From NCBI GenBank assembly GCA_913774845.1, contig CAJYJO010000037.1, positions 17,654 to 81,653 on the forward strand: a stretch of DNA of 64,000 nt, written 5' to 3'. The notes under the pieces are model-generated. The model ran no database searches. It was not told the origin of the DNA and saw only the letters and a program-made list of their open reading frames with translations. The position numbers and the translations under genes were made by a program. Within the stretch, counting starts at the first letter, position 1, and every line of letters starts with the position of its first letter. The stretch comes from an uncultured Microbacterium sp. GTDB lineage: Bacteria; Actinomycetota; Actinomycetes; Actinomycetales; Microbacteriaceae. Positions 1 through 64,000 of the stretch are shown one piece after another.

Positions 1-2
1 TC

Positions 3-1313
3 GTCCGGGGTCTGGCGATGGTCAAGCAGGCCTCCGCCCGCGCCAACCGCGAGATCGGCGTGCTCGACGCGGCCAAGGCTGACCTGATCGACCGGGCCGC
101 CCAACGGGTCATCGACGGGGAGTTCCACGACGAGTTCACCGTCGGCGTCATCCAGGGCGGGGCCGGCACCTCGACCAACATGAACGCCAACGAGGTCATC
201 ACGAACATCGCGCTCGAGATGGCGGGACGCGAGAAGGGCGACTACGCCTTCCTCTCGCCGATCGACGACACCAACCGCAGCCAGTCCACGAACGACGTCT
301 ACCCGACCGCGATCAAGATCGGTCTCTCGCTGACGCTGCAGAGCCTGCTCGACGAACTCGCCCTCCTGCGCAGGTCGTTCCTGACGAAGTCCGAAGAGTT
401 CCACGACGTGCTCAAGGTCGGTCGCACCCAGCTCCAGGATGCCGTGCCCATGACGCTCGGTCAGGAGTTCCACGGATTCGCGACGACGCTGGGTGAGGAT
501 TACGACCGCCTCAAAGAGAACGCGTACCTGCTGTTCGAGATCAACATGGGCGCGACGGCGATCGGCACGGGCATCACCGCGCACGCCGGCTACGGCGGAG
601 CGGTGCTGCGCCACCTCCGCCAGATCACCGGTCTCGATCTCGAGACCGCGAGCGACCTGGTGGAGTCCACGAGCGACACCGGGGCGTTCATGTCGTTCTC
701 GTCGTCGCTCAAGCGCAACGCGATCAAGCTGTCGAAGATCTGCAACGACCTCCGCCTGCTCTCCAGCGGCCCTCAGGCGGGTCTCGGCGAGATCAACCTC
801 CCGCCGCGTCAGGCGGGGTCGAGCATCATGCCCGGCAAGGTCAACCCCGTCATCCCGGAGGTCGTCAATCAGGTGGCGTTCTCGGTCGTGGGCGCCGACA
901 TGACCGTCACCATGGCGGTCGAGGGCGGACAACTTCAGCTGAATGCGTTCGAGCCGGTGATCGCGCACTCGATCTTCCAGTCGATCACGTGGATGCGGCA
1001 GGCGATGTGGACCCTGCGCGTCAACTGCGTCGACGGCATCACCGCCAACCGCGAGCGCCTAGGGGCGATGGTCGGTTCGTCGGTCGGCGTCGTCACCGCG
1101 CTCACCCCGTTCATCGGCTACGCGGCCGCCGCGGCCCTGGCCAAGACCGCGCTGCTGACGCACCGCAACGTCGCCGACCTGGTCGTCGAGGCCGGGCTGA
1201 TGTCGCGCGACGAGGTCATGAAGCAGATCTCGCCCGCTCGGCTGTCGGGGCTGCAGGCCGTGACGGCGGCGATCCCGATCGTGCGCGCGGCCGACAGCGT
1301 CGTCGAGGACTGA
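3..1313 (+). CDS. aspA: Aspartate ammonia-lyase (aspartase), 5' end outside window
   Basis: This is the C-terminal 436 residues of a fumarase/aspartase-superfamily lyase. The frame is open from base 3, so the start lies upstream; against a usual length near 470-480 residues, about 40 N-terminal residues are missing. The superfamily signature GSSIMPGKVNP is at 816-848, and the stretch after it (VNQVAFSVVGAD, then GGQLQLNAFEPV) is closer to aspartase than to fumarase. The enzyme deaminates L-aspartate to fumarate and ammonia in the cytoplasm as a homotetramer. Substrate assignment between aspartase and fumarase rests on sequence resemblance only. The gene ends at a strong hairpin shared with the convergent hydrolase gene. 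Confidence 0.93.
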   Translation, partial: VRGLAMVKQASARANREIGVLDAAKADLIDRAAQRVIDGEFHDEFTVGVIQGGAGTSTNMNANEVITNIALEMAGREKGDYAFLSPIDDTNRSQSTNDVYPTAIKIGLSLTLQSLLDELALLRRSFLTKSEEFHDVLKVGRTQLQDAVPMTLGQEFHGFATTLGEDYDRLKENAYLLFEINMGATAIGTGITAHAGYGGAVLRHLRQITGLDLETASDLVESTSDTGAFMSFSSSLKRNAIKLSKICNDLRLLSSGPQAGLGEINLPPRQAGSSIMPGKVNPVIPEVVNQVAFSVVGADMTVTMAVEGGQLQLNAFEPVIAHSIFQSITWMRQAMWTLRVNCVDGITANRERLGAMVGSSVGVVTALTPFIGYAAAAALAKTALLTHRNVADLVVEAGLMSRDEVMKQISPARLSGLQAVTAAIPIVRAADSVVED

Positions 1314-1342
1314 CGCTCAGCGGGAGCGGAGGGCTGGGGCGC

Positions 1343-1370
1343 CGGCATCCGGGATCGAACCCGGATGCCG
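1343..1370. terminator. Bidirectional hairpin between aspA and the FAH-family gene
   Basis: A perfect 11-bp inverted repeat, CGGCATCCGGG and its complement, has a 6-nt loop. It sits between two convergent stop codons and can serve both strands. No U-tract follows on either side. Confidence 0.8.
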
Positions 1371-1372
1371 CC

Positions 1373-2239
1373 TCAGTCGAGGATGCGGCAGTGGGTGGTC
1401 AGCTCGCCGATGCCGTCGATGCCGACCGTGACGGTCGAGCGGTCGCGCAGGAAGATCTGCGGATCGCGCGAGTATCCGGCGCCGCCCGGGCTGCCGGTGG
1501 AGATGAGGGTCCCGGGCAGGAGCGTCACCGACTCGGACAGCTTGTGGATGAGCGTCGCCACCGAGCGCACCATCTGGCCGGTGCTGGCATCCTGCACCGT
1601 GTGCCCGTCGACGACGGTCCAGATGTGCAGGTCCTGCGGGTCGGGGATCTCGTCGGCGGTGACCACGAACGGACCCGTCGGGGTGAAGCCGTCGAACGAC
1701 TTGCAGCGCGACCACTGCGCTTCCGAGAACTGGATGTTGCGCGCCGTCACGTCGTTGACGACCGTGTAGCCCCACACGTGCTCGAGAGCCTCGTCCTCGG
1801 GGATGTCGCGGCCGGGGCGGCCGATGATGACGCCGAGCTCGGCCTCGTAGTCGACCGCCTCGCTCAGCGAGCGCGGCCACGACGTCGTCTCGCCGTGCGC
1901 GGTGAGCGAGTTCGGCCACAGCACGAACACGGTCGGGCCGGCGTCGGTCTTCAGGCCCAGCTCGCCGGAGTGCGCGGCGTAGTTGAGCCCGACGGCGAGG
2001 ATCGACGGGGGAGCGAGCACCGCCGACGCGTACCGGATGCCGGCCAGCGGATGCCGCGGAGCAGCCGTCACCGCGTCACGCACGCGCGAGAGCAGATCGT
2101 CTCCCCCCGCGATCAGCTGCTCGAGGGTACGCGGTGCGCCGTCGAAGAGCTCGTCGACGAAGGAGAACTCCTCGCCGTGGACGCTGACGAGACGGGGGGC
2201 GTCGGCCCCCTCCTGTGAACGGACGTGGGCGAAACGCAT
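1373..2239 (-). CDS. Fumarylacetoacetate hydrolase (FAH) family protein
   Basis: The 288-residue protein has the FAH fold of metal-dependent hydrolases and decarboxylases that act on small acylpyruvate-type substrates in aromatic degradation. The likely metal ligands are Glu132 and Glu134 in DYEAELGVIIG and Asp163 in VNDVTAR; Lys180 in RCKSFD is also conserved. The N-terminal 75 residues form the small domain seen in longer members. The start is supported by a TAGCGT -10 hexamer exactly 6 nt upstream, which predicts a leaderless message. The substrate cannot be inferred because no catabolic genes lie beside it. Confidence 0.88.
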   Translation of the reverse strand: MRFAHVRSQEGADAPRLVSVHGEEFSFVDELFDGAPRTLEQLIAGGDDLLSRVRDAVTAAPRHPLAGIRYASAVLAPPSILAVGLNYAAHSGELGLKTDAGPTVFVLWPNSLTAHGETTSWPRSLSEAVDYEAELGVIIGRPGRDIPEDEALEHVWGYTVVNDVTARNIQFSEAQWSRCKSFDGFTPTGPFVVTADEIPDPQDLHIWTVVDGHTVQDASTGQMVRSVATLIHKLSESVTLLPGTLISTGSPGGAGYSRDPQIFLRDRSTVTVGIDGIGELTTHCRILD

Positions 2240-2245
2240 GCCTCC

Positions 2246-2251
2246 ACGCTA
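2246..2251 (-). promoter_or_regulatory. Leaderless -10 of FAH-family gene
   Basis: TAGCGT on the minus strand lies 6 nt before the ATG at 2239, so transcription would begin at or next to the start codon. Confidence 0.6.
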
Positions 2252-2308
2252 CCGGGCCGGGCCGGGCGGGACGCCCGCAACCCCGGACGACCCGTCCGAG
2301 CGCGCCCC

Positions 2309-2314
2309 TAGGCT
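2309..2314 (+). promoter_or_regulatory. Leaderless -10 of prsW
   Basis: TAGGCT is followed after 6 nt by the ATG at 2321. No Shine-Dalgarno sequence is present. Confidence 0.6.
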
Positions 2315-2320
2315 GAGCGC

Positions 2321-3481
2321 ATGAGCACCCCTTCGCCGTTGTCGCGGCCCGACTCGGCCGAGCCCGCGCGCATCGAGACCGCGCCCCGGGCCGCCCTCTC
2401 GGCCGCCCCGCCCCGCTCGCGTCGCGGCGGCGTCGCCCTGTGGATCGTGGCCGTGCTGCTCGTGCCGCTGCTGGCGCTGCTCGTGCGCTACTTCACGGGT
2501 TTCCTCGGGACGGCGGCGTCGTTCATCGGGCTGCTGCTCGCCGCGATCCCGTTCGTGATCGTCTGGTTCGCGGTGCGCTACATCGACCGCTGGGAGCCGG
2601 AGCCGCGACGCCTGCTGGTCTTCGCGGTGGCGTGGGGGGCGATCGCCTCCGTCGTGATCGCCCTGGGCGTCGACCTGCTCGTCACGGTCGTCACCGGCGG
2701 TCTGGCGCCGGCCTTCGGATCGGTGGTGCAGGCTCCGATCGTCGAGGAGATCGCGAAGGGTCTGGGCGTGCTGCTGCTGTTCGCCTTCGCGCGGCGTGCG
2801 TTCGACGGCCCCGTCGACGGCATCGTGTACGGCGCGCTGATCGGTGCCGGTTTCGCCCTCACCGAGAACGTGCAGTACTTCGCCATCAGCTACCTCGAGG
2901 GCGGTCCCGCCCAGGTCGCGAGCACGTTCTTCCTCCGCGCCGTGCTGTCGCCCTTCGCGCACGTGATGTTCACCAGCCTCACCGGCTTCGCGTTCGGCCT
3001 CGCGGCTCGACGGGGGCTGCGTACCTCCGCCGCCCTGTCGTACGGTATCCCCGGGGTCATCGGCGCGATCGTGCTGCACGGGCTGTGGAACGGCTCGGCG
3101 ACCTTCTTCGACTTCTTCGAGCTGTACGCGGCGCTCCAGGTGCCGCTGTTCGTGCTGTTCATCCTCGGCATCCTGGCCCTGCGCCGTGAGGAGTCGCGGC
3201 TCACGCGGGCGCGCCTGGGCGAGTACGCCGCGGCCGGGTGGTTCACGCCGCAGGAGGTCGACATGCTCGCCACGCCACCGGGCCGGCGATCGGCGATGGC
3301 GTGGGCGCGCACGCTGCCGGGAGACCGCTCGGGGGTGATGAAGGCTTTCATCACGGATGCCACAGCCCTCGCCGCCGCTCGACAGCGCTCGCTGTCGGGA
3401 CGCGACCCGCACGCGCCGACGACCGAGCGCTACCTGCTCGAGCGCACGACGGCGGCGCGCGCGGCACTGCTGCGTCCCTGA
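2321..3481 (+). CDS. PrsW-family intramembrane metalloprotease
   Basis: The 386-residue polytopic membrane protein carries the PrsW signatures: VEEIAKG (Glu142-Glu143), TENVQYF (Glu182-Asn183), an His at 214 and HGLWNG (His253). These residues form the putative metal site within the membrane helices. Residues 1-35 are a basic, Ala/Pro-rich cytoplasmic tail. The C-terminal region after about residue 295 is a soluble extension. In Bacillus PrsW cleaves an anti-sigma factor; no anti-sigma or sigma gene lies nearby, so the substrate here is unknown. Start choice rests on the leaderless -10 at 2309. Confidence 0.9.
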   Translation: MSTPSPLSRPDSAEPARIETAPRAALSAAPPRSRRGGVALWIVAVLLVPLLALLVRYFTGFLGTAASFIGLLLAAIPFVIVWFAVRYIDRWEPEPRRLLVFAVAWGAIASVVIALGVDLLVTVVTGGLAPAFGSVVQAPIVEEIAKGLGVLLLFAFARRAFDGPVDGIVYGALIGAGFALTENVQYFAISYLEGGPAQVASTFFLRAVLSPFAHVMFTSLTGFAFGLAARRGLRTSAALSYGIPGVIGAIVLHGLWNGSATFFDFFELYAALQVPLFVLFILGILALRREESRLTRARLGEYAAAGWFTPQEVDMLATPPGRRSAMAWARTLPGDRSGVMKAFITDATALAAARQRSLSGRDPHAPTTERYLLERTTAARAALLRP

Positions 3482-3528
3482 GGGGTCTTGACACCGCGGG
3501 AGGGTGGGAGCACCATCGAGGTAGGCCA

Positions 3529-3579
3529 ACTCAGCGCCCGGTCGACACGCAGGCATCGCCGCGGCACCGGGCGCTGAGT
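3529..3579. terminator. Long-loop 14-bp inverted repeat after prsW
   Basis: A perfect 14-bp inverted repeat (ACTCAGCGCCCGGT and its complement, 3529-3542 and 3566-3579) has a 23-nt loop. It may end prsW transcription. The long loop and the lack of a T-run make the role uncertain. Confidence 0.5.
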
Positions 3580-3639
3580 CTTTCCGCCGCCGTCTGTCCA
3601 GGGGCTTCGCGGGAGCGCGCGGCGTGCTTGGATGGAGTC

Positions 3640-4005
3640 ATGACTGATCGCACCAAGCCGGAGTTCGACGCTCCCAGCGGCCCCGCCCCCTCCGACCTCG
3701 TCATCCGCGACATCATCGTCGGCGACGGCGACGAGGCCAAGCCCGGCGACACCGTCACCGTGCACTACGCCGGAGTCGAGTACGAGTCGGGCGAGGAGTT
3801 CGACTCCTCGTGGGGCCGCGGCGAGAGCATCCAGTTCCCCCTCCGCGGCCTCATCCAGGGCTGGCAGGACGGCATCCCGGGCATGAAGGTCGGCGGACGC
3901 CGCGAGCTCGTCATCCCGCCGCACCTGGCCTACGGTCCCGCCGGCGGACACTTCCTGGGCGGCAAGACGCTCATCTTCATCATCGACCTCCTCAAGGTCG
4001 GCTGA
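3640..4005 (+). CDS. FKBP-type peptidyl-prolyl cis-trans isomerase
   Basis: A 121-residue single-domain FKBP that catalyses isomerisation of Xaa-Pro bonds and assists folding. Family features are VTVHYAGVEYESGEEFDSSW, GLIQGWQDGIPGMKVGG and the RELVIPPHLAYG segment. There is no signal peptide, so it is likely cytoplasmic. The frame remains open far upstream, but the family alignment begins at this ATG; a TTGGAT hexamer 6 nt before it is a weak leaderless -10. A strong hairpin follows the stop codon. Confidence 0.93.
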   Translation: MTDRTKPEFDAPSGPAPSDLVIRDIIVGDGDEAKPGDTVTVHYAGVEYESGEEFDSSWGRGESIQFPLRGLIQGWQDGIPGMKVGGRRELVIPPHLAYGPAGGHFLGGKTLIFIIDLLKVG

Positions 4006-4030
4006 TCGGGAGTTCTTCATCGAGAATTCA

Positions 4031-4064
4031 CGAACCCGAGGGCGCCGCGGCTCCCTCGGGTTCG
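4031..4064 (+). terminator. Rho-independent terminator after FKBP gene
   Basis: A perfect 12-bp stem (CGAACCCGAGGG and its complement) with a 10-nt loop is followed by TCGTTTTCC. Confidence 0.9.
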
Positions 4065-4155
4065 TCGTTTTCCTCGATCGTGGAATACATTCGTGTGAAT
4101 GGGAGTTGACCCTCGGCAGGACGCCGACACGGCTCCCCAGACCTCTAGGAGTGAC

Positions 4156-4716
4156 ATGACCGACACCACCGCCCTCGACATCCCCGGCTACAAGGCGGGC
4201 ACCTGGGTCCTCGACCCCAGCCACAGCGAGGTCACCTTCTCGGTGCGCCACATGATGATCTCGAAGGTCCGCGGCACCTTCGGCATGAAGAGCGCCACGA
4301 TCGTCGCCCCCGAGAACCCGCTCGAGGCGACCGTCGAGGCCTCCGTCGACGTCACCTCGGTCGACACCAAGGACGAGGGTCGCGACCAGCACCTGCGCTC
4401 GGCCGAGTTCTTCGACATCGAGACCTACCCGACGATGGACTTCCGCTCCACCGGCGTTCGCCTCGAGGACGGCGACTTCCTCGTCGACGGCGACCTGACC
4501 ATCCGCGGCATCACCAAGCCCGCGACCTTCGCTCTCGACTTCGGCGGCTTCGGCACCGACCCGTGGGGCAACTACAAGGCCGGCGCGACCGCCAAGACGG
4601 TCGTCAACCGCGAGGACTTCGGCCTCACCTGGAACGCCGCCCTCGAGACCGGCGGCGTGCTCGTCGGCAAGGACGTCACCATCGAGCTCGACCTGCAGCT
4701 CGCGCTCCAGGCCTGA
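4156..4716 (+). CDS. YceI family protein (lipocalin-like)
   Basis: The 186-residue protein matches the YceI family, whose beta-barrel binds isoprenoid or other amphipathic molecules. Visible family elements are WVLDPSHSEVTFSVRHMMISKVRG, read here from its two halves, VTSVDTKDEGRDQHLRSAEFFD and the GNYKAGATAKTVVNREDFGLTW region. It lacks a signal peptide, as is common for actinobacterial members. The start at 4156 is chosen over an in-frame ATG at 4099 because AGGAG sits 4 nt upstream. A strong terminator follows. Confidence 0.92.
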   Translation: MTDTTALDIPGYKAGTWVLDPSHSEVTFSVRHMMISKVRGTFGMKSATIVAPENPLEATVEASVDVTSVDTKDEGRDQHLRSAEFFDIETYPTMDFRSTGVRLEDGDFLVDGDLTIRGITKPATFALDFGGFGTDPWGNYKAGATAKTVVNREDFGLTWNAALETGGVLVGKDVTIELDLQLALQA

Positions 4717-4722
4717 TCGTCG

Positions 4723-4757
4723 CGAAGGCCCCGGGTGCTCGGCATCCGGGGCCTTCG
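4723..4757. terminator. Terminator shared by yceI and EamA genes
   Basis: A perfect 12-bp stem (CGAAGGCCCCGG and its complement) has an 11-nt loop between convergent genes and continues with TCGTC on the plus strand. Confidence 0.88.
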
Positions 4758-4769
4758 TCGTCTTCGGGT

Positions 4770-5699
4770 TCAAGCGGTGACGCGACGGGGGAGGCGCAGG
4801 CGCTGCTGGACGAGCAGGATGCCGAGGAACACCACGGCCGCGCCCACCGGCTCGTTCCACGAGATGCGCTCGCCGAGCACCAGGATGCCGAGCGCCACCC
4901 CGACCACCGGTGTGATGTACGTCACGGTCGAGGCGCGCGTCGGGCCCCAAGCGCGCAGGGTGTTCTGGTTCCACACGTACGCGACGCCCGTGCCGAGGAC
5001 GCCCAGGGCCACGATGCTCCCGACGACCGGGAGGGTCAGCCGCATCGGCTCGGCGAGGATGACGGGCGAGAGCAGGAGCATGAACGCCGCCGCGGGCCCG
5101 ATGTAGCCGAACGCGAAGGCGACGCCGCTCAGACCGCTGTTGCCGAGGAACCGTCGCATGTAGGCGAGGCTCACGCCGTAGCAGGCGGTCGCGCCGAGCA
5201 GCGCGAGCTGCGCGACCGTGCTGTCGCCGACCTCGCCCACCGCCCCGGGGGCGATGATCACGACCACGCCCGCGATGCCGACGCCGATCCCGATCAGCTG
5301 CCCGAGGCGCAGGCTCTCGACGCGGAACACGGCCCACGCCATGATCGCGGTCATGATTGGCGTGGTCGCGTTGAAGATGCTCGCCAGGCCCGACGAGACG
5401 TGCTGCTCCGCCCATGCGAACAGCAGGAACGGCACGACGCAGAACGTCATCGCCAGAACGCACAGGTGCGCCCAGGTGCGCAGCCCGCGGGGGAGCCGCT
5501 CGCGCCGGATCGCCACGATCGCGGCCAGCGCCAGAGCGCCGAACAGCAGGCGTCCGCCCGCGACCTGCGCCGGAGTCATGCCGGAAAGGGCCACCGCGAT
5601 GAAGAGGAAGCTCGACCCCCACACGATTCCGGTGAGCACGAACTGCACGGCGACCGAGACGGGGGAGGGAGCGGGGGAGGATGCCACGATCCCGACCAT
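4770..5699 (-). CDS. EamA/DMT-family transporter
   Basis: The 309-residue protein has about ten hydrophobic helices in two EamA repeats, with the motifs [20 protein letters not shown] near the N terminus and [20 protein letters not shown] in the second half. Members of the drug/metabolite transporter superfamily export amino acids or metabolites; the substrate here is unknown. The ATG at 5699 is the longest sensible start. An in-frame GTG at 5687 is preceded by TATGGT with 7 nt spacing, fitting the leaderless pattern used elsewhere in this window, so the true protein may be four residues shorter. Confidence 0.88.
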
Positions 5700-5791
5700 A
5701 CGACCCGCGGCCGCTGGCGCGGGGGTCGAGCGGATGCGACGTCCGGAATCCGCCGACGGTCGGCAGGTTCCGCGCGAGCGTGCGAGTCGGG

Positions 5792-7126
5792 TCAGGGCTG
5801 CGGGTCGAGGGCGTCGTAGGCCCGGAAGCGCGGGGAGAAGCGCACCAGCGTGCCCACGAGCCCCAGGATCAGGATGCCGCCGAACAACGGCGGGATCCAC
5901 AGGGCGGCGAGGGTCGCGAGGGTGCCGGCGTAGAGCGCGCCCACACGGGGACCGCCGGCGACCACGACGATGAAGATCCCCTGGAGGCGCCCGCGCATGG
6001 CATCCGGGACCGCCGCCTGCATCATGGTCGAGCGGTAGATGGCGCTGACGTTGTCGGCCGCGCCCGACACGGCCAGGGCGAGGGCCGCGAGGGTGATGAG
6101 CGCCACCGCGGCGTGCGTCTCGTCGACGATCGCGGGGCGCAGCCACCCGGAGGTGGCGGCGAGCAGCACCAGACCGAAGAGCCCGATCGACAGGCCGTAG
6201 ACCTGGATCGCGCGCTCGATGCCGAGCCCCTGGCGTCGCACCCGACCGATCGGGCCGGAGAAGAGGCTCGAGAGGAAGGCGCCCGCCGCGACGGCGGCGG
6301 TGAGGACGCCCGTGGTGATCGCGCCGCCCCCGAGCAGGACCGCGCCGAGGGCGGGGAACAGTGCGACCGGCTGCCCGAAGGTCATCGCGATGATGTCGAG
6401 GATGTACTGCAGGCGGATGTTCGGGGCGCGGCGGAGGAAGCGGACTCCGTCACGGAAGGACTCCAGCCCCGGGCGCACGATCTCGCCCTCGGGGCGGAGC
6501 TTCGGCAGCGACCACAGGCCGAGGAACAGCGAGGTCATGAGTACGACGTCGAGCGAGTACGTCCACGCGTACCCGGCGACCGCCACCAGGACCCCCGCGA
6601 GGGCGGGTCCGGCCATGACCATGATCCCGACGGTCACGCCCTGCAGCGCCGCCGCGGCCGGCAGCAGGTCGCGCGGGATCAACCTCGGGGTGATCGCCGA
6701 CTTCGTGGCCATGACGATCGAGTTCGCCGCCGAGTTGACCACGCTGAGCACGAACAGCCAGCCCACGGTCTCGAGGCCCGTCCAGGCGAGGATCGCCAGC
6801 AGCGCGGTGGAGGCGAAGGTGACCACCGCGGCGAGCAGGGCCACCGTGCGCCGGTCGAACGCGTCGGCGAGCATGCCCCCGTACAGCCCCGCGACGATCA
6901 TGGGCAGCAGCCCTGCGACGGCGATCATCGACACCGCGAAGGTGCTCTGCGTCAGCTCGAACACGTGCAGCATGACCGCGACGACCGTCAGCTGCCCGCC
7001 GAGGCCCGCGAGCGTCGACCCGATCCACAGCCGCGCGAAGGCGGGGGAGGTGGTGAGGGGGCGCAGGTCGATGAACGCTCCGCGCGCGCCTCGACGCGGG
7101 GGCGCGGCGGGATCGGTCTGACTCAC
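5792..7126 (-). CDS. MFS transporter, EntS-like exporter family
   Basis: The 444-residue protein has twelve predicted transmembrane helices and the MFS loop motif [13 protein letters not shown] between helices 2 and 3. A second, degenerate copy ([13 protein letters not shown]) lies in the C-terminal half. It resembles the MFS_3/enterobactin-exporter group that pumps drugs or siderophores outward. Translation starts at a GTG placed 6 nt after a TAGCCT -10. Upstream of that lies TGTCGGAG with exactly 8 nt between, the same promoter word found at recA and ftsK, so expression may be induced by DNA damage. The substrate is not predictable. Confidence 0.88.
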
Positions 7127-7132
7127 GGATCG

Positions 7133-7154
7133 AGGCTACGCCAGGCCTCCGACA
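7133..7154 (-). promoter_or_regulatory. RecA-NDp/PafBC-type promoter of MFS exporter
   Basis: On the minus strand TGTCGGAG (7154-7147), 8 nt, then TAGCCT (7138-7133), then 6 nt to the GTG start. This is an exact match to TGTCRGWG-N8-TANNNT. Confidence 0.7.
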
Positions 7155-7197
7155 CCGGGCGTCGCGGACGGGTGCGGTCGCGGCATCCGAATGCTGG

Positions 7198-7203
7198 TAG
7201 ACT
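7198..7203 (+). promoter_or_regulatory. Promoter -10 of rpsO
   Basis: TAGACT lies about 90 nt before the rpsO start. This gives a leader of roughly 85 nt, a length at which leader-mediated autoregulation of S15 is possible. Confidence 0.5.
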
Positions 7204-7294
7204 CATGCGGTTGCCGTTCGATCGGCCGCGGATAAAGAGAGCTCGCACATCGTGTGACGGGCGCCGCGCAATGAGAAGGAAGGGGATCCCATCT

Positions 7295-7564
7295 ATGGCA
7301 CTCGAAGCAGACGTCAAGAAGGCGATCATCGAAGAGTACGCGACGCACCCCGGTGACACCGGATCCCCCGAGGTGCAGGTCGCGATGATGACGCAGCGCA
7401 TCAAAGACCTGACCGAGCACCTCAAGATCCACAAGCACGACCACCACTCGCGCCGTGGACTCTTCCTGCTCGTCGGTCAGCGCCGTCGCCTGCTGGGTTA
7501 CCTGCAGGACGTCGACATCAACCGTTACCGCTCGCTCATCGAGCGTCTCGGTCTGCGTCGCTAA
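7295..7564 (+). CDS. rpsO: 30S ribosomal protein S15
   Basis: The 89-residue protein matches S15 throughout, including [15 protein letters not shown], the [14 protein letters not shown] segment that binds 16S rRNA helices 20-22 and the C-terminal [13 protein letters not shown]15 binds early in assembly of the 30S platform. The start follows a purine-rich ribosome-binding region (GAAGGAAGGGG). In most bacteria pnp is the next gene; here pnp lies about 14 kb downstream, with the efe operon and other genes between them. A strong terminator directly follows rpsO. Confidence 0.98.
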
Positions 7565-7598
7565 TCGCACCAGCGTTCTATCGCGCAAAACATTCTTG

Positions 7599-7629
7599 GA
7601 AGGCCGCCCCACGGGGTGGGGCGGCCTTC
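7599..7629 (+). terminator. rpsO terminator
   Basis: A perfect 13-bp stem (GAAGGCCGCCCCA and its complement) with a 5-nt loop lies 35 nt after the stop codon. Confidence 0.9.
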
Positions 7630-7668
7630 GTCATTCCCGGATGCCGTGGCCCCGTGGCATCCGCTCTG

Positions 7669-7713
7669 CCTCCGCGGGACCGTGGCGGTGTCCCCTCCGC
7701 GGGACCGCGGCGG
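7669..7713. repeat. Short direct repeat, two 20-bp copies
   Basis: The 20-mer CCTCCGCGGGACCGTGGCGG at 7669-7688 recurs at 7694-7713 with one mismatch. A weaker third relative runs into the palindrome at 7725. The surrounding 295 bases between rpsO and the oxygenase gene hold no other gene. Confidence 0.7.
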
Positions 7714-7724
7714 GTTTCCTTCCG

Positions 7725-7791
7725 CGATAAACGCCGCCCCGAGTGAGACACGCGCTGACAGGGCGTGTTTCACTCGGCGCGGCGTTTATCG
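7725..7791. repeat. 29-bp imperfect palindrome
   Basis: Two 29-nt arms (7725-7753 and 7763-7791) are complementary at 27 positions around a 9-nt loop; one of the two mismatches would be a G-U pair. The arms begin CGATAAACGCCGC. It lies after the rpsO terminator and before the end of the convergent oxygenase gene. Confidence 0.8.
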
Positions 7792-7859
7792 GCGGACCCT
7801 CGCGGGCAGGTAGGCGGGCGTGCGGCCGCAGACGCGACCGGCGCGCGACCGTCGGCGAC

Positions 7860-8876
7860 TCAGGATGCCGTGCGGGCGGCGAGCAGGTCGGAATGCCAGC
7901 GCTCGGCCACGTCGGGGTGGGCGCGCAGACGCGACTTGAGGGCGTTCTCGCCGTAGGTGGCGTGAATGGGGTTCGTCGGGTCGTCCTCGACGCCGCGGGC
8001 CTCGGCGGCGAGCTCCGCCGGCAGCTCGATGATGGGCAGTCGTGCGTCCAAGGCGGGGTTGAAGAAGAACGGCACCGAGATGCGCTCGTCGGGGAAGCGC
8101 GGCGAGATCACGCGGTGGTTCGTCGCCCGCAGGTAGCCCTGGGTGGCGTACTCGAGCAGTTCGCCGATGTTGACCACGAAGGCGCCGGACACCGGGGGAG
8201 CGTCGACCCACTCGCCGTCGCGCTCGACCTGGAGTCCGCCCTTGCCGGGCTCCACCCACAGCAGCGTCAGGACGCCGGAGTCCTTGTGGGCGCCGACGCC
8301 CTGCTGCGGGGTGGGGTCGTCCTTGCCGGGGTAGCGCACGATCTTGATGAGCGTCTGCGGGTCGCCGAAGTGCCGGTCGAAGTACTGCTCCTCTGCCCCG
8401 AGGGCGAGCGCCCACGCACGCAGCAGCTTCCGCGCGACGCCGGTGAGGTGGTCGTGCCATTCGGCGACGACGTCCTTCAGCTCGGGCTGTGCCGCGGGCC
8501 ACAGGTTCGGGCCGATCAGTCGGTTGTATCCCGGACCCTCGCGGTCGTCGATCGCGTCGCGCTCGGGTCCGATATCGATCTGCTCGCGCCAGTCGACGCG
8601 TCCCTGCGTGCGCTCGCCGCCGACGCGCGTGTACCCGCGGAAGTGCGGGCTCGTCACGTTCTCGATCGAGAGTTTCTCGGCCTCGGGGAGAGCGAAGAAG
8701 TCCTTCGCGGCCTTCAGGAGATTCGCCTCCAGCTCCGCGCTGACGCCGGTCCCGGTCAGGTAGAAGAACCCGACGTCGTGTGTTGCGGCACGCAGCTCGT
8801 CGCGGAAGCGGGCGGCGGCATCCGGGCCCTGGTCGAGGAGCGAGAGGTCGAGGACGGGGAGATTCAGGTCGGACAT
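7860..8876 (-). CDS. 2-oxoglutarate/Fe(II)-dependent dioxygenase, isopenicillin N synthase-like
   Basis: The 338-residue protein has the N-terminal DIOX_N region (residues 1-130) and the C-terminal 2OG-Fe(II) domain. The iron triad is His197 and Asp199 (GAHKDSG) with His254 (ATNHRV). Arg265 in ERISVPFF is positioned to bind the 2-oxoglutarate carboxylate. Relatives include flavonol-synthase-like and ethylene-forming enzymes, and bacterial members of unknown substrate are common. The start follows TAGCCT by 6 nt, so the mRNA is probably leaderless. Neighbours do not suggest a pathway. Confidence 0.9.
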   Translation of the reverse strand: MSDLNLPVLDLSLLDQGPDAAARFRDELRAATHDVGFFYLTGTGVSAELEANLLKAAKDFFALPEAEKLSIENVTSPHFRGYTRVGGERTQGRVDWREQIDIGPERDAIDDREGPGYNRLIGPNLWPAAQPELKDVVAEWHDHLTGVARKLLRAWALALGAEEQYFDRHFGDPQTLIKIVRYPGKDDPTPQQGVGAHKDSGVLTLLWVEPGKGGLQVERDGEWVDAPPVSGAFVVNIGELLEYATQGYLRATNHRVISPRFPDERISVPFFFNPALDARLPIIELPAELAAEARGVEDDPTNPIHATYGENALKSRLRAHPDVAERWHSDLLAARTAS

Positions 8877-8882
8877 GCGTCG

Positions 8883-8888
8883 AGGCTA
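8883..8888 (-). promoter_or_regulatory. Leaderless -10 of dioxygenase gene
   Basis: TAGCCT on the minus strand is 6 nt from the ATG at 8876. Confidence 0.6.
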
Positions 8889-8988
8889 GATCGCCCTCGT
8901 CCGGCGGCGCCCGAATGTTGCCGACGGTTACCGCGGGAGTGATCGGGCTCTGAAGCGACCCAGAGGTGCGCGCAGCGGCGAGAATGCG

Positions 8989-9023
8989 TAATCTGTCCTG
9001 GTCAGGTGAGGCTGTCCTTACCT
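8989..9023 (+). promoter_or_regulatory. efe promoter with DtxR/IdeR-like iron box
   Basis: A TAATCT -10 (8989-8994) is followed by AGGTGAGGCTGTCCTTACCT (9004-9023). The 19-mer at 9002-9020 agrees with the IdeR/DtxR consensus TTAGGTTAGGCTAACCTAA at 14 of 19 positions. The box would overlap the transcription start, where an Fe(II)-bound repressor would block transcription. This is inference from motif and the iron-uptake context. Confidence 0.65.
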
Positions 9024-9072
9024 CAGTCGCCGCGTCGCGGCATCCTCCGTCGTTCGAAAGTCGGTCACGCCC

Positions 9073-10008
9073 GTGCTCGCCACCTTCCTCATCGGCCTCC
9101 GTGAAGGCCTCGAAGCCGCCCTCGTCGTCGGCATCCTCGTCGCCTACCTCACGCGCCTCGACCGTCGCGACGCCCTGCCCCGGCTGTGGGCGGGTGTCGG
9201 ACTGGCCGTGGCGCTGGCCCTCGTGATCGGTGCGGTGTTCACCTTCGGGGCCTACATGCTGACGTTCGAGGCGCAGGAGCTGCTCGGCGGAGGTCTCTCG
9301 CTCCTGGCCGTGGCGATGGTCACGTGGATGATCTTCTGGATGCAGCGCGCCGGCCGCACGCTCAAGGCCGGCCTCGAGGGCGGCGTCGAGAGGGCGCTCC
9401 GCGGCGGCGTGTGGGCGCTGGTCGCGATCGGCTTCGTCTCGGTCGCTCGCGAGGGCGTCGAGACGACGCTGCTGCTGTGGTCGATGGTGCAGTCGTTCGG
9501 CGACGCCCCGCTCGCTCTCCTCGGCGCGCTGCTCGGTCTCGCCGCGGCGGTCTTGCTCGGCTGGCTCATCGCCCGCGGCATGCTCCGCCTCGACCTCTCG
9601 CGCTTCTTCACCTGGACCGGCGGATTCCTCGTCGTCGTGGCGGCGGGGGTGCTCGCCTACGCGTTCCACGACCTGCAGGAGGCCGGTGCGCTGCCCGGCC
9701 CCTTCGGCGCGGGAGCCCCGCTCGACCCGGCGACCGGTCTCGTCGCCACCGGCTGGGCGGGCTTCCCCTTCGGCTGGGCGTTCGACGTCTCCGGCGTCAT
9801 CGCCCCGGGCGGTCCGCTCGCCGCGCTGCTGCAGGCCACGGTCGGCTTCATGCCGCAGATGACCTGGTTCCAGGTGCTGGCGTGGATCGCCTACGTCGCG
9901 GTCGTCGTCCCGCTCTTCGTGCGGGGTGTCCGAGCCAACCGCCGTTCGCGTCGGGCCGCGGGTCCGGCTCCCGCCCCGACCCCCGACCCGGTGACCGCGA
10001 CCCCGTAG
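9073..10008 (+). CDS. efeU: EfeU ferrous iron permease (FTR1 family)
   Basis: The 311-residue membrane protein has seven predicted helices and two iron-binding REGxE motifs, Arg10-Glu14 (REGLE) and Arg126-Glu130 (REGVE), typical of the FTR1/EfeU permease. It moves iron across the cytoplasmic membrane as part of the EfeUOB system. A GTG is used as start because the first REGLE helix begins directly after it. A cytoplasmic Pro/Ala-rich tail follows residue 290. efeO and efeB follow in the same direction, with 63 nt to efeO. A DtxR-like box precedes the gene. Confidence 0.94.
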   Translation: MLATFLIGLREGLEAALVVGILVAYLTRLDRRDALPRLWAGVGLAVALALVIGAVFTFGAYMLTFEAQELLGGGLSLLAVAMVTWMIFWMQRAGRTLKAGLEGGVERALRGGVWALVAIGFVSVAREGVETTLLLWSMVQSFGDAPLALLGALLGLAAAVLLGWLIARGMLRLDLSRFFTWTGGFLVVVAAGVLAYAFHDLQEAGALPGPFGAGAPLDPATGLVATGWAGFPFGWAFDVSGVIAPGGPLAALLQATVGFMPQMTWFQVLAWIAYVAVVVPLFVRGVRANRRSRRAAGPAPAPTPDPVTATP

Positions 10009-10071
10009 ACCCCCGGCGCCGCTCGCGTGCCCGACGCCGCGGCATCCCCCCTCCTTCCGAAACGGAGCATC

Positions 10072-11301
10072 ATGAACCCGACTCGCCTCCTCGCGGCCGC
10101 AGCTGTGGCCGGCGCGGCCGCCCTCGTCCTGTCCGGTTGCGTCGCGAAGTCCGACGCCGCCGCCTCCGGAGCCCTCTCGGTCACCTCGACCGACGACGGG
10201 TGCGCGGTCTCGTCCGCCAGCGCGCCGAGCGGCACGGTCGCCTTCGACGTCACCAACCAGAGCGAGCAGGTCACGGAGTTCTACCTGCTGGCATCCGACG
10301 GTCTGCGCATCGTCGGCGAGGTCGAGAACATCGCCCCCGGCGCCTCGCGCAACCTCACCGTCGTCGCCCAGCCCGGGGAGTACTTCACGCTCTGCAAGCC
10401 CGGCATGGTCGGCGACGGCGTGGGCCGGGCGAGCTTCTCGGTCACCGGAGACGCGGTCGCCGTCACCGGGGCGGACGCCGAGCAGAAGCAGCAGGCCGTC
10501 GACCTCTACGCCGCGTTCGTCAAGGATCAGGTGGGCCAGCTGATCCCCGCGGTGCAGACCTTCGCCGCCGCGTACGAGTCGGGCGACGACGCCGCGGCCC
10601 GGGAGCAGTTCCCGCGCGTGCGCGCGTTCTACGAGCGCATCGAGCCGATCGCCGAGGCGCTCGGCGACCTCGACCCGCGCATCGACTACCGCGAGGTCGA
10701 CGCCGTGGCCGAGGGCCTGGACTGGACCGGGTTCCACCGCATCGAGAAAGACCTCTGGGTCCCCGCGCAGGACGCGCTGAACGCCGACGGCGAGACCCCC
10801 GCGTGGAAGAACTGGGCGCCCTCGACCCCGGCCGAGCGTGCGACCTACGGCGACAAGCTCATCGCCGACACGCAGGAGCTCTACGACTACGTGCACTCCG
10901 ACGCGTTCACCCAGGCGCTCGATGCGCAGGGCGTCGCGGGCATCTCGAACGGTGCGATCGCGCTGCTCGACGAGGTCGCCACCGGCAAGATCAGCGGTGA
11001 GGAGGACTGGTGGTCGGGCACCGATCTCAACGACTTCGCAGCGAACGTCGAGGGCTCCAAGATGGCGTTCTCGCTCGTGCGCGACTTCGCCGACTCCAAG
11101 GGCGACAAGGGCACCGCGCTGGTCTCGCGCATCGACGGCGGCTACGCCGACCTGGAGGCGGCGCTGGCGGCTTACGGCTCGCTCGATGCCGGCTTCGTCC
11201 CGTACAGCCAGATCACCGAGGCCGACAAGCGCCGGCTCACCGACCTCATCAACGCCCTCGCCGAGCCGCTGTCGCAGCTCACGGTGACGATCCTGGAGTG
11301 A
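10072..11301 (+). CDS. efeO: EfeO iron-uptake lipoprotein (cupredoxin plus M75 domain)
   Basis: The 409-residue protein has a lipoprotein signal peptide with lipobox VLSGC (Cys23), an N-terminal cupredoxin-like domain (about residues 30-130) and a C-terminal M75 imelysin-type domain carrying the metal motif HRIE (His222-Glu225). EfeO is the extracytoplasmic iron-binding component that feeds EfeU. The ATG at 10072 is chosen over an upstream in-frame start because ACGGAG precedes it and the signal peptide begins there. Its stop overlaps or abuts the efeB start, which implies translational coupling. Confidence 0.94.
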   Translation: MNPTRLLAAAAVAGAAALVLSGCVAKSDAAASGALSVTSTDDGCAVSSASAPSGTVAFDVTNQSEQVTEFYLLASDGLRIVGEVENIAPGASRNLTVVAQPGEYFTLCKPGMVGDGVGRASFSVTGDAVAVTGADAEQKQQAVDLYAAFVKDQVGQLIPAVQTFAAAYESGDDAAAREQFPRVRAFYERIEPIAEALGDLDPRIDYREVDAVAEGLDWTGFHRIEKDLWVPAQDALNADGETPAWKNWAPSTPAERATYGDKLIADTQELYDYVHSDAFTQALDAQGVAGISNGAIALLDEVATGKISGEEDWWSGTDLNDFAANVEGSKMAFSLVRDFADSKGDKGTALVSRIDGGYADLEAALAAYGSLDAGFVPYSQITEADKRRLTDLINALAEPLSQLTVTILE

Positions 11302-11303
11302 GC

Positions 11304-12584
11304 GTGACCGAGCAGGAGGAGCAGACTCCGCAGGCGGGTCTCTCGCGCCGCGGATTGATGGGCCTCGCCCTGGGCGCGGGGGCCACGGGGCTCGTCGTGG
11401 GTGCCGGCGCGGGTCTGGTCGGGGGGCAGGCCTACGCCCTCGAGCAGCAGAAGACGGAGAGGGATGCCGCGGCCTCGGCGAGCGGCATCCATCAGCCCGG
11501 GATCACGACGCCCGTGCAGGAGCACCTGCACTTCGCGGCCTACGACATGATGGCCCGCACCACCCGTGACGACCTCGCCGAACTGCTGGCGGACTGGACG
11601 TACGCCGCCGCCCGCATGATGCAGGGGCTCGAGGTCACCGCCACGGGCGCCGTCGGCGGCTCGCCCGAGGCGCCGCCGGACGACACGGGCGAGGCGCTCG
11701 GACTCCCGGCGAGCAACCTGACCATCACCTTCGGCTTCGGTCCCTCGCTGTTCGACGCGCGCTTCGGGCTTCAGGGGCAGCTGCCCGACGGGCTCGAGCG
11801 GCTCCCCGCGTTCCTCGGCGACGACCTCGACCCGCTGCGCTCGGACGGCGACCTCTGCATCCAGGCCTGCGCCGACGACCCGCAGGTGGCGGTCCACGCG
11901 ATCCGCAACCTCAGTCGCATCGCGTTCGGGCGCGCGACGATCCGCTGGTCGCAGCTCGGGTTCGGCCGCACCTCCAAGACCACGTCGGACCAGTCGACTC
12001 CGCGCAACCTCTTCGGCTTCAAGGACGGAACGGCGAACATCCTCGCCGACGACACCGCCGCCCTCGACGAGAACGTGTGGGTCTCGGCATCCGAGGGTCC
12101 GGCATGGCTGGTGGGCGGGTCGTACCTCGTCGCGCGGCGCATCTCGATGCTCATCGAGACGTGGGACCGCACGCGGCTGGCCGAACAGGACCGCGTGATC
12201 GGACGCGACAAGGCGCAGGGCGCCCCGCTGTCGGGCGGCGACGAGTTCACGGCGCCCGACTTCGCGGCGACCGGATCGACCGGCGCCCCGGCCATCGACC
12301 CGCGCAGCCACGTGCGGCTCGCGCACCCGGACACGAACGGGGGCATCCGGCTCCTCCGTCGTGGCTACAACTTCGTCGACGGGACCACCGACCTCGGGCG
12401 GCTGAACGCCGGACTGTTCTTCCTGTCGTTCCAGAAGAGCCCGCAGCGCTACATCACGGTGCAAAGAGCGCTGTCGACGGATGCCATGAACGAGTACGTC
12501 CGTCACGTCGGCTCGGGGCTGTGGGCCGTGCCGCCGGCTCCGGCCGCCGGGATGTCGGTGGGGGCGGGACTGCTCGGCGCGTAG
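11304..12584 (+). CDS. efeB: EfeB, Tat-exported DyP-type heme peroxidase
   Basis: The 426-residue protein begins with a twin-arginine signal (SRRGLMGLALG, residues 14-24) and continues as a dye-decolourising peroxidase. The family motif GFKDG is at 238-242 with catalytic Asp241, and His336 in RSHVRLAHP is the probable proximal heme ligand. EfeB is the peroxidase of EfeUOB and is exported folded with heme; it is proposed to oxidise Fe(II) or to release iron from heme. GTG 11304 has GGAG 5 nt upstream. An alternative GTG at 11298 overlaps the efeO stop codon. Confidence 0.93.
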   Translation: MTEQEEQTPQAGLSRRGLMGLALGAGATGLVVGAGAGLVGGQAYALEQQKTERDAAASASGIHQPGITTPVQEHLHFAAYDMMARTTRDDLAELLADWTYAAARMMQGLEVTATGAVGGSPEAPPDDTGEALGLPASNLTITFGFGPSLFDARFGLQGQLPDGLERLPAFLGDDLDPLRSDGDLCIQACADDPQVAVHAIRNLSRIAFGRATIRWSQLGFGRTSKTTSDQSTPRNLFGFKDGTANILADDTAALDENVWVSASEGPAWLVGGSYLVARRISMLIETWDRTRLAEQDRVIGRDKAQGAPLSGGDEFTAPDFAATGSTGAPAIDPRSHVRLAHPDTNGGIRLLRRGYNFVDGTTDLGRLNAGLFFLSFQKSPQRYITVQRALSTDAMNEYVRHVGSGLWAVPPAPAAGMSVGAGLLGA

Positions 12585-12645
12585 CGCGTTCCGGTCTCCG
12601 TTGCCGGGTGGTGCGCCGCGGCGGCGCGCTGGGTGGCCGTGCGCG

Positions 12646-12720
12646 AGATCACACGATCCGTACGGGATCACGCGTTCGGTGGGTGACGGGACGCGTGATC
12701 TCGGACCGGTCGTGTGATCT
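12646..12720. repeat. 30-bp imperfect palindrome with GATCACACG ends
   Basis: Arms 12646-12675 and 12691-12720 are complementary at 26 of 30 positions around a 15-nt loop. The outer ends are AGATCACACGA and the inner ends GATCACGCGT. The core word recurs at 19933-19969 and near 49091. It occupies the gap between efeB and the oxidoreductase promoter. Confidence 0.8.
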
Positions 12721-12788
12721 GGCGGGCGCTCGGGCGGATGCCGCGGCGCGGGCGCGGAATAAAGCTGGGCGCCTCGCGTTGGAGCATG

Positions 12789-12815
12789 TATATTCAGATG
12801 CATACAAACAGGAGG
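12789..12815 (+). promoter_or_regulatory. Promoter, possible operator and RBS of the flavin oxidoreductase pair
   Basis: A TATATT -10 (12789-12794) lies in an unusually A/T-rich patch. The segment 12788-12806 starts with GTAT and ends with ATAC, which is only partly symmetric and could be a repressor site. AGGAGG at 12810-12815 is 6 nt before the GTG start and fixes it. Confidence 0.5.
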
Positions 12816-12821
12816 CGCATC

Positions 12822-14054
12822 GTGAACGAGACGAGCAACTGGCCCGGAATGCAGTTCGGTGTCATGACGGTGAGCGACATCACCCAGGACCCGACGACGG
12901 GGAAGACCCCGAGCGAAGCCCAGCGCATCAAGGACACGCTCACGATCGCCAAGCACACCGAGGAGGTCGGTCTCGACGTCTTCGCCCTCGGCGAGCACCA
13001 CAACCCGCCGTTCTGGTCGTCGTCGCCCACGACGACGCTCGCGTACATCGCCGCCCAGACCGAGCGTCTGATCCTCACGACGTCGACGACCCTCATCACC
13101 ACGAACGACCCGGTGAAGATCGCCGAGGACTTCGCGATGCTGCAGCACGTGTCGGGCGGTCGCGCGGACCTGATGCTCGGTCGCGGCAACACCGGCCCCG
13201 TCTACCCCTGGTTCGGCAAGGATATCCGTCAGGGCCTGCCGCTCACGATCGAGAACTACGACCTGCTGCACAAGCTGTGGCGCGAGGACGTCGTCGACTG
13301 GGAGGGGAAGTTCCGCACGCCCCTGCAGGGCTTCACTTCGACCCCGCGGCCCCTCGACGGCGTGCCGCCCTTCGTCTGGCACGGCTCGATCCGCACTCCC
13401 GAGATCGCCGAGCAGGCCGCGTACTACGGCAACGGCTTCTTCGCGAACAACATCTTCTGGCCCAAGGAGCACTACCAGCGCCTGATCACGCTGTACCGCG
13501 AGCGCTTCGCCCACTACGGTCACGGCACGCCCCAGCAGGCGATCGTCGGTCTCGGCGGTCAGGTGTTCATGCGCGCGAACTCCCAGGACGCGGTGCGCGA
13601 GTTCCGTCCGTACTTCGACAACGCGCCCGTGTACGGGCACGGCCCGAGCCTCGAGGACTTCAGCGAGATGACCCCGCTGACCGTCGGCTCGCCGCAGCAG
13701 GTCATCGACCGCTACGCCGCGATGCGCGAGACGTTCGGCGACTACCAGCGCCAGCTCTTCCTCATCGACCACGCGGGGCTCCCGACCAAGACGGTGCTCG
13801 AGCAGCTCGACATCCTCGGCTCCGAGGTCGTCCCGGTGCTCCGCAAGGAGCTGCAGAAGAACCGCCCGGCCGAGGTGCCCGACGCGCCGACGCACGCCAA
13901 CCAGGTCGAGAAGATCTACGCAGGTGCGGCTCCGCGCCAGGCCGTCCCCGGCGCGAACCGCGGCGACAACATGGTGGCGGGAAGCCCGTACCAGGATGCC
14001 GCTCCGCGTTCCGGCAGCGCGTTCGGTGCCGCGGCGACGAAGGTCGGTGCCTGA
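12822..14054 (+). CDS. LLM-class flavin-dependent oxidoreductase, CE1758 family
   Basis: The 410-residue protein is a luciferase-like monooxygenase with the TIM-barrel segments FALGEHHNPPFW, TTSTTLITTNDPVKIAEDFA and GRADLMLGRGN. Its sequence resembles the CE1758 subfamily, which is encoded next to a dedicated FMN reductase; such a reductase follows after 1 nt. The last 60 residues are a low-complexity tail beyond the barrel. It probably uses reduced FMN supplied by the partner and oxygen to oxidise an unknown substrate. The GTG start is set by AGGAGG 6 nt upstream. Confidence 0.9.
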   Translation: MNETSNWPGMQFGVMTVSDITQDPTTGKTPSEAQRIKDTLTIAKHTEEVGLDVFALGEHHNPPFWSSSPTTTLAYIAAQTERLILTTSTTLITTNDPVKIAEDFAMLQHVSGGRADLMLGRGNTGPVYPWFGKDIRQGLPLTIENYDLLHKLWREDVVDWEGKFRTPLQGFTSTPRPLDGVPPFVWHGSIRTPEIAEQAAYYGNGFFANNIFWPKEHYQRLITLYRERFAHYGHGTPQQAIVGLGGQVFMRANSQDAVREFRPYFDNAPVYGHGPSLEDFSEMTPLTVGSPQQVIDRYAAMRETFGDYQRQLFLIDHAGLPTKTVLEQLDILGSEVVPVLRKELQKNRPAEVPDAPTHANQVEKIYAGAAPRQAVPGANRGDNMVAGSPYQDAAPRSGSAFGAAATKVGA

Positions 14055-14055
14055 C

Positions 14056-14700
14056 ATGGCCGCGCGCCGTATCACGGTCATCACCGCGGGTCTGTCGACG
14101 CCCTCGTCGACGCGCATGCTCGGGGATCGCCTCGCCCACGCGGCGCTCGCCGAGCTGCGTGAGCGCGGGATCGACGCGACCAGCGACGTCTTCGAGCTGC
14201 GCGACTACGCCCATGAGCTCACCGACAACCTGCTGACCGGTTTCGCGCCGCCGGCGCTCGAGCAGATGATCAACACGGTCGTCTCGGCCGACGGCATCAT
14301 CGCCGTCACGCCGATCTTCTCGACGAGCTACTCGGGGCTGTTCAAGTCGTTCATCGACGTGCTCGACCCGCAGGCGTTGAACGGCACCCCCGTGCTCATC
14401 GGCGCGAACGCCGGCACCGCCCGGCACTCGCTCGCGATCGACTACGCGATCCGCCCGCTCTTCACCTACCTGCACGCCAATCCCGTGCCGACCGGTGTGT
14501 TCGCGGCATCCAGCGACTGGGGTTCGAATGCCGACGAGGTCGCCCCGCTCGGCTCGCGCGTCGATCGCGGCGCCCGTGAGTTCGCGGATGCCATCGCGGC
14601 CCGTGAGCCCGTTCGCGACGCCGACCCGTTCGACCCGTCGTCGTACCTCGGCGAGGGCCGCTCCTTCGGACATCTGCTGGGTGGTCTGTCGGGCGAGTGA
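14056..14700 (+). CDS. NAD(P)H-dependent FMN reductase, CE1759 family
   Basis: The 214-residue flavodoxin-like protein has the NADPH-dependent FMN reductase fold: an N-terminal ITVITAGLSTPSSTRMLGD phosphate loop, TPIFSTSYSGLFKSFIDVLD and a GANAGTARHSLAIDY flavin-contact region. It should supply FMNH2 to the oxidoreductase encoded 1 nt upstream, forming a two-component monooxygenase. The tight spacing indicates one transcript, and a good terminator follows. Confidence 0.9.
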   Translation: MAARRITVITAGLSTPSSTRMLGDRLAHAALAELRERGIDATSDVFELRDYAHELTDNLLTGFAPPALEQMINTVVSADGIIAVTPIFSTSYSGLFKSFIDVLDPQALNGTPVLIGANAGTARHSLAIDYAIRPLFTYLHANPVPTGVFAASSDWGSNADEVAPLGSRVDRGAREFADAIAAREPVRDADPFDPSSYLGEGRSFGHLLGGLSGE

Positions 14701-14711
14701 GCCCGTGATCG

Positions 14712-14742
14712 AGCCCCGCTGCCCCGAGTGGGCGGCGGGGCT
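14712..14742 (+). terminator. Terminator of the flavin oxidoreductase operon
   Basis: A 13-bp stem with one G-U pair (AGCCCCGCTGCCC against its complement) and a 5-nt loop is followed by TCGTCGTG. Confidence 0.85.
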
Positions 14743-14756
14743 TCGTCGTGCGGACC

Positions 14757-14762
14757 TAGGGT
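14757..14762 (+). promoter_or_regulatory. Promoter -10 of methyltransferase gene
   Basis: TAGGGT lies 24 nt before the start codon, with AGAGGGAG (14774-14781) as ribosome-binding site. Confidence 0.5.
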
Positions 14763-14786
14763 GGAAGCCGAGCAGAGGGAGTCGCG

Positions 14787-15389
14787 ATGGATGCCGCGCA
14801 GTGGGACGAGCGTTACCGCGCCTCCGCCGGGGGAGTCTGGGCCACTCAGCCGCCCGCCGTCGTGCGCGAGATCGCCGCGACCCTGGTCCCCGGTACGGCG
14901 ATCGACGTCGCGACCGGCGACGGGCGTACGGCGTTGTGGCTCGCCGAGCGCGGGTGGGCGTGCACCGGGGTCGACTTCTCGAGCGCGGGTCTCGCGCTCG
15001 CCGCGGCGCGACCCGGCGGCGACAGGGTCGACTGGACCGTGGGCGATGTGCGCGAGTGGCATCCGACGACACCCGTCGACCTGGTCATCTCGTGCTATCT
15101 GCACCTTCGCGACAGCGCGGCGGCCATCGCGCGCATCGCCGAGTGGGTGGCTCCGGGGGGAACCCTCGTGGTCCTCGGTCACGACATCGAGAACATCGCC
15201 GCGGGAGGACACGGACCAAGCGACCCTGCGATCCTCTACACGCCCGAGCTGCTGCGCGGCGCGGTCGATGAGCGGTTCAGGACCGAGCGGTGCGAGCGGG
15301 TCACCCGCACGAGCGCGGACGCCGAGCTCCGTGACGGGCACCAGGCTGCGGCGATCGACACGCTGCTGCACGCCGTGCGGATGCGCTGA
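14787..15389 (+). CDS. Class I SAM-dependent methyltransferase
   Basis: The 200-residue protein begins with WDERYRASAGGVWATQPP, typical of the tellurite/thiopurine-methyltransferase-like group, and carries the SAM-binding loop AIDVATGDGRTALWLAERG at residues 38-56. The motif after it (GVDFSSAGLALA) holds the acidic ribose-binding residue. The substrate is unknown; members act on small molecules. The convergent downstream gene is a nuclease, but their orientation and families do not suggest a restriction-modification pair. Confidence 0.88.
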   Translation: MDAAQWDERYRASAGGVWATQPPAVVREIAATLVPGTAIDVATGDGRTALWLAERGWACTGVDFSSAGLALAAARPGGDRVDWTVGDVREWHPTTPVDLVISCYLHLRDSAAAIARIAEWVAPGGTLVVLGHDIENIAAGGHGPSDPAILYTPELLRGAVDERFRTERCERVTRTSADAELRDGHQAAAIDTLLHAVRMR

Positions 15390-15491
15390 GACGCCGCCCC
15401 CGTGAGGTCGCGGGCGGCGTCCGGGGGACGCCGACGGCTTCGCTTCGCTCGCGGCGCCGGTGGCCCGACAGGGTCGCCTGCTGTGCCCGGC

Positions 15492-16274
15492 TCAGAGCAC
15501 GATCTCGTCGGCAGCTCGCAGCTCGCGGGCGGCCACCGGTCGCAGACCCCGACGGACGAAGGTGTCGGCGGCGGCCAGCGGCCCGACCTCGATCCCCGCC
15601 TCGGCGGCGATGTCGGCGATCGGAACCTGGAAGGTGCGGAAGGCGCCCAGTGGCGGGACGGCGAGACCCTGCCGGGTGTCGACCAGGTCGCTCTGATCGA
15701 GCACGAATCCGGCCGCCGCGAGGGCGTCGTCCTGACGCCAGACGGCGATCTTCCAGAAGCGCAGCGGCACCCGGATGCCGCGATACGGCGGATCGTCGGG
15801 CTCGAGCACGGGGGCGGTGAACACCGCGAGGCGCTGATCGGTCGTCTCGGCATAGGCGAGCACGTGGTCCTCGAGGCCGAGCCAGAGTTCCTTCGACTGG
15901 TTGAATCCCGCCGCCTGCGGGGCGGCGTTCGTGTAGAAGAACGTGGCCTCCGTGGCATCCCGGGCTTCGGACGCCGAACCCCAACCGGGATCGCGACGGC
16001 GCACGAGATGGCCCCGGTCGAGGTCGTTGCGACTGTAGACGTCGGGACCCGCCTGCGCGTCGGCGGCCACGCGCGGGTCGAGCCGCCACTCGCCGGTGCG
16101 GGGCTGCTCGCGCAAGGACGCACCGTCGATCACGACGCCCGTCACCGCCGCGAAGCGACGCTCCTCATCGAGCAGCACCGAGAACCGCGGGTAGTCGAGT
16201 CGTGTCGTCGGGCGGTCGGGGGAGGGCAGGGGCAGGGGGATGCCGAGGAAGTCCGGGTCGTAGCCGTCGCTCAT
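15492..16274 (-). CDS. DNA/RNA non-specific endonuclease (NucA/Serratia nuclease family)
   Basis: The 260-residue protein has the beta-beta-alpha-metal nuclease signature DRGHLVRR (Asp86-His89), with general-base His89. The metal-ligand Asn (TNAAPQ, Asn116; GFNQSK, Asn125) and Glu135 are intact, so it should be active on both DNA and RNA. There is no signal peptide or lipobox, which is unusual for a family best known for secreted enzymes. The ATG start is 6 nt after CACGAT, which is preceded by TGTCGGTG at the same spacing as the recA and ftsK promoters. A cytoplasmic nuclease under a damage-type promoter is the notable inference here. Confidence 0.88.
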   Translation of the reverse strand: MSDGYDPDFLGIPLPLPSPDRPTTRLDYPRFSVLLDEERRFAAVTGVVIDGASLREQPRTGEWRLDPRVAADAQAGPDVYSRNDLDRGHLVRRRDPGWGSASEARDATEATFFYTNAAPQAAGFNQSKELWLGLEDHVLAYAETTDQRLAVFTAPVLEPDDPPYRGIRVPLRFWKIAVWRQDDALAAAGFVLDQSDLVDTRQGLAVPPLGAFRTFQVPIADIAAEAGIEVGPLAAADTFVRRGLRPVAARELRAADEIVL

Positions 16275-16280
16275 GCCCCC

Positions 16281-16302
16281 ATCGTGCCGGTGACCACCGA
16301 CA
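16281..16302 (-). promoter_or_regulatory. RecA-NDp/PafBC-like promoter of the nuclease
   Basis: On the minus strand TGTCGGTG (16302-16295), 8 nt, CACGAT (16286-16281), then 6 nt to the ATG. The -10 has C for T at its first position; the rest fits TGTCRGWG-N8-TANNNT. Confidence 0.6.
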
Positions 16303-16320
16303 TCGCGACAGACTGGGGAC

Positions 16321-17082
16321 ATGGAACAGCTGGTGAAGACCCGCGCCGACGCGCCCGACGGCTTCTTCGCCGCGGAGGCGGCCGGACTGCGGTGGCTCGC
16401 CGACGCGGGCGGCGCCCGCACGGCGAGGGTCCTCGAGGTCGGGGACGACCGCATCGCGCTCGAGCGCATCACCGAGGCCGCCCCGACCGCCGCAGCCGCG
16501 ACCGCCTTCGGTGAAGCGCTCGCCGCGACGCACGCAGCGGGGGCCGAGGCCTTCGGGTCGCCGCCGCCCGGATGGGAGGGCGGCATCTTCATCGGTCGAC
16601 GCCCGCAGCCCGCGATCCCGACGTCGACCTGGGGAGCTTTCTACGCGGCTCAGCGGGTCGAGCCGTTCGTGCCGATCGCCGTCGCCGCGGGCAACCTGTC
16701 GGCATCCGCGGCGGAGGTCGTGGGTCGGGCGTGCGCCCTCATCGCGCAGGGCGCCTTCGACGACGGCGAGCCGCCCGCGCGCCTCCACGGCGACCTCTGG
16801 GCCGGGAACGTGTTGTGGTCCGGCGAAGGCGTCGTGCTCATCGATCCCGCGGCGCACGGCGGCCACCGCGAGACCGATCTCGCGATGCTCGCGCTCTTCG
16901 GCTGCCCGTTCCTCGAGCAGATCCTCACCGCCTACGACCGGGCTCGACCGCTGGCCGCCGGGTGGCGGGAGCGGGTCCCGGTGCATCAGCTGCACCCGCT
17001 CGCCGTCCACGCCGCCGGACACGGGCCGTCGTACGGTCGGGCGCTGGTCGACGCCGCGGAACGGACGCTCGCCCTGGTCTGA
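16321..17082 (+). CDS. Fructosamine kinase family protein
   Basis: The 253-residue protein belongs to the FN3K/aminoglycoside-phosphotransferase fold. The catalytic loop LHGDLWAGNVLW (His156, Asp158, Asn163) and the magnesium motif VLIDPAAHGGHRETDLAML (Asp175) are intact. The family phosphorylates ketosamines on glycated protein or free sugars, leading to deglycation. It is somewhat shorter than the typical 285-300 residues because the N-lobe is abbreviated. The nuclease gene is divergent with 46 nt between the two starts, and a CAGACT hexamer 6 nt before the ATG may be its -10. Confidence 0.88.
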   Translation: MEQLVKTRADAPDGFFAAEAAGLRWLADAGGARTARVLEVGDDRIALERITEAAPTAAAATAFGEALAATHAAGAEAFGSPPPGWEGGIFIGRRPQPAIPTSTWGAFYAAQRVEPFVPIAVAAGNLSASAAEVVGRACALIAQGAFDDGEPPARLHGDLWAGNVLWSGEGVVLIDPAAHGGHRETDLAMLALFGCPFLEQILTAYDRARPLAAGWRERVPVHQLHPLAVHAAGHGPSYGRALVDAAERTLALV

Positions 17083-17212
17083 GGCGCCGGGGCGCCGGCG
17101 TCCGGGACCGGAGAGCGGGGTAACGGATGCGGAGCCGCGCATGGGATGCGAACGGACGCCGGTTCGTCGTCCGAATCCGCCGTTCCGCTGGGCGCTCGGA
17201 ACCCCGCCCTCT

Positions 17213-17824
17213 TCAGCCCCGAGCCGCCGCCCGCCGCTTCGCCCGGCGCGCGAGCGCGAAGTCGATGCCCACGCCGATGCCCACCGCCACGGCGATCGAC
17301 ACCGCCACCGCCACCACGGGCCCACCGGGGACCACCGCCGCCACGACCGCGCCGATGACCGCCTGGTAGGCCGCCCACGCCAGGGCCGCCAGCGCCGCCA
17401 CCCCCAGGTACCGGGCCGGCCCCACGCGAGCGGCCCCCGCGGCGAGATTCACCGCGAGCCGCGCGAACGGCACGAAGCGCGCCGTGAACAACACCACCGC
17501 CGCATTGCGCTCCAGCCGGGCCCTCGCCCAGTCGAGTGCGCTCCGCACGCGCGGCCCGCGCATCCACGCCCAGCGCTCGACGCCGACCGTGCGCCCCACG
17601 AGGTAGCAGCCGGCGTCACCGGCGAAGGCGGCTGCGCCCGCGACGACGATGACACCCGCCAACGGCGGCGTCCCGTGCGACACCGCCAGAGCGCCGAACG
17701 CGGTGACCGCGGCTTCCCCGGGAATCACCACGAGGAAGGCGTCGGCGAACACGAGCGCCGCCATCCCGAGCAGGGCCCACGGGCTCGCCGCGATCGCCTG
17801 CAGCCAGGCGTCGACTCCGTCCAT
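17213..17824 (-). CDS. DedA family membrane protein
   Basis: The 203-residue protein has the SNARE-associated/DedA (VTT) domain with FxVIPGEAAVTAFGAL, GDAGCYLVGRTVG and FTARFVPFARLAVNLAAG, where the last holds the conserved Arg and Pro residues. DedA proteins help with undecaprenyl-phosphate or phospholipid translocation and membrane homeostasis. The ATG at 17824 is preferred to an in-frame start at 17932 because the extra residues are basic and non-homologous and would overlap the divergent gene's promoter. The 130 bases between this gene and the fructosamine kinase gene show no clear element. Confidence 0.85.
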   Translation of the reverse strand: MDGVDAWLQAIAASPWALLGMAALVFADAFLVVIPGEAAVTAFGALAVSHGTPPLAGVIVVAGAAAFAGDAGCYLVGRTVGVERWAWMRGPRVRSALDWARARLERNAAVVLFTARFVPFARLAVNLAAGAARVGPARYLGVAALAALAWAAYQAVIGAVVAAVVPGGPVVAVAVSIAVAVGIGVGIDFALARRAKRRAAARG

Positions 17825-17946
17825 CCCGTCACTCTCCGCCGCGGATCGAGACGCCCCGCCGACGCGGGGGTGACGGCGGGCGGAGCATCGGGTGAACATC
17901 GCGAACGTCGTCCCGGAAGCGCCCTCCCGCACCCCACCCTGGACTC

Positions 17947-19914
17947 GTGAGAGTCGCGCTGCTGGCCGAGTCCTTCCTCCCGCACATGAACGGGGTCACC
18001 GGCTCCGTCCTCCACGTGCTGCGTCATCTCGCCGAGGCGGGGCACGAGACGCTCGTCATCGCCCCCAAGTCGGGTGACGTCACCGCCGACCTGCACGGCG
18101 CCCGCACCGAGCTGCTGCGATCGGTGCCGCTGCCGTCGTACCCCGAGGTGCGGGTGGTGTTCGCCCGCGCGGCACGCCTGGGTGCGCTGCTGCGCGACTT
18201 CGATCCCGACGTCGTGCACCTGGCATCCCCGTTCGTGCTGGGCTGGCAGGGACTCGCCGCCGCCGACGCCCTGAAGATCCCCTCGGTCGCGGTCTATCAG
18301 ACCGACGTCGTCGCCTATGCGCAGAAGTACGGCCTGCCGCACGCCACGGCGCTCGTCGCGGGGCACGTCGCGCGCCTGCATCGCCGCGCGACCCTGACCC
18401 TCGCGCCGTCGTCGGCCTCGACCCGTCAGCTCGAGGAGCTGGGGGTGGACCGCCTGCGCCGCTGGGGGAGGGGAGTGGATGCCGTCCGCTTCGCGCCCGA
18501 GCACCGTGACGACGCGTGGCGGGCCCGGGTCGCTCCGCGGGGGGAACGCATCATCGGCTACGTCGGACGCCTCGCCCCGGAGAAGCAGGTCGACGACCTG
18601 CGCGCGCTAGCCGATCTGCCCGGCACCCGTCTGGTCATCGTGGGCGACGGGCCCTCGCGTCCGGCGCTCGAGAAGGCGATCCCGGATGCCGTCTTCACCG
18701 GCCATCTGTCGGGTGCGACGCTCGCATCGACCATGGCGGGCTTCGACGTCTTCGTGCACCCGGGGGAGAGCGAGACCTTCGGTCAGACCATCCAGGAGGC
18801 CCTGGCCAGCGGCGTCCCCGTCGTCGCGACGGGCATCGGCGGACCGCTCGATCTCGTGCGTTCCAGCGTCGACGGATGGCTCTACAAGCCCGGTGACCTC
18901 GACGACCTGCGGGCGCGCGTGGCCGATCTGGCGGGAGACGAGTCCAAGCGCCGCGCATTCGCCCGCGCGGCGCGGGACGCCGTGCACGGTCGCACCTGGG
19001 AGGCGCTCACGCGCGATCTCGTCGGGCACTATCAGGATGCCGTCACCCTCCGACGCGTCGACGACAGTCTCCTGCGGCGAGGCGGACCGCGCCCGGCAGC
19101 GGCCTCACCCTCGCGCTCGCGGGGGCGGTGGACGCGCTTCGTCGCGCTCGGCGACTCGCTCACGGAGGGGCTGTGCGACGCCTCGCGCATGCCCGAGGGC
19201 CGGTTCCGCGGCTGGGCGGACCGTCTCGCCGAACTCCTGGCGCACACCAGCGACGAGGGACCGTTCCGCTACGCCAACCTCGCGGTGCGCAGCCGGCGCG
19301 TCCGGCACCTGATCGACGAGCAGGTCCCGGCGGCGCTCGCGCTCGAGCCCGACCTCGTGTCGATCCTCATCGGAGCGAACGATCTCGTGGGCCCGGCGCC
19401 GGTGATCCCGGCGCTCGTCGCGGAGGTCGAGTCCGCCGTGCGGGCGGTGCGTCGCACCGGGGCCGACGTGCTGCTGGTGACGACCTTCCTGCCGCGCCGG
19501 CCCGCGGCCCGCCTCTTCGCCCGGCGCTTCGCCACCTACAACGTGGAGCTGCGGCGCATCGCCGCCGAGCAGGGAGCGATGCTGCTCGACCTCGAGGCGG
19601 TGGGGGAGATCGGCGATCCGTCCCTGTGGGCCGACGATCTGGTGCACCTGCGCTCGGCGGGACACCGCCTCGTGGCCTATCGCGCGGCCGAGACGCTCGG
19701 CGTGCCCGACGCGCGTGCCCTGCTCGCGCTCGACGAGGCGCTGCACGCCGACGACGACGAGCGCGCGAGCGGCGTGTGGCTCACGCGCGACGCCCTGCCC
19801 TGGGTGTGGCGGCGCCTCCGCGGGCGCACCGCGGGAGACGGCGTCCGCGCGAAGCACGACGGCTACGTGGAGCTGCCCACGCGCGGCGACCGCGAGCGGG
19901 CTCGCACGTCGTGA
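17947..19914 (+). CDS. Fusion protein: GT4 glycosyltransferase plus SGNH/GDSL hydrolase
   Basis: The 655-residue protein joins two enzymes. Residues 1-370 are a GT-B family 4 glycosyltransferase: LLAESFLPHMNGVTGSV, the GRLAPEKQV hinge and the nucleotide-sugar motif HPGESETFGQTIQEAL (271-286). It resembles actinobacterial mannosyltransferases of the MgtA/PimB type. After a short basic linker, residues 395-600 form an SGNH hydrolase with block I GDSLTEG (Ser404), block III GAND (476-479) and block V DLVH (Asp564, His567). The C-terminal 55 residues are unassigned. The combination suggests a glycan or glycolipid that is both glycosylated and de-acylated, but no acceptor is known. The start is a GTG. 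Confidence 0.88.
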   Translation: MRVALLAESFLPHMNGVTGSVLHVLRHLAEAGHETLVIAPKSGDVTADLHGARTELLRSVPLPSYPEVRVVFARAARLGALLRDFDPDVVHLASPFVLGWQGLAAADALKIPSVAVYQTDVVAYAQKYGLPHATALVAGHVARLHRRATLTLAPSSASTRQLEELGVDRLRRWGRGVDAVRFAPEHRDDAWRARVAPRGERIIGYVGRLAPEKQVDDLRALADLPGTRLVIVGDGPSRPALEKAIPDAVFTGHLSGATLASTMAGFDVFVHPGESETFGQTIQEALASGVPVVATGIGGPLDLVRSSVDGWLYKPGDLDDLRARVADLAGDESKRRAFARAARDAVHGRTWEALTRDLVGHYQDAVTLRRVDDSLLRRGGPRPAAASPSRSRGRWTRFVALGDSLTEGLCDASRMPEGRFRGWADRLAELLAHTSDEGPFRYANLAVRSRRVRHLIDEQVPAALALEPDLVSILIGANDLVGPAPVIPALVAEVESAVRAVRRTGADVLLVTTFLPRRPAARLFARRFATYNVELRRIAAEQGAMLLDLEAVGEIGDPSLWADDLVHLRSAGHRLVAYRAAETLGVPDARALLALDEALHADDDERASGVWLTRDALPWVWRRLRGRTAGDGVRAKHDGYVELPTRGDRERARTS

Positions 19915-19932
19915 CGGGCCGGGCCGTGACGG

Positions 19933-19969
19933 CGAGATCACACGCTCCGGCCGAGATCACACGCTCCGG
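19933..19969. repeat. Two tandem 18-bp GATCACACG repeats
   Basis: CGAGATCACACGCTCCGG occurs at 19933-19950 and again, identical, at 19952-19969, in the gap after the fusion gene. It shares the core AGATCACACG with the palindrome at 12646. Confidence 0.8.
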
Positions 19970-20017
19970 GCCCGGAAGATCGCGCGCGACCGGCCGGTTC
20001 CTGTGAGGTCGCGGCGT

Positions 20018-21325
20018 TCAGTACCAGCCGGTGCGCTCGGAATGGTCCCACGCGCCGCAGGGGCTGCCGTAGCGCGATTTGATGTACGACAGGCCCCAGG
20101 AGATCTGCGTCACGGCGTTGGTCCGCCAGTCGAGTCCGGCGGAGGCCATCTTCTCTCCGGGGAGGGCCTGGGGGATGCCGTAGGCGCCGCTGCTCGGATT
20201 GAGGGCGTCGGCGCGCCACCCGGACTCGCGATTCCACAGGGAGTTCAGGCACGAGTACTGGTCGTCGCCCCATCCCCACCCGCCGAGGGCGCCGCGCGCG
20301 TGTGCGCGCGCGTCGTTCGGGCTCATGATCGGGCCCGCGGGAGCGGTCGCCCCGCCGCCGCCTCCCGACGCGCCGCCGGAGCCTGACCCGCCGATCGAGC
20401 CGGAGCCGGATCCGCCGCTCGAGCCGGAGCCACCCCCGGAACCGCCGCTCGAGCCCGAACCACCCCCGGAGCCGGACCCGCCGCTCGAGCCCGAGCCGCC
20501 ACCGGAGCCGCCGTTCGCGGGTGCCGCGCCCCCGCCGGTGGATCCCGAGCCGGCCGACGTCGACCCGCCGGACGCTGCGCCACCGCCGGTGGCGCCACCG
20601 GGTGCGGCGGCGTCCTGCTGCGCCTTCTCGCGTTGGCGCGCGGCGCGCTCCTCGGCCGCCGTGGTCTCGCGCAGGGCGGCCAGCTGCGCGTACAGGTCGT
20701 CGAGACGCGCCTGAGCGGCCGTGACCGCCGAGGACTCGGCGTCCGCCTGCGCCTGCGCCTCAGCGGCGGCGGACTGGGCCTCCTGGGCCAGCCGCGCCGC
20801 TTCATCGCGGGCCTGCTCCGCCTGTGCGCGCAGGGACGTCGCGACGTCGGCGGCGCTACGGGCCGTGCCGGCCGTGCGGGCGGCGGCGGCCGAGACGCGA
20901 TCCAGGATGCCGAGCCGCTGGAGCAGGGAGTCGGGGTCGGCGTCGGTGAGCAGCTGCGCCACCAGGGGCCCTCCGCCGACCGTACGGTACAGCCGTGCGG
21001 CGCTGAGTCCGGCAGCCGCGGTCGCCGACTCCATCGCGGTGTCCGCGGCGTCGCTGCGGGTGGTCAGGTCTGCCGCTCGGGATGCCGTGGATTCGGCGAG
21101 CAGTCGCGTGCGCTCCGCGGCGGCGGACGCATCCAGGGCGCGACGCGATGCCTGCGCGGCCGTGGCTTCGGCGGCATCCAGTTCCTGCGTCACGCGTGCG
21201 ACGGCGCCGTCGTCGACTGCGGCGGCTGCCGGGAGGGTGACGGCGGAGGCGGGGAACGGGGCCAGAGCGGTGCCGAGCAGCACGCACGCGAGGAGCGTGT
21301 GACTGCTGCGACGGATGAGACCCAT
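20018..21325 (-). CDS. Secreted coiled-coil protein with C-terminal transglycosylase-like domain
   Basis: The 435-residue protein has a signal peptide (hydrophobic residues 10-25, likely cleavage after ASA at 26-28), an Ala/Glu/Arg-rich coiled coil (about 40-240), a Gly/Ser linker (about 244-330) made of GSGSS/GGGSGSS repeats, and a lysozyme-like domain with NRESGW, where Glu367 is the probable catalytic acid. The domain arrangement suggests a peptidoglycan-acting cell-wall hydrolase held away from a coiled-coil module, similar to RipA-type or aggregation-promoting factors. The ATG at 21325 is chosen over 21343 because TACCGT lies exactly 6 nt upstream. Confidence 0.86.
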   Translation of the reverse strand: MGLIRRSSHTLLACVLLGTALAPFPASAVTLPAAAAVDDGAVARVTQELDAAEATAAQASRRALDASAAAERTRLLAESTASRAADLTTRSDAADTAMESATAAAGLSAARLYRTVGGGPLVAQLLTDADPDSLLQRLGILDRVSAAAARTAGTARSAADVATSLRAQAEQARDEAARLAQEAQSAAAEAQAQADAESSAVTAAQARLDDLYAQLAALRETTAAEERAARQREKAQQDAAAPGGATGGGAASGGSTSAGSGSTGGGAAPANGGSGGGSGSSGGSGSGGGSGSSGGSGGGSGSSGGSGSGSIGGSGSGGASGGGGGATAPAGPIMSPNDARAHARGALGGWGWGDDQYSCLNSLWNRESGWRADALNPSSGAYGIPQALPGEKMASAGLDWRTNAVTQISWGLSYIKSRYGSPCGAWDHSERTGWY

Positions 21326-21331
21326 GAGGTC

Positions 21332-21337
21332 ACGGTA
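21332..21337 (-). promoter_or_regulatory. Leaderless -10 of transglycosylase-like gene
   Basis: TACCGT on the minus strand is 6 nt before the ATG at 21325, which also rules out the longer start at 21343. Confidence 0.6.
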
Positions 21338-21382
21338 GAGCACGACGGCCCGTCGCGCCCAGCCCTGGCGGGCCGTCGCTGA

Positions 21383-21388
21383 TAGGGT
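21383..21388 (+). promoter_or_regulatory. pnp promoter -10
   Basis: TAGGGT begins a leader of about 234 nt that runs to the TTG start of pnp. The 303-base gap between the divergent transglycosylase-like gene and pnp holds this promoter, a tiny ORF and a hairpin. Confidence 0.55.
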
Positions 21389-21396
21389 GGAGCAGG

Positions 21397-21429
21397 ATGC
21401 CGTCTTGGTGTCCGCTCAACTACATATGA
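21397..21429 (+). CDS. Possible 10-residue leader peptide in pnp leader
   Basis: An ATG 8 nt after the TAGGGT hexamer opens a 10-codon frame, [10 protein letters not shown], ending at TGA. It uses codons that are rare in this GC-rich genome (TCT, TGT, ATA). Its position at the predicted 5' end of the transcript makes translation possible, but no homology or ribosome-binding site supports it. Confidence 0.25.
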
Positions 21430-21578
21430 GCTCACGGAGCAGGCCGGCAGACGCTGGTCCCCTGTGGTGGACTCCCCGTCGGATCGCCGGGTGGTCGTCT
21501 ACTGGTGGCCAGTCGCCGGGATTCCGGGTCGATTCGTCGGCGCGCCCTTTCTGCCTGTTCCTGCTCCTTCGCATGTCA

Positions 21579-21605
21579 GCTCGTCGCCCACACGGGGCGG
21601 CGAGC
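21579..21605 (+). promoter_or_regulatory. Hairpin in pnp leader just upstream of the RBS
   Basis: An 11-bp stem with one G-U pair (GCTCGTCGCCC against its complement) and a 5-nt loop ends 23 nt before the pnp start. In enterobacteria PNPase autoregulates through a leader stem; a comparable role here is inference. Confidence 0.5.
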
Positions 21606-21628
21606 CTAAACAAAGAAGGAGGGACCTC

Positions 21629-23926
21629 TTGGAAGGTCCAGAAATCACCGCCGCTGAAGCCGTTCTCGACAACGGTCGCTTCGGCACCCGTACCATCCGC
21701 TTCGAGACCGGTCGCCTCGCCCAGCAGGCTCAGGGCGCCGTCGCCGCCTACCTCGACGAAGAGACCATGCTCCTGTCGGCCACCAGCGCCGGCAAGCACC
21801 CGCGTGAAGGCTTCGACTTCTTCCCGCTGACCGTCGACGTCGAGGAGCGCTCCTACGCCGCCGGCAAGATCCCCGGCTCGTTCTTCCGCCGCGAGGGTCG
21901 CCCCTCCACCGAGGCCATCCTCGTGTGCCGTCTCATCGACCGCCCGCTGCGCCCGTCGTTCGTCGACGGCCTCCGCAACGAGGTGCAGATCGTCGTCACG
22001 GTTCTCTCGATCGCACCCGGCGAGTTCTACGACGCCCTCGCCATCAACGCGGCGTCGATGTCGACCCAGATCTCGGGTCTGCCGTTCTCCGGCCCCATCG
22101 CGGGTGTGCGTCTCGCGCTCATCCCGGGCCAGGGCGAGCACGCCGACCAGTGGGTCGCGTTCCCGACCGTCACGCAGCTCGAGGACGCCGTCTTCGACCT
22201 GATCGTCGCGGGCCGCGTGCTCGACGACGGCGACGTCGCCATCATGATGGTGGAGGCCGAGGCCACCGAGGGCAGCTGGAACATGATCAAGGGCGGCGCG
22301 ACCAAGCCCAACGAGCAGGTCGTCGCCGAGGGCCTCGAGGCCGCCAAGCCCTTCCTCCGTCAGCTCGTCGACGCGCAGAACGAGGTCGCTCGTACCGCGT
22401 CGAAGGAGATCCAGTCGTACCCCGTCTTCCCGGCCTACAGTCAGGAGGTCTACGACTTCGTCGCCGGTCGCGCCTACGACCGTCTGGTGCCCGTCTACCA
22501 GATCGCCGACAAGCAGGAGCGCCAGAACGCCGATGACGAGGTCAAGTCCTCGGTCAAGGAGCAGCTGCTGGCCGCCGTCGAGTCGGGCGAGCTGCCCGCC
22601 GTCGCGACCCTCGAGTTCGCCGCCGCGTACAAGTCCGTCACCAAGACGATCGTCCGCGGTCGCATCCTCTCCGAGGGCGTCCGCATGGACGGTCGCGGCC
22701 TGGCCGACATCCGTCCGCTCGACGCCGAGGTGCAGGTCATCCCGCGCGTCCACGGCTCGGCGATCTTCCAGCGCGGCGAGACTCAGATCCTGGGCGTCAC
22801 CACGCTGAACATGCTCAAGATGGAGCAGCAGATCGACTCGCTCTCGCCCATCACGAGCAAGCGCTACCTGCACCACTACAACTTCCCGCCGTACTCGACC
22901 GGTGAGACCGGTCGCGTGGGTTCGCCCAAGCGTCGCGAGATCGGTCACGGCTTCCTGGCCGAGCGCGCGCTCGTCCCGGTGCTCCCCAGCCGCGAGGAGT
23001 TCCCCTACGCGATCCGTCAGGTGTCCGAGGCCCTCGGCTCCAACGGCTCGACGTCGATGGGCTCGGTCTGCGCCTCGACCCTGTCGCTGCTGAACGCGGG
23101 CGTGCCGCTGCGCGCCCCCGTCGCCGGCATCGCCATGGGCCTGGTCACCGACGAGGTCGACGGACAGACGCGCTACGCCGCGCTGACCGACATCCTCGGC
23201 GCCGAAGACGCGCTCGGCGACATGGACTTCAAGGTCGCCGGTACCTCGGAGTTCATCACCGCGATCCAGCTCGACACCAAGCTCGACGGCATCCCGTCGT
23301 CGGTGCTGGCCGCCGCCCTCACCCAGGCCAAGGAGGCTCGTCTGACGATCCTCAACGTGCTGAACTCGGCGATCGACGCCCCCGACGAGATGGCGCCCAC
23401 CGCGCCCCGCGTCATCAGCGTGCAGATCCCGGTCGACAAGATCGGTGAGCTCATCGGCCCCAAGGGCAAGACGATCAACGCCATCCAGGACGAGACCGGC
23501 GCCCAGATCTCGATCGAGGACGACGGCACCGTGTACATCGGCGCGACCGACGGTCCCTCGGCCGAGGCCGCCCGCGCCCAGGTGAACGCGATCGCCAACC
23601 CGACCAACCCGGAGGTGGGCGAGCAGTTCCTCGGAACCGTCGTCAAGATCGCGACCTTCGGCGCGTTCGTCTCGCTGCTCCCCGGCAAGGACGGCCTGCT
23701 GCACGTCAGCGAGGTCCGCAAGCTCGCCGGTGGCAAGCGCGTCGAGAACGTCGAGGACGTGCTCTCGGTCGGTCGCAAGATCCTCGTGCGCATCACGAAG
23801 ATCGACGACCGCGGCAAGCTGTCGCTCGAGCCCGTGCTCGACGAAGAGGCGACCACGCCCGAGTCCGCCGACACGCAGAGCTCGGCCGCGGCGAGCGAGG
23901 GCCCCGAGGCTCCCGCCGAAGGCTGA
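21629..23926 (+). CDS. pnp: Polyribonucleotide nucleotidyltransferase (PNPase)
   Basis: The 765-residue protein has two RNase PH domains separated by an all-alpha linker, then a KH domain ([16 protein letters not shown]) and an S1 domain ([20 protein letters not shown]). The active-site region [15 protein letters not shown] lies in the second PH domain. It degrades RNA 3' to 5' with phosphate and may also act as ppGpp synthetase-like GPSI, an older name for actinobacterial PNPase. The start is a TTG, fixed by AAGGAGGGA 5 nt upstream and by family alignment ([18 protein letters not shown]). Unusually, it is not adjacent to rpsO. Confidence 0.97.
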
Positions 23927-23938
23927 CCCTCTCGTCAC

Positions 23939-23975
23939 CGGATGCCCGTCCCGCCTCGCGCGGGGCGGGCATCCG
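23939..23975 (+). terminator. pnp terminator
   Basis: A 16-bp stem with one G-U pair (CGGATGCCCGTCCCGC against its complement) and a 5-nt loop is followed by TCGTGTG. Confidence 0.88.
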
Positions 23976-23980
23976 TCGTG

Positions 23981-24007
23981 TGACGGATGTGACGGATGTG
24001 ACGGATG
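23981..24007 (+). repeat. Three tandem copies of TGACGGATG
   Basis: The 9-mer TGACGGATG is repeated exactly three times directly after the pnp terminator. Confidence 0.85.
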
Positions 24008-24116
24008 TGGCCGCTGAGGGGCGGCGCGCGCAAGCGTTACCCAATATTTATCGCCGAGCCGAGGGAAACGGGGGCCGGTCCCTGGCAACGCCCTAACCTC
24101 GAAGTACGTCGGGGGG

Positions 24117-24128
24117 CGTATCGATACG
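24117..24128. promoter_or_regulatory. Perfect 12-bp palindrome upstream of the aldo/keto reductase-like gene
   Basis: CGTATCGATACG lies 46 nt before the start codon. Its perfect symmetry and position suggest a regulator site. A separate A/T-rich patch at about 24035-24053 could contain the promoter. The 248-base gap holds no other gene. Confidence 0.35.
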
Positions 24129-24174
24129 GCGCGTGCCGTACCGCCACCCCGGTACCCGGAGAGGGGATGCCACC

Positions 24175-25200
24175 ATGAGCGGCTCGGGCGTCGACGAGAC
24201 GGCCTCGCCGCGCCTGCGTCGGGATCGTCCGCCTCACCCCTCCGCGCCCATCACGCTGCAGGGACCGGGCCTCGGCTCACACGTGCGCGTGCCGCTGGGT
24301 GAGACCGGCTTCGAGGTGTTCCCGCTGTTCCTCGGCGGGGGCGAGTTCGGGTGGAACGTCGACGCGCGGGCGAGCCACGAGATCCTCGACGCCTACGCCG
24401 AGCTCGGCGGCAACGCCGTGCACACCGCCGACAGCTATGCCGCGGGACGCAGCGAGTTCATCATCGGGGAGTGGCTGCGCACGCGCCGGGTGCGCGACGA
24501 CACCGTGGTGACGGTGCGCATCGGGGGACACCCCGACAACCCCGGGTTGGATTCCGTCAATCTCGTGCGTGCCGTGGAGGCCTCGTTGACGCGCTTGGGC
24601 ACCGACCGCATCGACGTCCTCTCGCTCGACGCGATCCGCGGTGACGCCGCCATGCTCGAAGACACGCTCGCCACCAGCGAATGGCTCGTCGAGTCCGGCA
24701 AGGTCCGCGCGATCGGCGCCCACGGCTACACCGCCGCCCAGCTGGTCGAGGCGCGCATCCTCTCGTCGGCCGGGTACCCGCGCATCACGGTGCTCGACGT
24801 GCCGTACAACGTGCTGCGCCGGTCGGAGTTCGAGGGCGACGTCCGCCTCATCGCCAGCGCGCAGGACATGGCGGTCACGCCCTCCCACCCCCTCGCGCAC
24901 GGTTTTCTCGCCGGCGAGACCCGCACCCGGGGCCAGTCCTCGCGCTCGGCGCGCGGCACGCAGGTGGCGGCCCATCTCAACCGCCGCGGATCCCGCGTGC
25001 TCCGCGCACTCGACGCGGTCGGGGAGGAGCTCGGCATCCCCGATGCCGCCGTCGCGGTGGCCTGGCTGCTCGCGCAGAAGATCGTCACCGCGCCCATCGT
25101 GAACGCGTTCGCTCCCCGTCACGTCGTGGAATGCATGCGGGCCGTCGGGGTGCGTCTCAGTCGCGCGCAGCTGTCGGACATCGCGCGCGCCGCCGAGTGA
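24175..25200 (+). CDS. Aldo/keto reductase-like protein with degenerate active site
   Basis: The 341-residue protein aligns with AKR family oxidoreductases across the barrel (LGGGEFGWNVD, ADSYAAGRSE, KVRAIGAHGY). Of the catalytic tetrad only Tyr88 remains. The Asp position is His83 in VHTADSY, the Lys is Arg115 in TVRIGG, and the His is Asp152 in DVLSLDAIRG. It is therefore unlikely to perform normal hydride transfer and may be a binding protein, an oxidoreductase with another mechanism, or a regulatory subunit like potassium-channel beta subunits. The ATG follows GGAGAGGGG with about 8 nt spacing. A longer in-frame start at 24133 is not favoured. Confidence 0.85.
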   Translation: MSGSGVDETASPRLRRDRPPHPSAPITLQGPGLGSHVRVPLGETGFEVFPLFLGGGEFGWNVDARASHEILDAYAELGGNAVHTADSYAAGRSEFIIGEWLRTRRVRDDTVVTVRIGGHPDNPGLDSVNLVRAVEASLTRLGTDRIDVLSLDAIRGDAAMLEDTLATSEWLVESGKVRAIGAHGYTAAQLVEARILSSAGYPRITVLDVPYNVLRRSEFEGDVRLIASAQDMAVTPSHPLAHGFLAGETRTRGQSSRSARGTQVAAHLNRRGSRVLRALDAVGEELGIPDAAVAVAWLLAQKIVTAPIVNAFAPRHVVECMRAVGVRLSRAQLSDIARAAE

Positions 25201-25224
25201 CCGCCCCGCGCGCGAGGCGTGACG

Positions 25225-25230
25225 TAGGCT
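25225..25230 (+). promoter_or_regulatory. Promoter -10 of histidine phosphatase gene
   Basis: TAGGCT precedes the GTG start by about 47 nt, leaving a short leader with CGGAG as ribosome-binding site. Confidence 0.45.
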
Positions 25231-25277
25231 GGGACGGAGCGCCGGAGGACGGCGGATCGACGACGGAGTGAGCTGAC

Positions 25278-25880
25278 GTGACGCACTACATCTACCTGGT
25301 GCGCCATGGCGAGCACCAGGATGCCGAGCACGGGCTGACCGACGGTCCCCTGTCTCCGCGTGGTCAGCGTCAAGCGGCCCTGCTCGCCGATCGGCTCTCG
25401 GGGCTGCCTCTCGACGCCGTCTGGCACTCGCCTCTCGAGCGCGCGGCGCAGACCGCGCGCGCGGTGGCTGACCGTCTGCCCGCGGTCGCGCCGGAGTCGT
25501 CGGCGCTGCTGTTCGACTGCGTGCCCACCGGGATGACCCCCGAGACGCCCGCGGCCTACGAGCCGTTCTTCGGCTCCGTCACCGAGGCCGAGATCGATGC
25601 GGGTCGCGCGCAGATGGCCGACGCGACCGCCGAGTTCCTGGCGCGCAAGACCGGCGAGGTGCACGAGTTGGTGATCACCCACAACTTCGTCATCGCGTGG
25701 TTCGTGCGCGAGGTGCTGCAGGCTCCCGAGTGGCGGTGGATGACCATCAACCAGGCCTACTGCGGTCTGACCGTGATCGCGCAGAAGAAAGGTCGCCCCT
25801 GGACCCTGCTGTCCCACAACGACCTCGCTCATCTCCCGGTCGAGCTGCGCACCGGCCTCATCGATCCCCTTCCGGTCTGA
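25278..25880 (+). CDS. Histidine phosphatase family protein
   Basis: The 200-residue protein has the branch-1 phosphatase signature LVRHGE (Arg9, His10, Gly11), where His10 is phosphorylated. Arg55 in SPLERAAQTA and His135 in LVITHNF complete the active site. Family members include phosphoglycerate-mutase-like and broad phosphatases; the substrate cannot be inferred. The start is a GTG with a CGGAG ribosome-binding site. Confidence 0.92.
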   Translation: MTHYIYLVRHGEHQDAEHGLTDGPLSPRGQRQAALLADRLSGLPLDAVWHSPLERAAQTARAVADRLPAVAPESSALLFDCVPTGMTPETPAAYEPFFGSVTEAEIDAGRAQMADATAEFLARKTGEVHELVITHNFVIAWFVREVLQAPEWRWMTINQAYCGLTVIAQKKGRPWTLLSHNDLAHLPVELRTGLIDPLPV

Positions 25881-25965
25881 CGGAGGGATGCCGGCATCCG
25901 GCGCACTCGAGGGCGGTCCGCGGCGCGTCTGTGGACAACTCGGCGTCCAGCCCCGTCGCCGCGCC

Positions 25966-25971
25966 TAGGCT
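25966..25971 (+). promoter_or_regulatory. Leaderless -10 of dapB
   Basis: TAGGCT is followed after 7 nt by the dapB ATG at 25979. Confidence 0.65.
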
Positions 25972-25978
25972 GGAACGC

Positions 25979-26791
25979 ATGACGACGCGCGTGGCCATCG
26001 TGGGCGGTACCGGCAAGCTCGGCAAAGTGATCCGCGAGGTCGTCGAGGCCGAGGACGGCTTCGAGGTCTCGGCGGTGCTCGGCTCCCGCTCCGACCTCGC
26101 CGAGCTCGACGGGGCCGATCTCGTCATCGACGCGTCCACTCCGGCCGTCTCCATCGACGTCGTCCGTGCCGCGATCGAGCGCGGCCTGAACGTCCTCGTC
26201 GGCACCTCCGGGTGGTCGAACGAGCGCATCGCCCTGGTGCGGCCCCTCGTCGAGGCCAGCGGCACCGGCGCGGTGTTCATTCCCAATTTCTCGCTCGGCT
26301 CCGTGATCGGCAGCGCCCTGGCCGCGGCGGCCGCCCCGTTCTTCCCCTCGATCGAGATCGTCGAGGCGCATCGCGAGACGAAGGTCGACTCGCCCAGCGG
26401 CACCGCGGTGCGCACGGCCGAGCTCATCGCGGCCGCCCGCGCCGAGGTCGGCCCCGTCGAGTCCCCGCACGTCGATCAGCGCGCCCGCGGCCAGCGCGTC
26501 GCCTCTGTCCCCATCCACTCCCTCCGCCGCCCCGGTGTCGTCGCGCGTCAAGAGACCGTGCTCTCGGGGGCGGGCGAATCGCTCTCGATCGTGCACGACA
26601 CCGTCGATCCCGCGACGGCCTACGCGCCCGGCATCCGCATCGCCCTCGCGGCGGCTCGCGACGCGCGCGGGGTGACGATCGGCCTCGACTCCTTCATCGA
26701 CATCGGCGTGCGCACGCGTCCCCTCCCGCCTGAGGCCCCGGTGGCCGACGGCGACGTGTCCGGCCAGGTCGCGGGCGTCACCAGCGCATGA
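25979..26791 (+). CDS. dapB: 4-hydroxy-tetrahydrodipicolinate reductase
   Basis: The 270-residue enzyme reduces HTPA to tetrahydrodipicolinate in the diaminopimelate/lysine pathway. The Rossmann loop VAIVGGTGKLGK (residues 5-16) and the active-site motif EAHRETKVDSPSGTA (129-143) are clear. In this motif the catalytic His131 and Lys135 are kept, while the second His of the usual HH pair is Arg132. The final 20 residues extend past the family end. dapA and dapF occur elsewhere in the window as separate transcripts. The downstream TPR-like gene overlaps by 4 nt. Confidence 0.96.
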   Translation: MTTRVAIVGGTGKLGKVIREVVEAEDGFEVSAVLGSRSDLAELDGADLVIDASTPAVSIDVVRAAIERGLNVLVGTSGWSNERIALVRPLVEASGTGAVFIPNFSLGSVIGSALAAAAAPFFPSIEIVEAHRETKVDSPSGTAVRTAELIAAARAEVGPVESPHVDQRARGQRVASVPIHSLRRPGVVARQETVLSGAGESLSIVHDTVDPATAYAPGIRIALAAARDARGVTIGLDSFIDIGVRTRPLPPEAPVADGDVSGQVAGVTSA

Positions 26792-27240
26792 GAACCCGCG
26801 TCGCCGTCGCCGTGATGACGGTGCTGCTCCTGCTCTACGTGGTTCTCGCGGGTCAGCGCGCGCTGGTGCTGCTGGGCAGCGGTGAGCCGGTGGGCATCGT
26901 GATGGGCGTCGCCCTGCTCGTCCTCCCGCTCCTGGCCCTGTGGGCGATCGGACGCGAGCTGTGGTTCGGTGTGCGGGCGCAGAAGCTCGGGGAGCGGCTC
27001 GACGCCGAGGGCGGCCTCCCCGACGAAGAGCTGCCGGTCCGGCCCAGCGGGCGCATCGAGCGCGAAGACGGCGACGCCCTCTTCCCGACGTACCGCGCCG
27101 AGGTCGAGGCCAACCCCGGCGATTGGCGCGCCCGGTTCCGGCTCGCCCTCGCTTACGACGCGGCGGGCGATCGGCGGCGTGCCCGCGAGGCCGTCCGCAC
27201 GGCGATCCGGCTCGAGGCGGCGGAGCGCCGGGCGGGCTGA
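26788..27240 (+). CDS. Small membrane protein with TPR-like tail
   Basis: The 150-residue protein has two N-terminal transmembrane helices (about residues 5-25 and 35-57) and a cytoplasmic part whose end, NPGDWRARFRLALAYDAAGD followed by RRRAREAVRTAIRLE, resembles one tetratricopeptide repeat. Its ATG overlaps the dapB stop codon (ATGA), so the two are translationally coupled. Similar dapB-linked membrane genes are common in related actinobacteria. No function is known. Confidence 0.85.
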   Translation: MRTRVAVAVMTVLLLLYVVLAGQRALVLLGSGEPVGIVMGVALLVLPLLALWAIGRELWFGVRAQKLGERLDAEGGLPDEELPVRPSGRIEREDGDALFPTYRAEVEANPGDWRARFRLALAYDAAGDRRRAREAVRTAIRLEAAERRAG

Positions 27241-27280
27241 CCGACGACCGGGTGCGTCTCGCGCCGGAGCGCGTGGCGGA

Positions 27281-28201
27281 TCACGCCGCGTCGTGCGCGG
27301 GGACGGCCGAGGCCACGGCATCCTCGACCGTGCGATGGGTGAAGCGGAAGCCGCTCTTCTCCAGCACGGTCGGGCGGACGTCGGCATCCGAGGTGAGAAG
27401 GGCCTCGGTGGCATCCGTCCCCAGGGCGAGCTTGACGCCCCACACCGGCGCGCGCAGCACGTAGGGACGGTTCATGCGGCGAGCGAGGGCGAAGCCGAGG
27501 TCGTTCGCCGTCGCGCGGGTGGGACCGGTGAGGTTCACGGGGCCGGCGATGTCGGAGTCGATGACGTGACGGATGGCGCGCACCTCGTCGTCGAGCGTGA
27601 TCCACGGCCACACCTGCGTGCCTCGACCGATCGGCCCGGAGACGCCGAGCTTCGTCAGGAGGAGCAGGGGTTTGAGCACGCCCTGCTCGTGCACGACCGG
27701 CGCGGTGCGCAGCATCGCCACGCGCGCGGCGTCGCCCGCGGTGCGGGCCGCCTCTTCCCAGTCGACGCAGATGTCGGCCAGCAGACCCTGGCCGCGCGAG
27801 GAGTCCTCGGTGAGGACGGCGCCCGGCTGCGAACCGTAGAACCCCGTCGCACTGGCGTTGACGAGCGCGGGTGCATCTGCGCCGAGCGCGCGCACGGCGG
27901 CGGCGAGCGTGCGCGTCGGCGTGATCCGCGACCACAGCAGCGTGCTCTTGTAGGACGGCGTCCAGGGGAAGTGCCCGATCGAGGCGCCGTTGAGGCAGAC
28001 GACGGCGTCGGCTCCGGCGATCACGTCGGGGTCGAGGGGCGAGGCGTCCTGCAGCCACTGCTTCTCGTGCGCGTCGGTGGGGGCATGACGCACGAGGGAA
28101 GTGACCTCGACGCCGTCGCCTCGGAGCGAGGCGATGAGGGCCGAGCCGATGAGGCCCGACGCGCCGGCGATGACGACGCGTCGGGCCGAAGACTCAGCCA
28201 A
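27281..28201 (-). CDS. TIGR01777 family epimerase/oxidoreductase (SDR)
   Basis: The 306-residue protein has an extended short-chain dehydrogenase fold with the NAD(P)-binding loop VVIAGASGLIGSALI at the N terminus, the VCLNGASIG motif and the SATGFYG segment carrying the catalytic Tyr. It ends in the DUF1731-like C-terminal region (RPTVLEKSGFRF). Family members are linked to cell division or sugar-nucleotide chemistry, but no reaction is proven. Its start overlaps the end of the upstream OsmC gene by 8 nt, indicating coupling. Confidence 0.9.
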   Translation of the reverse strand: MAESSARRVVIAGASGLIGSALIASLRGDGVEVTSLVRHAPTDAHEKQWLQDASPLDPDVIAGADAVVCLNGASIGHFPWTPSYKSTLLWSRITPTRTLAAAVRALGADAPALVNASATGFYGSQPGAVLTEDSSRGQGLLADICVDWEEAARTAGDAARVAMLRTAPVVHEQGVLKPLLLLTKLGVSGPIGRGTQVWPWITLDDEVRAIRHVIDSDIAGPVNLTGPTRATANDLGFALARRMNRPYVLRAPVWGVKLALGTDATEALLTSDADVRPTVLEKSGFRFTHRTVEDAVASAVPAHDAA

Positions 28202-28619
28202 GCGTGGCCTCGAGCGTGATGTCGATGCCCGCGAGCGCCTGTGACACGGGGCAGTTGGCCTTCGCGTCGGCGGCGATCTTCTGGAACGTCTCGTCGTCGA
28301 GGCCGGGGACGACGGCGTTGACGTTGAGGTGGCTGCCGGTGATGCCGGTGCCGGGCTTGAAGGTGATCGACGCGGTGGCGTCGACCGACTCCGGCGGGGT
28401 GCCGTTGTCGGCGAGGGCGTTGGACAGCGCCATGCTGAAGCAGGCAGAGTGCGCTCCGGCGAGGAGTTCCTCGGGCGTGGTGACCGAGCTCGACCCTTCG
28501 CTGCGCGCCTTCCAGTTCACGTCGAACGTGCCGATGCCCGACGAGGTGAAGGTGACCTCACCCGATCCCTCGAACAGGCTGCCCTTCCAGGCGGTGGTGG
28601 CTTCGCTCGTGACGGCCAT
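28194..28619 (-). CDS. OsmC family peroxiredoxin
   Basis: The 141-residue protein is an OsmC/Ohr-type hydroperoxide reductase that detoxifies organic peroxides in the cytoplasm. The peroxidatic Cys60 (AHSACFSMAL) and resolving Cys123 (NCPVSQAL) are both present. The typical ELLAGAHSACF segment assigns it to OsmC (YhfA-like) rather than Ohr. It is transcribed with the overlapping TIGR01777 gene, and 105 nt separate it from the DUF4395/thioredoxin pair on the same strand. Confidence 0.93.
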   Translation of the reverse strand: MAVTSEATTAWKGSLFEGSGEVTFTSSGIGTFDVNWKARSEGSSSVTTPEELLAGAHSACFSMALSNALADNGTPPESVDATASITFKPGTGITGSHLNVNAVVPGLDDETFQKIAADAKANCPVSQALAGIDITLEATLG

Positions 28620-28724
28620 GGGAACCTCCGTTTTCTCGGCGCGGTCCGGGCGACCGCGACGCGGCCAGCCTAACGACGGGGCCGTGCCGCGAACGGGTCT
28701 TGACAGCCCGGACGGGGCCGGGCG

Positions 28725-29285
28725 TCAGGCGGGGGCCGGACCGCGCCGACCGATGAGGCCCGCTCGCTGCAGAACGAGGTAGAGCTGGCATCCGAGGCAC
28801 AGCCCGAACACCGCGTTGAGGAACGCGGCGACGAACGCCATGGCCGCGGCGATCGGCAGCGCCCACGGAACGCCCGCCAGGTGCAGCACGAGCCCCACCG
28901 CGGTGACGAGCAGTCCGACGCCCTGGGCGAAGCGCGGCGGGCGAGGGTCCTCGAATTCCGTCGGCGGCGCCAAACGCGGCTGGACGACGCGGCGGTAGAT
29001 CACGCCCCAAGGGGCGGTGCGCGGAGCGGCGACGCCCCAGACGAACAGCAGAGCGATCACCAGCAGCAGGAGGAAGCCGGGGTCGGCGGCGCGGTCCCCG
29101 AGCGTCGCCTGGGGGAGTGCCCAGTCGCTCGGCGACACGGTCGCGCCTGCCGAGGTGAACGTCACCGCTCCGCGGCGCGTGGCGATACCGAGCAGACTCA
29201 GCAGCGTCGCCACGAGCAGCAGGACGGCGGTGATGGATGCCGCGAAGCGCGGGCCGCGGGCATCGATGCGCGAGACGTCAGGCAC
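28725..29285 (-). CDS. DUF4395 membrane protein
   Basis: The 186-residue protein begins IDARGPRFAASITAVLLL and contains PPRFAQGVGLLV and FLNAVFGLCLGCQLYL, the hallmarks of DUF4395. Four to five transmembrane helices are predicted. The CLGC motif inside a helix is redox-suggestive. The gene overlaps the upstream thioredoxin-like gene by 8 nt, so the two are made together. A role in membrane thiol-disulfide exchange is plausible but not shown. Confidence 0.88.
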   Translation of the reverse strand: MPDVSRIDARGPRFAASITAVLLLVATLLSLLGIATRRGAVTFTSAGATVSPSDWALPQATLGDRAADPGFLLLLVIALLFVWGVAAPRTAPWGVIYRRVVQPRLAPPTEFEDPRPPRFAQGVGLLVTAVGLVLHLAGVPWALPIAAAMAFVAAFLNAVFGLCLGCQLYLVLQRAGLIGRRGPAPA

Positions 29286-29715
29286 GGGGGGCCTCCTTCT
29301 GCAGGGTGTCCAGCTCGAGTTCGACCACGGCTCGGCCGGGCGTGCCGCCGAAGCGTGTGCGCACGATGCCGCGGCGGTCCAGGACGAGGGTCGTGGGGGT
29401 CTGCAGCACGCGGAAGTGCTGAGCGATGTCGGGGCGGTGCGTGAGGTCGACGTCGAGGTGCCGCACGCCGTCGCGGGCGTCGGCGACCTCGGACAGCATC
29501 CGGTGCACCTGGGGGCAGCGCGAGCACATCTCGGTGCTGAACTGCAGGAGTGTCGCCTCCGCGCCGAGCGCGTCGGCGCCCAGGCGACGCGGATCGACGA
29601 CCTCGGCCGAGTCGACGGCGCGGGCGCGGCCCTGACGCGCGCGGGCCAGGAGGCCCGCAGCCGTCGCCGCGACGACGAGCGCGGCGATCACGAGGAGGGC
29701 GAGGGTCAGGTCCAC
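29278..29715 (-). CDS. Membrane-anchored thioredoxin-like protein
   Basis: The 145-residue protein has one N-terminal transmembrane helix (residues 2-24) and a thioredoxin fold with the redox motif CSRC (Cys64-Cys67) and the cis-proline segment [10 protein letters not shown]. The soluble part may face outward or inward; topology is not settled by the sequence. The GTG at 29715 is chosen because a TAGCCT -10 lies 8 nt upstream; the frame remains open further. It is coupled to the DUF4395 gene and probably acts with it. Confidence 0.86.
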
Positions 29716-29723
29716 GACGAGCA

Positions 29724-29729
29724 AGGCTA
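29724..29729 (-). promoter_or_regulatory. Promoter -10 of thioredoxin-DUF4395 operon
   Basis: TAGCCT on the minus strand lies 8 nt before the GTG start, so the leader would be at most a few bases. Confidence 0.5.
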
Positions 29730-29890
29730 ATGGGCGAGGGAGGTCTTCGGGCCGATGAGTCGTTGCGTGACGGGCGATACCCGGCGTTCTCCGAGGCGCG
29801 TCGTGGCGGCGTCCCGGATCCGTGGCTCCTCCCCAGGCGACCCCGGACCTCCGCATGCGCGCGTGACCTACCCGCGGGCCGTGCCGCGGG

Positions 29891-29896
29891 TACTGT
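29891..29896 (+). promoter_or_regulatory. Leaderless -10 of thyA
   Basis: TACTGT is followed after 7 nt by the thyA GTG. Confidence 0.55.
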
Positions 29897-29903
29897 GACA
29901 TGC

Positions 29904-30713
29904 GTGACCGCCGACATCCCCACGCCCTATGAAGACCTCCTGCGCGACGTGCTCGAGACCGGCGTGCACAAGTCCGACCGCACCGGTACCGGCACCACGA
30001 GCGTCTTCGGTCGACAGATCCGCTTCGACCTCGCCGAGGGGTTCCCCCTCATCACCACCAAACGCGTGCACCTCAAGTCGATCGTGTACGAACTGCTGTG
30101 GTTCCTGCGCGGCGAGTCGAACGTGGCGTGGTTGAAAGAGAACGGCGTCACGATCTGGGACGAATGGGCCGACGCCGACGGTGAGCTCGGACCCGTCTAC
30201 GGCGTGCAGTGGCGCTCGTGGCCGACCGCCGACGGCGGCACGATCGATCAGATCGCCCAGGTCGTCGAGCAGATCCGTCGCGATCCCGACTCGCGGCGCC
30301 TGATCGTGTCGGCGTGGAACCCGGCCGACATCCCCGACATGGCGCTCGCGCCGTGCCACGCCCTCTTCCAGTTCTACGTGGCCGACGGCAAGCTGTCGTG
30401 CCAGCTCTACCAGCGCAGCGCCGACATGTTCCTCGGCGTGCCCTTCAACATCGCCTCCTACGCCCTGCTGACCCTCATGGTCGCCCAGCAGACGGGCCTC
30501 GAGCCGGGCGAGTTCGTGTGGACGGGCGGCGACTGCCACATCTACGACAACCATCGCGACCAGGTGCGCGAGCAGCTCAGCCGCGAGCCGTACGCCTCTC
30601 CGACGCTGCGTTTCGCCCGCAAGCCCGAGTCGGTCTTCGACTACACCTTCGACGACATCGTCGTCGAGGGCTACCAGCACCACCCCGCGATCCGCGGAGC
30701 CGTCGCCGTATGA
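29904..30713 (+). CDS. thyA: Thymidylate synthase (folate-dependent)
   Basis: The 269-residue enzyme converts dUMP to dTMP with methylene-tetrahydrofolate as methyl and hydride donor. The nucleophile Cys151 is in [12 protein letters not shown], and the substrate segments [29 protein letters not shown] and the terminal ASPTLRF region are complete. The start is a GTG 7 nt after TACTGT. folA overlaps the stop codon, which fits recycling of the dihydrofolate made by this reaction. Confidence 0.97.
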
Positions 30714-31207
30714 CCTCGGTCGGGCTCGTGTGGGCCGAGGCGCACGGCGGCGTCATCGGCGCCGACGGCGGGATGCCGTGGAACGTCCCCGAGGACATGG
30801 CCCACTTCCGCGAGGTCACGGCGACGCACGACGTCGTCATGGGGCGCCGGACGTGGGAGTCGCTCCCGCCCCGGTTCCGGCCGCTTCCCGGTCGCCGCAA
30901 CATCGTCGTCACCCGCGACGACCATTGGGTGAGCGAGGGCGCCGAACGGGCCGCTTCGCTCGAGGCGGCGCTCGCGCTCGCCACGGGCGCGCAGGTCTGG
31001 GTGATCGGCGGGGGCATGCTCTACGCCGATGCCGTGCACGCGGCCGACGTGCTCGAGGTGACCCGTCTCGACCTCGACGTCGAGGGCGACACCCTCGCCC
31101 CCTCGACCGAGGGGTGGCGACGGGTGGCCGCCGACCCCGAAGCCGGATGGCACACCTCGCGCAGCGGCATCCGGTACCGCTTCGAGACCTACCGGCGCGG
31201 GCGGTGA
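30710..31207 (+). CDS. folA: Dihydrofolate reductase
   Basis: The 165-residue enzyme reduces dihydrofolate to tetrahydrofolate with NADPH. The active-site segment [14 protein letters not shown] holds Asp29, and [12 protein letters not shown] and [10 protein letters not shown] form the cofactor contacts. The ATGA overlap with thyA shows coupled translation of the two dTMP-cycle enzymes. An SDR gene follows after 1 nt. Confidence 0.96.
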
Positions 31208-31208
31208 C

Positions 31209-31961
31209 ATGAGACGCACGGCGATGGTCACCGGGGCCAGCTCCGGGCTCGGGGCGGAGTTCGCCCGCCAGCTCGCCGCACGCGGGGCCGATCTCGTGCT
31301 CGTCGCGCGCGACCGCGACGCCCTCGCCGTCGTCGCCGCCGAGGTGGGCGAGCGGTACGGCGTGGACGCCGAGATCCTCCCCGCCGACCTGCTCTCCGCC
31401 GAAGGACTGGCCGCCGTCGAGGCGCGGGCCGCGGGCGTCGACCTCCTCGTCAACAACGCGGGTTTCGGACTCGACCTGGCGTTCGAGCAGAATCCCGTCG
31501 ACGCGGAGGTGCGGCATCTGCGTCTGCACGTCGAGGCAGCCATGCGCCTCACTCGCGCCGCGCTGCCGGCCATGCTCGAGCGGGGGAGGGGGCGCATCGT
31601 CAACGTCGCCTCGGTGGCCGGTTTCGTTCCGCGCGGCACGTACGGCGCCGCGAAGGGCTGGCTCATCTCGTTCAGCCGGTGGGCGAACGTCGTCTACCGT
31701 CCGCGCGGCGTCTCGGTCACGGCCGTCTGCCCGGGGTTCGTCCACACCAACTTCCACGAACGACTCGGCCTGCCCCCGGGTCAGGAGGGCGTCCCGCCGG
31801 GCATGTGGCTCGACGCGACGACCGTGGTGCGCGAGGGGCTGCGCGACGCGGCGCGCGGGCGCAGCGTCTCGGTGCCCTCGTGGCGGTACAAGGTCCTCGT
31901 CGCCCTCTCCCGGCTGCTCCCCGACGGCCTCGTCGTGCGCGCCGCGTCGCGCGGACGCTGA
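31209..31961 (+). CDS. Short-chain dehydrogenase/reductase (SDR)
   Basis: The 250-residue protein has the classical SDR elements: cofactor loop TGASSGLG at residues 8-15, NNAG, the catalytic Ser in VNVASVAGF, and YGAAKG with Tyr and Lys. The C-terminal PPGMWLDATTVVREGLRDAARG pattern, read as consecutive parts, is typical of DltE-like SDRs. Substrate unknown. It begins 1 nt after folA and likely shares its transcript without a metabolic link. Confidence 0.9.
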   Translation: MRRTAMVTGASSGLGAEFARQLAARGADLVLVARDRDALAVVAAEVGERYGVDAEILPADLLSAEGLAAVEARAAGVDLLVNNAGFGLDLAFEQNPVDAEVRHLRLHVEAAMRLTRAALPAMLERGRGRIVNVASVAGFVPRGTYGAAKGWLISFSRWANVVYRPRGVSVTAVCPGFVHTNFHERLGLPPGQEGVPPGMWLDATTVVREGLRDAARGRSVSVPSWRYKVLVALSRLLPDGLVVRAASRGR

Positions 31962-32010
31962 CCGGTCTCGCGCGCTCCGGGAAGACGGGGGCGCGTCCCC
32001 GTCGAACCGA

Positions 32011-32016
32011 TAACCT
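32011..32016 (+). promoter_or_regulatory. Leaderless -10 of dapA
   Basis: TAACCT lies 6 nt before the dapA ATG. A 7-bp GC hairpin at 31984-32003 just upstream may end the preceding operon. Confidence 0.65.
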
Positions 32017-32022
32017 GGACGC

Positions 32023-33000
32023 ATGACGCACTCCGGCAATCCCTTCGGTCAGGTGCTCGTCGCGCTCATCACCCCGATGACCGCCGACGGCGAAGTCGAT
32101 TGGCCCGCGACCGAGAAGCACATCGACGACGTCATCACCGCCGGAGCCGACGGCATCGTCGTCACCGGTACCACCGGTGAGACCTCGACCCTCACCGACC
32201 CCGAGAAGCTGCGTCTCGTCGAGGTCGGAAAGAGCGTCTCGGCCGGTCGCGCGAAGATCATCACGGGCGGCGGCTCGAACGAGACCGCGCACGCGATCGA
32301 GCTCTACAAGGCGAGCGAGAAGGCCGGCGCCGACGGCATCATGATCGTCACGCCCTACTACAACAAGCCCACCCAGGCCGGCATCCTCACGCACTTCCGC
32401 CTCGTCGCCGACGCGACCGACCTGCCGGTCATCCTCTACGACATCCCCGGCCGCACGGGCGTGCCCATCAAATACGAGACGATCCTCCGTCTCGCCAAGC
32501 ACCCGAACATCCTCGCCATCAAAGACGCCAAGGGCGACTTCAGCGAGGTGAGCCGCGTGCTCAATCAGACCGACCTGATGTACTTCTCCGGCGACGACGC
32601 CAACGTGCTCCCGCACCTCTCGATCGGCGCCGCGGGACTCATCGGCGTGACGGCGAACATCGCCGCGGCTCCTTATCGCACGATCGTGGATGCCGTGAAC
32701 GCCGGCGACCTGGCATCCGCCACCGCCGCGCACCAGAGCCTCGAGCCGCTCGTGCGCGCCGTCATGACGCACGTGCCCGGCACCGTCGCGGCGAAGTACA
32801 TCCTGCACGGCCTCGGCCGTATCGGCAGCCCCCGCGTCCGCCTGCCCCTCGTGGGGCCGGAGGAGTGGGAAGCCGCCGTCATCGAAGACGAACTGGCCCT
32901 CGTGAAGAACGTGGCCGGCGCCGACTTCTCCAACTTCCGCCCCGACCGCAACGCGGCCGCCGGCGGTGCCCTGCCGAAGGTGCACGGCACCACGAGATAA
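32023..33000 (+). CDS. dapA: 4-hydroxy-tetrahydrodipicolinate synthase
   Basis: The 325-residue class I aldolase condenses pyruvate with aspartate semialdehyde, the committed step to lysine and diaminopimelate. The Schiff-base Lys167 is in AIKDAKGD, Tyr139 in VILYDIPGRTG assists catalysis, and the TGTTGETSTL loop near residue 50 binds substrate. Typical length with a short C-terminal extension. It lies 76 nt before rnj, an order conserved in actinobacteria. Confidence 0.97.
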   Translation: MTHSGNPFGQVLVALITPMTADGEVDWPATEKHIDDVITAGADGIVVTGTTGETSTLTDPEKLRLVEVGKSVSAGRAKIITGGGSNETAHAIELYKASEKAGADGIMIVTPYYNKPTQAGILTHFRLVADATDLPVILYDIPGRTGVPIKYETILRLAKHPNILAIKDAKGDFSEVSRVLNQTDLMYFSGDDANVLPHLSIGAAGLIGVTANIAAAPYRTIVDAVNAGDLASATAAHQSLEPLVRAVMTHVPGTVAAKYILHGLGRIGSPRVRLPLVGPEEWEAAVIEDELALVKNVAGADFSNFRPDRNAAAGGALPKVHGTTR

Positions 33001-33076
33001 GCATCGGCGTCCGCCGAACCGCGGCCAGGGACGCCACACGAAGGGATGCCGCGACGCGGCATCCGAGGAGGCTCAC

Positions 33077-34753
33077 ATGCCCACTACCCCGTTCGATCCG
33101 CCCGCGCTCGCCGCCGGCACCCTCCGTGTCATCCCGCTCGGCGGTCTCGGCGAAGTCGGTCGCAACATGACCGTGTTCGAGTACGACGGCAAGCTGCTCG
33201 TCGTCGACTGCGGCGTGCTGTTCCCCGAGGAGCACCAGCCCGGCGTCGACCTCATCCTGCCCGACTTCGAGCCCATCAGACACCGGCTCGACGACATCGT
33301 CGGCGTCGTGCTCACGCACGGTCACGAAGACCACATCGGCGCCGTGCCCTACCTGCTCAAGCTCAAGGGCGACATCCCCCTCATCGGCTCCGGCCTGACG
33401 CTCGCCCTGATCGAGGCGAAGCTCAAAGAGCACCGCATCCGTCCTTACACGCTCACGGTGGCGGAGGGTCAGCGCGAGCAGGTCGGCCCGTTCGACCTCG
33501 AGTTCGTGGCCGTCAACCACTCCATCCCCGACGCCCTGGCCGTCGCGATCCGCACCCCCGCCGGTCTGGTGCTCGCCACGGGCGACTTCAAGATGGACCA
33601 GCTGCCGCTCGACGGCCGCATCACCGACCTGCGTGCCTTCGCCCGCCTCGGTGAAGAAGGCGTCGATCTGTTCCTCGTCGACTCCACGAACGCCGATGTG
33701 CCGGGCTTCACGCCCACCGAACGCGGGATCGGCCCGGTGCTCGACCAAGTCATCGCCAAGGCCCCGCGCCGCGTCGTCGTGGCGAGCTTCTCGAGCCACG
33801 TGCACCGCGTGCAGCAGGTGCTCGACGCCGCCCACGCGAACGGTCGTCGAGTGGCCCTCCTGGGGCGCAGCATGGTGCGCAACATGGGCATCGCCGCCGA
33901 CCTCGGCTATCTGAACGTGCCCGACGGCGTGCTGATCGACTACAAGAAGGCCCGCGACCTGCCCGATGACCGGATCGTCTACATGTCGACGGGTTCGCAG
34001 GGCGAGCCGATGGCGGTCCTGAGCCGGATGGCCAACCTCGACCACGCGATCGAGCCGGGCGAGGGCGACACGATCATCCTGGCCTCCAGCCAGATCCCGG
34101 GCAACGAGAACGCGATCTACCGCGTGATCGACGGGCTCACCAAGCTCGGCGCGACCGTCGTGCACAAGGGCAACGCCAAGGTGCACGTCTCGGGTCACGC
34201 CGCGGCCGGCGAGCTGCTGTTCTGCTACAACATCCTCAAGCCCAAGAACGTGCTCCCCGTGCACGGCGAGTACCGGCACCTGATGGCCAACGCCAAGCTG
34301 GCGCGCGAGACCGGCATCCCCGAGCAGAACACGATCCTCGGTGAGAACGGCACCGTCGTCGACCTGCGCGACGGCGTGGCCCAGGTCGTGGGCCAGGTCG
34401 ACATCGGCTTCGTCTACGTCGACGGCTCGTCGGTGGGCGAGATCACGGATGCCGACCTCAAGGACCGCCGCATCCTCGGCGAAGAGGGGTTCATCTCGGT
34501 CATCGTCGTCGTCGACTCCGCGACCGGGAAGATCGTGTCCGGCCCCGAGATCCACGCTCGCGGCGTCGCGGAGGACGAGAAGGTGTTCGACAGCGTCAAG
34601 CCGAAGATCGCGGCGGCTCTCGCCGAGGCGGCGAAGTCGGGAGTCCGCGACAACCACGCCCTCTCGCAGGTGGTCCGGCGCACGATCGGTCGCTGGGTCA
34701 ACCAGTCGCTCCGCCGCCGGCCGATGATCGTGCCGATGGTCATCGAGGCCTGA
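33077..34753 (+). CDS. rnj: Ribonuclease J
   Basis: The 558-residue metallo-beta-lactamase/beta-CASP nuclease has the zinc motif HGHEDHIG (His81, His83, Asp85, His86), the beta-CASP segments [14 protein letters not shown] and [17 protein letters not shown], and a C-terminal region for dimerisation. It processes and degrades RNA as endonuclease and 5'-3' exonuclease. GAGGAGG 5 nt before the ATG fixes the start. It may be cotranscribed with dapA, and a terminator follows. PNPase and RNase J are thus both encoded in this window. Confidence 0.97.
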
Positions 34754-34760
34754 TCCGATC

Positions 34761-34790
34761 GGAGCGTCGCGGGTACGCCCGCGGCGCTCC
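34761..34790 (+). terminator. rnj terminator
   Basis: A 13-bp stem with one G-U pair (GGAGCGTCGCGGG against its complement) and a TACG loop is followed by GTCGTTTCC. Confidence 0.88.
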
Positions 34791-34818
34791 GTCGTTTCCC
34801 GGTGCCCGCGGCGGTCGC

Positions 34819-34824
34819 TATCAT
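34819..34824 (+). promoter_or_regulatory. Leaderless -10 of GNAT gene
   Basis: TATCAT lies 6 nt before the ATG at 34831. Confidence 0.55.
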
Positions 34825-34830
34825 GCGGGC

Positions 34831-35322
34831 ATGCCCGGTCTCCCGATCCGTGCGGCGCTGGCCTCCGACGGCGCCTTCCTCGCCGACATGACGGTCGAGG
34901 CCGCTACCTGGCGTGCCGGCGTCTCGCGCCCGCGCCACGAGATCCTGAGCAGCCCGGAGTATCGCCGCTACATCGCCGGGTGGATGCGCCCCGGCGACGC
35001 GGGATTCGTCGCCGAATCTCCGGCCGGGGAGCCGGTCGGGGCGGCGTGGTACCGCATGCTCCCGCGCGACGAGCCCGGCTTCGCATGGGTGGGTACGGGG
35101 GTGCCCGAGCTCGTGATCGGGGTCCGGCCGGTCTGGCGCGCGCACGGCACCGGTCGCGCCCTCCTGCAACGGCTGGTCGATCACGCCCGATCCCAGGGAT
35201 ACGCACGCATCAGCCTGAGCGTCGAGCGCGACAACTACGCGGTGTCGCTCTACCGCTCGGAGGGTTTCGCCGTGGTGCGCAAGGGCATCGGGCGCGACGT
35301 CATGGTCAAGCGCCTGGGCTGA
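34831..35322 (+). CDS. GNAT family N-acetyltransferase
   Basis: The 163-residue protein has the GNAT acetyl-CoA fold, with the pyrophosphate-binding region [20 protein letters not shown], read from its two parts, and the ending [20 protein letters not shown] typical of the last strand and helix. The acceptor is unknown. It is transcribed alone between rnj and ftsK. Confidence 0.88.
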
Positions 35323-35344
35323 ACTCCGCGTCGGTACCCCCGAA

Positions 35345-35366
35345 TGTCGGAGGTCCGGCCTACCGT
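35345..35366 (+). promoter_or_regulatory. RecA-NDp/PafBC-type promoter of ftsK
   Basis: TGTCGGAG (35345-35352), GTCCGGCC, TACCGT (35361-35366), then 6 nt to the ATG. The six bases are GGAGGA, so the same stretch could also act as a very close ribosome-binding site. Confidence 0.72.
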
Positions 35367-35372
35367 GGAGGA

Positions 35373-38102
35373 ATGCCTCGTACCTCGTCACCGTCCGGCG
35401 GTCGTGCTCCCGCCAAGGGGTCGTCGCGCGCGAAGGCCGCGGCACCCGCGTCCAAGCGTGCCGCCCCGGCGCCCAAGCGCTACGTCGACGAGCCCGAGAG
35501 GCCCGCCGTCGCCGTCCGGGCGTGGATGGCCGTCGCCCACGGCGTGGGCGGCATGTTCCGTGCCTTCGGCCCCGAGAACCTCGAGCGCGATCAGCGCCGC
35601 GACGGCTTCCCGTTCTTCCTCGTTGTGCTCGCCGCCCTCGGTGCGGTGGTCGAGTGGTTCTTCATCGGAACGGATGCCGCTGCGCTGATCAGCGCGTACA
35701 GCTTCGGCGGGCTCGTGGGACGAGTCGCCTTCGTCCTCCCGGTGCTGCTGCTCCTTCTCGCGGGGTGGTTGTTCCGTCACCCGGCGTCCGTGCATGACAA
35801 CGGTCGTGTGGGTATCGGTTTCGCCCTCTTCATCGTGACGGTCGCGGGGTTCTGCCACGTCGCGGGGGATCGCCCCGCGCCGAACGTGGGTGGCTTGCCG
35901 GCGCTGAGTCCCGCCGGCGGACTCGCCGGCTGGATCGTGGGAGAGCCGCTCGCCCTCGTCCTGACGAATGTCGGCGCCTACATCGCGCTCTCGCTGCTGG
36001 CGGTGCTGAGCGTCCTCATCCTCACCAAGACGCCGCCGAACCGCATCGGTCGCCGTCTGGGCGACCTCTACGCCTGGATGTTCGGGGCCGAGCGTGCCGA
36101 GCGTGATGAGACGACGGCGACGCAGGTGCTCCCGGCCGACGACGCCGACGACGAGCCGGCCGAGAAGTCGTTGCCGTGGTGGCGACGGAACAAGACGGGG
36201 CGCGAAGAAGAGACCGACGGGTCGCTCGGGTCGAACGACCTGACCGAGCTGCTGTCGCCCGGAACGACGCAGGGCGGCTTCGAGTCGGCGATGGTCGAGC
36301 CCGAGCCGATGACCCGTCCGACACCGCCGCCCCTCCCGCCGACTCCCGATGCCCTGACCGAGGTGTTCGACGCCGCGGCTCTCGCGGGAGCCGCAGCGGG
36401 CCGCGGTCTGCACGACGACTCGCCCCTCGAGGCCGCCGTCGACGACGATCTGCCCGGCATCTCGGGTCTCGGCGGAGACCACGCCGGCGCGCCGCCCGCG
36501 GCGAACTACCGCTTGCCCGCTGTGACCGCCCTCGCCGCCGGCACACCGCCCAAGGCCCGCTCCGCGGCCAACGATGCCGTGGTCAAGGCCATCGAGAGCG
36601 TCATGGAGCAGTTCAAGGTCGACGCGCGCGTGACCGGCTTCTCGCGTGGTCCGACGGTGACGCAGTACGAGATCGAGGTCGGTCCCGGTGTCAAGGTCGA
36701 GCGCATCACCGCGCTCACCAACAACATCGCCTACGCGGTCGCCTCGAACGAGGTCCGCATCCTCGCGCCCATTCCGGGCAAGAGCGCGATCGGTGTCGAG
36801 ATCCCCAATGCCGACCGCGAGATCGTGACCCTGGGCGACATCCTCCGTTCGGATGCCGCGACGTCGTCCACGCACCCCATGACCATCGGCGTCGGCAAAG
36901 ACGTCGGGGGCGGATTCGTCGTCGCGAACCTCGCCAAGATGCCCCACCTCCTCGTGGCGGGCTCCACCGGTTCGGGAAAGTCGAGCTTCGTGAACTCGAT
37001 GATCACGAGTCTGCTCATGCGGGCGAAGCCGTCCGACGTGCGCATGGTCCTGATCGACCCGAAGCGCGTCGAACTGACCTCCTACGCGGGCGTGCCGCAC
37101 CTCATCACCCCCATCATCACGAACCCCAAGAAGGCCGCCGAGGCGCTGCAGTGGGTCGTGAAAGAGATGGACATGCGCTACGACGACCTGGCGTCGTTCG
37201 GGTTCCGCCACATCGACGACTTCAACAAGGCCGTGGTCGCGGGAGAGATCCAGCTGCCGGCCGGCAGCGAGCGGGTCCTCAAGCCCTACCCGTACCTGCT
37301 CGTGGTCGTCGACGAGCTCGCCGACCTCATGATGGTCGCGCCGCGCGACGTCGAGGATTCGATCGTCCGCATCACGCAGCTCGCGCGCGCGAGCGGCATC
37401 CACCTCGTCCTGGCGACCCAGCGACCGTCGGTCGACGTCGTCACGGGTCTCATCAAGGCGAACGTGCCCTCGCGCCTGGCCTTCGCCGTGACCAGCGTCA
37501 CCGATTCGCGCGTCATCCTCGATCAGCCCGGAGCCGACCGCCTGATCGGGCAGGGCGACGGTCTCTTCCTGCCGATGGGAGCCTCCAAGGCGCTGCGCGT
37601 GCAGGGCGCGTGGGTGAGCGAGCAGGAGATCGAGAAGGTCGTCGCGCACGTCACGCAGCAGGCGCGACCCGAGTACCGCTCCGACGTGCAGGCCGCGGCC
37701 GAGAAGAAGGAGATCGACGCCGACATCGGTGACGACCTCGAGCTGCTCCTCGCCGCAGCCGAGCTCGTCGTGTCGACCCAGTTCGGCTCGACGTCGATGC
37801 TCCAGCGCAAGCTCCGGGTGGGCTTCGCCAAGGCGGGTCGTCTCATGGACCTGCTCGAGTCCCGCGAGATCGTCGGCCCGTCCGAGGGGTCCAAGGCGCG
37901 CGATGTGCTGGTGACCAACGAGCAGCTGCCCGCCGTGCTGGCACGACTCCGCGGCGATGACTCTCCGTCGGCCCCCGCGGGCGATGTCGACGACCGGTAC
38001 GGCGCGGATCCGATCGAGGCGCAGTTCGAGGGCCTGCCCGTGGTGAACGCCGACGACGACGAAGGCTCGGAAGACGCCTGGCAGCTCACGGGGCGTGACT
38101 GA
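35373..38102 (+). CDS. ftsK: DNA translocase FtsK/SpoIIIE
   Basis: The 909-residue protein has a basic N-terminal tail (1-40), four to five membrane helices (about 80-220), an acidic and proline-rich linker (240-390), the motor domain with Walker [11 protein letters not shown] (529-538) and Walker [13 protein letters not shown], and a C-terminal winged-helix gamma domain (about 765-830) that reads polar KOPS-like sequences. It pumps DNA through the division septum and supports dimer resolution. The promoter carries the damage-type word. Its stop codon overlaps the pgsA start by 1 nt. Confidence 0.96.
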
Positions 38103-38689
38103 TGGCCGTCCACCCGCAGCTCCCCAACGCGATCACGATCGCGCGCATCCTCTGCGCGCCCGTCTTCCTGTGGCTCCTCCTCGCCGACGCGGGGGCCGGG
38201 GGCGCTCTCCGCTGGGCCGCCGCGATCGTCTTCATCGTCGCGATCGCCACCGACGGCGTCGACGGATACATCGCGCGCCGGTACGACATCGTCAGCGACC
38301 TCGGAAAGCTCCTCGATCCGATCGCCGACAAGGTGCTCACCGGCATCGCCTTCATCGGGCTGTCGATCCTGGGCGAATTGCCGTGGTGGGTGACGATCGT
38401 CGTCCTCGTGCGCGAGGTCGGGATCACGGTGTACCGCTTCGTCGTCGTGAGCGACCACGTGCTGGCCGCCGCGTGGATGGGCAAACTCAAGACGGTCTTC
38501 CAGGCCGTCGCGCTCTCGATCGCCCTCGCACCCCTCTCGGGTCTGTCCGATGCGTCCGCGTGGCAGAGCACCGTCTGGTGGGCCGGGGTCGTCACCATGA
38601 CCATCGCCGTGATCCTCACCATCGCCTCGGGTATCGACTACGTCGTGACCGAGGTGCGCGCGGCGCGCGGGAAGAAGGGGCGCAGATGA
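38102..38689 (+). CDS. pgsA: CDP-diacylglycerol-glycerol-3-phosphate 3-phosphatidyltransferase
   Basis: The 195-residue membrane protein carries the CDP-alcohol phosphotransferase motif DGVDGYIARRYDIVSDLGKL continuing to DPIAD (Asp51, Asp54, Asp72, Asp76). It makes phosphatidylglycerol phosphate, the precursor of phosphatidylglycerol and cardiolipin. It is encoded between ftsK and cinA with overlapping stop and start codons on both sides, an arrangement typical of actinobacteria. Confidence 0.94.
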   Translation: MAVHPQLPNAITIARILCAPVFLWLLLADAGAGGALRWAAAIVFIVAIATDGVDGYIARRYDIVSDLGKLLDPIADKVLTGIAFIGLSILGELPWWVTIVVLVREVGITVYRFVVVSDHVLAAAWMGKLKTVFQAVALSIALAPLSGLSDASAWQSTVWWAGVVTMTIAVILTIASGIDYVVTEVRAARGKKGRR

Positions 38690-39213
38690 TCGACGGCATC
38701 CCCGACGACCTCGATGAGACGGTCGTCCGCACGCCGCGCGAGAGCGCGTCCCTGCTCCTGGATCGACTCGTCGAGCTCGGCTGGACCGTCGCCGTGGCCG
38801 AGTCCCTCACGGGGGGACTCGTCGTCTCATCGCTGGTCGACATCCCCGGCGCCTCGCGCGCGGTGCGCGGGGGAGTCGTGGCCTACGCGACCGATCTCAA
38901 GCACGGGGTGCTCGGGGTAGATCAGGCGCTCCTCGAGGCGCACGGCGCCGTGCATCCGCGCGTCGCGCGCCAGATGGCGCGGGGGGTGCGCGAGGTGCTC
39001 GGGCGCGACGGCGCGGCCGCCGACGTCGGCATCGCCACGACGGGAGTGGCCGGGCCCGACGGACAGGACGGACAGCCCGTGGGTACAGTGCACATCGCCG
39101 TGTCGACGCCGCTGGGCACCCGCGTCGACTCCCTCGTCATCGCCGGGGACCGTGAGCGGATCCGGCACGAGACGGCGCATCTGGCGCTCCGGCGAGCCCT
39201 GGCGGCACTGTGA
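38686..39213 (+). CDS. cinA: CinA family protein (NMN amidohydrolase domain)
   Basis: The 175-residue protein is the stand-alone C-terminal domain of CinA, with AESLTGGLVVSSLVDIPGAS near residue 39 and the GVAGPDGQ motif. In other bacteria this domain (PncC) deamidates nicotinamide mononucleotide for NAD recycling. The MoCF-like N-terminal domain of full CinA is absent. The ATG overlaps the pgsA stop codon. A 6-bp inverted repeat (GTGATC, 39210-39225) follows at its end. Confidence 0.93.
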   Translation: MIDGIPDDLDETVVRTPRESASLLLDRLVELGWTVAVAESLTGGLVVSSLVDIPGASRAVRGGVVAYATDLKHGVLGVDQALLEAHGAVHPRVARQMARGVREVLGRDGAAADVGIATTGVAGPDGQDGQPVGTVHIAVSTPLGTRVDSLVIAGDRERIRHETAHLALRRALAAL

Positions 39214-39311
39214 TCTGCCGATCACGGCGCGTGCCGACGAAATGCGGGAACAAATCCTGTCACATCGCGGTTTCGTTCTGCGATTCCCATCCTGTGCACA
39301 GCGCGCGGCAT

Positions 39312-39317
39312 TAGGGT
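39312..39317 (+). promoter_or_regulatory. Promoter -10 of clgR
   Basis: TAGGGT lies 70 nt before the clgR ATG. GAGGAGG at 39372-39378 is the ribosome-binding site. Confidence 0.5.
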
Positions 39318-39386
39318 GACCTTCAACGGTGTTCACCAGTCGCTCATCCGGGCGGCGACGGAATCAGCAGTGAGGAGGGCCCCCTA

Positions 39387-39695
39387 ATGATCCTGGTTCG
39401 TCAAGAGATCGGCGAAGTCCTGCGTGACCTCCGCCAGCAGAAGGGCCGTACCCTCCGCCAGGTCGCGAGCCGGGCGAGTGTCGCGCTCGGCTACCTCAGC
39501 GAGGTCGAGCGCGGTCAGAAGGAAGCCTCGAGCGAGATCCTGGCCGCGGTGGCCGAGGCGCTCGACGTGCCCATCTCGACCATCATGCGTCAGGTCGGCG
39601 ACCGCCTCTCCGTCCTCGAGGGGCTGCAGACCTTCCCCGACGTCGTCCCCGACGACCTCGTCGCCGCGGTCGAGCCCGAACTGTCGCTGCGCTGA
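39387..39695 (+). CDS. clgR: XRE-family regulator, ClgR-like
   Basis: The 102-residue protein is almost all helix-turn-helix (LRDLRQQKGRTLRQVASRAS, then VALGYLSEVERGQKEAS), with a short tail. Sequence and position between cinA/pgsA and recA match ClgR, the actinobacterial activator of clp protease and other stress genes. In mycobacteria the same locus (Rv2745c) was at one time proposed to act on the RecA-NDp promoter. RBS is strong and well spaced. Confidence 0.92.
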   Translation: MILVRQEIGEVLRDLRQQKGRTLRQVASRASVALGYLSEVERGQKEASSEILAAVAEALDVPISTIMRQVGDRLSVLEGLQTFPDVVPDDLVAAVEPELSLR

Positions 39696-39701
39696 CGCTG
39701 C

Positions 39702-39926
39702 ATGCGTCGTAGCGAGTTCGACCGCGCCGTCGCCGACGAGTTCGGCCCGCGCGGCGGGTCCCTGCTGACCGACCTCGTCCTCTCCGCCGTCGGCGGGCGC
39801 ACGAGCGTCGATGCACTCGCCGCCGGCGTCGACCCGCGCGAGGTGTGGCTCGCCCTTTGTGCCGAGACCGACGTCCCCGAGAACCGGCGTTACGGTGTCG
39901 GTCGGCTGGAGCCGCGCCGTTCCTGA
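39702..39926 (+). CDS. DUF3046 protein
   Basis: The 74-residue protein matches DUF3046 (MRRSEFDRAVADEFG, AAGVDPREVWLALC, DVPENRRYG). Genes of this family lie directly upstream of recA in many actinobacteria. It starts 6 nt after clgR and is likely cotranscribed. The function is unknown. Confidence 0.9.
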   Translation: MRRSEFDRAVADEFGPRGGSLLTDLVLSAVGGRTSVDALAAGVDPREVWLALCAETDVPENRRYGVGRLEPRRS

Positions 39927-39996
39927 TCCGCATCGGCTACCGTCACGTGTTCCCGCTCGTCGAATCGTGGATTCGAACAGAGATCCACGGCGTGTC

Positions 39997-40027
39997 ATCG
40001 AACCTACGTTCGATGCCGGCGTAGGCT
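39997..40027 (+). promoter_or_regulatory. recA promoter 1 with LexA (SOS) box
   Basis: ATCGAACCTACGTTCGAT (39997-40014) is a perfect 7-bp-arm palindrome of the actinobacterial LexA type TCGAAC-N4-GTTCGA. TAGGCT at 40022-40027 is a -10 whose -35 region would lie under the box. A separate 7-bp hairpin (39966-39989) is just upstream. Confidence 0.8.
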
Positions 40028-40085
40028 CCTTCCCAACAGGGTTCGCGATCGATCTCTCCCCAGATGGACGGTTCTCCGACGCCAA

Positions 40086-40107
40086 TGTCGGAGGTCCTCT
40101 CTACGGT
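40086..40107 (+). promoter_or_regulatory. recA promoter 2, RecA-NDp/PafBC type
   Basis: TGTCGGAG (40086-40093), 8 nt, TACGGT (40102-40107) lies about 105 nt before recA. It is an exact fit to TGTCRGWG-N8-TANNNT and gives recA a second, LexA-independent damage promoter. Confidence 0.8.
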
Positions 40108-40211
40108 GGGGAACGTCGAACGACACCCTGAACGCCTTGTCGGGTCACCTCACCGTCGGTGGGGGCGCGACAGCCTACAGGCGACCGGAACGCGAGCAGA
40201 AAGAAGACGTC

Positions 40212-41257
<1,046 letters not shown>

Positions 41258-41258
<1 letters not shown>

Positions 41259-42265
41259 TGAGCGACGACCACGACGACCCCGGTCGCCGGTCCGTCGAGC
41301 CGGCGGGCGGCGACCGGGGCGTCGACGACCAGCGGCGCTCCGCTGACCGTGGGGGTCGGCTGCGAGGACTGCCCGGTGGGGGAGCGGGTGAGGGGCTCGC
41401 GCCGGTCATCCCCCTCTTCGGCGGGCGACGGAACGCCTCGAGCGGGCCGGGAATGAGCGACCGTAAAGAGGCATCCGACGCGTCCTCGGCCCGCCGCGGC
41501 GGCGTTCGTTCTGCTGACGAGCCCGCCGGCGCGACCTCCCACCCGGCCGGTGCGGCGCGTTCCGGTGCGCCGGTCCGGGTCGAACCGTCGGAGGCGTCCG
41601 ACGGCGACGCGTGGGCCGGCGCGGGCTCGGGGCGGGATGCCGCGAGCGGTCGTCGACCGCGGCTGCGGGCCATCCTCGCCGATGACCCGTCCTCGCCGGG
41701 TATCGACGGCGACGCCCCCGAGAACGATGCGGACGAGGTCAGAGAGCGCGCCGAAGAGCTGCTTCTGCGCAAGCTGCGGTCGCGCTCGCTCTCGCTGTCG
41801 GAGGCACGCACCGTCATCCGCGGCGTCGACGGGGCCGACGACGTCATCGTCGACTGCCTCATCGACCGATTCGTCGACCTCGGCTATCTCGACGATGCGA
41901 CCTTCGCCGAGCAGCTGGTGCTGTCGGCGATCGAGAAGCGCGGGGAGGGGCGTCGGGCGGTCGCCGAGACGCTTCGCAAGCGCGGGATCCCGCGTGACAT
42001 CGCCGAGGCCGCTCTCTCCGAGCTCCCCGACGATGACGCGGAGCGGGCGCTGGAGTTCGCTCGGTCGAAGATGCGCGGCGTCGACGGGAAAGACTACGAC
42101 GCCGCCCTGCGGCGGTTGGGCGGCCAGCTCGCACGTCGCGGGTATCCCTCATCGGTGGCCCTCACCGCCGCACGAACCGCTCTGTCCGAGGCCGGGATCG
42201 GTCGTGCACGCTCCTTCGGTCGCCCCGCTCCGGCACCCGGGGTCCGATTCACTCCCGACGACTGA
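41258..42265 (+). CDS. recX: Regulatory protein RecX with long N-terminal extension
   Basis: The RecX domain occupies residues 155-320 (RAEELLLRKLRSRSLSLSEA, FVDLGYLDDATFAEQLV, KRGIPRDIAEAALSEL). RecX binds RecA filaments and limits their activity. The first 150 residues are a low-complexity Gly/Ser/Ala/Arg-rich extension without homology. Coupled translation with recA through the 1-nt overlap is typical. The next genes are on the opposite strand behind a repeat-rich gap. Confidence 0.93.
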
Positions 42266-42345
42266 CGCCGCGATCGGCCCCGGGACGCCCCGGTGACGCC
42301 ACCGTCCAGCATCCGCGGCGCGCGATCGACGTCGCCACCGTGCCG

Positions 42346-42560
42346 CATCGCCCCGGCTCGGTGCCTCCGCCGAGGCGACGCGGCCGGTTCCGCATGGTCT
42401 CGGACGAGGTGCTCCCTGAGACGGCGTTGCTGTCCCGCATCGCCCCGAGCCGGTGCCTTCGCCGGGGCGACGCGGCCGCCCTGCATGGCCTCGGACGAGG
42501 TGCTCCCGAGGCGGTGCCGCCGTCCCTCATCGCCCCGGGCCGGCGCCTCCGCCGGCGCCG
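42346..42560. repeat. Tandem repeat of about 91 bp between recX and the LuxR gene
   Basis: The unit starts CATCGCCCCG at 42346, 42438 and 42528, giving periods of 92 and 90. The first two copies share the segments GGCGACGCGGCCG and CTCGGACGAGGTGCTCCC. The third copy is cut short and runs into the 3' end of the LuxR-family gene, so its last residues are encoded by the repeat. No gene is seen in the gap of 261 bases. Confidence 0.85.
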
Positions 42561-45094
42561 ATCCGATCGACGTCGCCGGCCACGATCCGCGCGAGCTCCC
42601 GGCGCGAGGCCGCTCCGACCTTCGACCGCGCCTGATAGACGTGGGACTCCACCGTCCGGATCGACAGGAACAGCCGGGTCGCGATCTCGCGATTGGTCAG
42701 GCCGTCGTAGGCGAGAAGGGCGACCTCGTGTTCGCGCGCCGTGAGCTGCTCGCCGGCCGGAGACGTCGTGGCTCCGGTCGAGGGGGGCACTCCGGGGTCA
42801 TCCGGTCGCGACGTCGAGACCGACCAGAGGGCGTGCAGCCGGAGCTCATCGATGGGGAGCTGCTCCTGTCTGCCCGATCGTGCCCACGCGCGCCGTGCGG
42901 CTTCCGAGGCGACCGGGAGATCGGTGGTGGCTGCGAGCTGGACGAGTTCGTCGATCTCGTCGGCCGCCGCCTCTCCGAGCGTGGCGAGCCGGAACAGGTC
43001 GCGGATCCGCAGGGCGGCGGCCGTGCCGGAGCGGGACAGGTCGGCGGTGGCCCGCGCGCAGCGGCGCGCATCCTTCAATCGTCCCTCGGCCACGAGCACC
43101 GTCGTCTCGACGTAGAGTCGGCTCCGGCGCAGCAGCGGGGCGTCCAGGTCATCGACCTGGAGCAGGACGGCACGGGCGTCGTCGAGGCGCCCGGCCAGCG
43201 CGAGTTCCTCCGCGACGGCCATCTCGATCATCGCGGCGGCGGGGTCCGCGACCGCTGACCGCTCGCGCGAGAGGGCGGACCTCAACTCACGCCGGGACTC
43301 CTCGGGTCGTCCGGCGCTCGCGAAGGCAATCGCGGCGGCGGCTCCGGCGATGGTGAGTTCCGCCGGGTCCTCCTCCCGCGCGGCCGAGAGCAGTTCGCGC
43401 TGGAGCCGTTCGTGCAGATCGGATCCGTCGGCTCCCGCGACGAGATGGCCGGAGAGTATCGTCATCACCGCTGTCAGTCGGTTGCGCGTGCGGATGTCCG
43501 GAGGACTCGGGCGTGTGTCCAGCAGGTGCAGGGCCGACCGGTAATGGTGGCGGGCGTCGCGCCACGCACCGCGGAAAGCGTCGGCTGTGCCCGCCGCCAC
43601 GGCCGCGCGCAGACGCACCGCGCAGGAGGCGTCGGACTCCGACACGGCGCGCCCGGCGGCATCCGCTGCGCTCGCCCAATCCAGTCGCATGCCCGCTTGC
43701 GCCGCATGCTCGAGGAGCTCCTCCGCCCGCGCGTCCGCCGCGGCGACGACGGCGACGGCGACGTCGGGGTTGTTGCACTGGACGACGACCCGAGCGGCGC
43801 GTCGACGCGCGTCGACATCGTGAAGGTCGAAGGTGTCGTTCGCCGACGACGGGGGATCCTCGTGGGCGAGTGCGGCTTCGACGCGCAGGGCGGGATCGTC
43901 GACCGCCTGCAATCCGCGTGCGGCATGAGCGGCCGCGTGAGCGGCGTCGCCATGATCGTTGGCCTCCTGGGCGGCGGCGAGGGCGACGCGAGCGCGGAGG
44001 GCGGGGGGATGGGCCGTCTCGCCCGACAGCTGCGGACCGAGGCGGTGCCACCGCTGCGATACCGCGACGGCGATGGGGCGACTCCACCACTCGTCCTCCT
44101 CCGCGAGCATGCGCGCTCCCGCTTCGTCGACGAGTGCCTCCAGGTGGGCGACGCCGATTCGGCGTTGCGCCTCGTGGGCGATGAGGTCGTTCGCCGTGAG
44201 CCGCCGCTCCGCGGAGGCGTCTGCGTGCAGGAGTCCGGTCGCGAGCAGGGCATGCACGCTCTCGGCGTTGAAGAGTCGGGTGGCCGCGGCGAGCTCGAGC
44301 CGCGGGAGGCGCCGGACCCCGGCGAGGCACTCGAGGTCCGGACGGGGGATGTCGGAGGCGTGTCTCTCGAGCGCGACGGCGAGACGAGAGTCGCGGGCGA
44401 TCGTCCGCAGGGCGGTCAGCGGATCCCTGCCCGCGCGGGCCGCGGCGACGGCCTCCACCAGGAGATGCTGCAGGAGGCTGCGGGAGCCGTCGGCGCGCCA
44501 CACGAGCCCGGCGCGCGTCGCGCTGTCCAGGATCGCTGCCTCGGGGGACAGGTCGATGAGCTGGAGCGCCTCGTCGCCGCTCAACTCGAGCAGGTCGCAG
44601 CGGCGGGCCAGCCCCTCGGCCCACAGGTCGAGGACGGCTGCGCGCGCCTGGTCGGACCCCGCGGGCCGCTCCATCGCTCGTGGGCGCGAGGTGCGCAGTC
44701 CGAACACCGCCGTCACGTGTCGCGCGGCGACGGCCGTCGAGAGAAGGCGGAGGGACGCCGGATCGAGGAGGTCGACGTCGTCGATCAGCACGACGGCGTC
44801 CACTCGCGCTCGGTGCGGCTCGGCCCGGAGCGCGGCGAGAGCGCCGCTGCCCGTGGCATCCAGTGCTCCGAAGTCCACGCGCGACAGCGCGGCGGATGAC
44901 TTCACCGCGATGACGGCCGTGCCCGAGCGCTCCAGCTCCGCCGCGATGGCGCGCAGGACGAAGCTCCGACCGCTGCCGCGGGGGCCGGCGACGACGAGCG
45001 ACGTCCCTTCCCGGGAATGCGCGGCGAGTGCATCGACATCGCGGTCGGCTCCGACGAGCGCTCCCGGTCGGTCGCTCGCACCCTCCGTGCGCAT
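42527..45094 (-). CDS. Large LuxR-family transcriptional regulator (LAL-like)
   Basis: The 855-residue protein has an N-terminal P-loop domain (residues 30-250), a long helical TPR-like middle and a C-terminal LuxR helix-turn-helix: [20 protein letters not shown], then [20 protein letters not shown]. It resembles LAL/MalT regulators that couple ligand and nucleotide sensing to DNA binding. The Walker A motif GPRGSGRS (37-44) has Arg43 in place of Lys, while Walker [12 protein letters not shown] is normal, so ATP hydrolysis may be weak. The target is unknown; it sits alone. The C-terminal Gly-rich tail is encoded by the neighbouring repeat. Confidence 0.88.
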
Positions 45095-45258
45095 CTCGCC
45101 TCCCCGACGCCCCGCACCTGGGACGGCACCTTTTCACGATATCCACCGCACACGCAGGTTCACGGCCTAGACGCGCACGGTTCTGCCCAGTACGCGTCAG
45201 AAGCCGTTCGATGGTCCGACTCCTGTGGAGACCGGGCGCACGTCGGGGACGCGACGTT

Positions 45259-45264
45259 TAGACT
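45259..45264 (+). promoter_or_regulatory. miaB promoter -10
   Basis: TAGACT lies 10 nt before the ATG, giving a leader of about four bases at most. Confidence 0.55.
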
Positions 45265-45274
45265 TGCTCGCATC

Positions 45275-46822
45275 ATGACCACCCCCGTTTCGACCCCGAC
45301 GCTGATCGCTCCGTCCGCCGCCGCGCAGAGCGACAACGGCCCGCGCACGTACGAAGTCCGCACCTTCGGATGCCAGATGAACGTGCACGACTCGGAGCGT
45401 CTGTCCGGTTCGCTCGAGAGCGCCGGCTACGTCCGCGCCGATGCGGGCGTCGAGGCCGACGTCGTCGTCATCAACACGTGCGCCGTGCGCGACAACGCCG
45501 CGGGCAAGCTGTACGGCACGCTCGGGCACCTCAAGTCGCGCAAGGATGCGCACGAGGGCATGCAGATCGCCGTGGGGGGCTGCCTCGCACAGATGGACAA
45601 AGATGCGGTGCAGCAGAAGGCTCCGTGGGTCGACGTCGTATTCGGAACCCACAACATGGGCTCGCTCCCCGGCATGCTCGAGCGCGCGCGCCACAACGGC
45701 GAGGCCGAACTCGAGATCCTCGAGTCGCTCGAGATCTTCCCCTCGACCCTCCCGACCAAACGCGACTCCGTGCACAGCGGGTGGGTGTCGATCTCGGTCG
45801 GCTGCAACAACACCTGCACCTTCTGCATCGTCCCGAGCCTCCGCGGCAAAGAGAAAGACCGTCGTCCCGGCGACATCCTGAACGAGATCCGTCTGCTCGT
45901 CGACGACGGGGCGATCGAGGTCACCCTGCTGGGCCAGAACGTCAACTCCTACGGGGTCGAGTTCGGCGACCGCCTGGCGTTCGGAAAGCTCCTTCGCGCC
46001 GCGGGAGAGATCGAGGGACTCGAGCGCATCCGTTTCACGAGCCCGCACCCGGCGGCCTTCACCGACGACGTCATCGCCGCCATGGCGGAGACCCCGGCGG
46101 TCATGCCGCAGCTCCACATGCCGCTGCAGTCCGGCTCCGACCGCATCCTCAAGGCGATGCGCCGGTCGTACCGGAGCGAGAAGTTCCTCGGCATCCTGGA
46201 TCGCGTGCGCGAGCGCATCCCGAACGCGGCCATCACGACCGACATCATCGTGGGGTTCCCCGGCGAGACCGAGGAGGACTTCCAGGAGACCCTCCGCGTG
46301 GTCGAGGCCTCGCGGTTCTCCAGTGCGTTCACCTTCCAGTACTCCATCCGCGAGGGGACCCCCGCGGCGACCATGCCCGACCAGGTTCCGAAGGCCGTCG
46401 TCCAGGATCGCTTCGAGCGTCTCGTCGCGCTGCAGGATCGCATCTCGGCCGAAGAGAACCAGAAGCAGCTCGGGCGTACGCTCGAGGTCCTCGTCTCCGC
46501 CGGCGAGGGCAAGAAAGACACGTCGACGCACCGCCTCACCGGGCGCGCCGAAGACAACCGTCTCGTGCACTTCGAGCTGCCCGCAGGCTCCGTCGTCCCG
46601 CGCCCCGGTGACGTCGTGTCGGTCACGGTCACTCACGCGGCGCCCTTCCACCTGCTCGCCGACGCTCCCGACGGGGCGCCGTTGCGCGTCCGTCGCACCC
46701 GCGCCGGCGACGCGTGGGACCGGTCGCAGGCGGAGTCCTGCGGTGTCCCCGCCCCCGCGGGCGAGGCGGGTGCACCGCGCGCGGTGTCGCTCGGGCTGCC
46801 CACGCTGCGCGTCGGCGTGTGA
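45275..46822 (+). CDS. miaB: tRNA-2-methylthio-N6-dimethylallyladenosine synthase
   Basis: The 515-residue radical-SAM methylthiotransferase adds the 2-methylthio group to i6A37 in tRNA. The N-terminal domain holds Cys33, Cys69 and Cys103 for one iron-sulfur cluster, the radical SAM motif CNNTCTFC (Cys177, Cys181, Cys184) the other, and a TRAM domain ends at about residue 460. The last 55 residues are a variable tail. The gene overlaps miaA by 4 nt (GTGA), so both enzymes of this tRNA modification are coupled. Confidence 0.96.
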
Positions 46823-47748
46823 CCGCGCCGGTCCTCTGGGCCGTCGTCGGGGCCACCGGTACCGGTAAGACGGGGCTCTCCCTCGACCTCGCCGAGACGC
46901 TCGCCGCGCGCGGTCGCCTCGCCGAGATCGTCAACGCCGACGCCATGCAGCTGTACCGCGGCATGGACATCGGCACCGCCAAGCTGCCGATCGCCGAGCG
47001 GCGCGGCATCCCCCATCACCTCTTCGACGCCCTCGAGGTGACCGACGAGGCCGCGGTGGCCTGGTATCAGGATGCCGCTCGCGCCGCCGTCCGCGACATC
47101 CACGGCCGAGGCGCGGACGCGATCCTCGTCGGCGGTTCGGGCCTGTACGTCTCGAGCGTGCTGTGGGACTTCCGCTTCCCGCCGCGAGACGAAGAACTGC
47201 GCGCACGTCTCGAGGCCGACCTCGAGGAGCACGGCCCGGGAGCGCTGTTCGCCCGCCTGCGCGAGGCCGACCCCGCCGCGGCCGAACGCATCGACCCGCG
47301 CAACGGTCGTCGCGTCGTGCGCGCGCTCGAGGTGCTCGCGCAGGGCGAGCGGACTCACGGCGGCGCACTCCCGTCGGCGCCTGAGCTCTGGCATCCGTTC
47401 ACGCGCATCCTCGCCACGTCCGTACCGCGCGACGCCCTGGTCCCGCTCCTCGACGCGCGCGTGGACCGCATGTGGGCGGACGGTCTCGTCGACGAGGTCG
47501 AGGGCCTTCGCGCGGCGGGTCTCGAGCGGGGCGTCACCGCCGGACGGGCGATCGGCTACGCGCAAGCGCTCGCGCAGCTGCGCGGCGAGCTGACCCGCGA
47601 CGCGGCGGTGGCCGAGACCCAGGCGCTGACCCGGCGATACGCGCGTCGGCAGGTGTCGTGGTTCCGCCGCTACGGCGACGCCGAGTGGCTCGACGCGAGG
47701 ACGACGGATGCCGCACGGCTCGCCTCCCTCGCCGGAGGTGCGGCATGA
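46819..47748 (+). CDS. miaA: tRNA dimethylallyltransferase
   Basis: The 309-residue enzyme transfers the dimethylallyl group to A37 of tRNAs that read UNN codons, making the substrate of MiaB. The P-loop GATGTGKT is at 11-18, and [23 protein letters not shown] and [14 protein letters not shown] are family motifs. Start is a GTG overlapping the miaB stop. A GNAT gene overlaps its own stop. Confidence 0.96.
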
Positions 47749-48197
47749 CCTGGACGATTCGGGCTTTCGCCCCCGCCGACGAGGACGCCGTGGTCGCCCT
47801 CTGGGAGGAAGCGGGCCTCACCCGTCCATGGAACGATCCACGAGCCGACATCCACCGCAAGCTGCGCGTGCAGCCCGAGCTGTTCCTCGTGGCCGCCGAG
47901 GGCGACCGCGTCGTGGGCAGTGTCATGGCCGGATACGACGGTCACCGCGGCTGGCTGTACTACCTGGCGGCGGCCGACTCGCATCGCGGACGGGGGATCG
48001 GGCGTGCGCTCGTCGCGGAGGCGGAGCGGCTGCTCGAGCACATGGGGTGTCCCAAGGTGCAGCTGATGGTCAGACCCGACAACGTCGCCGCCCGCGGGTT
48101 CTACGACGCCCTCGGGTACGAACCGTTCGACACGTGGGCGACCGGCCGGCGCATCGTGGTGGACGGCCCGGGAGGACCGCCTCCGCCGGCTCCGTAG
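47745..48197 (+). CDS. GNAT family acetyltransferase (YpeA-like)
   Basis: The 150-residue protein resembles Ype[21 protein letters not shown], then [17 protein letters not shown], and the acetyl-CoA loop [12 protein letters not shown]. The final ten residues are proline-rich. The start overlaps the miaA stop (ATGA), making it part of the miaBA operon. Substrate unknown. Confidence 0.9.
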
Positions 48198-48200
48198 ACT
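48195..48200 (+). promoter_or_regulatory. Leaderless -10 of dapF
   Basis: TAGACT lies 6 nt before the ATG of dapF and overlaps the last codon of the preceding GNAT gene. Confidence 0.65.
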
Positions 48201-48206
48201 GGAGCG

Positions 48207-49061
48207 ATGGCGACTCTCCCGTTCACCAAGGGCCACGGAACCGGCAACGACTTCGTGGTGGTGGCCGACCCCGACGGCGACCTCGACCTCTCCGACGCGC
48301 AGGTGGCCGCGCTCTGCGACCGCCATTTCGGTATCGGCGCCGACGGGCTGCTGCGGGTGGTGCGTTCGAGCGCGCTCGCCGAGGGGACCTCGGCGGCCGC
48401 CGACGGGGCCGAGTGGTTCATGGACTACCGCAACGCCGACGGCTCGAAGGCCGAGATGTGCGGGAACGGCACGCGCGTGTTCGCCCGTTACCTCACCGAC
48501 ACGGGGCTCGCCGCGATCGATGACGGGCTGCGGATCGGCACCCGCGCCGGGATCAAGACGCTCACGCGCAGCGACCGCGGCTTCGAGGTCGACCTGGGGG
48601 TGTTCGCGGTGGATGCCGACGAGACCCTCGTCCGCGCGAAGGGGCTGCCCGTCGCGCGACCCGGCGTCGGTATCGACGTCGGCAACCCCCACGTCGTGGT
48701 GGCCCTGTCGTCCGACGCCGAGCTCGAGGAGCTGGATCTCGCGTACCAGCCGGTGCTCGACCCGGCGCCCCGGCACGGCGCCAACGTGGAGTTCGTGGTG
48801 CCGGCCGACCCGCTGGTGCGCGACGGCGTCGGGGCGATCCGGATGCGTGTCTTCGAACGTGGCGTGGGCGAGACCTTGAGCTGCGGCACGGGCGTGGCGG
48901 CTGCGGCCCTGGCCGTCCGACACTGGGCCGGGGCGGCCGCTCCCGACCACTGGGTGGTCGACACTCCCGGCGGCACGCTCGGTGTGCGCGTGTCGGACGG
49001 CCGCGTGTACCTGTCGGGTCCGGCGTCGCTGGTCTTCACGGGCGAGGTCGCGCTCGCCTGA
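48207..49061 (+). CDS. dapF: Diaminopimelate epimerase
   Basis: The 284-residue enzyme interconverts LL- and meso-diaminopimelate using two cysteines, Cys85 in AEMCGNGTR and Cys226 in TLSCGTG. The N-terminal [10 protein letters not shown] and the [10 protein letters not shown] segments are typical. It supplies meso-DAP, or its precursor, to lysine and peptidoglycan synthesis along with dapA and dapB found in this window. The transcript is predicted to be leaderless and independent of miaBA. Confidence 0.97.
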
Positions 49062-49093
49062 GGACCGGACCACCTCACTCGGGCGCTCGGAAT

Positions 49094-49140
49094 CACACGA
49101 TCGGCGCGAACCACACGAAACGGTGGCGCATGATCGTGTG
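49094..49140. repeat. Inverted repeat with CACACGATC arms
   Basis: CACACGATC (49094-49102) and its exact complement (49132-49140) flank a 29-nt loop. The left flank reads AATCACACGATC, related to the repeat words at 12646 and 19933. It lies between the convergent dapF and rsmC-like genes. Confidence 0.7.
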
Positions 49141-49195
49141 CGCTCGGGCGGAGCGTGTGTCCTCGCCGCCCCGGGTCGGGGCGGGGGCGCCCGGC

Positions 49196-49840
49196 TCAGA
49201 CCACGACGTCGATGGGCTCGCTCGGCGGCGAGCCGTGGCGGCGCACCCGCAGCACGCGGAAGCCGCGTCCGGTCGCGGCTCGCTGCACTCCGTAACCGTC
49301 GGCGAAGGTGGCGGCGAGCCAGCGCTGCAGCGAGTCGGAGCCGAGGTTGCGCTGCACGACGAACCAGCCGTCGGAGCGCTCCGTCATGCGGGGGATCCAC
49401 TGCTGCAGCATGCCGTGCAGCTCGTTCTTGCCCACCCGGATCGGCGGGTTGGAGCGGATGGTGCGGAACGAGACGTCGTCGGGAACATCCTCGGGCCGGA
49501 CGGCGTTGACGTTGTGGAGGCCGAGGGATTCGGCATTGCGCCTCACGAGATCGAGGGCACGCTCGTTGACGTCGACCGCCCACACGGTCGCGTGCGGTGA
49601 CGCGAGCGCCAGAGACAGCGAGATCGGACCCCACCCGCACCCCAGGTCGAGGAAGTTCCCACCGGCGGGCGGGGGAGGCGTGTTGGCCAGCAGCACCGAG
49701 GTCCCGGCATCCACGTGATCGGGACTGAACACGCCGCCCGCCGTGACCACCTCGAGATCCCGGCCGGCCAGCGTCACACGGATGCGACGCAGCTGCTCGG
49801 AACTCGACGGCGACGCGCTGAAATAGTGCTCGTTGCCCAT
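49196..49840 (-). CDS. Class I methyltransferase, RsmC/RlmG-like
   Basis: The 214-residue protein starts HYFSASPSSSEQLRRIRV and has the SAM loop NFLDLGCGWGPISLSLALAS and the motif IRSNPPIRVGK, an NPP(F/Y)-type signature of base N-methyltransferases in the RsmC/RlmG group that modify guanine in rRNA. It has only the catalytic half of RsmC, as is common in actinobacteria. The ATG lies 6 nt after TATCCT on the minus strand. The rRNA target is not fixed by sequence alone. Confidence 0.88.
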   Translation of the reverse strand: MGNEHYFSASPSSSEQLRRIRVTLAGRDLEVVTAGGVFSPDHVDAGTSVLLANTPPPPAGGNFLDLGCGWGPISLSLALASPHATVWAVDVNERALDLVRRNAESLGLHNVNAVRPEDVPDDVSFRTIRSNPPIRVGKNELHGMLQQWIPRMTERSDGWFVVQRNLGSDSLQRWLAATFADGYGVQRAATGRGFRVLRVRRHGSPPSEPIDVVV

Positions 49841-49846
49841 CAGGCC

Positions 49847-49852
49847 AGGATA
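49847..49852 (-). promoter_or_regulatory. Leaderless -10 of the RsmC-like gene
   Basis: TATCCT on the minus strand lies 6 nt before the ATG at 49840. Confidence 0.55.
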
Positions 49853-49882
49853 TCCGACCGGCCTCCCGCCCGCCCGGGCGGA

Positions 49883-49888
49883 TAAAGT
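49883..49888 (+). promoter_or_regulatory. hflX promoter -10
   Basis: TAAAGT lies 39 nt before the hflX ATG, with AAAGGA as ribosome-binding site. Confidence 0.5.
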
Positions 49889-49927
49889 GCCAGAACACGC
49901 GGAGACACCCGCGGACGAAAGGAACAC

Positions 49928-51445
49928 ATGACCGAACAGACCACACCCCCGAGCACCGAAGCGCCCGCCGTCGACCCGGTGGACCGTGTGCTCTCGCGCG
50001 CCGAAGCGCACCGCGGGGTCCGGGTCTTCGGTGCAGCACAGGCACTCCAGGACGCCACCACGGCCTACGGCGGAGACACCGACGGCGATCAGTGGGACCG
50101 TGAGGAGCGCGCGGCGCTGCGCCGCGTCGCCGGACTCTCCACCGAGCTCGAGGATGTCACCGAGGTCGAGTACCGCCAGCTGCGCCTCGAGAACGTCGTC
50201 CTCGTGGGCGTGCACCCGCAGGGCGAGCAGACGGATGCCGAGAACTCGCTGCGCGAACTCTCCGCCCTCGCCGAGACGGCCGGTGCGGTCGTGCTCGACG
50301 GCGTGCTGCAGCGCCGGCCCCACCCCGATCCCGCCACGTACGTCGGTCGCGGGAAGGCGGCCGAGCTGCGCGACATCGTCGCCGCGGTCGGCGCCGACAC
50401 CGTCATTGCCGACACCGAGCTCGCCCCCAGCCAGCGGCGCGCGCTCGAAGACGTCGTCAAGGTCAAGGTGATCGACCGCACCACGGTGATCCTCGACATC
50501 TTCAGCCAGCACGCCAAGAGCCGAGAGGGCAAGGCGCAGGTCGAGCTCGCGCAGCTCGAGTATCTGCTCCCGCGTCTGCGCGGCTGGGGTGACTCCATGT
50601 CGCGTCAGGCCGGTGGACAGGTCGGCGCGGGCGGGGCGGGTATGGGCTCGCGCGGTCCCGGTGAGACGAAGATCGAACTCGACCGCCGTCGTATCCGCAC
50701 GAAGATGGCGCTGCTGCGCAAGCAGCTGCGCGACTTCGCCCCCGCCCGCGAGGCCAAGCGCGCGGAGCGCAAGCGCCACACGATCCCCTCGGTCGCGATC
50801 GCGGGGTACACCAACGCCGGCAAATCGAGCCTGCTCAACCGGCTGACCAGCGCGGGCGTCCTCGTCGAGAACGCCCTGTTCGCGACCCTGGATGCCACCG
50901 TCCGCCGCTCCGAGACCAGTGACGGCCGCGTGTACACGCTGACCGACACCGTCGGCTTCGTCCGCAACCTGCCGCATCAGCTGGTGGAGGCGTTCCGCTC
51001 GACGCTCGAGGAGGTCGGCGACGCCGACGTGATCCTGCACGTCGTCGACGCCTCGCATCCCGACCCGGCGGCTCAGCTCATGACGGTGCGCGACGTGATG
51101 GGCGATGTGGACGCGAACTTCGGTCAGGAGATCGTCGTCTTCAACAAGGCCGATCTCGTGTCCGAGGACGACCGGCTGGTGCTGCGCGGCCTCGCCCCGA
51201 AGGCGATCTTCGCCTCGTCCCGAACCGGCGAGGGCATCGAGGAGCTGCGGGCGGCGATCGAGGACGCACTGCCGCTGCCGGCCGTCGAGGTGCAGGCGGT
51301 CGTGCCGTACGACCGCGGCGACCTCGTCTCGGCGGTGCACGAGAGCGGATTCATCGTCGCTCAGGAGCACCGCGAGAACGGGACGTTCCTGCACGCGCAC
51401 GTGGGTGCGCGCCTGGCGGCGGACCTCGCCCCGTTCGCAGCCTGA
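49928..51445 (+). CDS. hflX: GTPase HflX
   Basis: The 505-residue protein has the HflX N-terminal domain, the glycine-rich stretch GGAGMGSRGPGETKIE (235-250), a coiled coil and the G domain with G1 GYTNAGKSS (293-301), G3 DTVGF and G4 NKAD. HflX splits stalled 70S ribosomes under stress. The N-terminal 60 residues are longer than in enterobacterial HflX. It is transcribed alone and ends in a strong bidirectional hairpin. Confidence 0.96.
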   Translation: MTEQTTPPSTEAPAVDPVDRVLSRAEAHRGVRVFGAAQALQDATTAYGGDTDGDQWDREERAALRRVAGLSTELEDVTEVEYRQLRLENVVLVGVHPQGEQTDAENSLRELSALAETAGAVVLDGVLQRRPHPDPATYVGRGKAAELRDIVAAVGADTVIADTELAPSQRRALEDVVKVKVIDRTTVILDIFSQHAKSREGKAQVELAQLEYLLPRLRGWGDSMSRQAGGQVGAGGAGMGSRGPGETKIELDRRRIRTKMALLRKQLRDFAPAREAKRAERKRHTIPSVAIAGYTNAGKSSLLNRLTSAGVLVENALFATLDATVRRSETSDGRVYTLTDTVGFVRNLPHQLVEAFRSTLEEVGDADVILHVVDASHPDPAAQLMTVRDVMGDVDANFGQEIVVFNKADLVSEDDRLVLRGLAPKAIFASSRTGEGIEELRAAIEDALPLPAVEVQAVVPYDRGDLVSAVHESGFIVAQEHRENGTFLHAHVGARLAADLAPFAA

Positions 51446-51452
51446 CCCCCTT

Positions 51453-51493
51453 CACGAAGGCCCCGACGACATCATGTCGCCGGGGCCTTCGTG
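51453..51493. terminator. Bidirectional terminator of hflX and the S9 peptidase gene
   Basis: Two 18-nt arms pair at 17 positions around an ATCAT loop, between convergent genes. Confidence 0.88.
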
Positions 51494-51509
51494 CGTGCGG
51501 CGACGACCT

Positions 51510-53408
51510 TCAGTCCGCGCTGGCCTCCAGGTCGAGAAGGGGAACGCCGGGGGTCTCGAAGCCGAACACCGCGCCGAGGAAGCCGAGTTCGCGTTCGAGG
51601 GAGTCGATCACCGTCTCGGACCGACGGAACCCGTGACCCTCTCCCTCGTAGAGGACGTAGGCGTGGGGGACGCCGTGAGCGGCGAGGGCGTCGCGGATGG
51701 CTTCGGCCTGCGACGGGGGAACGACCCGGTCCTCCGACCCCTGCAGGATGAGGAGCGGAACGCGGAACAGCTCGGGACGGCCCAGGGGCGAGCGCTCGAG
51801 ATAGACCGCCTCGGCCTCGGGCAGCGGTCCGATGAGTCCGTCGAGGTACCGCGCCTCGAAGTCGTGGGTGTCTTCGGCCAGCGCACGCGCATCGCCGACA
51901 CCGTAGCGCGAGATGCCGGCCGAGAAGACGTCGGTGCGGGTGACGGCGGCGAGCACCGTCCAGCCCCCGGCCGAGCCGCCCGCGATGGCGAGGCGCTGCC
52001 GGTCGGCGAGCCCCGCCTCGGCGAGGGCGGATGCCGCTGCGGCGACGTCGTCGACGTCGACCACGCCCCATTGCCCCTTGAGGCGGTCGCGGTACGTCCT
52101 GCCGTAGCCCGTCGAACCGCCGTAGTTGACGTCGAGCACGCCGATACCGCGGCTGGTGAAGAACGCGGTCTTTGCCGACGGAGCCGGCCCGACGTGCGAG
52201 GTGGGTCCGCCGTGGACCAGGACCACGTAGGGCGGCCGCCCTCCCTCCAACGGGGCGACGTCGGGGTTGGTGGGGGCGTAGGCGAACGCGTGCACCGGGC
52301 CGTGCGGCCCCTCGGTCGTGAGCGCGCGGGCGCGCGGCATCCACTCGTCGGGCCAGGACCCGGCGCCTCCGGTGACGAGATCGACCGCGCCGGAGTCGAG
52401 ATCGACCACCCACAGGCCCGCGCGGCCACCGGCGTCGGAGCCCGAGACCAGCACACGCGAACCAGCGACGTTGTCGATGGCGGCGCCGGCCACGATCGGC
52501 ACGTCGATCGGCCGCACCCCGCTGGGCGCGATCTCGACGATCTCGTCGGCTCCGTTCGTGCGGACCGCGACCACGCGGCCGTCGGCTGCGGCGGCGAACC
52601 ACCGCGTGCCGAGGACCCACAGCCCGCCGCCCGTGTCGGCGTCGGCGGGGGCGAGGGGTTGCGGACCGCCGGAGAGCGGGTGACGGAAGAGGTTCCAGCG
52701 CCCGTCGGGGTCGTCGGCGTAGAGGAGTTCGTCGTCGGCGACCCACACGGGTTGCAGGGGAGCGCGCCCATCGCCGCCGGCGAGATCGTGCACGGCCGCG
52801 CTCTCGAGGTCGGCGACGCGCAGCGTCGTGGCGTCCCACGGCATGTCGGGGTGGTTCCATGCGATCCAGGCCAAGCGACGCCCGTCGGGGGAGAGGGCGG
52901 GTTGCGCGAGGAAGTCGCTGCCCTCCGCGAGCACCTCGACCGGGCCGTCGAGGGAGATACGCACGATCGCGCGGTGCGGCACGCGGGAGGAGCCGTGGGT
53001 CTCGCGGACGGCGAGCAGGACGCCGTGCTCCCAGCGGAGACCGCCGTGCCGCACGGCGTCGTCAGCGGGGGTGAGGGGGCGCGCGCTCTCACCCGGACGG
53101 AGCGCGTAGACGCGCTGGTCGGTCTTCTCGACGTAGTACAGCTCGCCGTCGTCCGACGCCGTCCAGGCGCCGCCGCCGTACTCGTGCACGGCGGAGCGCG
53201 CGTTGGCGGGGGCGGGCAGCACCGTCTCGACGGAGCCGTCGGCCCGACGTCGCTTCACCGCGACGCGGCCTGCCTCGTGCGGGACGGACTCGCCCCACCA
53301 GATCTCGTCGCCCACGAGCCGGGCCCCGTCGACGCGCGGCGATGCCTGCGCGACGGACTCGGGCGTGATCGGCGAGGGCCAGGAACCGTAGGGGAGGGTG
53401 TCAGCCAT
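51510..53408 (-). CDS. S9-family peptidase (prolyl oligopeptidase-like)
   Basis: The 632-residue protein has an N-terminal seven-bladed beta-propeller (about 30-370) and a C-terminal alpha/beta hydrolase domain. The catalytic triad is Ser479 in GGSAGGW, Asp560 in GSEDRVVPP and His592 in GEGHGFR; VLVHGGPTSHVG holds the oxyanion region. It is a DPP/acylaminoacyl-peptidase-type enzyme without signal peptide and cuts short peptides in the cytoplasm. It is transcribed toward hflX from a promoter of the recA/ftsK damage type and lies beside lexA. Confidence 0.92.
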   Translation of the reverse strand: MADTLPYGSWPSPITPESVAQASPRVDGARLVGDEIWWGESVPHEAGRVAVKRRRADGSVETVLPAPANARSAVHEYGGGAWTASDDGELYYVEKTDQRVYALRPGESARPLTPADDAVRHGGLRWEHGVLLAVRETHGSSRVPHRAIVRISLDGPVEVLAEGSDFLAQPALSPDGRRLAWIAWNHPDMPWDATTLRVADLESAAVHDLAGGDGRAPLQPVWVADDELLYADDPDGRWNLFRHPLSGGPQPLAPADADTGGGLWVLGTRWFAAAADGRVVAVRTNGADEIVEIAPSGVRPIDVPIVAGAAIDNVAGSRVLVSGSDAGGRAGLWVVDLDSGAVDLVTGGAGSWPDEWMPRARALTTEGPHGPVHAFAYAPTNPDVAPLEGGRPPYVVLVHGGPTSHVGPAPSAKTAFFTSRGIGVLDVNYGGSTGYGRTYRDRLKGQWGVVDVDDVAAAASALAEAGLADRQRLAIAGGSAGGWTVLAAVTRTDVFSAGISRYGVGDARALAEDTHDFEARYLDGLIGPLPEAEAVYLERSPLGRPELFRVPLLILQGSEDRVVPPSQAEAIRDALAAHGVPHAYVLYEGEGHGFRRSETVIDSLERELGFLGAVFGFETPGVPLLDLEASAD

Positions 53409-53414
53409 GAGCCC

Positions 53415-53436
53415 AGCCTAGGCAGGGCCTCCGACA
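53415..53436 (-). promoter_or_regulatory. RecA-NDp/PafBC-type promoter of the S9 peptidase
   Basis: On the minus strand TGTCGGAG (53436-53429), 8 nt, TAGGCT (53420-53415), then 6 nt to the ATG at 53408. It matches TGTCRGWG-N8-TANNNT exactly. Confidence 0.72.
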
Positions 53437-53496
53437 TCCGTTCCGGAGCTGCGCCGCATCCGCGACGTGAGGCGCTTCAGAACCGGAGGAGCCGAA

Positions 53497-53552
53497 CGGA
53501 ATCGGATGCCGCGGCCTCCTCGCTCCGATTCCGGTGAGGATTTCCGATTCCG
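53497..53552. repeat. CGGAATCGGA inverted and direct repeats
   Basis: CGGAATCGGA at 53497-53506 is followed by its complement TCCGATTCCG at 53524-53533 and again at 53543-53552. The first pair could form a 10-bp hairpin with a 17-nt loop. Confidence 0.65.
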
Positions 53553-53583
53553 GCGCGGTCCGAGGAGGTCCGAGACACGACAA

Positions 53584-53619
53584 GGGCCGGATGCCGCCGC
53601 GCGAGCGGACATCCGGCCC
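53584..53619 (-). terminator. lexA terminator
   Basis: A perfect 10-bp stem (GGGCCGGATG and its complement) with a 16-nt loop follows lexA on the minus strand and continues with TTGTCGTG. Confidence 0.8.
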
Positions 53620-53631
53620 TCGATGATCTGA

Positions 53632-54321
53632 TCAGACGGTGCGCAGGACCGCCACGACGCGGCCCAGCACGACCGCTTCGTCGCCGAGGATCGGCTCGAA
53701 GGCGCTGTTGCGGGGGAGCAGCCAGGTGTGGCCGTCACGGCGGCGGAACGTCTTGACCGTCGCCTCGCCGTCGAGCATCGCGGCGACGATCTCGCCGTTC
53801 TCGGCGGTGGCCTGCGAGCGGATGACGACCCAGTCCCCGTCGCAGATGGCCGCGTCGATCATCGAGTCGCCCGAGACCTTCAGCATGAACAGCTCGCCCT
53901 TGCCGACGAGCTGACGGGGGAGGGGGAAGATCTCCTCGACCTGCTGATCGGCGGTGATGGGGACGCCCGCGGCGATCCGGCCGACGAGGGGCACCAGGGC
54001 GGCGTCGCCCAGGGCGGGGGCGGCATCGGCGGGGTTCTCGGCTGCGGCGCCGGGAAGGTCGATCAGCACCTCCATCGCGCGCGTCTTGCCGGGGTCGCGG
54101 CGGAGGTAGCCGCTGAGCTCCAGCTGGTTCAGCTGGTGCGTGACGCTGGAGAGTGACTTCAACCCCACGGCGTCACCGATCTCGCGCATGCTCGGCGGAT
54201 AGCCGTGTCGCGCGATGGACCGCTGGATGACCTCGAGGATCGCCAGCTGCTTGTCGCTGAGGTTCTTCCGCCGGCGGGTCTGCGGTCGTTCGCGGCCGGC
54301 GGCGGTCGTCGCGTCGGTCAT
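53632..54321 (-). CDS. lexA: SOS repressor LexA
   Basis: The 229-residue repressor has an N-terminal winged helix (residues 20-85, with [20 protein letters not shown] in the DNA-reading region) and a C-terminal S24 self-cleaving domain. The scissile bond is Ala118-Gly119 in RIAAGVP; the catalytic dyad is Ser153 (SGDSMI) and Lys190 (ATVKTF). RecA filaments induce its autolysis, which opens SOS genes. The start at 54321 is set by family alignment and GGGGAG upstream. A LysM gene diverges from it. Confidence 0.97.
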
Positions 54322-54475
54322 CTGGGCTCCCCTCGCGCCGCGGAAAAGACGGCGGAAATTCGAATGTCGGAGGTTGGTGATGAGGTCTCCGTGTCGAAAC
54401 CGTATCCGGTCGACGACCCGAATGGCACGGAGCTGCACGCGTGTCGCGTTCGATTCGTCTCCGATATCCGGCCTC

Positions 54476-54505
54476 TTGACACTCGAACAACGTCGAAGAT
54501 AGATT
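54476..54505 (+). promoter_or_regulatory. Promoter of the LysM gene with imperfect LexA-like site
   Basis: TTGACA (54476-54481) and TAGATT (54500-54505) are separated by 18 nt. Within the spacer TCGAACAACGTCGA resembles a shortened LexA box. Further upstream TGTCGGAG (54365) is followed at N8 by TGAGGT, a poor -10. The 258-base gap between lexA and the LysM gene holds no gene. Confidence 0.6.
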
Positions 54506-54579
54506 CGGAAGACAGATTCGCACCATCGTCCTCCCGGCCGAGGGCGGGGTGCGAATCTCTCCCCACCAAGGAGCACATC

Positions 54580-54930
54580 ATGAGCAGCATCGCCTTCACC
54601 GCCCCGTCCACCCGCCTGCGGATCACCGCGCGCGGTCGTCGTGTCGTGGCGTTCCTCGTCTCCCTCCCCATCGCCGCCGTCCTCGCGGCCGCCATCGTCG
54701 GGGGTGGTTCCGCGCTCGCCTCCGGAGACGCCGGGGCCCCCGCGGGGTCGTTCACCGAGATCACCGTCATGAGCGGCGAGACCCTGTGGTCGATCGCCGA
54801 AGACATCGCCCCCTCGGCCGACCCGCGCGACGTGGTGGCCGAGATCACCCGTCTCAACGCTCTCCCGGGCGGTTCGGTGTCGGCGGGACAGCGCATCGCG
54901 ATCCCCGCCGAATACGCCCCCGCCGCCTGA
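54580..54930 (+). CDS. LysM membrane protein next to lexA (YneA/ChiZ-like)
   Basis: The 116-residue protein has a basic N terminus, one transmembrane helix (about 25-46) and an extracytoplasmic LysM domain (58-110; [27 protein letters not shown]) that binds peptidoglycan. Divergent from lexA, such genes encode SOS-induced division inhibitors: YneA in Bacillus, Rv2719c/ChiZ in mycobacteria. That role is inferred from context and architecture. AAGGAG lies 6 nt before the ATG. Confidence 0.88.
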
Positions 54931-54973
54931 GCGGCGAGACCCCCGCTCGCGCACGTCGTCCGTCCCCGCCGCC

Positions 54974-54979
54974 TACGAT
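54974..54979 (+). promoter_or_regulatory. Leaderless -10 of the his operon
   Basis: TACGAT lies 7 nt before the GTG at 54987. The hexamer overlaps an in-frame ATG at 54978, which therefore cannot be the start of this transcript. Confidence 0.6.
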
Positions 54980-54986
54980 GGGTGAG

Positions 54987-56072
54987 GTGACCGTACGCCT
55001 CGACGACCTCCCTCTTCGCGACGATCTGCGGGGTATGACCCCGTACGGAGCCCCGCAGGCGGCGCTGCCCGTCGCGCTCAACGTGAACGAGAACACCCAT
55101 CCCGTTCCCGCCGAAGTTGCCGACGACATCCTGGATGCCGTTGCTCGAGCGCTGCGCGATGTGAACCGCTACCCCGACCGCGAGTTCACCGGTCTGCGAG
55201 AAGCGTTCGCCGGCTACCTGGGGCACGGGCTCAATCCCGAGCAGATCTGGGCGGCGAACGGCTCGAACGAGGTCCTCCAGCACATCCTGCAGGCGTTCGG
55301 TGGGCCCGGACGTGCCGCGATGGGCTTCGCCCCGACGTATTCGATGTATCCGATCCTCACGCGTGCCACCGGCGCCCGGTGGATCTCGGGGGAGCGCGAG
55401 CACGACTTCACGCTGAGCGCCGAGTCCGCCGCTGTCCAGGTGAGCGAGAAGCGCCCGGACATCGTCTTCTTGTGCGCCCCGAACAACCCGACCGGGACCC
55501 CGATGCGTCTCGATGTCATCGAAGCCGTCTACGAGGCCACCGACGGCATCGTGATCGTCGACGAGGCGTACGAGGAGTTCGCCCCGCGCGACGAGCCGTC
55601 CGCGGTCTCCCTGCTGCCGGGCCGGCCCCGTCTCGTCGTCTCACGCACGATGAGCAAGGCGTTCGCATTCGCCGGCGCGCGCGTCGGCTACCTCGCCGCC
55701 GACCCGGCATTCGTCGACGCCCTGCGTCTGGTGCGCCTGCCGTATCACCTGAGCGCGCTCACGCAGGCGGCCGCGACGGCGGCTCTCTCCCACGCTCCGA
55801 CCATGCTGCAGATGGTCGACGAGATCGTCGCGCAGCGCGACCGGATCTCGGCGACGGTATCGGCCCTCGGATACACGGCCCACGAGTCCTGGACGAACTT
55901 CGTCCTCTTCGGCGGCGTCGACGACCCGGCCGTCACGTGGAAGGCGCTGTACGACCGAGGCGTCCTCATCCGCGACGCCGGCATCGCCCACCACCTGCGC
56001 GTGTCCGCCGGCACCGCCGACGAAACCACCGCGTTCCTCGACGCGCTCGCCTCGGTAGGATCGCGGTCATGA
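54987..56072 (+). CDS. hisC: Histidinol-phosphate aminotransferase
   Basis: The 361-residue PLP enzyme makes histidinol phosphate from imidazole acetol phosphate and glutamate. Lys224 in [10 protein letters not shown] binds PLP, and APNNPTG and VDEAYEEF are class II aminotransferase motifs. It is first of hisC-hisB-hisH-priA-sseB with overlapping or nearly overlapping genes. hisB starts within the hisC stop codon. A start at the ATG 54978 would add three residues but conflicts with the leaderless -10. Confidence 0.95.
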
Positions 56073-56683
56073 CCGGCCCCGCCTCGCCCCGTACCGCTTC
56101 GATCACGCGGGAGACGAGCGAGTCCCGTGTCGAGCTCGAGCTCGACCTCGACGGTCGCGGAACCAGCGACATCCAGACGACGGTGCCCTTCTTCGACCAC
56201 ATGCTCACGGCCTTCGCCAAGCACTCGCTGACCGACCTGCGCGTGCGCGCGACCGGTGACACCCACATCGACGCCCACCACACCGTCGAAGACACCTCGA
56301 TCGTGCTCGGCCAGGCGATCCGGCAGGCGCTCGGCGACAAGTCGGGCATCGCCCGCTACGGCGATGCGCTCGTGCCGCTCGACGAGGCGCTCGCCCAGGC
56401 CGTCGTCGACATCAGCGGCCGGCCGTACCTGGTCCACACCGGCGAGCCGGCAGGTTTCGAGCACCACCTCATCGGCGGCCACTTCACCGGGTCGCTCGTG
56501 CGCCACTCGTTCGAGGCGATCTCGATCCACGCGGGGCTCACGGTGCACGTGCGCGTGCTCGGCGGACGCGACCCGCACCACATCGCCGAGGCCGAGTACA
56601 AGGCGCTCGCCCGCGCCTTCCGTCAGGCGAAGGCTCTCGACCCGCTCGTCGACGGCATCCCGAGCACGAAGGGCGCGCTGTGA
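56069..56683 (+). CDS. hisB: Imidazoleglycerol-phosphate dehydratase
   Basis: The 204-residue manganese enzyme performs the sixth step of histidine synthesis. Metal-binding His clusters DAHHTVEDT and [14 protein letters not shown] are present, as are FFDHML and EHHLIGGH. The start overlaps the hisC stop (ATGA). TAGGAT 7 nt upstream could be an internal promoter, though this is weakly supported. Confidence 0.96.
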
Positions 56684-57330
56684 CCGGTAAGCCGGTCGTC
56701 GCCGTCCTCGACTACGGCTCCGGGAACGTTCACTCCGTGGTCAAGGCGCTCATCGAGGCCGGTGCCGACGCGCGCCTCACCTCCGACCGTGCGCTGCTGC
56801 TCGACGCCGACGGTCTGCTCGTGCCCGGGGTCGGCGCGTTCGACGCCGTCATGAGCGCGCTCAACGCGAGTCGCGGCGGGGAGATCATCGACCGCCGTCT
56901 CGCGGGCGGTCGTCCCGTTCTCGGAATCTGCGTCGGCATGCAGGTCATGTTCGAGCGCGGCATCGAGCGCGGGGCCGACACTCCCGGACTGGGGGAGTGG
57001 CCGGGGACCGTCGCCGAGCTCGAGGCGCCCGTGCTGCCGCACATGGGCTGGAACACCGTGGCATCCGGGGAGGGCTCGCGCCTCTTCCAGGGGATCGAGG
57101 ACGAGCGGTTCTACTTCGTGCACTCCTACGGCGCGCAGGACTGGACGCTCGAGGTCACGCCGCCGTTCCCCGAGCCCGTGCTGACGTGGTGCACCTACGG
57201 AGCGCCGTTCCTCGCGGCGGTCGAGAACGGGCCGCTGGCCGCGACGCAGTTCCACCCCGAGAAGTCGGGCGAAGCCGGCATCCGCCTCCTCGCCAATTGG
57301 ATCGACGGCCTGCGCACGACTACTGTGTGA
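56680..57330 (+). CDS. hisH: Imidazole glycerol phosphate synthase, glutaminase subunit
   Basis: The 216-residue class I glutamine amidotransferase gives ammonia to HisF. Cys84 (GICVGMQ), His192 and Glu194 (QFHPEKSG) are the catalytic triad. It begins with a GTG overlapping the hisB stop. hisF is not in this window, so the synthase partner is encoded elsewhere, as is common in actinobacteria. Confidence 0.95.
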
Positions 57331-57376
57331 CCTCGTGCCCCGGCTCGGCGAGATGCGCCGAAGGGTGCGAGGAGCC

Positions 57377-58123
57377 ATGAACGATTTCGCGTCCACGCCC
57401 GAACTTGTGCTGCTTCCCGCGGTCGACGTCGCCGACGGCAAAGCCGTCCGTCTGACCCAGGGTGAGGCCGGTACCGAGACCAGCTACGGCGACCCCGTCG
57501 ACGCCGCCGCGGACTTCGCCCGCCAGGGGGCGCCGTGGATCCACCTCGTGGACCTCGACGCCGCCTTCGGTCGTGGCAGCAACGCGAACGTCATGCGCAA
57601 GGTCATCAAGCAGGTCAAGGGTGTGCAGGTCGAGCTCTCCGGCGGCATCCGCGACGACCGTTCGCTCGAGGCTGCCCTCGAGAGCGGCGCGAGCCGCATC
57701 AACCTCGGCACCGCGGCGCTCGAGAACCCCGAGTGGGCCGCCGACGTCATCAACCGCTACGGCGAGGCGATCGCCGTCGGTCTCGACGTGCGCGGCACGA
57801 CCCTGGCCGCCCGCGGCTGGACCCGTGACGGCGGGGACCTCTGGACGGTCCTCGAGCGTCTCGAAGATGCCGGCTGCAGCCGCTACGTCGTCACCGACGT
57901 CACCAAGGACGGGACGCTGCGCGGACCCAACATCGAGCTGCTGCGCGAGATGACCCAGCGCACCCCCAAGCCGATCGTCGCCTCGGGCGGTGTCTCGAGC
58001 CTCGACGACATCGCGGCGCTGCGCGAACTCGTGCCGCTGGGTGTCGAGGGCGCGATCGTGGGCAAAGCGCTCTACGCGGGCCAGTTCACCCTGGCCGAGG
58101 CGCTGGATGTCGCCGGACACTGA
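57377..58123 (+). CDS. hisA: Phosphoribosyl isomerase (HisA/PriA)
   Basis: The 248-residue TIM-barrel enzyme isomerises ProFAR; actinobacterial PriA also isomerises phosphoribosyl anthranilate for tryptophan. Asp17 and Asp174 are the acid-base pair. The loop AARGWTR (Arg146, Trp148) is typical of bifunctional PriA. The ATG at 57377 begins the conserved start (MNDF); AGGAG lies close at 2 nt. No trpF is seen here, consistent with but not proof of dual use. Confidence 0.94.
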
Positions 58124-58907
58124 CGATCCGCACGGCCACGCCCACGGCGCCCACGCGGACTCGGCCGGCGTTCCGTGGGAGGGCCGCAGCTTCGCGGCGA
58201 ACCCGCACTCGGGTGACGACGGCTCCGCCGACCCGGCGCTGCTGGCCGCGCTCCTCGCGTTCCGCGCGGGGGAGGGCGACGGTCGGGCCGTCGTCGACGC
58301 CTACCGCGAGGCGCGCCTGCTGATCCCCCTGGTGGCGGAGAAGGGCGACCACGGCGTCGGTGCCCACGGCCTCGAGGTCGACAAGACGCAGGAGCTGTCG
58401 ATCGTGACGGTCGCCGCTCCCGACGGCCGCAAGGTGCTCCCCGTCTTCACGTCCGTGACGGCCTTGCAGACCTGGGATGCCACAGCTCGCCCCGTCCCCG
58501 CGGACGGGCGCCGGACGGCGTTGGCAGCGGCCTCGGAAGACACCGAGCTCATCGTCATCGACCCCGCGTCCGAGACGGAGTTCGTCCTCCGTCGACCGGC
58601 TGTGTGGGCGATCGCCCAGGGAGAGGTCTGGGAACCCGCGCACACCTCGCCGACCATCTTCACCGGTTTGCAGGAGAGCATCTCGGGCGAGCTCGCCGTG
58701 CTCGATCTCGCCGTGGAGTCGGGCGACCCGACCGGGCGCCTGCGTGGCCCCGAGCTGGTGGTCCACCTGCAGCTGATGTCGGGCCTGGAGCAGGACGAAT
58801 TGGATGCCGTGCTCGCGCGCATCGCCCGACGCTGGGCGGCCGACGACCGCATCGCCGTCCTCGTGGACTCCCTCACGGTGAAACTGCACCGCAGCTCCGG
58901 CGCCTGA
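58107..58907 (+). CDS. SseB family protein
   Basis: The 266-residue protein contains the SseB N-terminal domain ([20 protein letters not shown], then [13 protein letters not shown]). It regularly follows hisA/priA in actinobacteria and overlaps it here by 17 nt. The acidic His-rich start ([10 protein letters not shown]) is odd and may bind metal. The function in this setting is unknown. Confidence 0.9.
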
Positions 58908-58995
58908 GCTGTCTTCCAGATATGGCGTGAGTCGCCAGTACGCGTCGCTTCTGTCGACTTGGAAGCGATAATTCCTGGCGACCTACGCGCTTGCG

Positions 58996-59149
58996 ATACC
59001 CCCGGCGGGTGTCACGCAAGAGGTGACCTGCGGCGGGAGAGGGCGCAGGAATGCAGCTTCCCAGGTCGATCGGGACATCGACCCGCTCTCATACCCCCGG
59101 CGGGTGTCACGGAAGAGGTGACCTGCGGCGAGAGAGGGCGCAGGAATGC
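58996..59149. repeat. Two 59-bp direct repeats 95 bp apart
   Basis: The 59-mers at 58996-59054 and 59091-59149 differ at two positions; both start ATACCCCCGGCGGGTGTCAC. Weaker similarity continues after each copy. They fill the 363-base gap between sseB and DUF1844, which contains no gene. Confidence 0.9.
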
Positions 59150-59208
59150 CCCCTCGCCAGGTCAATCGGGGTAGGGGCCCCTCTCTTGACCTGGGGAGGG
59201 GGCATTCC
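59143..59208. terminator. 23-bp stem between sseB and DUF1844 genes
   Basis: Arms 59143-59165 and 59186-59208 pair at 22 of 23 positions around a 20-nt loop. The left arm is the end of the second 59-bp repeat. It could terminate the convergent his operon and DUF1844 transcripts. Confidence 0.65.
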
Positions 59209-59215
59209 GGAGCCC

Positions 59216-59279
59216 GGGACCACCCCAGAACGACCGACTTACGTGACGGGACCACCCCAGAACGACCGACTTACGTGAC
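59216..59279. repeat. 32-bp tandem duplication at the DUF1844 3' end
   Basis: GGGACCACCCCAGAACGACC plus 12 more bases is repeated exactly at 59216-59247 and 59248-59279. The second copy contains the stop codon and last three codons of the DUF1844 gene. Confidence 0.9.
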
Positions 59280-59696
59280 GGGACCCGTCCACTTCTCGCC
59301 CGGCCCCTTGCCGATCGGGTCGGGGATGGTGCTCGCCTCGCGGAAGGCGAGCTGGAGCGAGCGCAGGCCGTCGCGCAGCGAGCGGGCGTGCATGTCGCTG
59401 ATCTCGGGGGCGCCGGCGGTGATGAGTCCCGCGAGGGCGTTGATGAGCTTGCGGGCCTCGTCGAGGTCGAGCTGCTGGCCGGGGTCGTCGGCCAGTCCGG
59501 TCTTCACAGCGGCGGCGCTCATGAGGTGGACGGCAGCGGTCGTGATGACCTCGACGGCGGGAACGTCGGCGATGTCGCGGGTGGCGGAGGAAGCCGCGCG
59601 CTCCTGCTCCTCCCAGCGGGCGAGACGCTCGTCTTCGCCTCCGTGACGGTGTGCGGCGTGGTCGTCGGCGGGCTGGTCGGAGGGGATCGTGTCCAC
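59271..59696 (-). CDS. DUF1844 protein
   Basis: The 141-residue protein matches DUF1844 ([37 protein letters not shown]). It is encoded divergently from infC in many actinobacteria. The N terminus is rich in Asp and His. The GTG start is followed by a family-like [15 protein letters not shown] upstream may be its ribosome-binding site. The function is unknown. Confidence 0.9.
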
Positions 59697-59710
59697 GTGA
59701 ATCTCTCTGC

Positions 59711-59717
59711 TAGACTA
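59711..59717. promoter_or_regulatory. Overlapping divergent -10 hexamers of infC and DUF1844
   Basis: TAGACTA reads as TAGACT on the plus strand (59711-59716) and TAGTCT on the minus strand (59717-59712). The two promoters therefore share five bases and cannot both be occupied. Confidence 0.6.
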
Positions 59718-59727
59718 TGGCGGGCTT

Positions 59728-59858
59728 CGGAGTGTTTCACTCCGTACGAAAGAGGATCACATCCCACCCGCGCTTGCCGCTCCAGGCTACCGGGTTCCCG
59801 CACTCCGCTCCGTGTTGCACGGGGTTGCCAGGGTGCAGAAGCCGGTGCTGACAGCACC
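59728..59858 (+). promoter_or_regulatory. Structured infC leader
   Basis: The infC leader of about 220 nt contains perfect hairpins CGGAGTG-TTT-CACTCCG (59728-59744) and GGTGCT-GAC-AGCACC (59844-59858). Such leaders in IF3-L35-L20 operons can carry L20 or IF3 feedback control; the specific mechanism is not shown. Confidence 0.45.
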
Positions 59859-59942
59859 GTGCCGGGTGGCGTGTGTACTCCTCTTCGCCCGCGGTCCGAT
59901 CGGATCGCGGCGGCCACCACCCGCACACAAGAGGAGTTCCGC

Positions 59943-60569
59943 ATCAGCGATCCCCGCACCAACGAGCGCATCCGAGTCCCGGAGGTCCGTCTCGTCGGAC
60001 CCAACGGCGAGCAGGTCGGCATCGTCCGAATCGAAGCTGCGCTGCGCCTGGCCCAGGAAGCGGACCTCGACCTGGTCGAGGTTGCGCCGAGCTCGAAGCC
60101 GCCCGTGGTCAAGATCATGGATTACGGCAAGTTCAAGTACGAGGCCGCTCAGAAGGCCAAAGAGACGCGTCGTAACCAGGCGAACACCGTCCTCAAAGAG
60201 GTCCGGTTCCGTCTGAAGATCGAAGCCCACGACTACATCACCAAGCTCAAGCGCGCCGAGGGCTTCCTCCAGGCGGGCGACAAGGTGAAGGCCATGATCC
60301 TGTTCCGTGGTCGTGAGCAGTCGCGTCCCGAGCAGGGTGTGCGCCTGCTCCGCAAGTTCGCCGAAGACGTCGCCGAGTTCGGCACCGTCGAGTCGAATCC
60401 CACGATCGACGGCCGCAACATGGTGATGGTGGTCGCTCCTCACAAGAACAAGTCCGAGGTCAAGACCGAGCAGAACGCGCAGCGCGCGGCGAACCGCGAG
60501 GCGGCACGCAGTGCCGCCCGTGGCGACTCGGCCCCGGAAGAAACGCCCACCTCGGCCCCCGCCGAGTAA
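59943..60569 (+). CDS. infC: Translation initiation factor IF-3, AUC start codon
   Basis: The 208-residue factor binds the 30S subunit and proofreads start codons. IF3-N ([18 protein letters not shown]) and IF3-C domains are complete, and the C terminus has an Ala/Glu tail. The only start that fits family alignment (SDPRTNERI) and GAGGAG with 6 nt spacing is ATC at 59943; no in-frame ATG or GTG fits. Rare AUU/AUC starts make infC sensitive to IF3 itself, a known autoregulatory device. rpmI and rplT follow. Confidence 0.94.
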
Positions 60570-60617
60570 AGCTCCCCAGACTCCCGCTCCGCCGGGAACA
60601 CCAACGAAGGAAGACAG

Positions 60618-60812
60618 ATGCCGAAGCAGAAGACCCACTCGGGTGCCAAGAAGCGCTTCAAGCTGACCGGTAGCGGCAAGCTCATGAAGCAGCAGGCCGG
60701 TATGCGCCACAACCTCGAAGGCAAGGCCTCGAAGCGCACCCGTCGTCTGAACCAGGAGCAGGTCCTGGCCAAGGGTGACTCGAAGGTCGCCAAGAAGCTC
60801 CTCGGTCTCTGA
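60618..60812 (+). CDS. rpmI: 50S ribosomal protein L35
   Basis: The 64-residue protein is a full L35 ([20 protein letters not shown], then [10 protein letters not shown]). It is part of the 50S subunit and is encoded between infC and rplT with its own AAGGAAG ribosome-binding site. Confidence 0.98.
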
Positions 60813-60841
60813 GCGCCGACGCACGTTAGGAAGAAACAGAA

Positions 60842-61225
60842 ATGGCTAGAGTCAAGCGGGCTGTAAACGCCCACAAGAAGCGTCGCGTCATCCTCGAGCG
60901 CGCCTCCGGTTACCGCGGACAGCGTTCGCGTCTGTACCGCAAGGCCAAGGAGCAGGTCACCCACTCCCTGGTCTACGCGTACCGTGACCGTCGCAAGCGC
61001 AAGGGCGACTTCCGTCGTCTGTGGATCCAGCGCATCAACGCTGCGTCCCGCCAGAACGGCCTCACGTACAACCGTTTCATCCAGGGCCTCGGCCTCGCGG
61101 GTGTCCAGGTCGACCGTCGCATGCTCGCTGAGCTCGCCGTGAACGAGCCCGCCGTGTTCGCCTCGCTGGTCCAGACCGCCAAGGCTGCGCTGCCCAGCGA
61201 CGTCAACGCTGCGAAGACCGCGTAA
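60842..61225 (+). CDS. rplT: 50S ribosomal protein L20
   Basis: The 127-residue protein is L20, an early 23S rRNA binder and the usual feedback regulator of this operon. [20 protein letters not shown] and [20 protein letters not shown] are conserved. It is the last gene of the infC operon and a strong terminator follows. Confidence 0.98.
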
Positions 61226-61238
61226 GCACGTCTGTCCC

Positions 61239-61274
61239 CGGAACGGGCGTCCTCTTCGGAGGGCGCCCGTTCCG
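61239..61274 (+). terminator. infC-rpmI-rplT terminator
   Basis: A 16-bp stem with one G-U pair and a TTCG loop is followed by TCGTTCG. Confidence 0.88.
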
Positions 61275-61316
61275 TCGTTCGTGCGCGGCATCCGGGGTTG
61301 CATGCCGTCAGCGCCA

Positions 61317-61322
61317 TAAACT
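61317..61322 (+). promoter_or_regulatory. Leaderless -10 of the RNA methyltransferase gene
   Basis: TAAACT lies 6 nt before the GTG at 61329. Confidence 0.65.
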
Positions 61323-61328
61323 GGACCC

Positions 61329-62126
61329 GTGCTGGAGAACCCCCGTTCGCCGCGGGTGCGCGCCGTGGCCAAGCTCAGCAAACGTGCTGCCCGTCAGGAG
61401 ACCGGCCTGTTCCTCCTCGAGGGTCCGCAGGCCGCCCGGGAGGCCCTCGCGTGGGCGCCCGACACGGTGCTCGAGCTGTACGCGACCCCGACCGCCCTCG
61501 AGAAGCACACCGACGTCCGCGACGCGGCCGAGCGAGCGGGCGTCGATCTGCAGTACACGACCGAGGCCGTCCTGGATGCCATGGCCGACACCGTCACCCC
61601 TCAGGGCATCGTCGCGGTGGCTCGGCAATCGCCCACCGCTCTGAAAGACATCCTGGCCGCGGCTCCCCGTCTCGTCGCGATCTGCGAGGAGGTGCGCGAT
61701 CCGGGCAATCTGGGCACGATCATCCGCGCCGCCGACGCCGCGGGAGCCGACGCGGTGATCCTCACCGGCCGGACGGTCGACCCCTACAACCCGAAGGTGG
61801 TGCGCTCGACGACGGGGTCGCTGTTCCATGTCCCGGTCGCGGTCGACCTCGAACTCGCCGACGTCGTCGAGCGCATGCACGAGGCGGGACTGCGCGTCGT
61901 CGCCGCCGATGTCGAGGGCGGCGACTTCCTGGCATCCCGTGACCTGCTCGCCGAGCCGACGGCGTGGCTGTTCGGCAACGAGGCGCGGGGTCTCGAGGAG
62001 GCCGCGCTCGCGCGGGCCGATCTATCGCTGCGGCTGCCGATCTACGGCCGTGCCGAGTCGCTCAACCTCGCCACCGCGGCCAGCGTGTGTCTGTACGAGA
62101 CGGCTTTCGCGCAGCGCGCCGGCTGA
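61329..62126 (+). CDS. TrmH/SpoU-family RNA 2'-O-methyltransferase
   Basis: The 265-residue protein has an N-terminal substrate-binding domain and the SPOUT knot with its three motifs: [29 protein letters not shown] and [20 protein letters not shown]. It probably methylates a ribose in 23S rRNA or tRNA. Its site next to rplT is typical (often annotated as RlmB/TsnR-like). The GTG start follows the leaderless -10. Confidence 0.93.
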
Positions 62127-62189
62127 AGCGCGCTGTTACAGAACGGTTAAGGCGTGCGCGGGAATGTGGTCGCCCGCGCGTCACCCTCA

Positions 62190-62195
62190 TAGGGT
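62190..62195 (+). promoter_or_regulatory. Leaderless -10 of the glutamate transporter operon
   Basis: TAGGGT lies 6 nt before the gluA ATG. Confidence 0.6.
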
Positions 62196-62201
62196 GAAGG
62201 C

Positions 62202-62960
62202 ATGGCATCCGTTCCCCCGAAGACCGAGCCCCTGGTCGTCGTCGCCGACGTCCAGAAGCACTATGGGCAGTTCCAGGCTCTGAAAGACATTGATCTCACG
62301 GTCGACCGCGGCGAGGTCGTCGTGGTCATTGGACCCTCGGGCTCGGGCAAGTCGACGCTGTGCCGCACCATCAACCGTCTCGAGACCATCACGAGCGGCA
62401 GCATCACGATCGACGGCAAGGAGCTTCCCAAAGAGGGGAAGGGCCTGGCCGAGCTGCGTGCCGACGTGGGCATGGTGTTCCAGTCGTTCAACCTCTTCGC
62501 GCACCTGACGATCCTCGAGAACGTCACGCTGGGCCCGATCAAGGTCCGCAAGATGAAGAAGGCGGATGCCGAGAAGGAGGCGCGCGCCCTCCTCGACCGC
62601 GTGGGCGTGGGCCATCAGGCCGACAAGCTGCCCGCTCAGCTCTCGGGCGGCCAGCAGCAGCGCGTCGCGATCGCCCGCGCGCTGGCGATGAAGCCGAAGG
62701 TCATGCTCTTCGACGAGCCGACCTCGGCCCTCGACCCGGAGATGATCAACGAGGTGCTCGACGTGATGGTCGGCCTCGCCAAGGACGGCATGACGATGAT
62801 CGTCGTGACCCACGAGATGGGCTTCGCCCGCAAGGCGGCGAACCGCGTGGTGTTCATGGCCGACGGGCAGATCGTCGAGCAGGCGACGCCCGAGCAGTTC
62901 TTCACGAAGCCCGAATCCGACCGTGCCAAGGACTTCCTCTCGAAGCTCATCACGCACTGA
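62202..62960 (+). CDS. gluA: Amino-acid ABC transporter ATPase, GluA-like
   Basis: The 252-residue ATPase has Walker A GPSGSGKS (44-51), signature LSGGQQQR, Walker [14 protein letters not shown] and the H-loop VTHEM. It is most like GluA/GlnQ polar amino-acid importers. The substrate-binding gene follows after 131 nt, and the permease genes gluC and gluD should lie beyond the window. Confidence 0.94.
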
Positions 62961-63091
62961 CGAACGACCCTGACGGCGACGAACGAGGAGGTTCCTAGCC
63001 GAGACGAGAGCATCGCCCGCCCCGCGGCGATCGCGCGCGCCGTCACCGACGACCCTTATCCGCACAGCACACGTAACCAAGGAGACATCAC

Positions 63092-64000
63092 ATGCGTAAA
63101 TCACGTTTTCTCGCCGGCGCGAGCATCCTCGCCGCCGGCCTGCTGGCCCTGACGGCCTGCAACAGCGGCACCCCGGGTGCGGAGGGCGGCAGCGGCTCTG
63201 ACGCGCCGGTGTACGGCGCGGTCGCCACCGACGTCACGATCGACGGCAGCCCCACGTTCGAGAAGATCACCTCGGCCGGCAAGATCGTGGTCGGTGTGAA
63301 GGAAGACCAGCCCGGCCTCGGCTACCTCGACCCCGTCACGGGCGAGCGCAAGGGCTTCGACGTCGACGTCGCACGCTGGATCGCCGCGTCGCTCGGTTAC
63401 GACCCGGCCGACAGCTCCAAGGTGGAGTACAAGGCGATCGCCTCCGCGAACCGCGAGCAGGCCCTCATCAACGGCGACATCGACTACTACGTCGGCACCT
63501 ACTCCATCACCGACAAGCGCAAGGAGCAGATCTCCTTCGCCGGCCCCTACTTCCTGACCGGTCAGGGCCTCCTCGTCGCCGCCGACAACGACACCATCAC
63601 GGGCAAGGACTCGCTCACGGCCGAGACCACCGTGTGCTCGGTGACCGGCTCGACGCCCATCCAGCGCATCCGCGAGCAGACTCCCGCCCAGGTCGTGGAA
63701 TTCGACACCTACTCGCAGTGCGTCGAGAAGCTGAAGAACGGCGAAGTGGATGCCGTCACCACCGACGAGGCCATCCTCCTCGGCTACGCAGCTCAGGACC
63801 CCGACAACCTCAAGATCGCGGGCGAGCCCTTCAGCGAGGAGCGCTACGGTGTCGGCCTCGCCAAGGGCGACACCGCCTTCCAGGAGTTCGTGAACACCAT
63901 GTTCACCGACGGCGGTTCCACCTGGGAGGCCATCTTCGAGAAGAACCTCGGCGCCTCGGGCGTCAAGGGCCAGCAGCCGGCGGTCGACCCCGTCAGCTGA
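63092..64000 (+). CDS. gluB: Glutamate ABC transporter substrate-binding lipoprotein
   Basis: The 302-residue protein has a lipoprotein signal (lipobox LTAC, Cys23) and a type II periplasmic-binding fold of the SBP_bac_3 class: KIVVGVKEDQPGLGYLD, GFDVDVARWIAASLGYD and YSITDKRKEQISFAGPYF. It captures glutamate or a related amino acid outside the membrane. AAGGAG lies about 7 nt before the ATG. The stop codon is the last three bases of the window, so the gene is complete. Confidence 0.94.
   Translation: MRKSRFLAGASILAAGLLALTACNSGTPGAEGGSGSDAPVYGAVATDVTIDGSPTFEKITSAGKIVVGVKEDQPGLGYLDPVTGERKGFDVDVARWIAASLGYDPADSSKVEYKAIASANREQALINGDIDYYVGTYSITDKRKEQISFAGPYFLTGQGLLVAADNDTITGKDSLTAETTVCSVTGSTPIQRIREQTPAQVVEFDTYSQCVEKLKNGEVDAVTTDEAILLGYAAQDPDNLKIAGEPFSEERYGVGLAKGDTAFQEFVNTMFTDGGSTWEAIFEKNLGASGVKGQQPAVDPVS

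What the first reader, a model, noticed from the sequence alone, without database searches (positions are those of the whole stretch)
35345..53436. A shared damage-type promoter word at five scattered genes
The word TGTCGG(A/T)G-N8-(T/C)ANNNT occurs before ftsK (35345), recA (40086), the MFS exporter (7133-7154, minus), the S9 peptidase (53415-53436, minus) and the non-specific nuclease (16281-16302, minus). Spacing is exactly 8 nt in all five. In four of them the start codon follows the -10 by exactly 6 nt. The mycobacterial RecA-NDp promoter, bound by PafBC, has consensus TGTCRGTG-N8-TANNNT. The set outlines a LexA-independent DNA-damage regulon that includes genes not usually assigned to it. 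Copies of TGTCGGAG inside coding regions (41796, 44350) lack a -10 at N8.
Basis: partly seen in the sequence, partly recalled or inferred. Interest (0 to 1): 0.82.

Follow-up and report, generated by a model that had tools for sequence, protein, structure and literature searches.

The report
Enlarged DNA-damage regulon in Microbacterium
Five genes in this stretch share a known type of DNA-damage on-switch, and in one group of Microbacterium species that switch sits in front of roughly four times as many genes as in related species, which makes the growth of a gene-control network open to direct study.

Summary
The genome holds 102 such sites against 3 for the reversed word; of 60 TGTCGGAG...TANNNT pairs with gaps of 4-12 nt, 59 have a gap of 8. 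Of 67 TANNNT sites read, 63 are followed by a same-strand coding ORF, 50 with the start codon 6-8 nt on, so leaderless mRNAs are likely. Many genes are DNA repair: uvrA, uvrB, uvrD, mfd, recQ, tag, alkZ, SRAP, imuA'. Tandem pafB/pafC homologues exist. This is a PafBC/RecA-NDp-type regulon; damage induction and PafBC dependence are inferred, not shown. New here: site number splits within the genus. A clade around M. testaceum carries 21-64 leaderless TGTCGG promoters per genome (22 genomes, median 54.5), 176 others 2-28 (median 14). PafB's recognition-helix stretch shows no clade-specific change. At 17 orthologous genes two sister species keep a leaderless -10 at 15 each, but the full -26 word at only 4 and 3 (clade member: 16 and 12). 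The regulon seems to have grown in cis.

The parts
35345..35366 (+). PafBC-type (RecA-NDp-like) promoter of ftsK: TGTCGGAG-N8-TACCGT, ATG 6 nt on at 35373
   Evidence: TGTCGG-N10-YANNNT at this place in 11 of 11 clade genomes (AG at positions 7-8 in 5) and 2 of 10 other genus genomes
35373..38102 (+). ftsK, probably read from the leaderless ATG at 35373
   Evidence: FtsK_SpoIIIE, FtsK_alpha, FtsK_gamma
40086..40107 (+). PafBC-type promoter of recA, TGTCGGAG-N8-TACGGT, 104 nt before the ATG
   Evidence: TGTCGG-N10-YANNNT in 11 of 11 clade genomes (AG at 7-8 in 11) and 9 of 10 other genus genomes (AG in 3)
39998..40013 (.). LexA-type palindrome TCGAACCTACGTTCGA upstream of recA
   Evidence: one of 2 exact places of TCGAACNNNNGTTCGA in the genome; visible
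40212..41258 (+). recA
7133..7154 (-). PafBC-type promoter of the MFS exporter, GTG 6 nt on
   Evidence: a TGTCGG-N10-TANNNT-N6-GTG site upstream in 3 of 7 clade genomes that have the gene in the stretch fetched (in two of them 240-258 nt before the matched start), 0 of 7 others
5792..7126 (-). MFS exporter
   Evidence: MFS_3, MFS_1
16281..16302 (-). PafBC-type promoter with a CACGAT -10, before the nuclease
   Evidence: conserved in 10 of 10 other clade genomes fetched; of 3 non-clade genomes with the gene in the stretch, 2 have a like site (G342, G428) and 1 (G306) has not
15492..16274 (-). DNA/RNA non-specific endonuclease
   Evidence: Endonuclease_NS
53415..53436 (-). PafBC-type promoter of the S9 peptidase, ATG 6 nt on
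   Evidence: TGTCGG-N10-YANNNT in 8 of 10 clade genomes with a readable start (own genome included), 0 of 7 others
51510..53408 (-). S9 (prolyl oligopeptidase family) peptidase
   Evidence: Peptidase_S9

Best explanation
The five sites are members of a genome-wide set of about 70-80 PafBC-type (RecA-NDp-like) promoters. Shown: an element cgaTGTCGGAGg placed 8 nt before a TANNNT (sometimes CANNNT) -10, usually followed 6-8 nt later by the start codon; a gene set rich in DNA repair; tandem pafB/pafC homologues; conservation in relatives. Inferred from the mycobacterial system: when single-stranded DNA accumulates, PafBC joins SigA holoenzyme on the promoter, PafB binds the -26 element, and transcription starts with no -35 element, here mostly at the start codon. 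Shown by counts, and inferred as history: in the clade around Microbacterium testaceum this promoter set is about four times larger than in the rest of the genus sample, and it seems to have grown chiefly by adding or perfecting the -26 word in front of leaderless -10 promoters that already existed, without a clade-specific change in PafB's recognition-helix stretch.
For: Five sites against 0.04 expected; 102 genome-wide against 3 reversed; 59 of 60 TGTCGGAG...TANNNT pairs over nine spacings at N8; of 67 TANNNT sites read, 63 followed within 260 nt by a same-strand ORF with coding score over 8, 50 with a start codon 6-8 nt on; repair genes; 20 of 67 against 1 of 40, Fisher p 2.5e-4; two adjacent WYL genes, PafB in 197 of 198 genus genomes; no clade-specific change in the PafB recognition-helix stretch; leaderless TGTCGG promoters 21-64 in 22 clade genomes against 2-28 in 176 others, reversed control 0-2; 21 clade rows one branch, support 100/97; orthologous promoters: full word and -10 at 12 of 17 in clade member G302 against 4 and 3 of 17 in two sisters, leaderless -10 at 16, 15 and 15 of 17.
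Against: No expression or binding data. PafB and PafC were identified by WYL domains, tandem order beside tat-like genes and my reading of the sequence; NCBIfam gave no match for either. The 17 genes were chosen because G000 has the site, which favours near relatives; the genome-wide counts do not have that bias. Some genes in the set (G6PD, acetyl-CoA synthetase, MATE, LuxS, CofGH) are not repair genes, and the repair genes recX and lexA lack the site. The basal clade member G337 (88% complete) has only 21, within the range of the others. Some distant lineages also have many sites. A ClgR-like gene could be the regulator.
Confidence: 0.8

Rival explanations
1. The word is read by ClgR, an HTH regulator reported in mycobacteria to recognise the RecA-independent (P1) motif, and PafBC is secondary or absent at these promoters.
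For: A ClgR-like HTH_3 gene lies at 39387-39692, near recA, and in the recA stretch of all 20 other genomes fetched (the name ClgR is my recall from sequence). PMC5656591 passages cite the report that ClgR recognises the P1 motif.
Against: The fixed spacing of the word to the -10 is what a PafBC bound with RNA polymerase would need (passages of PMC11804915); I would expect a classical activator to tolerate more variation (inference). The gene is present alike in genomes with few and with many sites, which is also true of PafB.
Confidence: 0.08
2. In the M. testaceum clade the -26 word has become part of ordinary constitutive promoters and most extra sites are no longer damage-regulated.
For: Several genes with the word have housekeeping roles (dnaX, holA, dnaE, gyrB/parE-like, G6PD, acetyl-CoA synthetase).
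Against: The set stays rich in repair genes (20 of 67 against 1 of 40), and recA, uvrA and uvrB carry the word both in clade and in sister genomes.
Confidence: 0.1
3. The excess in the clade is a by-product of duplicated DUF222 genes with their promoters, or of base composition, not regulon growth.
For: DUF222 genes recur: 3 by Pfam, 6 more by an identical 5' end.
Against: They are 9 of the 67 sites read in G000. Reversed-word controls are 0-3 per genome across the genus sample. The word is present in clade and absent in sisters at genes such as tag, srap and S9. Counts without DUF222 genes in other clade genomes were not made.
Confidence: 0.03

Closest known systems
RecA-NDp (P1) promoters and the PafBC regulon of Mycobacterium
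   Same: Word TGTCR-G at 8 nt from TANNNT; repair genes; recA under both LexA and PafBC control; PafBC heterodimer of WYL proteins (passages of PMC5656591, PMC8223512, PMC11804915).
   Different: Position 7 is A in 57 of 67 sites, where the mycobacterial consensus tTGTCRgtg has t; position -1 is A or G in 64 of 67, where that consensus has t; some CANNNT -10s; mostly leaderless; no proteasome gene seen in the 7.5 kb read around pafBC (the rest of the genome was not searched for them).
RecA-NDp promoters of Streptomyces (for example SCO6735)
   Same: Same promoter class, upstream of a UV-inducible gene (passages of PMC5087735).
   Different: The S. venezuelae LexA study says that an initial search suggested the M. 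smegmatis PafBC motif is not conserved there (passage of PMC9380542). Not compared gene by gene here.
LexA SOS regulon
   Same: Damage-responsive; recA shared.
   Different: Palindromic box bound by a repressor; only 2 exact TCGAACNNNNGTTCGA places in this genome.
DriD of Caulobacter (WYL activator of a non-SOS damage response)
   Same: WYL regulator that binds ssDNA and drives damage promoters (abstract start of PMC12340889).
   Different: From another phylum and not a PafB-PafC pair (recalled); not compared here in sequence.

Membership tests
PafBC / RecA-NDp regulon | Word TGTCRG at a fixed 8 nt from a TANNNT -10 | tested here: met
   59 of 60 over spacings 4-12; mycobacterial consensus tTGTCRgtg-8nt-TannnT from a passage of PMC5656591. 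Positions 7 and -1 differ from it.
PafBC / RecA-NDp regulon | pafB and pafC homologues in tandem in the genome | tested here: met
   WYL matches at G000:C14:94445-94633 and 95422-95610; adjacent genes with tat-like genes beside them. No NCBIfam match for either.
PafBC / RecA-NDp regulon | PafB recognition helix with the two conserved Phe and two Arg | tested here: inconclusive
   DALEKMFERDK is identical in the 17 genus rows printed and has F and R in a like pattern, but it was not aligned with a mycobacterial or Arthrobacter PafB.
PafBC / RecA-NDp regulon | Regulon rich in DNA repair genes, recA, uvrA and uvrB included | tested here: met
PafBC / RecA-NDp regulon | Induction by DNA damage, independent of RecA/LexA, lost without PafBC | not testable with these tools
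   needs expression data
PafBC / RecA-NDp regulon | PafB bound to the -26 element in an RNA polymerase complex | not testable with these tools
   needs binding or structure work
LexA SOS regulon | LexA box at the promoters | tested here: not met
   Of the five window sites only recA has a TCGAACNNNNGTTCGA box, even with one mismatch allowed (30 places genome-wide, reversed control 4).

The most novel reading that the evidence does not exclude
The PafBC regulon grew about fourfold, in steps, along the lineage of the Microbacterium testaceum clade, in cis: a -26 word was written by point changes in front of leaderless -10 promoters that already worked, pulling replication, repair, efflux and peptidase genes under damage control, while the DNA-reading stretch of PafB did not change with it and the word settled on the variant cgaTGTCGGAGg, which is the minor form in the larger groups of the class that I summed.
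Probability: 0.55. Interest if true: 0.65.

Novelty: new variant of a known kind. Interest (0 to 1): 0.52.

Why it matters
How activator regulons grow is rarely caught in the act. Here a sharp difference in regulon size falls between related, culturable species with similar regulators, and single promoters can be compared with and without the activator word on the same -10. Because PafBC needs only the -26 word and a -10, a few point changes may be enough to recruit a gene. It also gives a concrete gene list for a LexA-independent damage response outside mycobacteria and streptomycetes; two searches of one open-access library found no paper on PafBC in Microbacterium.

Tried and rejected
I first suspected that the CANNNT sites were chance. 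Of 33 read, 24 have no well-scoring start at 4-9 nt, and 19 of 33 lie under a coding-like frame (score 10 or more), against 2 of 67 TANNNT sites. But 9 are leaderless, five of those precede repair or nuclease genes (ligase, Nei/Fpg, RmuC, Ada-AlkA, nuclease), and the nuclease site is conserved. So CA is allowed at some sites, and most of the other CA matches are probably chance.

I expected a changed PafB recognition helix to explain the A at position 7; no clade-specific change was found there. Clade-specific residues lie elsewhere (for example PafC positions 10, 16, 51, 80, 175; PafB 104, 153, 178, 186); PafC 51 and 80 are in or near its HTH domain, and their role is unknown.

I considered that outside the clade the word merely differs at positions 7-8. 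Freeing both positions and asking for the start codon still leaves a fourfold difference, though part of the A-type difference is drift at 7-8, and within the clade ftsK has AG there in only 5 of 11.

I thought leaderlessness might be special to the regulon; 14 of 62 window genes, sites included, have TANNNT 5-8 nt before the called start, against 0.15 per other offset, so it is common in this genome.

Not done: no structure prediction, no comparison of PafB with mycobacterial sequences, no count after removing DUF222 genes, no search for proteasome genes elsewhere in the genome, no formal reconstruction of gains and losses.

Full report
Observation. The pattern TGTCRGWG-N8-YANNNT has exactly the five matches named, against 0.04 expected in shuffles. 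Reading the flanks confirms a start codon 6 nt after the -10 at ftsK, the MFS gene, the S9 peptidase and the nuclease; at recA 104 nt lie between. The window has nine TGTCGGAG words; five lack TANNNT at N8, one of them, 54365, upstream of lexA.

Genome-wide. The window lies in a 3.37 Mb genome of 55 contigs. The pattern has 102 matches, the reversed pattern 3. I read 100 of the 102: 67 of 69 TANNNT sites and all 33 CANNNT sites (total of 69; the two unread sites appear). Among TGTCGGAG followed by TANNNT at any gap from 4 to 12, 59 of 60 have a gap of 8 and one of 9. Of the 67 TANNNT sites, 63 are followed within 260 nt by a same-strand ORF with a coding score over 8; of the four others L072 has a HIRAN match, L056 the DUF222 start sequence, and L014 and L068 show no convincing gene. 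Fifty have the start codon 6 (40), 7 (7) or 8 (3) nt on. A tally of the 67 sites extends the word beyond what was searched for: C at -3 in 49, G at -2 in 46, A or G at -1 in 64, G at position 9 in 57, G at position 19 in 45; position 7 is A in 57 and T in 10.

What the genes are. Pfam names, behind TANNNT sites, UvrA, UvrB, two UvrD-like helicases, an Mfd-like protein (UvrB interaction domain), RecQ, a RadA-like protein, DNA polymerase III alpha (DnaE, also NCBIfam), DnaX, HolA, SbcD, a gyrase B/ParE-like subunit, 3-methyladenine glycosylase, an AlkZ-like glycosylase, an Xth-like enzyme, an RNase_T exonuclease, SRAP and a RecB-like RNase_H_2 protein; with recA and ftsK that is 20 of 67 by my own sorting (gene names beyond the Pfam names are mine). 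ImuA' is named by NCBIfam and was not counted, nor were the SprT-like, HIRAN and second RNase_T proteins. Others are catalase, a DtxR-type regulator, MFS, MATE and ABC transporters, LuxS, G6PD, acetyl-CoA synthetase, ParA, CofGH, DUF222 proteins and proteins with no match. Six DUF222-like genes were not scanned apart from L003 (no match, 86 aa); they are named by their common start sequence. Of 40 site-less window genes one is repair-linked by my sorting, recX (CinA, 'competence-damaged protein', was not counted); Fisher p 2.5e-4. That control is 40 of the window's 58 site-less genes, taken from the left end, so lexA, also without a site, is not in it. Nine CANNNT sites are leaderless; five precede an ATP-dependent ligase, a Nei/Fpg glycosylase, RmuC, Ada-AlkA and the nuclease.

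The regulator. WYL (PF13280) matches three proteins of the genome; two are adjacent and read as PafB (330 aa) and PafC, followed by tat-like genes, with no proteasome gene in the 7.5 kb read. The published mechanism, ssDNA-activated PafBC whose PafB engages the -26 element with SigA holoenzyme, comes from passages of PMC11804915; the consensus tTGTCRgtg-8nt-TannnT from a passage of PMC5656591; that the promoter type extends to other Actinobacteria from a passage of PMC8223512. I read passages, not whole papers.

The clade. In 198 genomes drawn from the genus the A-type word (TGTCGGAG-N8-TANNNT) occurs 19-71 times in 22 genomes and 0-17 in the rest; the T-type 4-17 times in the 22 (sums 959 A and 249 T in the 22). 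With positions 7-8 free and a start codon required (TGTCGG-N10-TANNNT-N6-RTG) the 22 have 21-64 (median 54.5), the other 176 have 2-28 (median 14), reversed control 0-2. Twenty-one of the 22 are the genomes with the most similar PafB (84% identity or more; the next is 81%); the 22nd, G458, has a weaker, perhaps cut, PafB match and was put with them for its counts. In a PafB tree of 50 rows the 21 form one branch (100/97); the most basal, G337, an 88% complete assembly, has 21, one inner branch 39-56, the rest 44-64, and the 29 other rows 5-21. Named records at that identity include M. testaceum, M. proteolyticum, M. enclense, M. hydrothermale and unnamed Microbacterium strains and assemblies.

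Wider comparison. In 296 genomes of the class some other lineages also have many sites (W = A or T at position 7): 207 in a 7.5 Mb genome (G174) and 23-76 in all 27 genomes of genus g30. The A-type share, summed by hand, is 41 of 1377 in g30, 7 of 207 in G174, 24 of 198 in 13 same-order genomes, 14 of 61 in six same-family genomes of other genera, 55 of 160 in 12 genomes of g46, 58 of 112 in the seven other genus members of that sample, and 59 of 69 in G000. Single genomes elsewhere can be mostly A-type too (G288, 11 of 13). So neither a large set nor the A-type word is unique to this clade; the sharp rise within one genus together with the A-type word is what stands out.

How it grew. The PafB stretch DALEKMFERDK is identical in the 17 rows printed, and no position of the recognition-helix region differs consistently between 21 clade and 29 other rows. 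At ftsK the site is in 11 of 11 clade genomes and 2 of 10 others, of which two have a 9-nt gap and two ACGTCGG; at recA 11 of 11 and 9 of 10; at S9 8 of 10 and 0 of 7. The nuclease site is in 10 of 10 other clade genomes fetched and in 2 of 3 others with the gene; an MFS site in 3 of 7 clade and 0 of 7 others. For 17 further genes compared in clade member G302 and sisters G445 and G374, TGTCGGWG-N8-TANNNT is present at 12, 4 and 3, TGTCGG-N10-TANNNT at 14, 10 and 5, and a leaderless -10 at 16, 15 and 15. Thus the -10 and the leaderless start look old and the full -26 word newer. Gain in one clade is simpler than loss in all sister lineages, but no formal reconstruction was made.

Verdict. The regulon is of a known kind with a variant word. 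The clade-specific growth is the part I did not find in print (all of one open-access library, listings and abstract starts seen). Induction and PafBC dependence remain to be shown.

Noticed in passing
window 54365-54372 (+), upstream of lexA: A further TGTCGGAG, within TTCGAATGTCGGAGG, recurs upstream of lexA in several clade and non-clade genomes but has TGAGGT, not TANNNT, at N8. Its role is unknown.
   Followed up: partly
window 39387-39692 (+): A ClgR-like HTH_3 gene lies near recA; a match is in the recA stretch of all 20 other genomes fetched.
   Followed up: partly
L074 (G000:C46:1252-1311): imuA' has a PafBC-type site and, 22 nt further on, a one-mismatch LexA-type box, so it may be doubly controlled like recA.
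   Followed up: partly
L003, L016, L021, L037, L049, L056, L082: Genes of what looks like one DUF222 family share the same 5' end behind a like promoter in seven places, some at contig ends (Pfam for L021).
   Followed up: no
class sample, genus g30 and G174: All 27 genomes of g30 (5.8-11 Mb) carry 23-76 RecA-NDp-like words and G174 207, with controls 0-4, although a passage of PMC9380542 says the M. smegmatis motif seems not conserved in S. venezuelae.
   Followed up: no
window genes in general: Fourteen of 62 window genes have TANNNT 5-8 nt before the called start, so leaderless promoters are common in this genome.
   Followed up: yes
L272 and L276: Records titled Planococcus sp. and Stenotrophomonas maltophilia encode PafB proteins 76% and 74% identical to this one, so these records look mislabelled or contaminated.
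   Followed up: no
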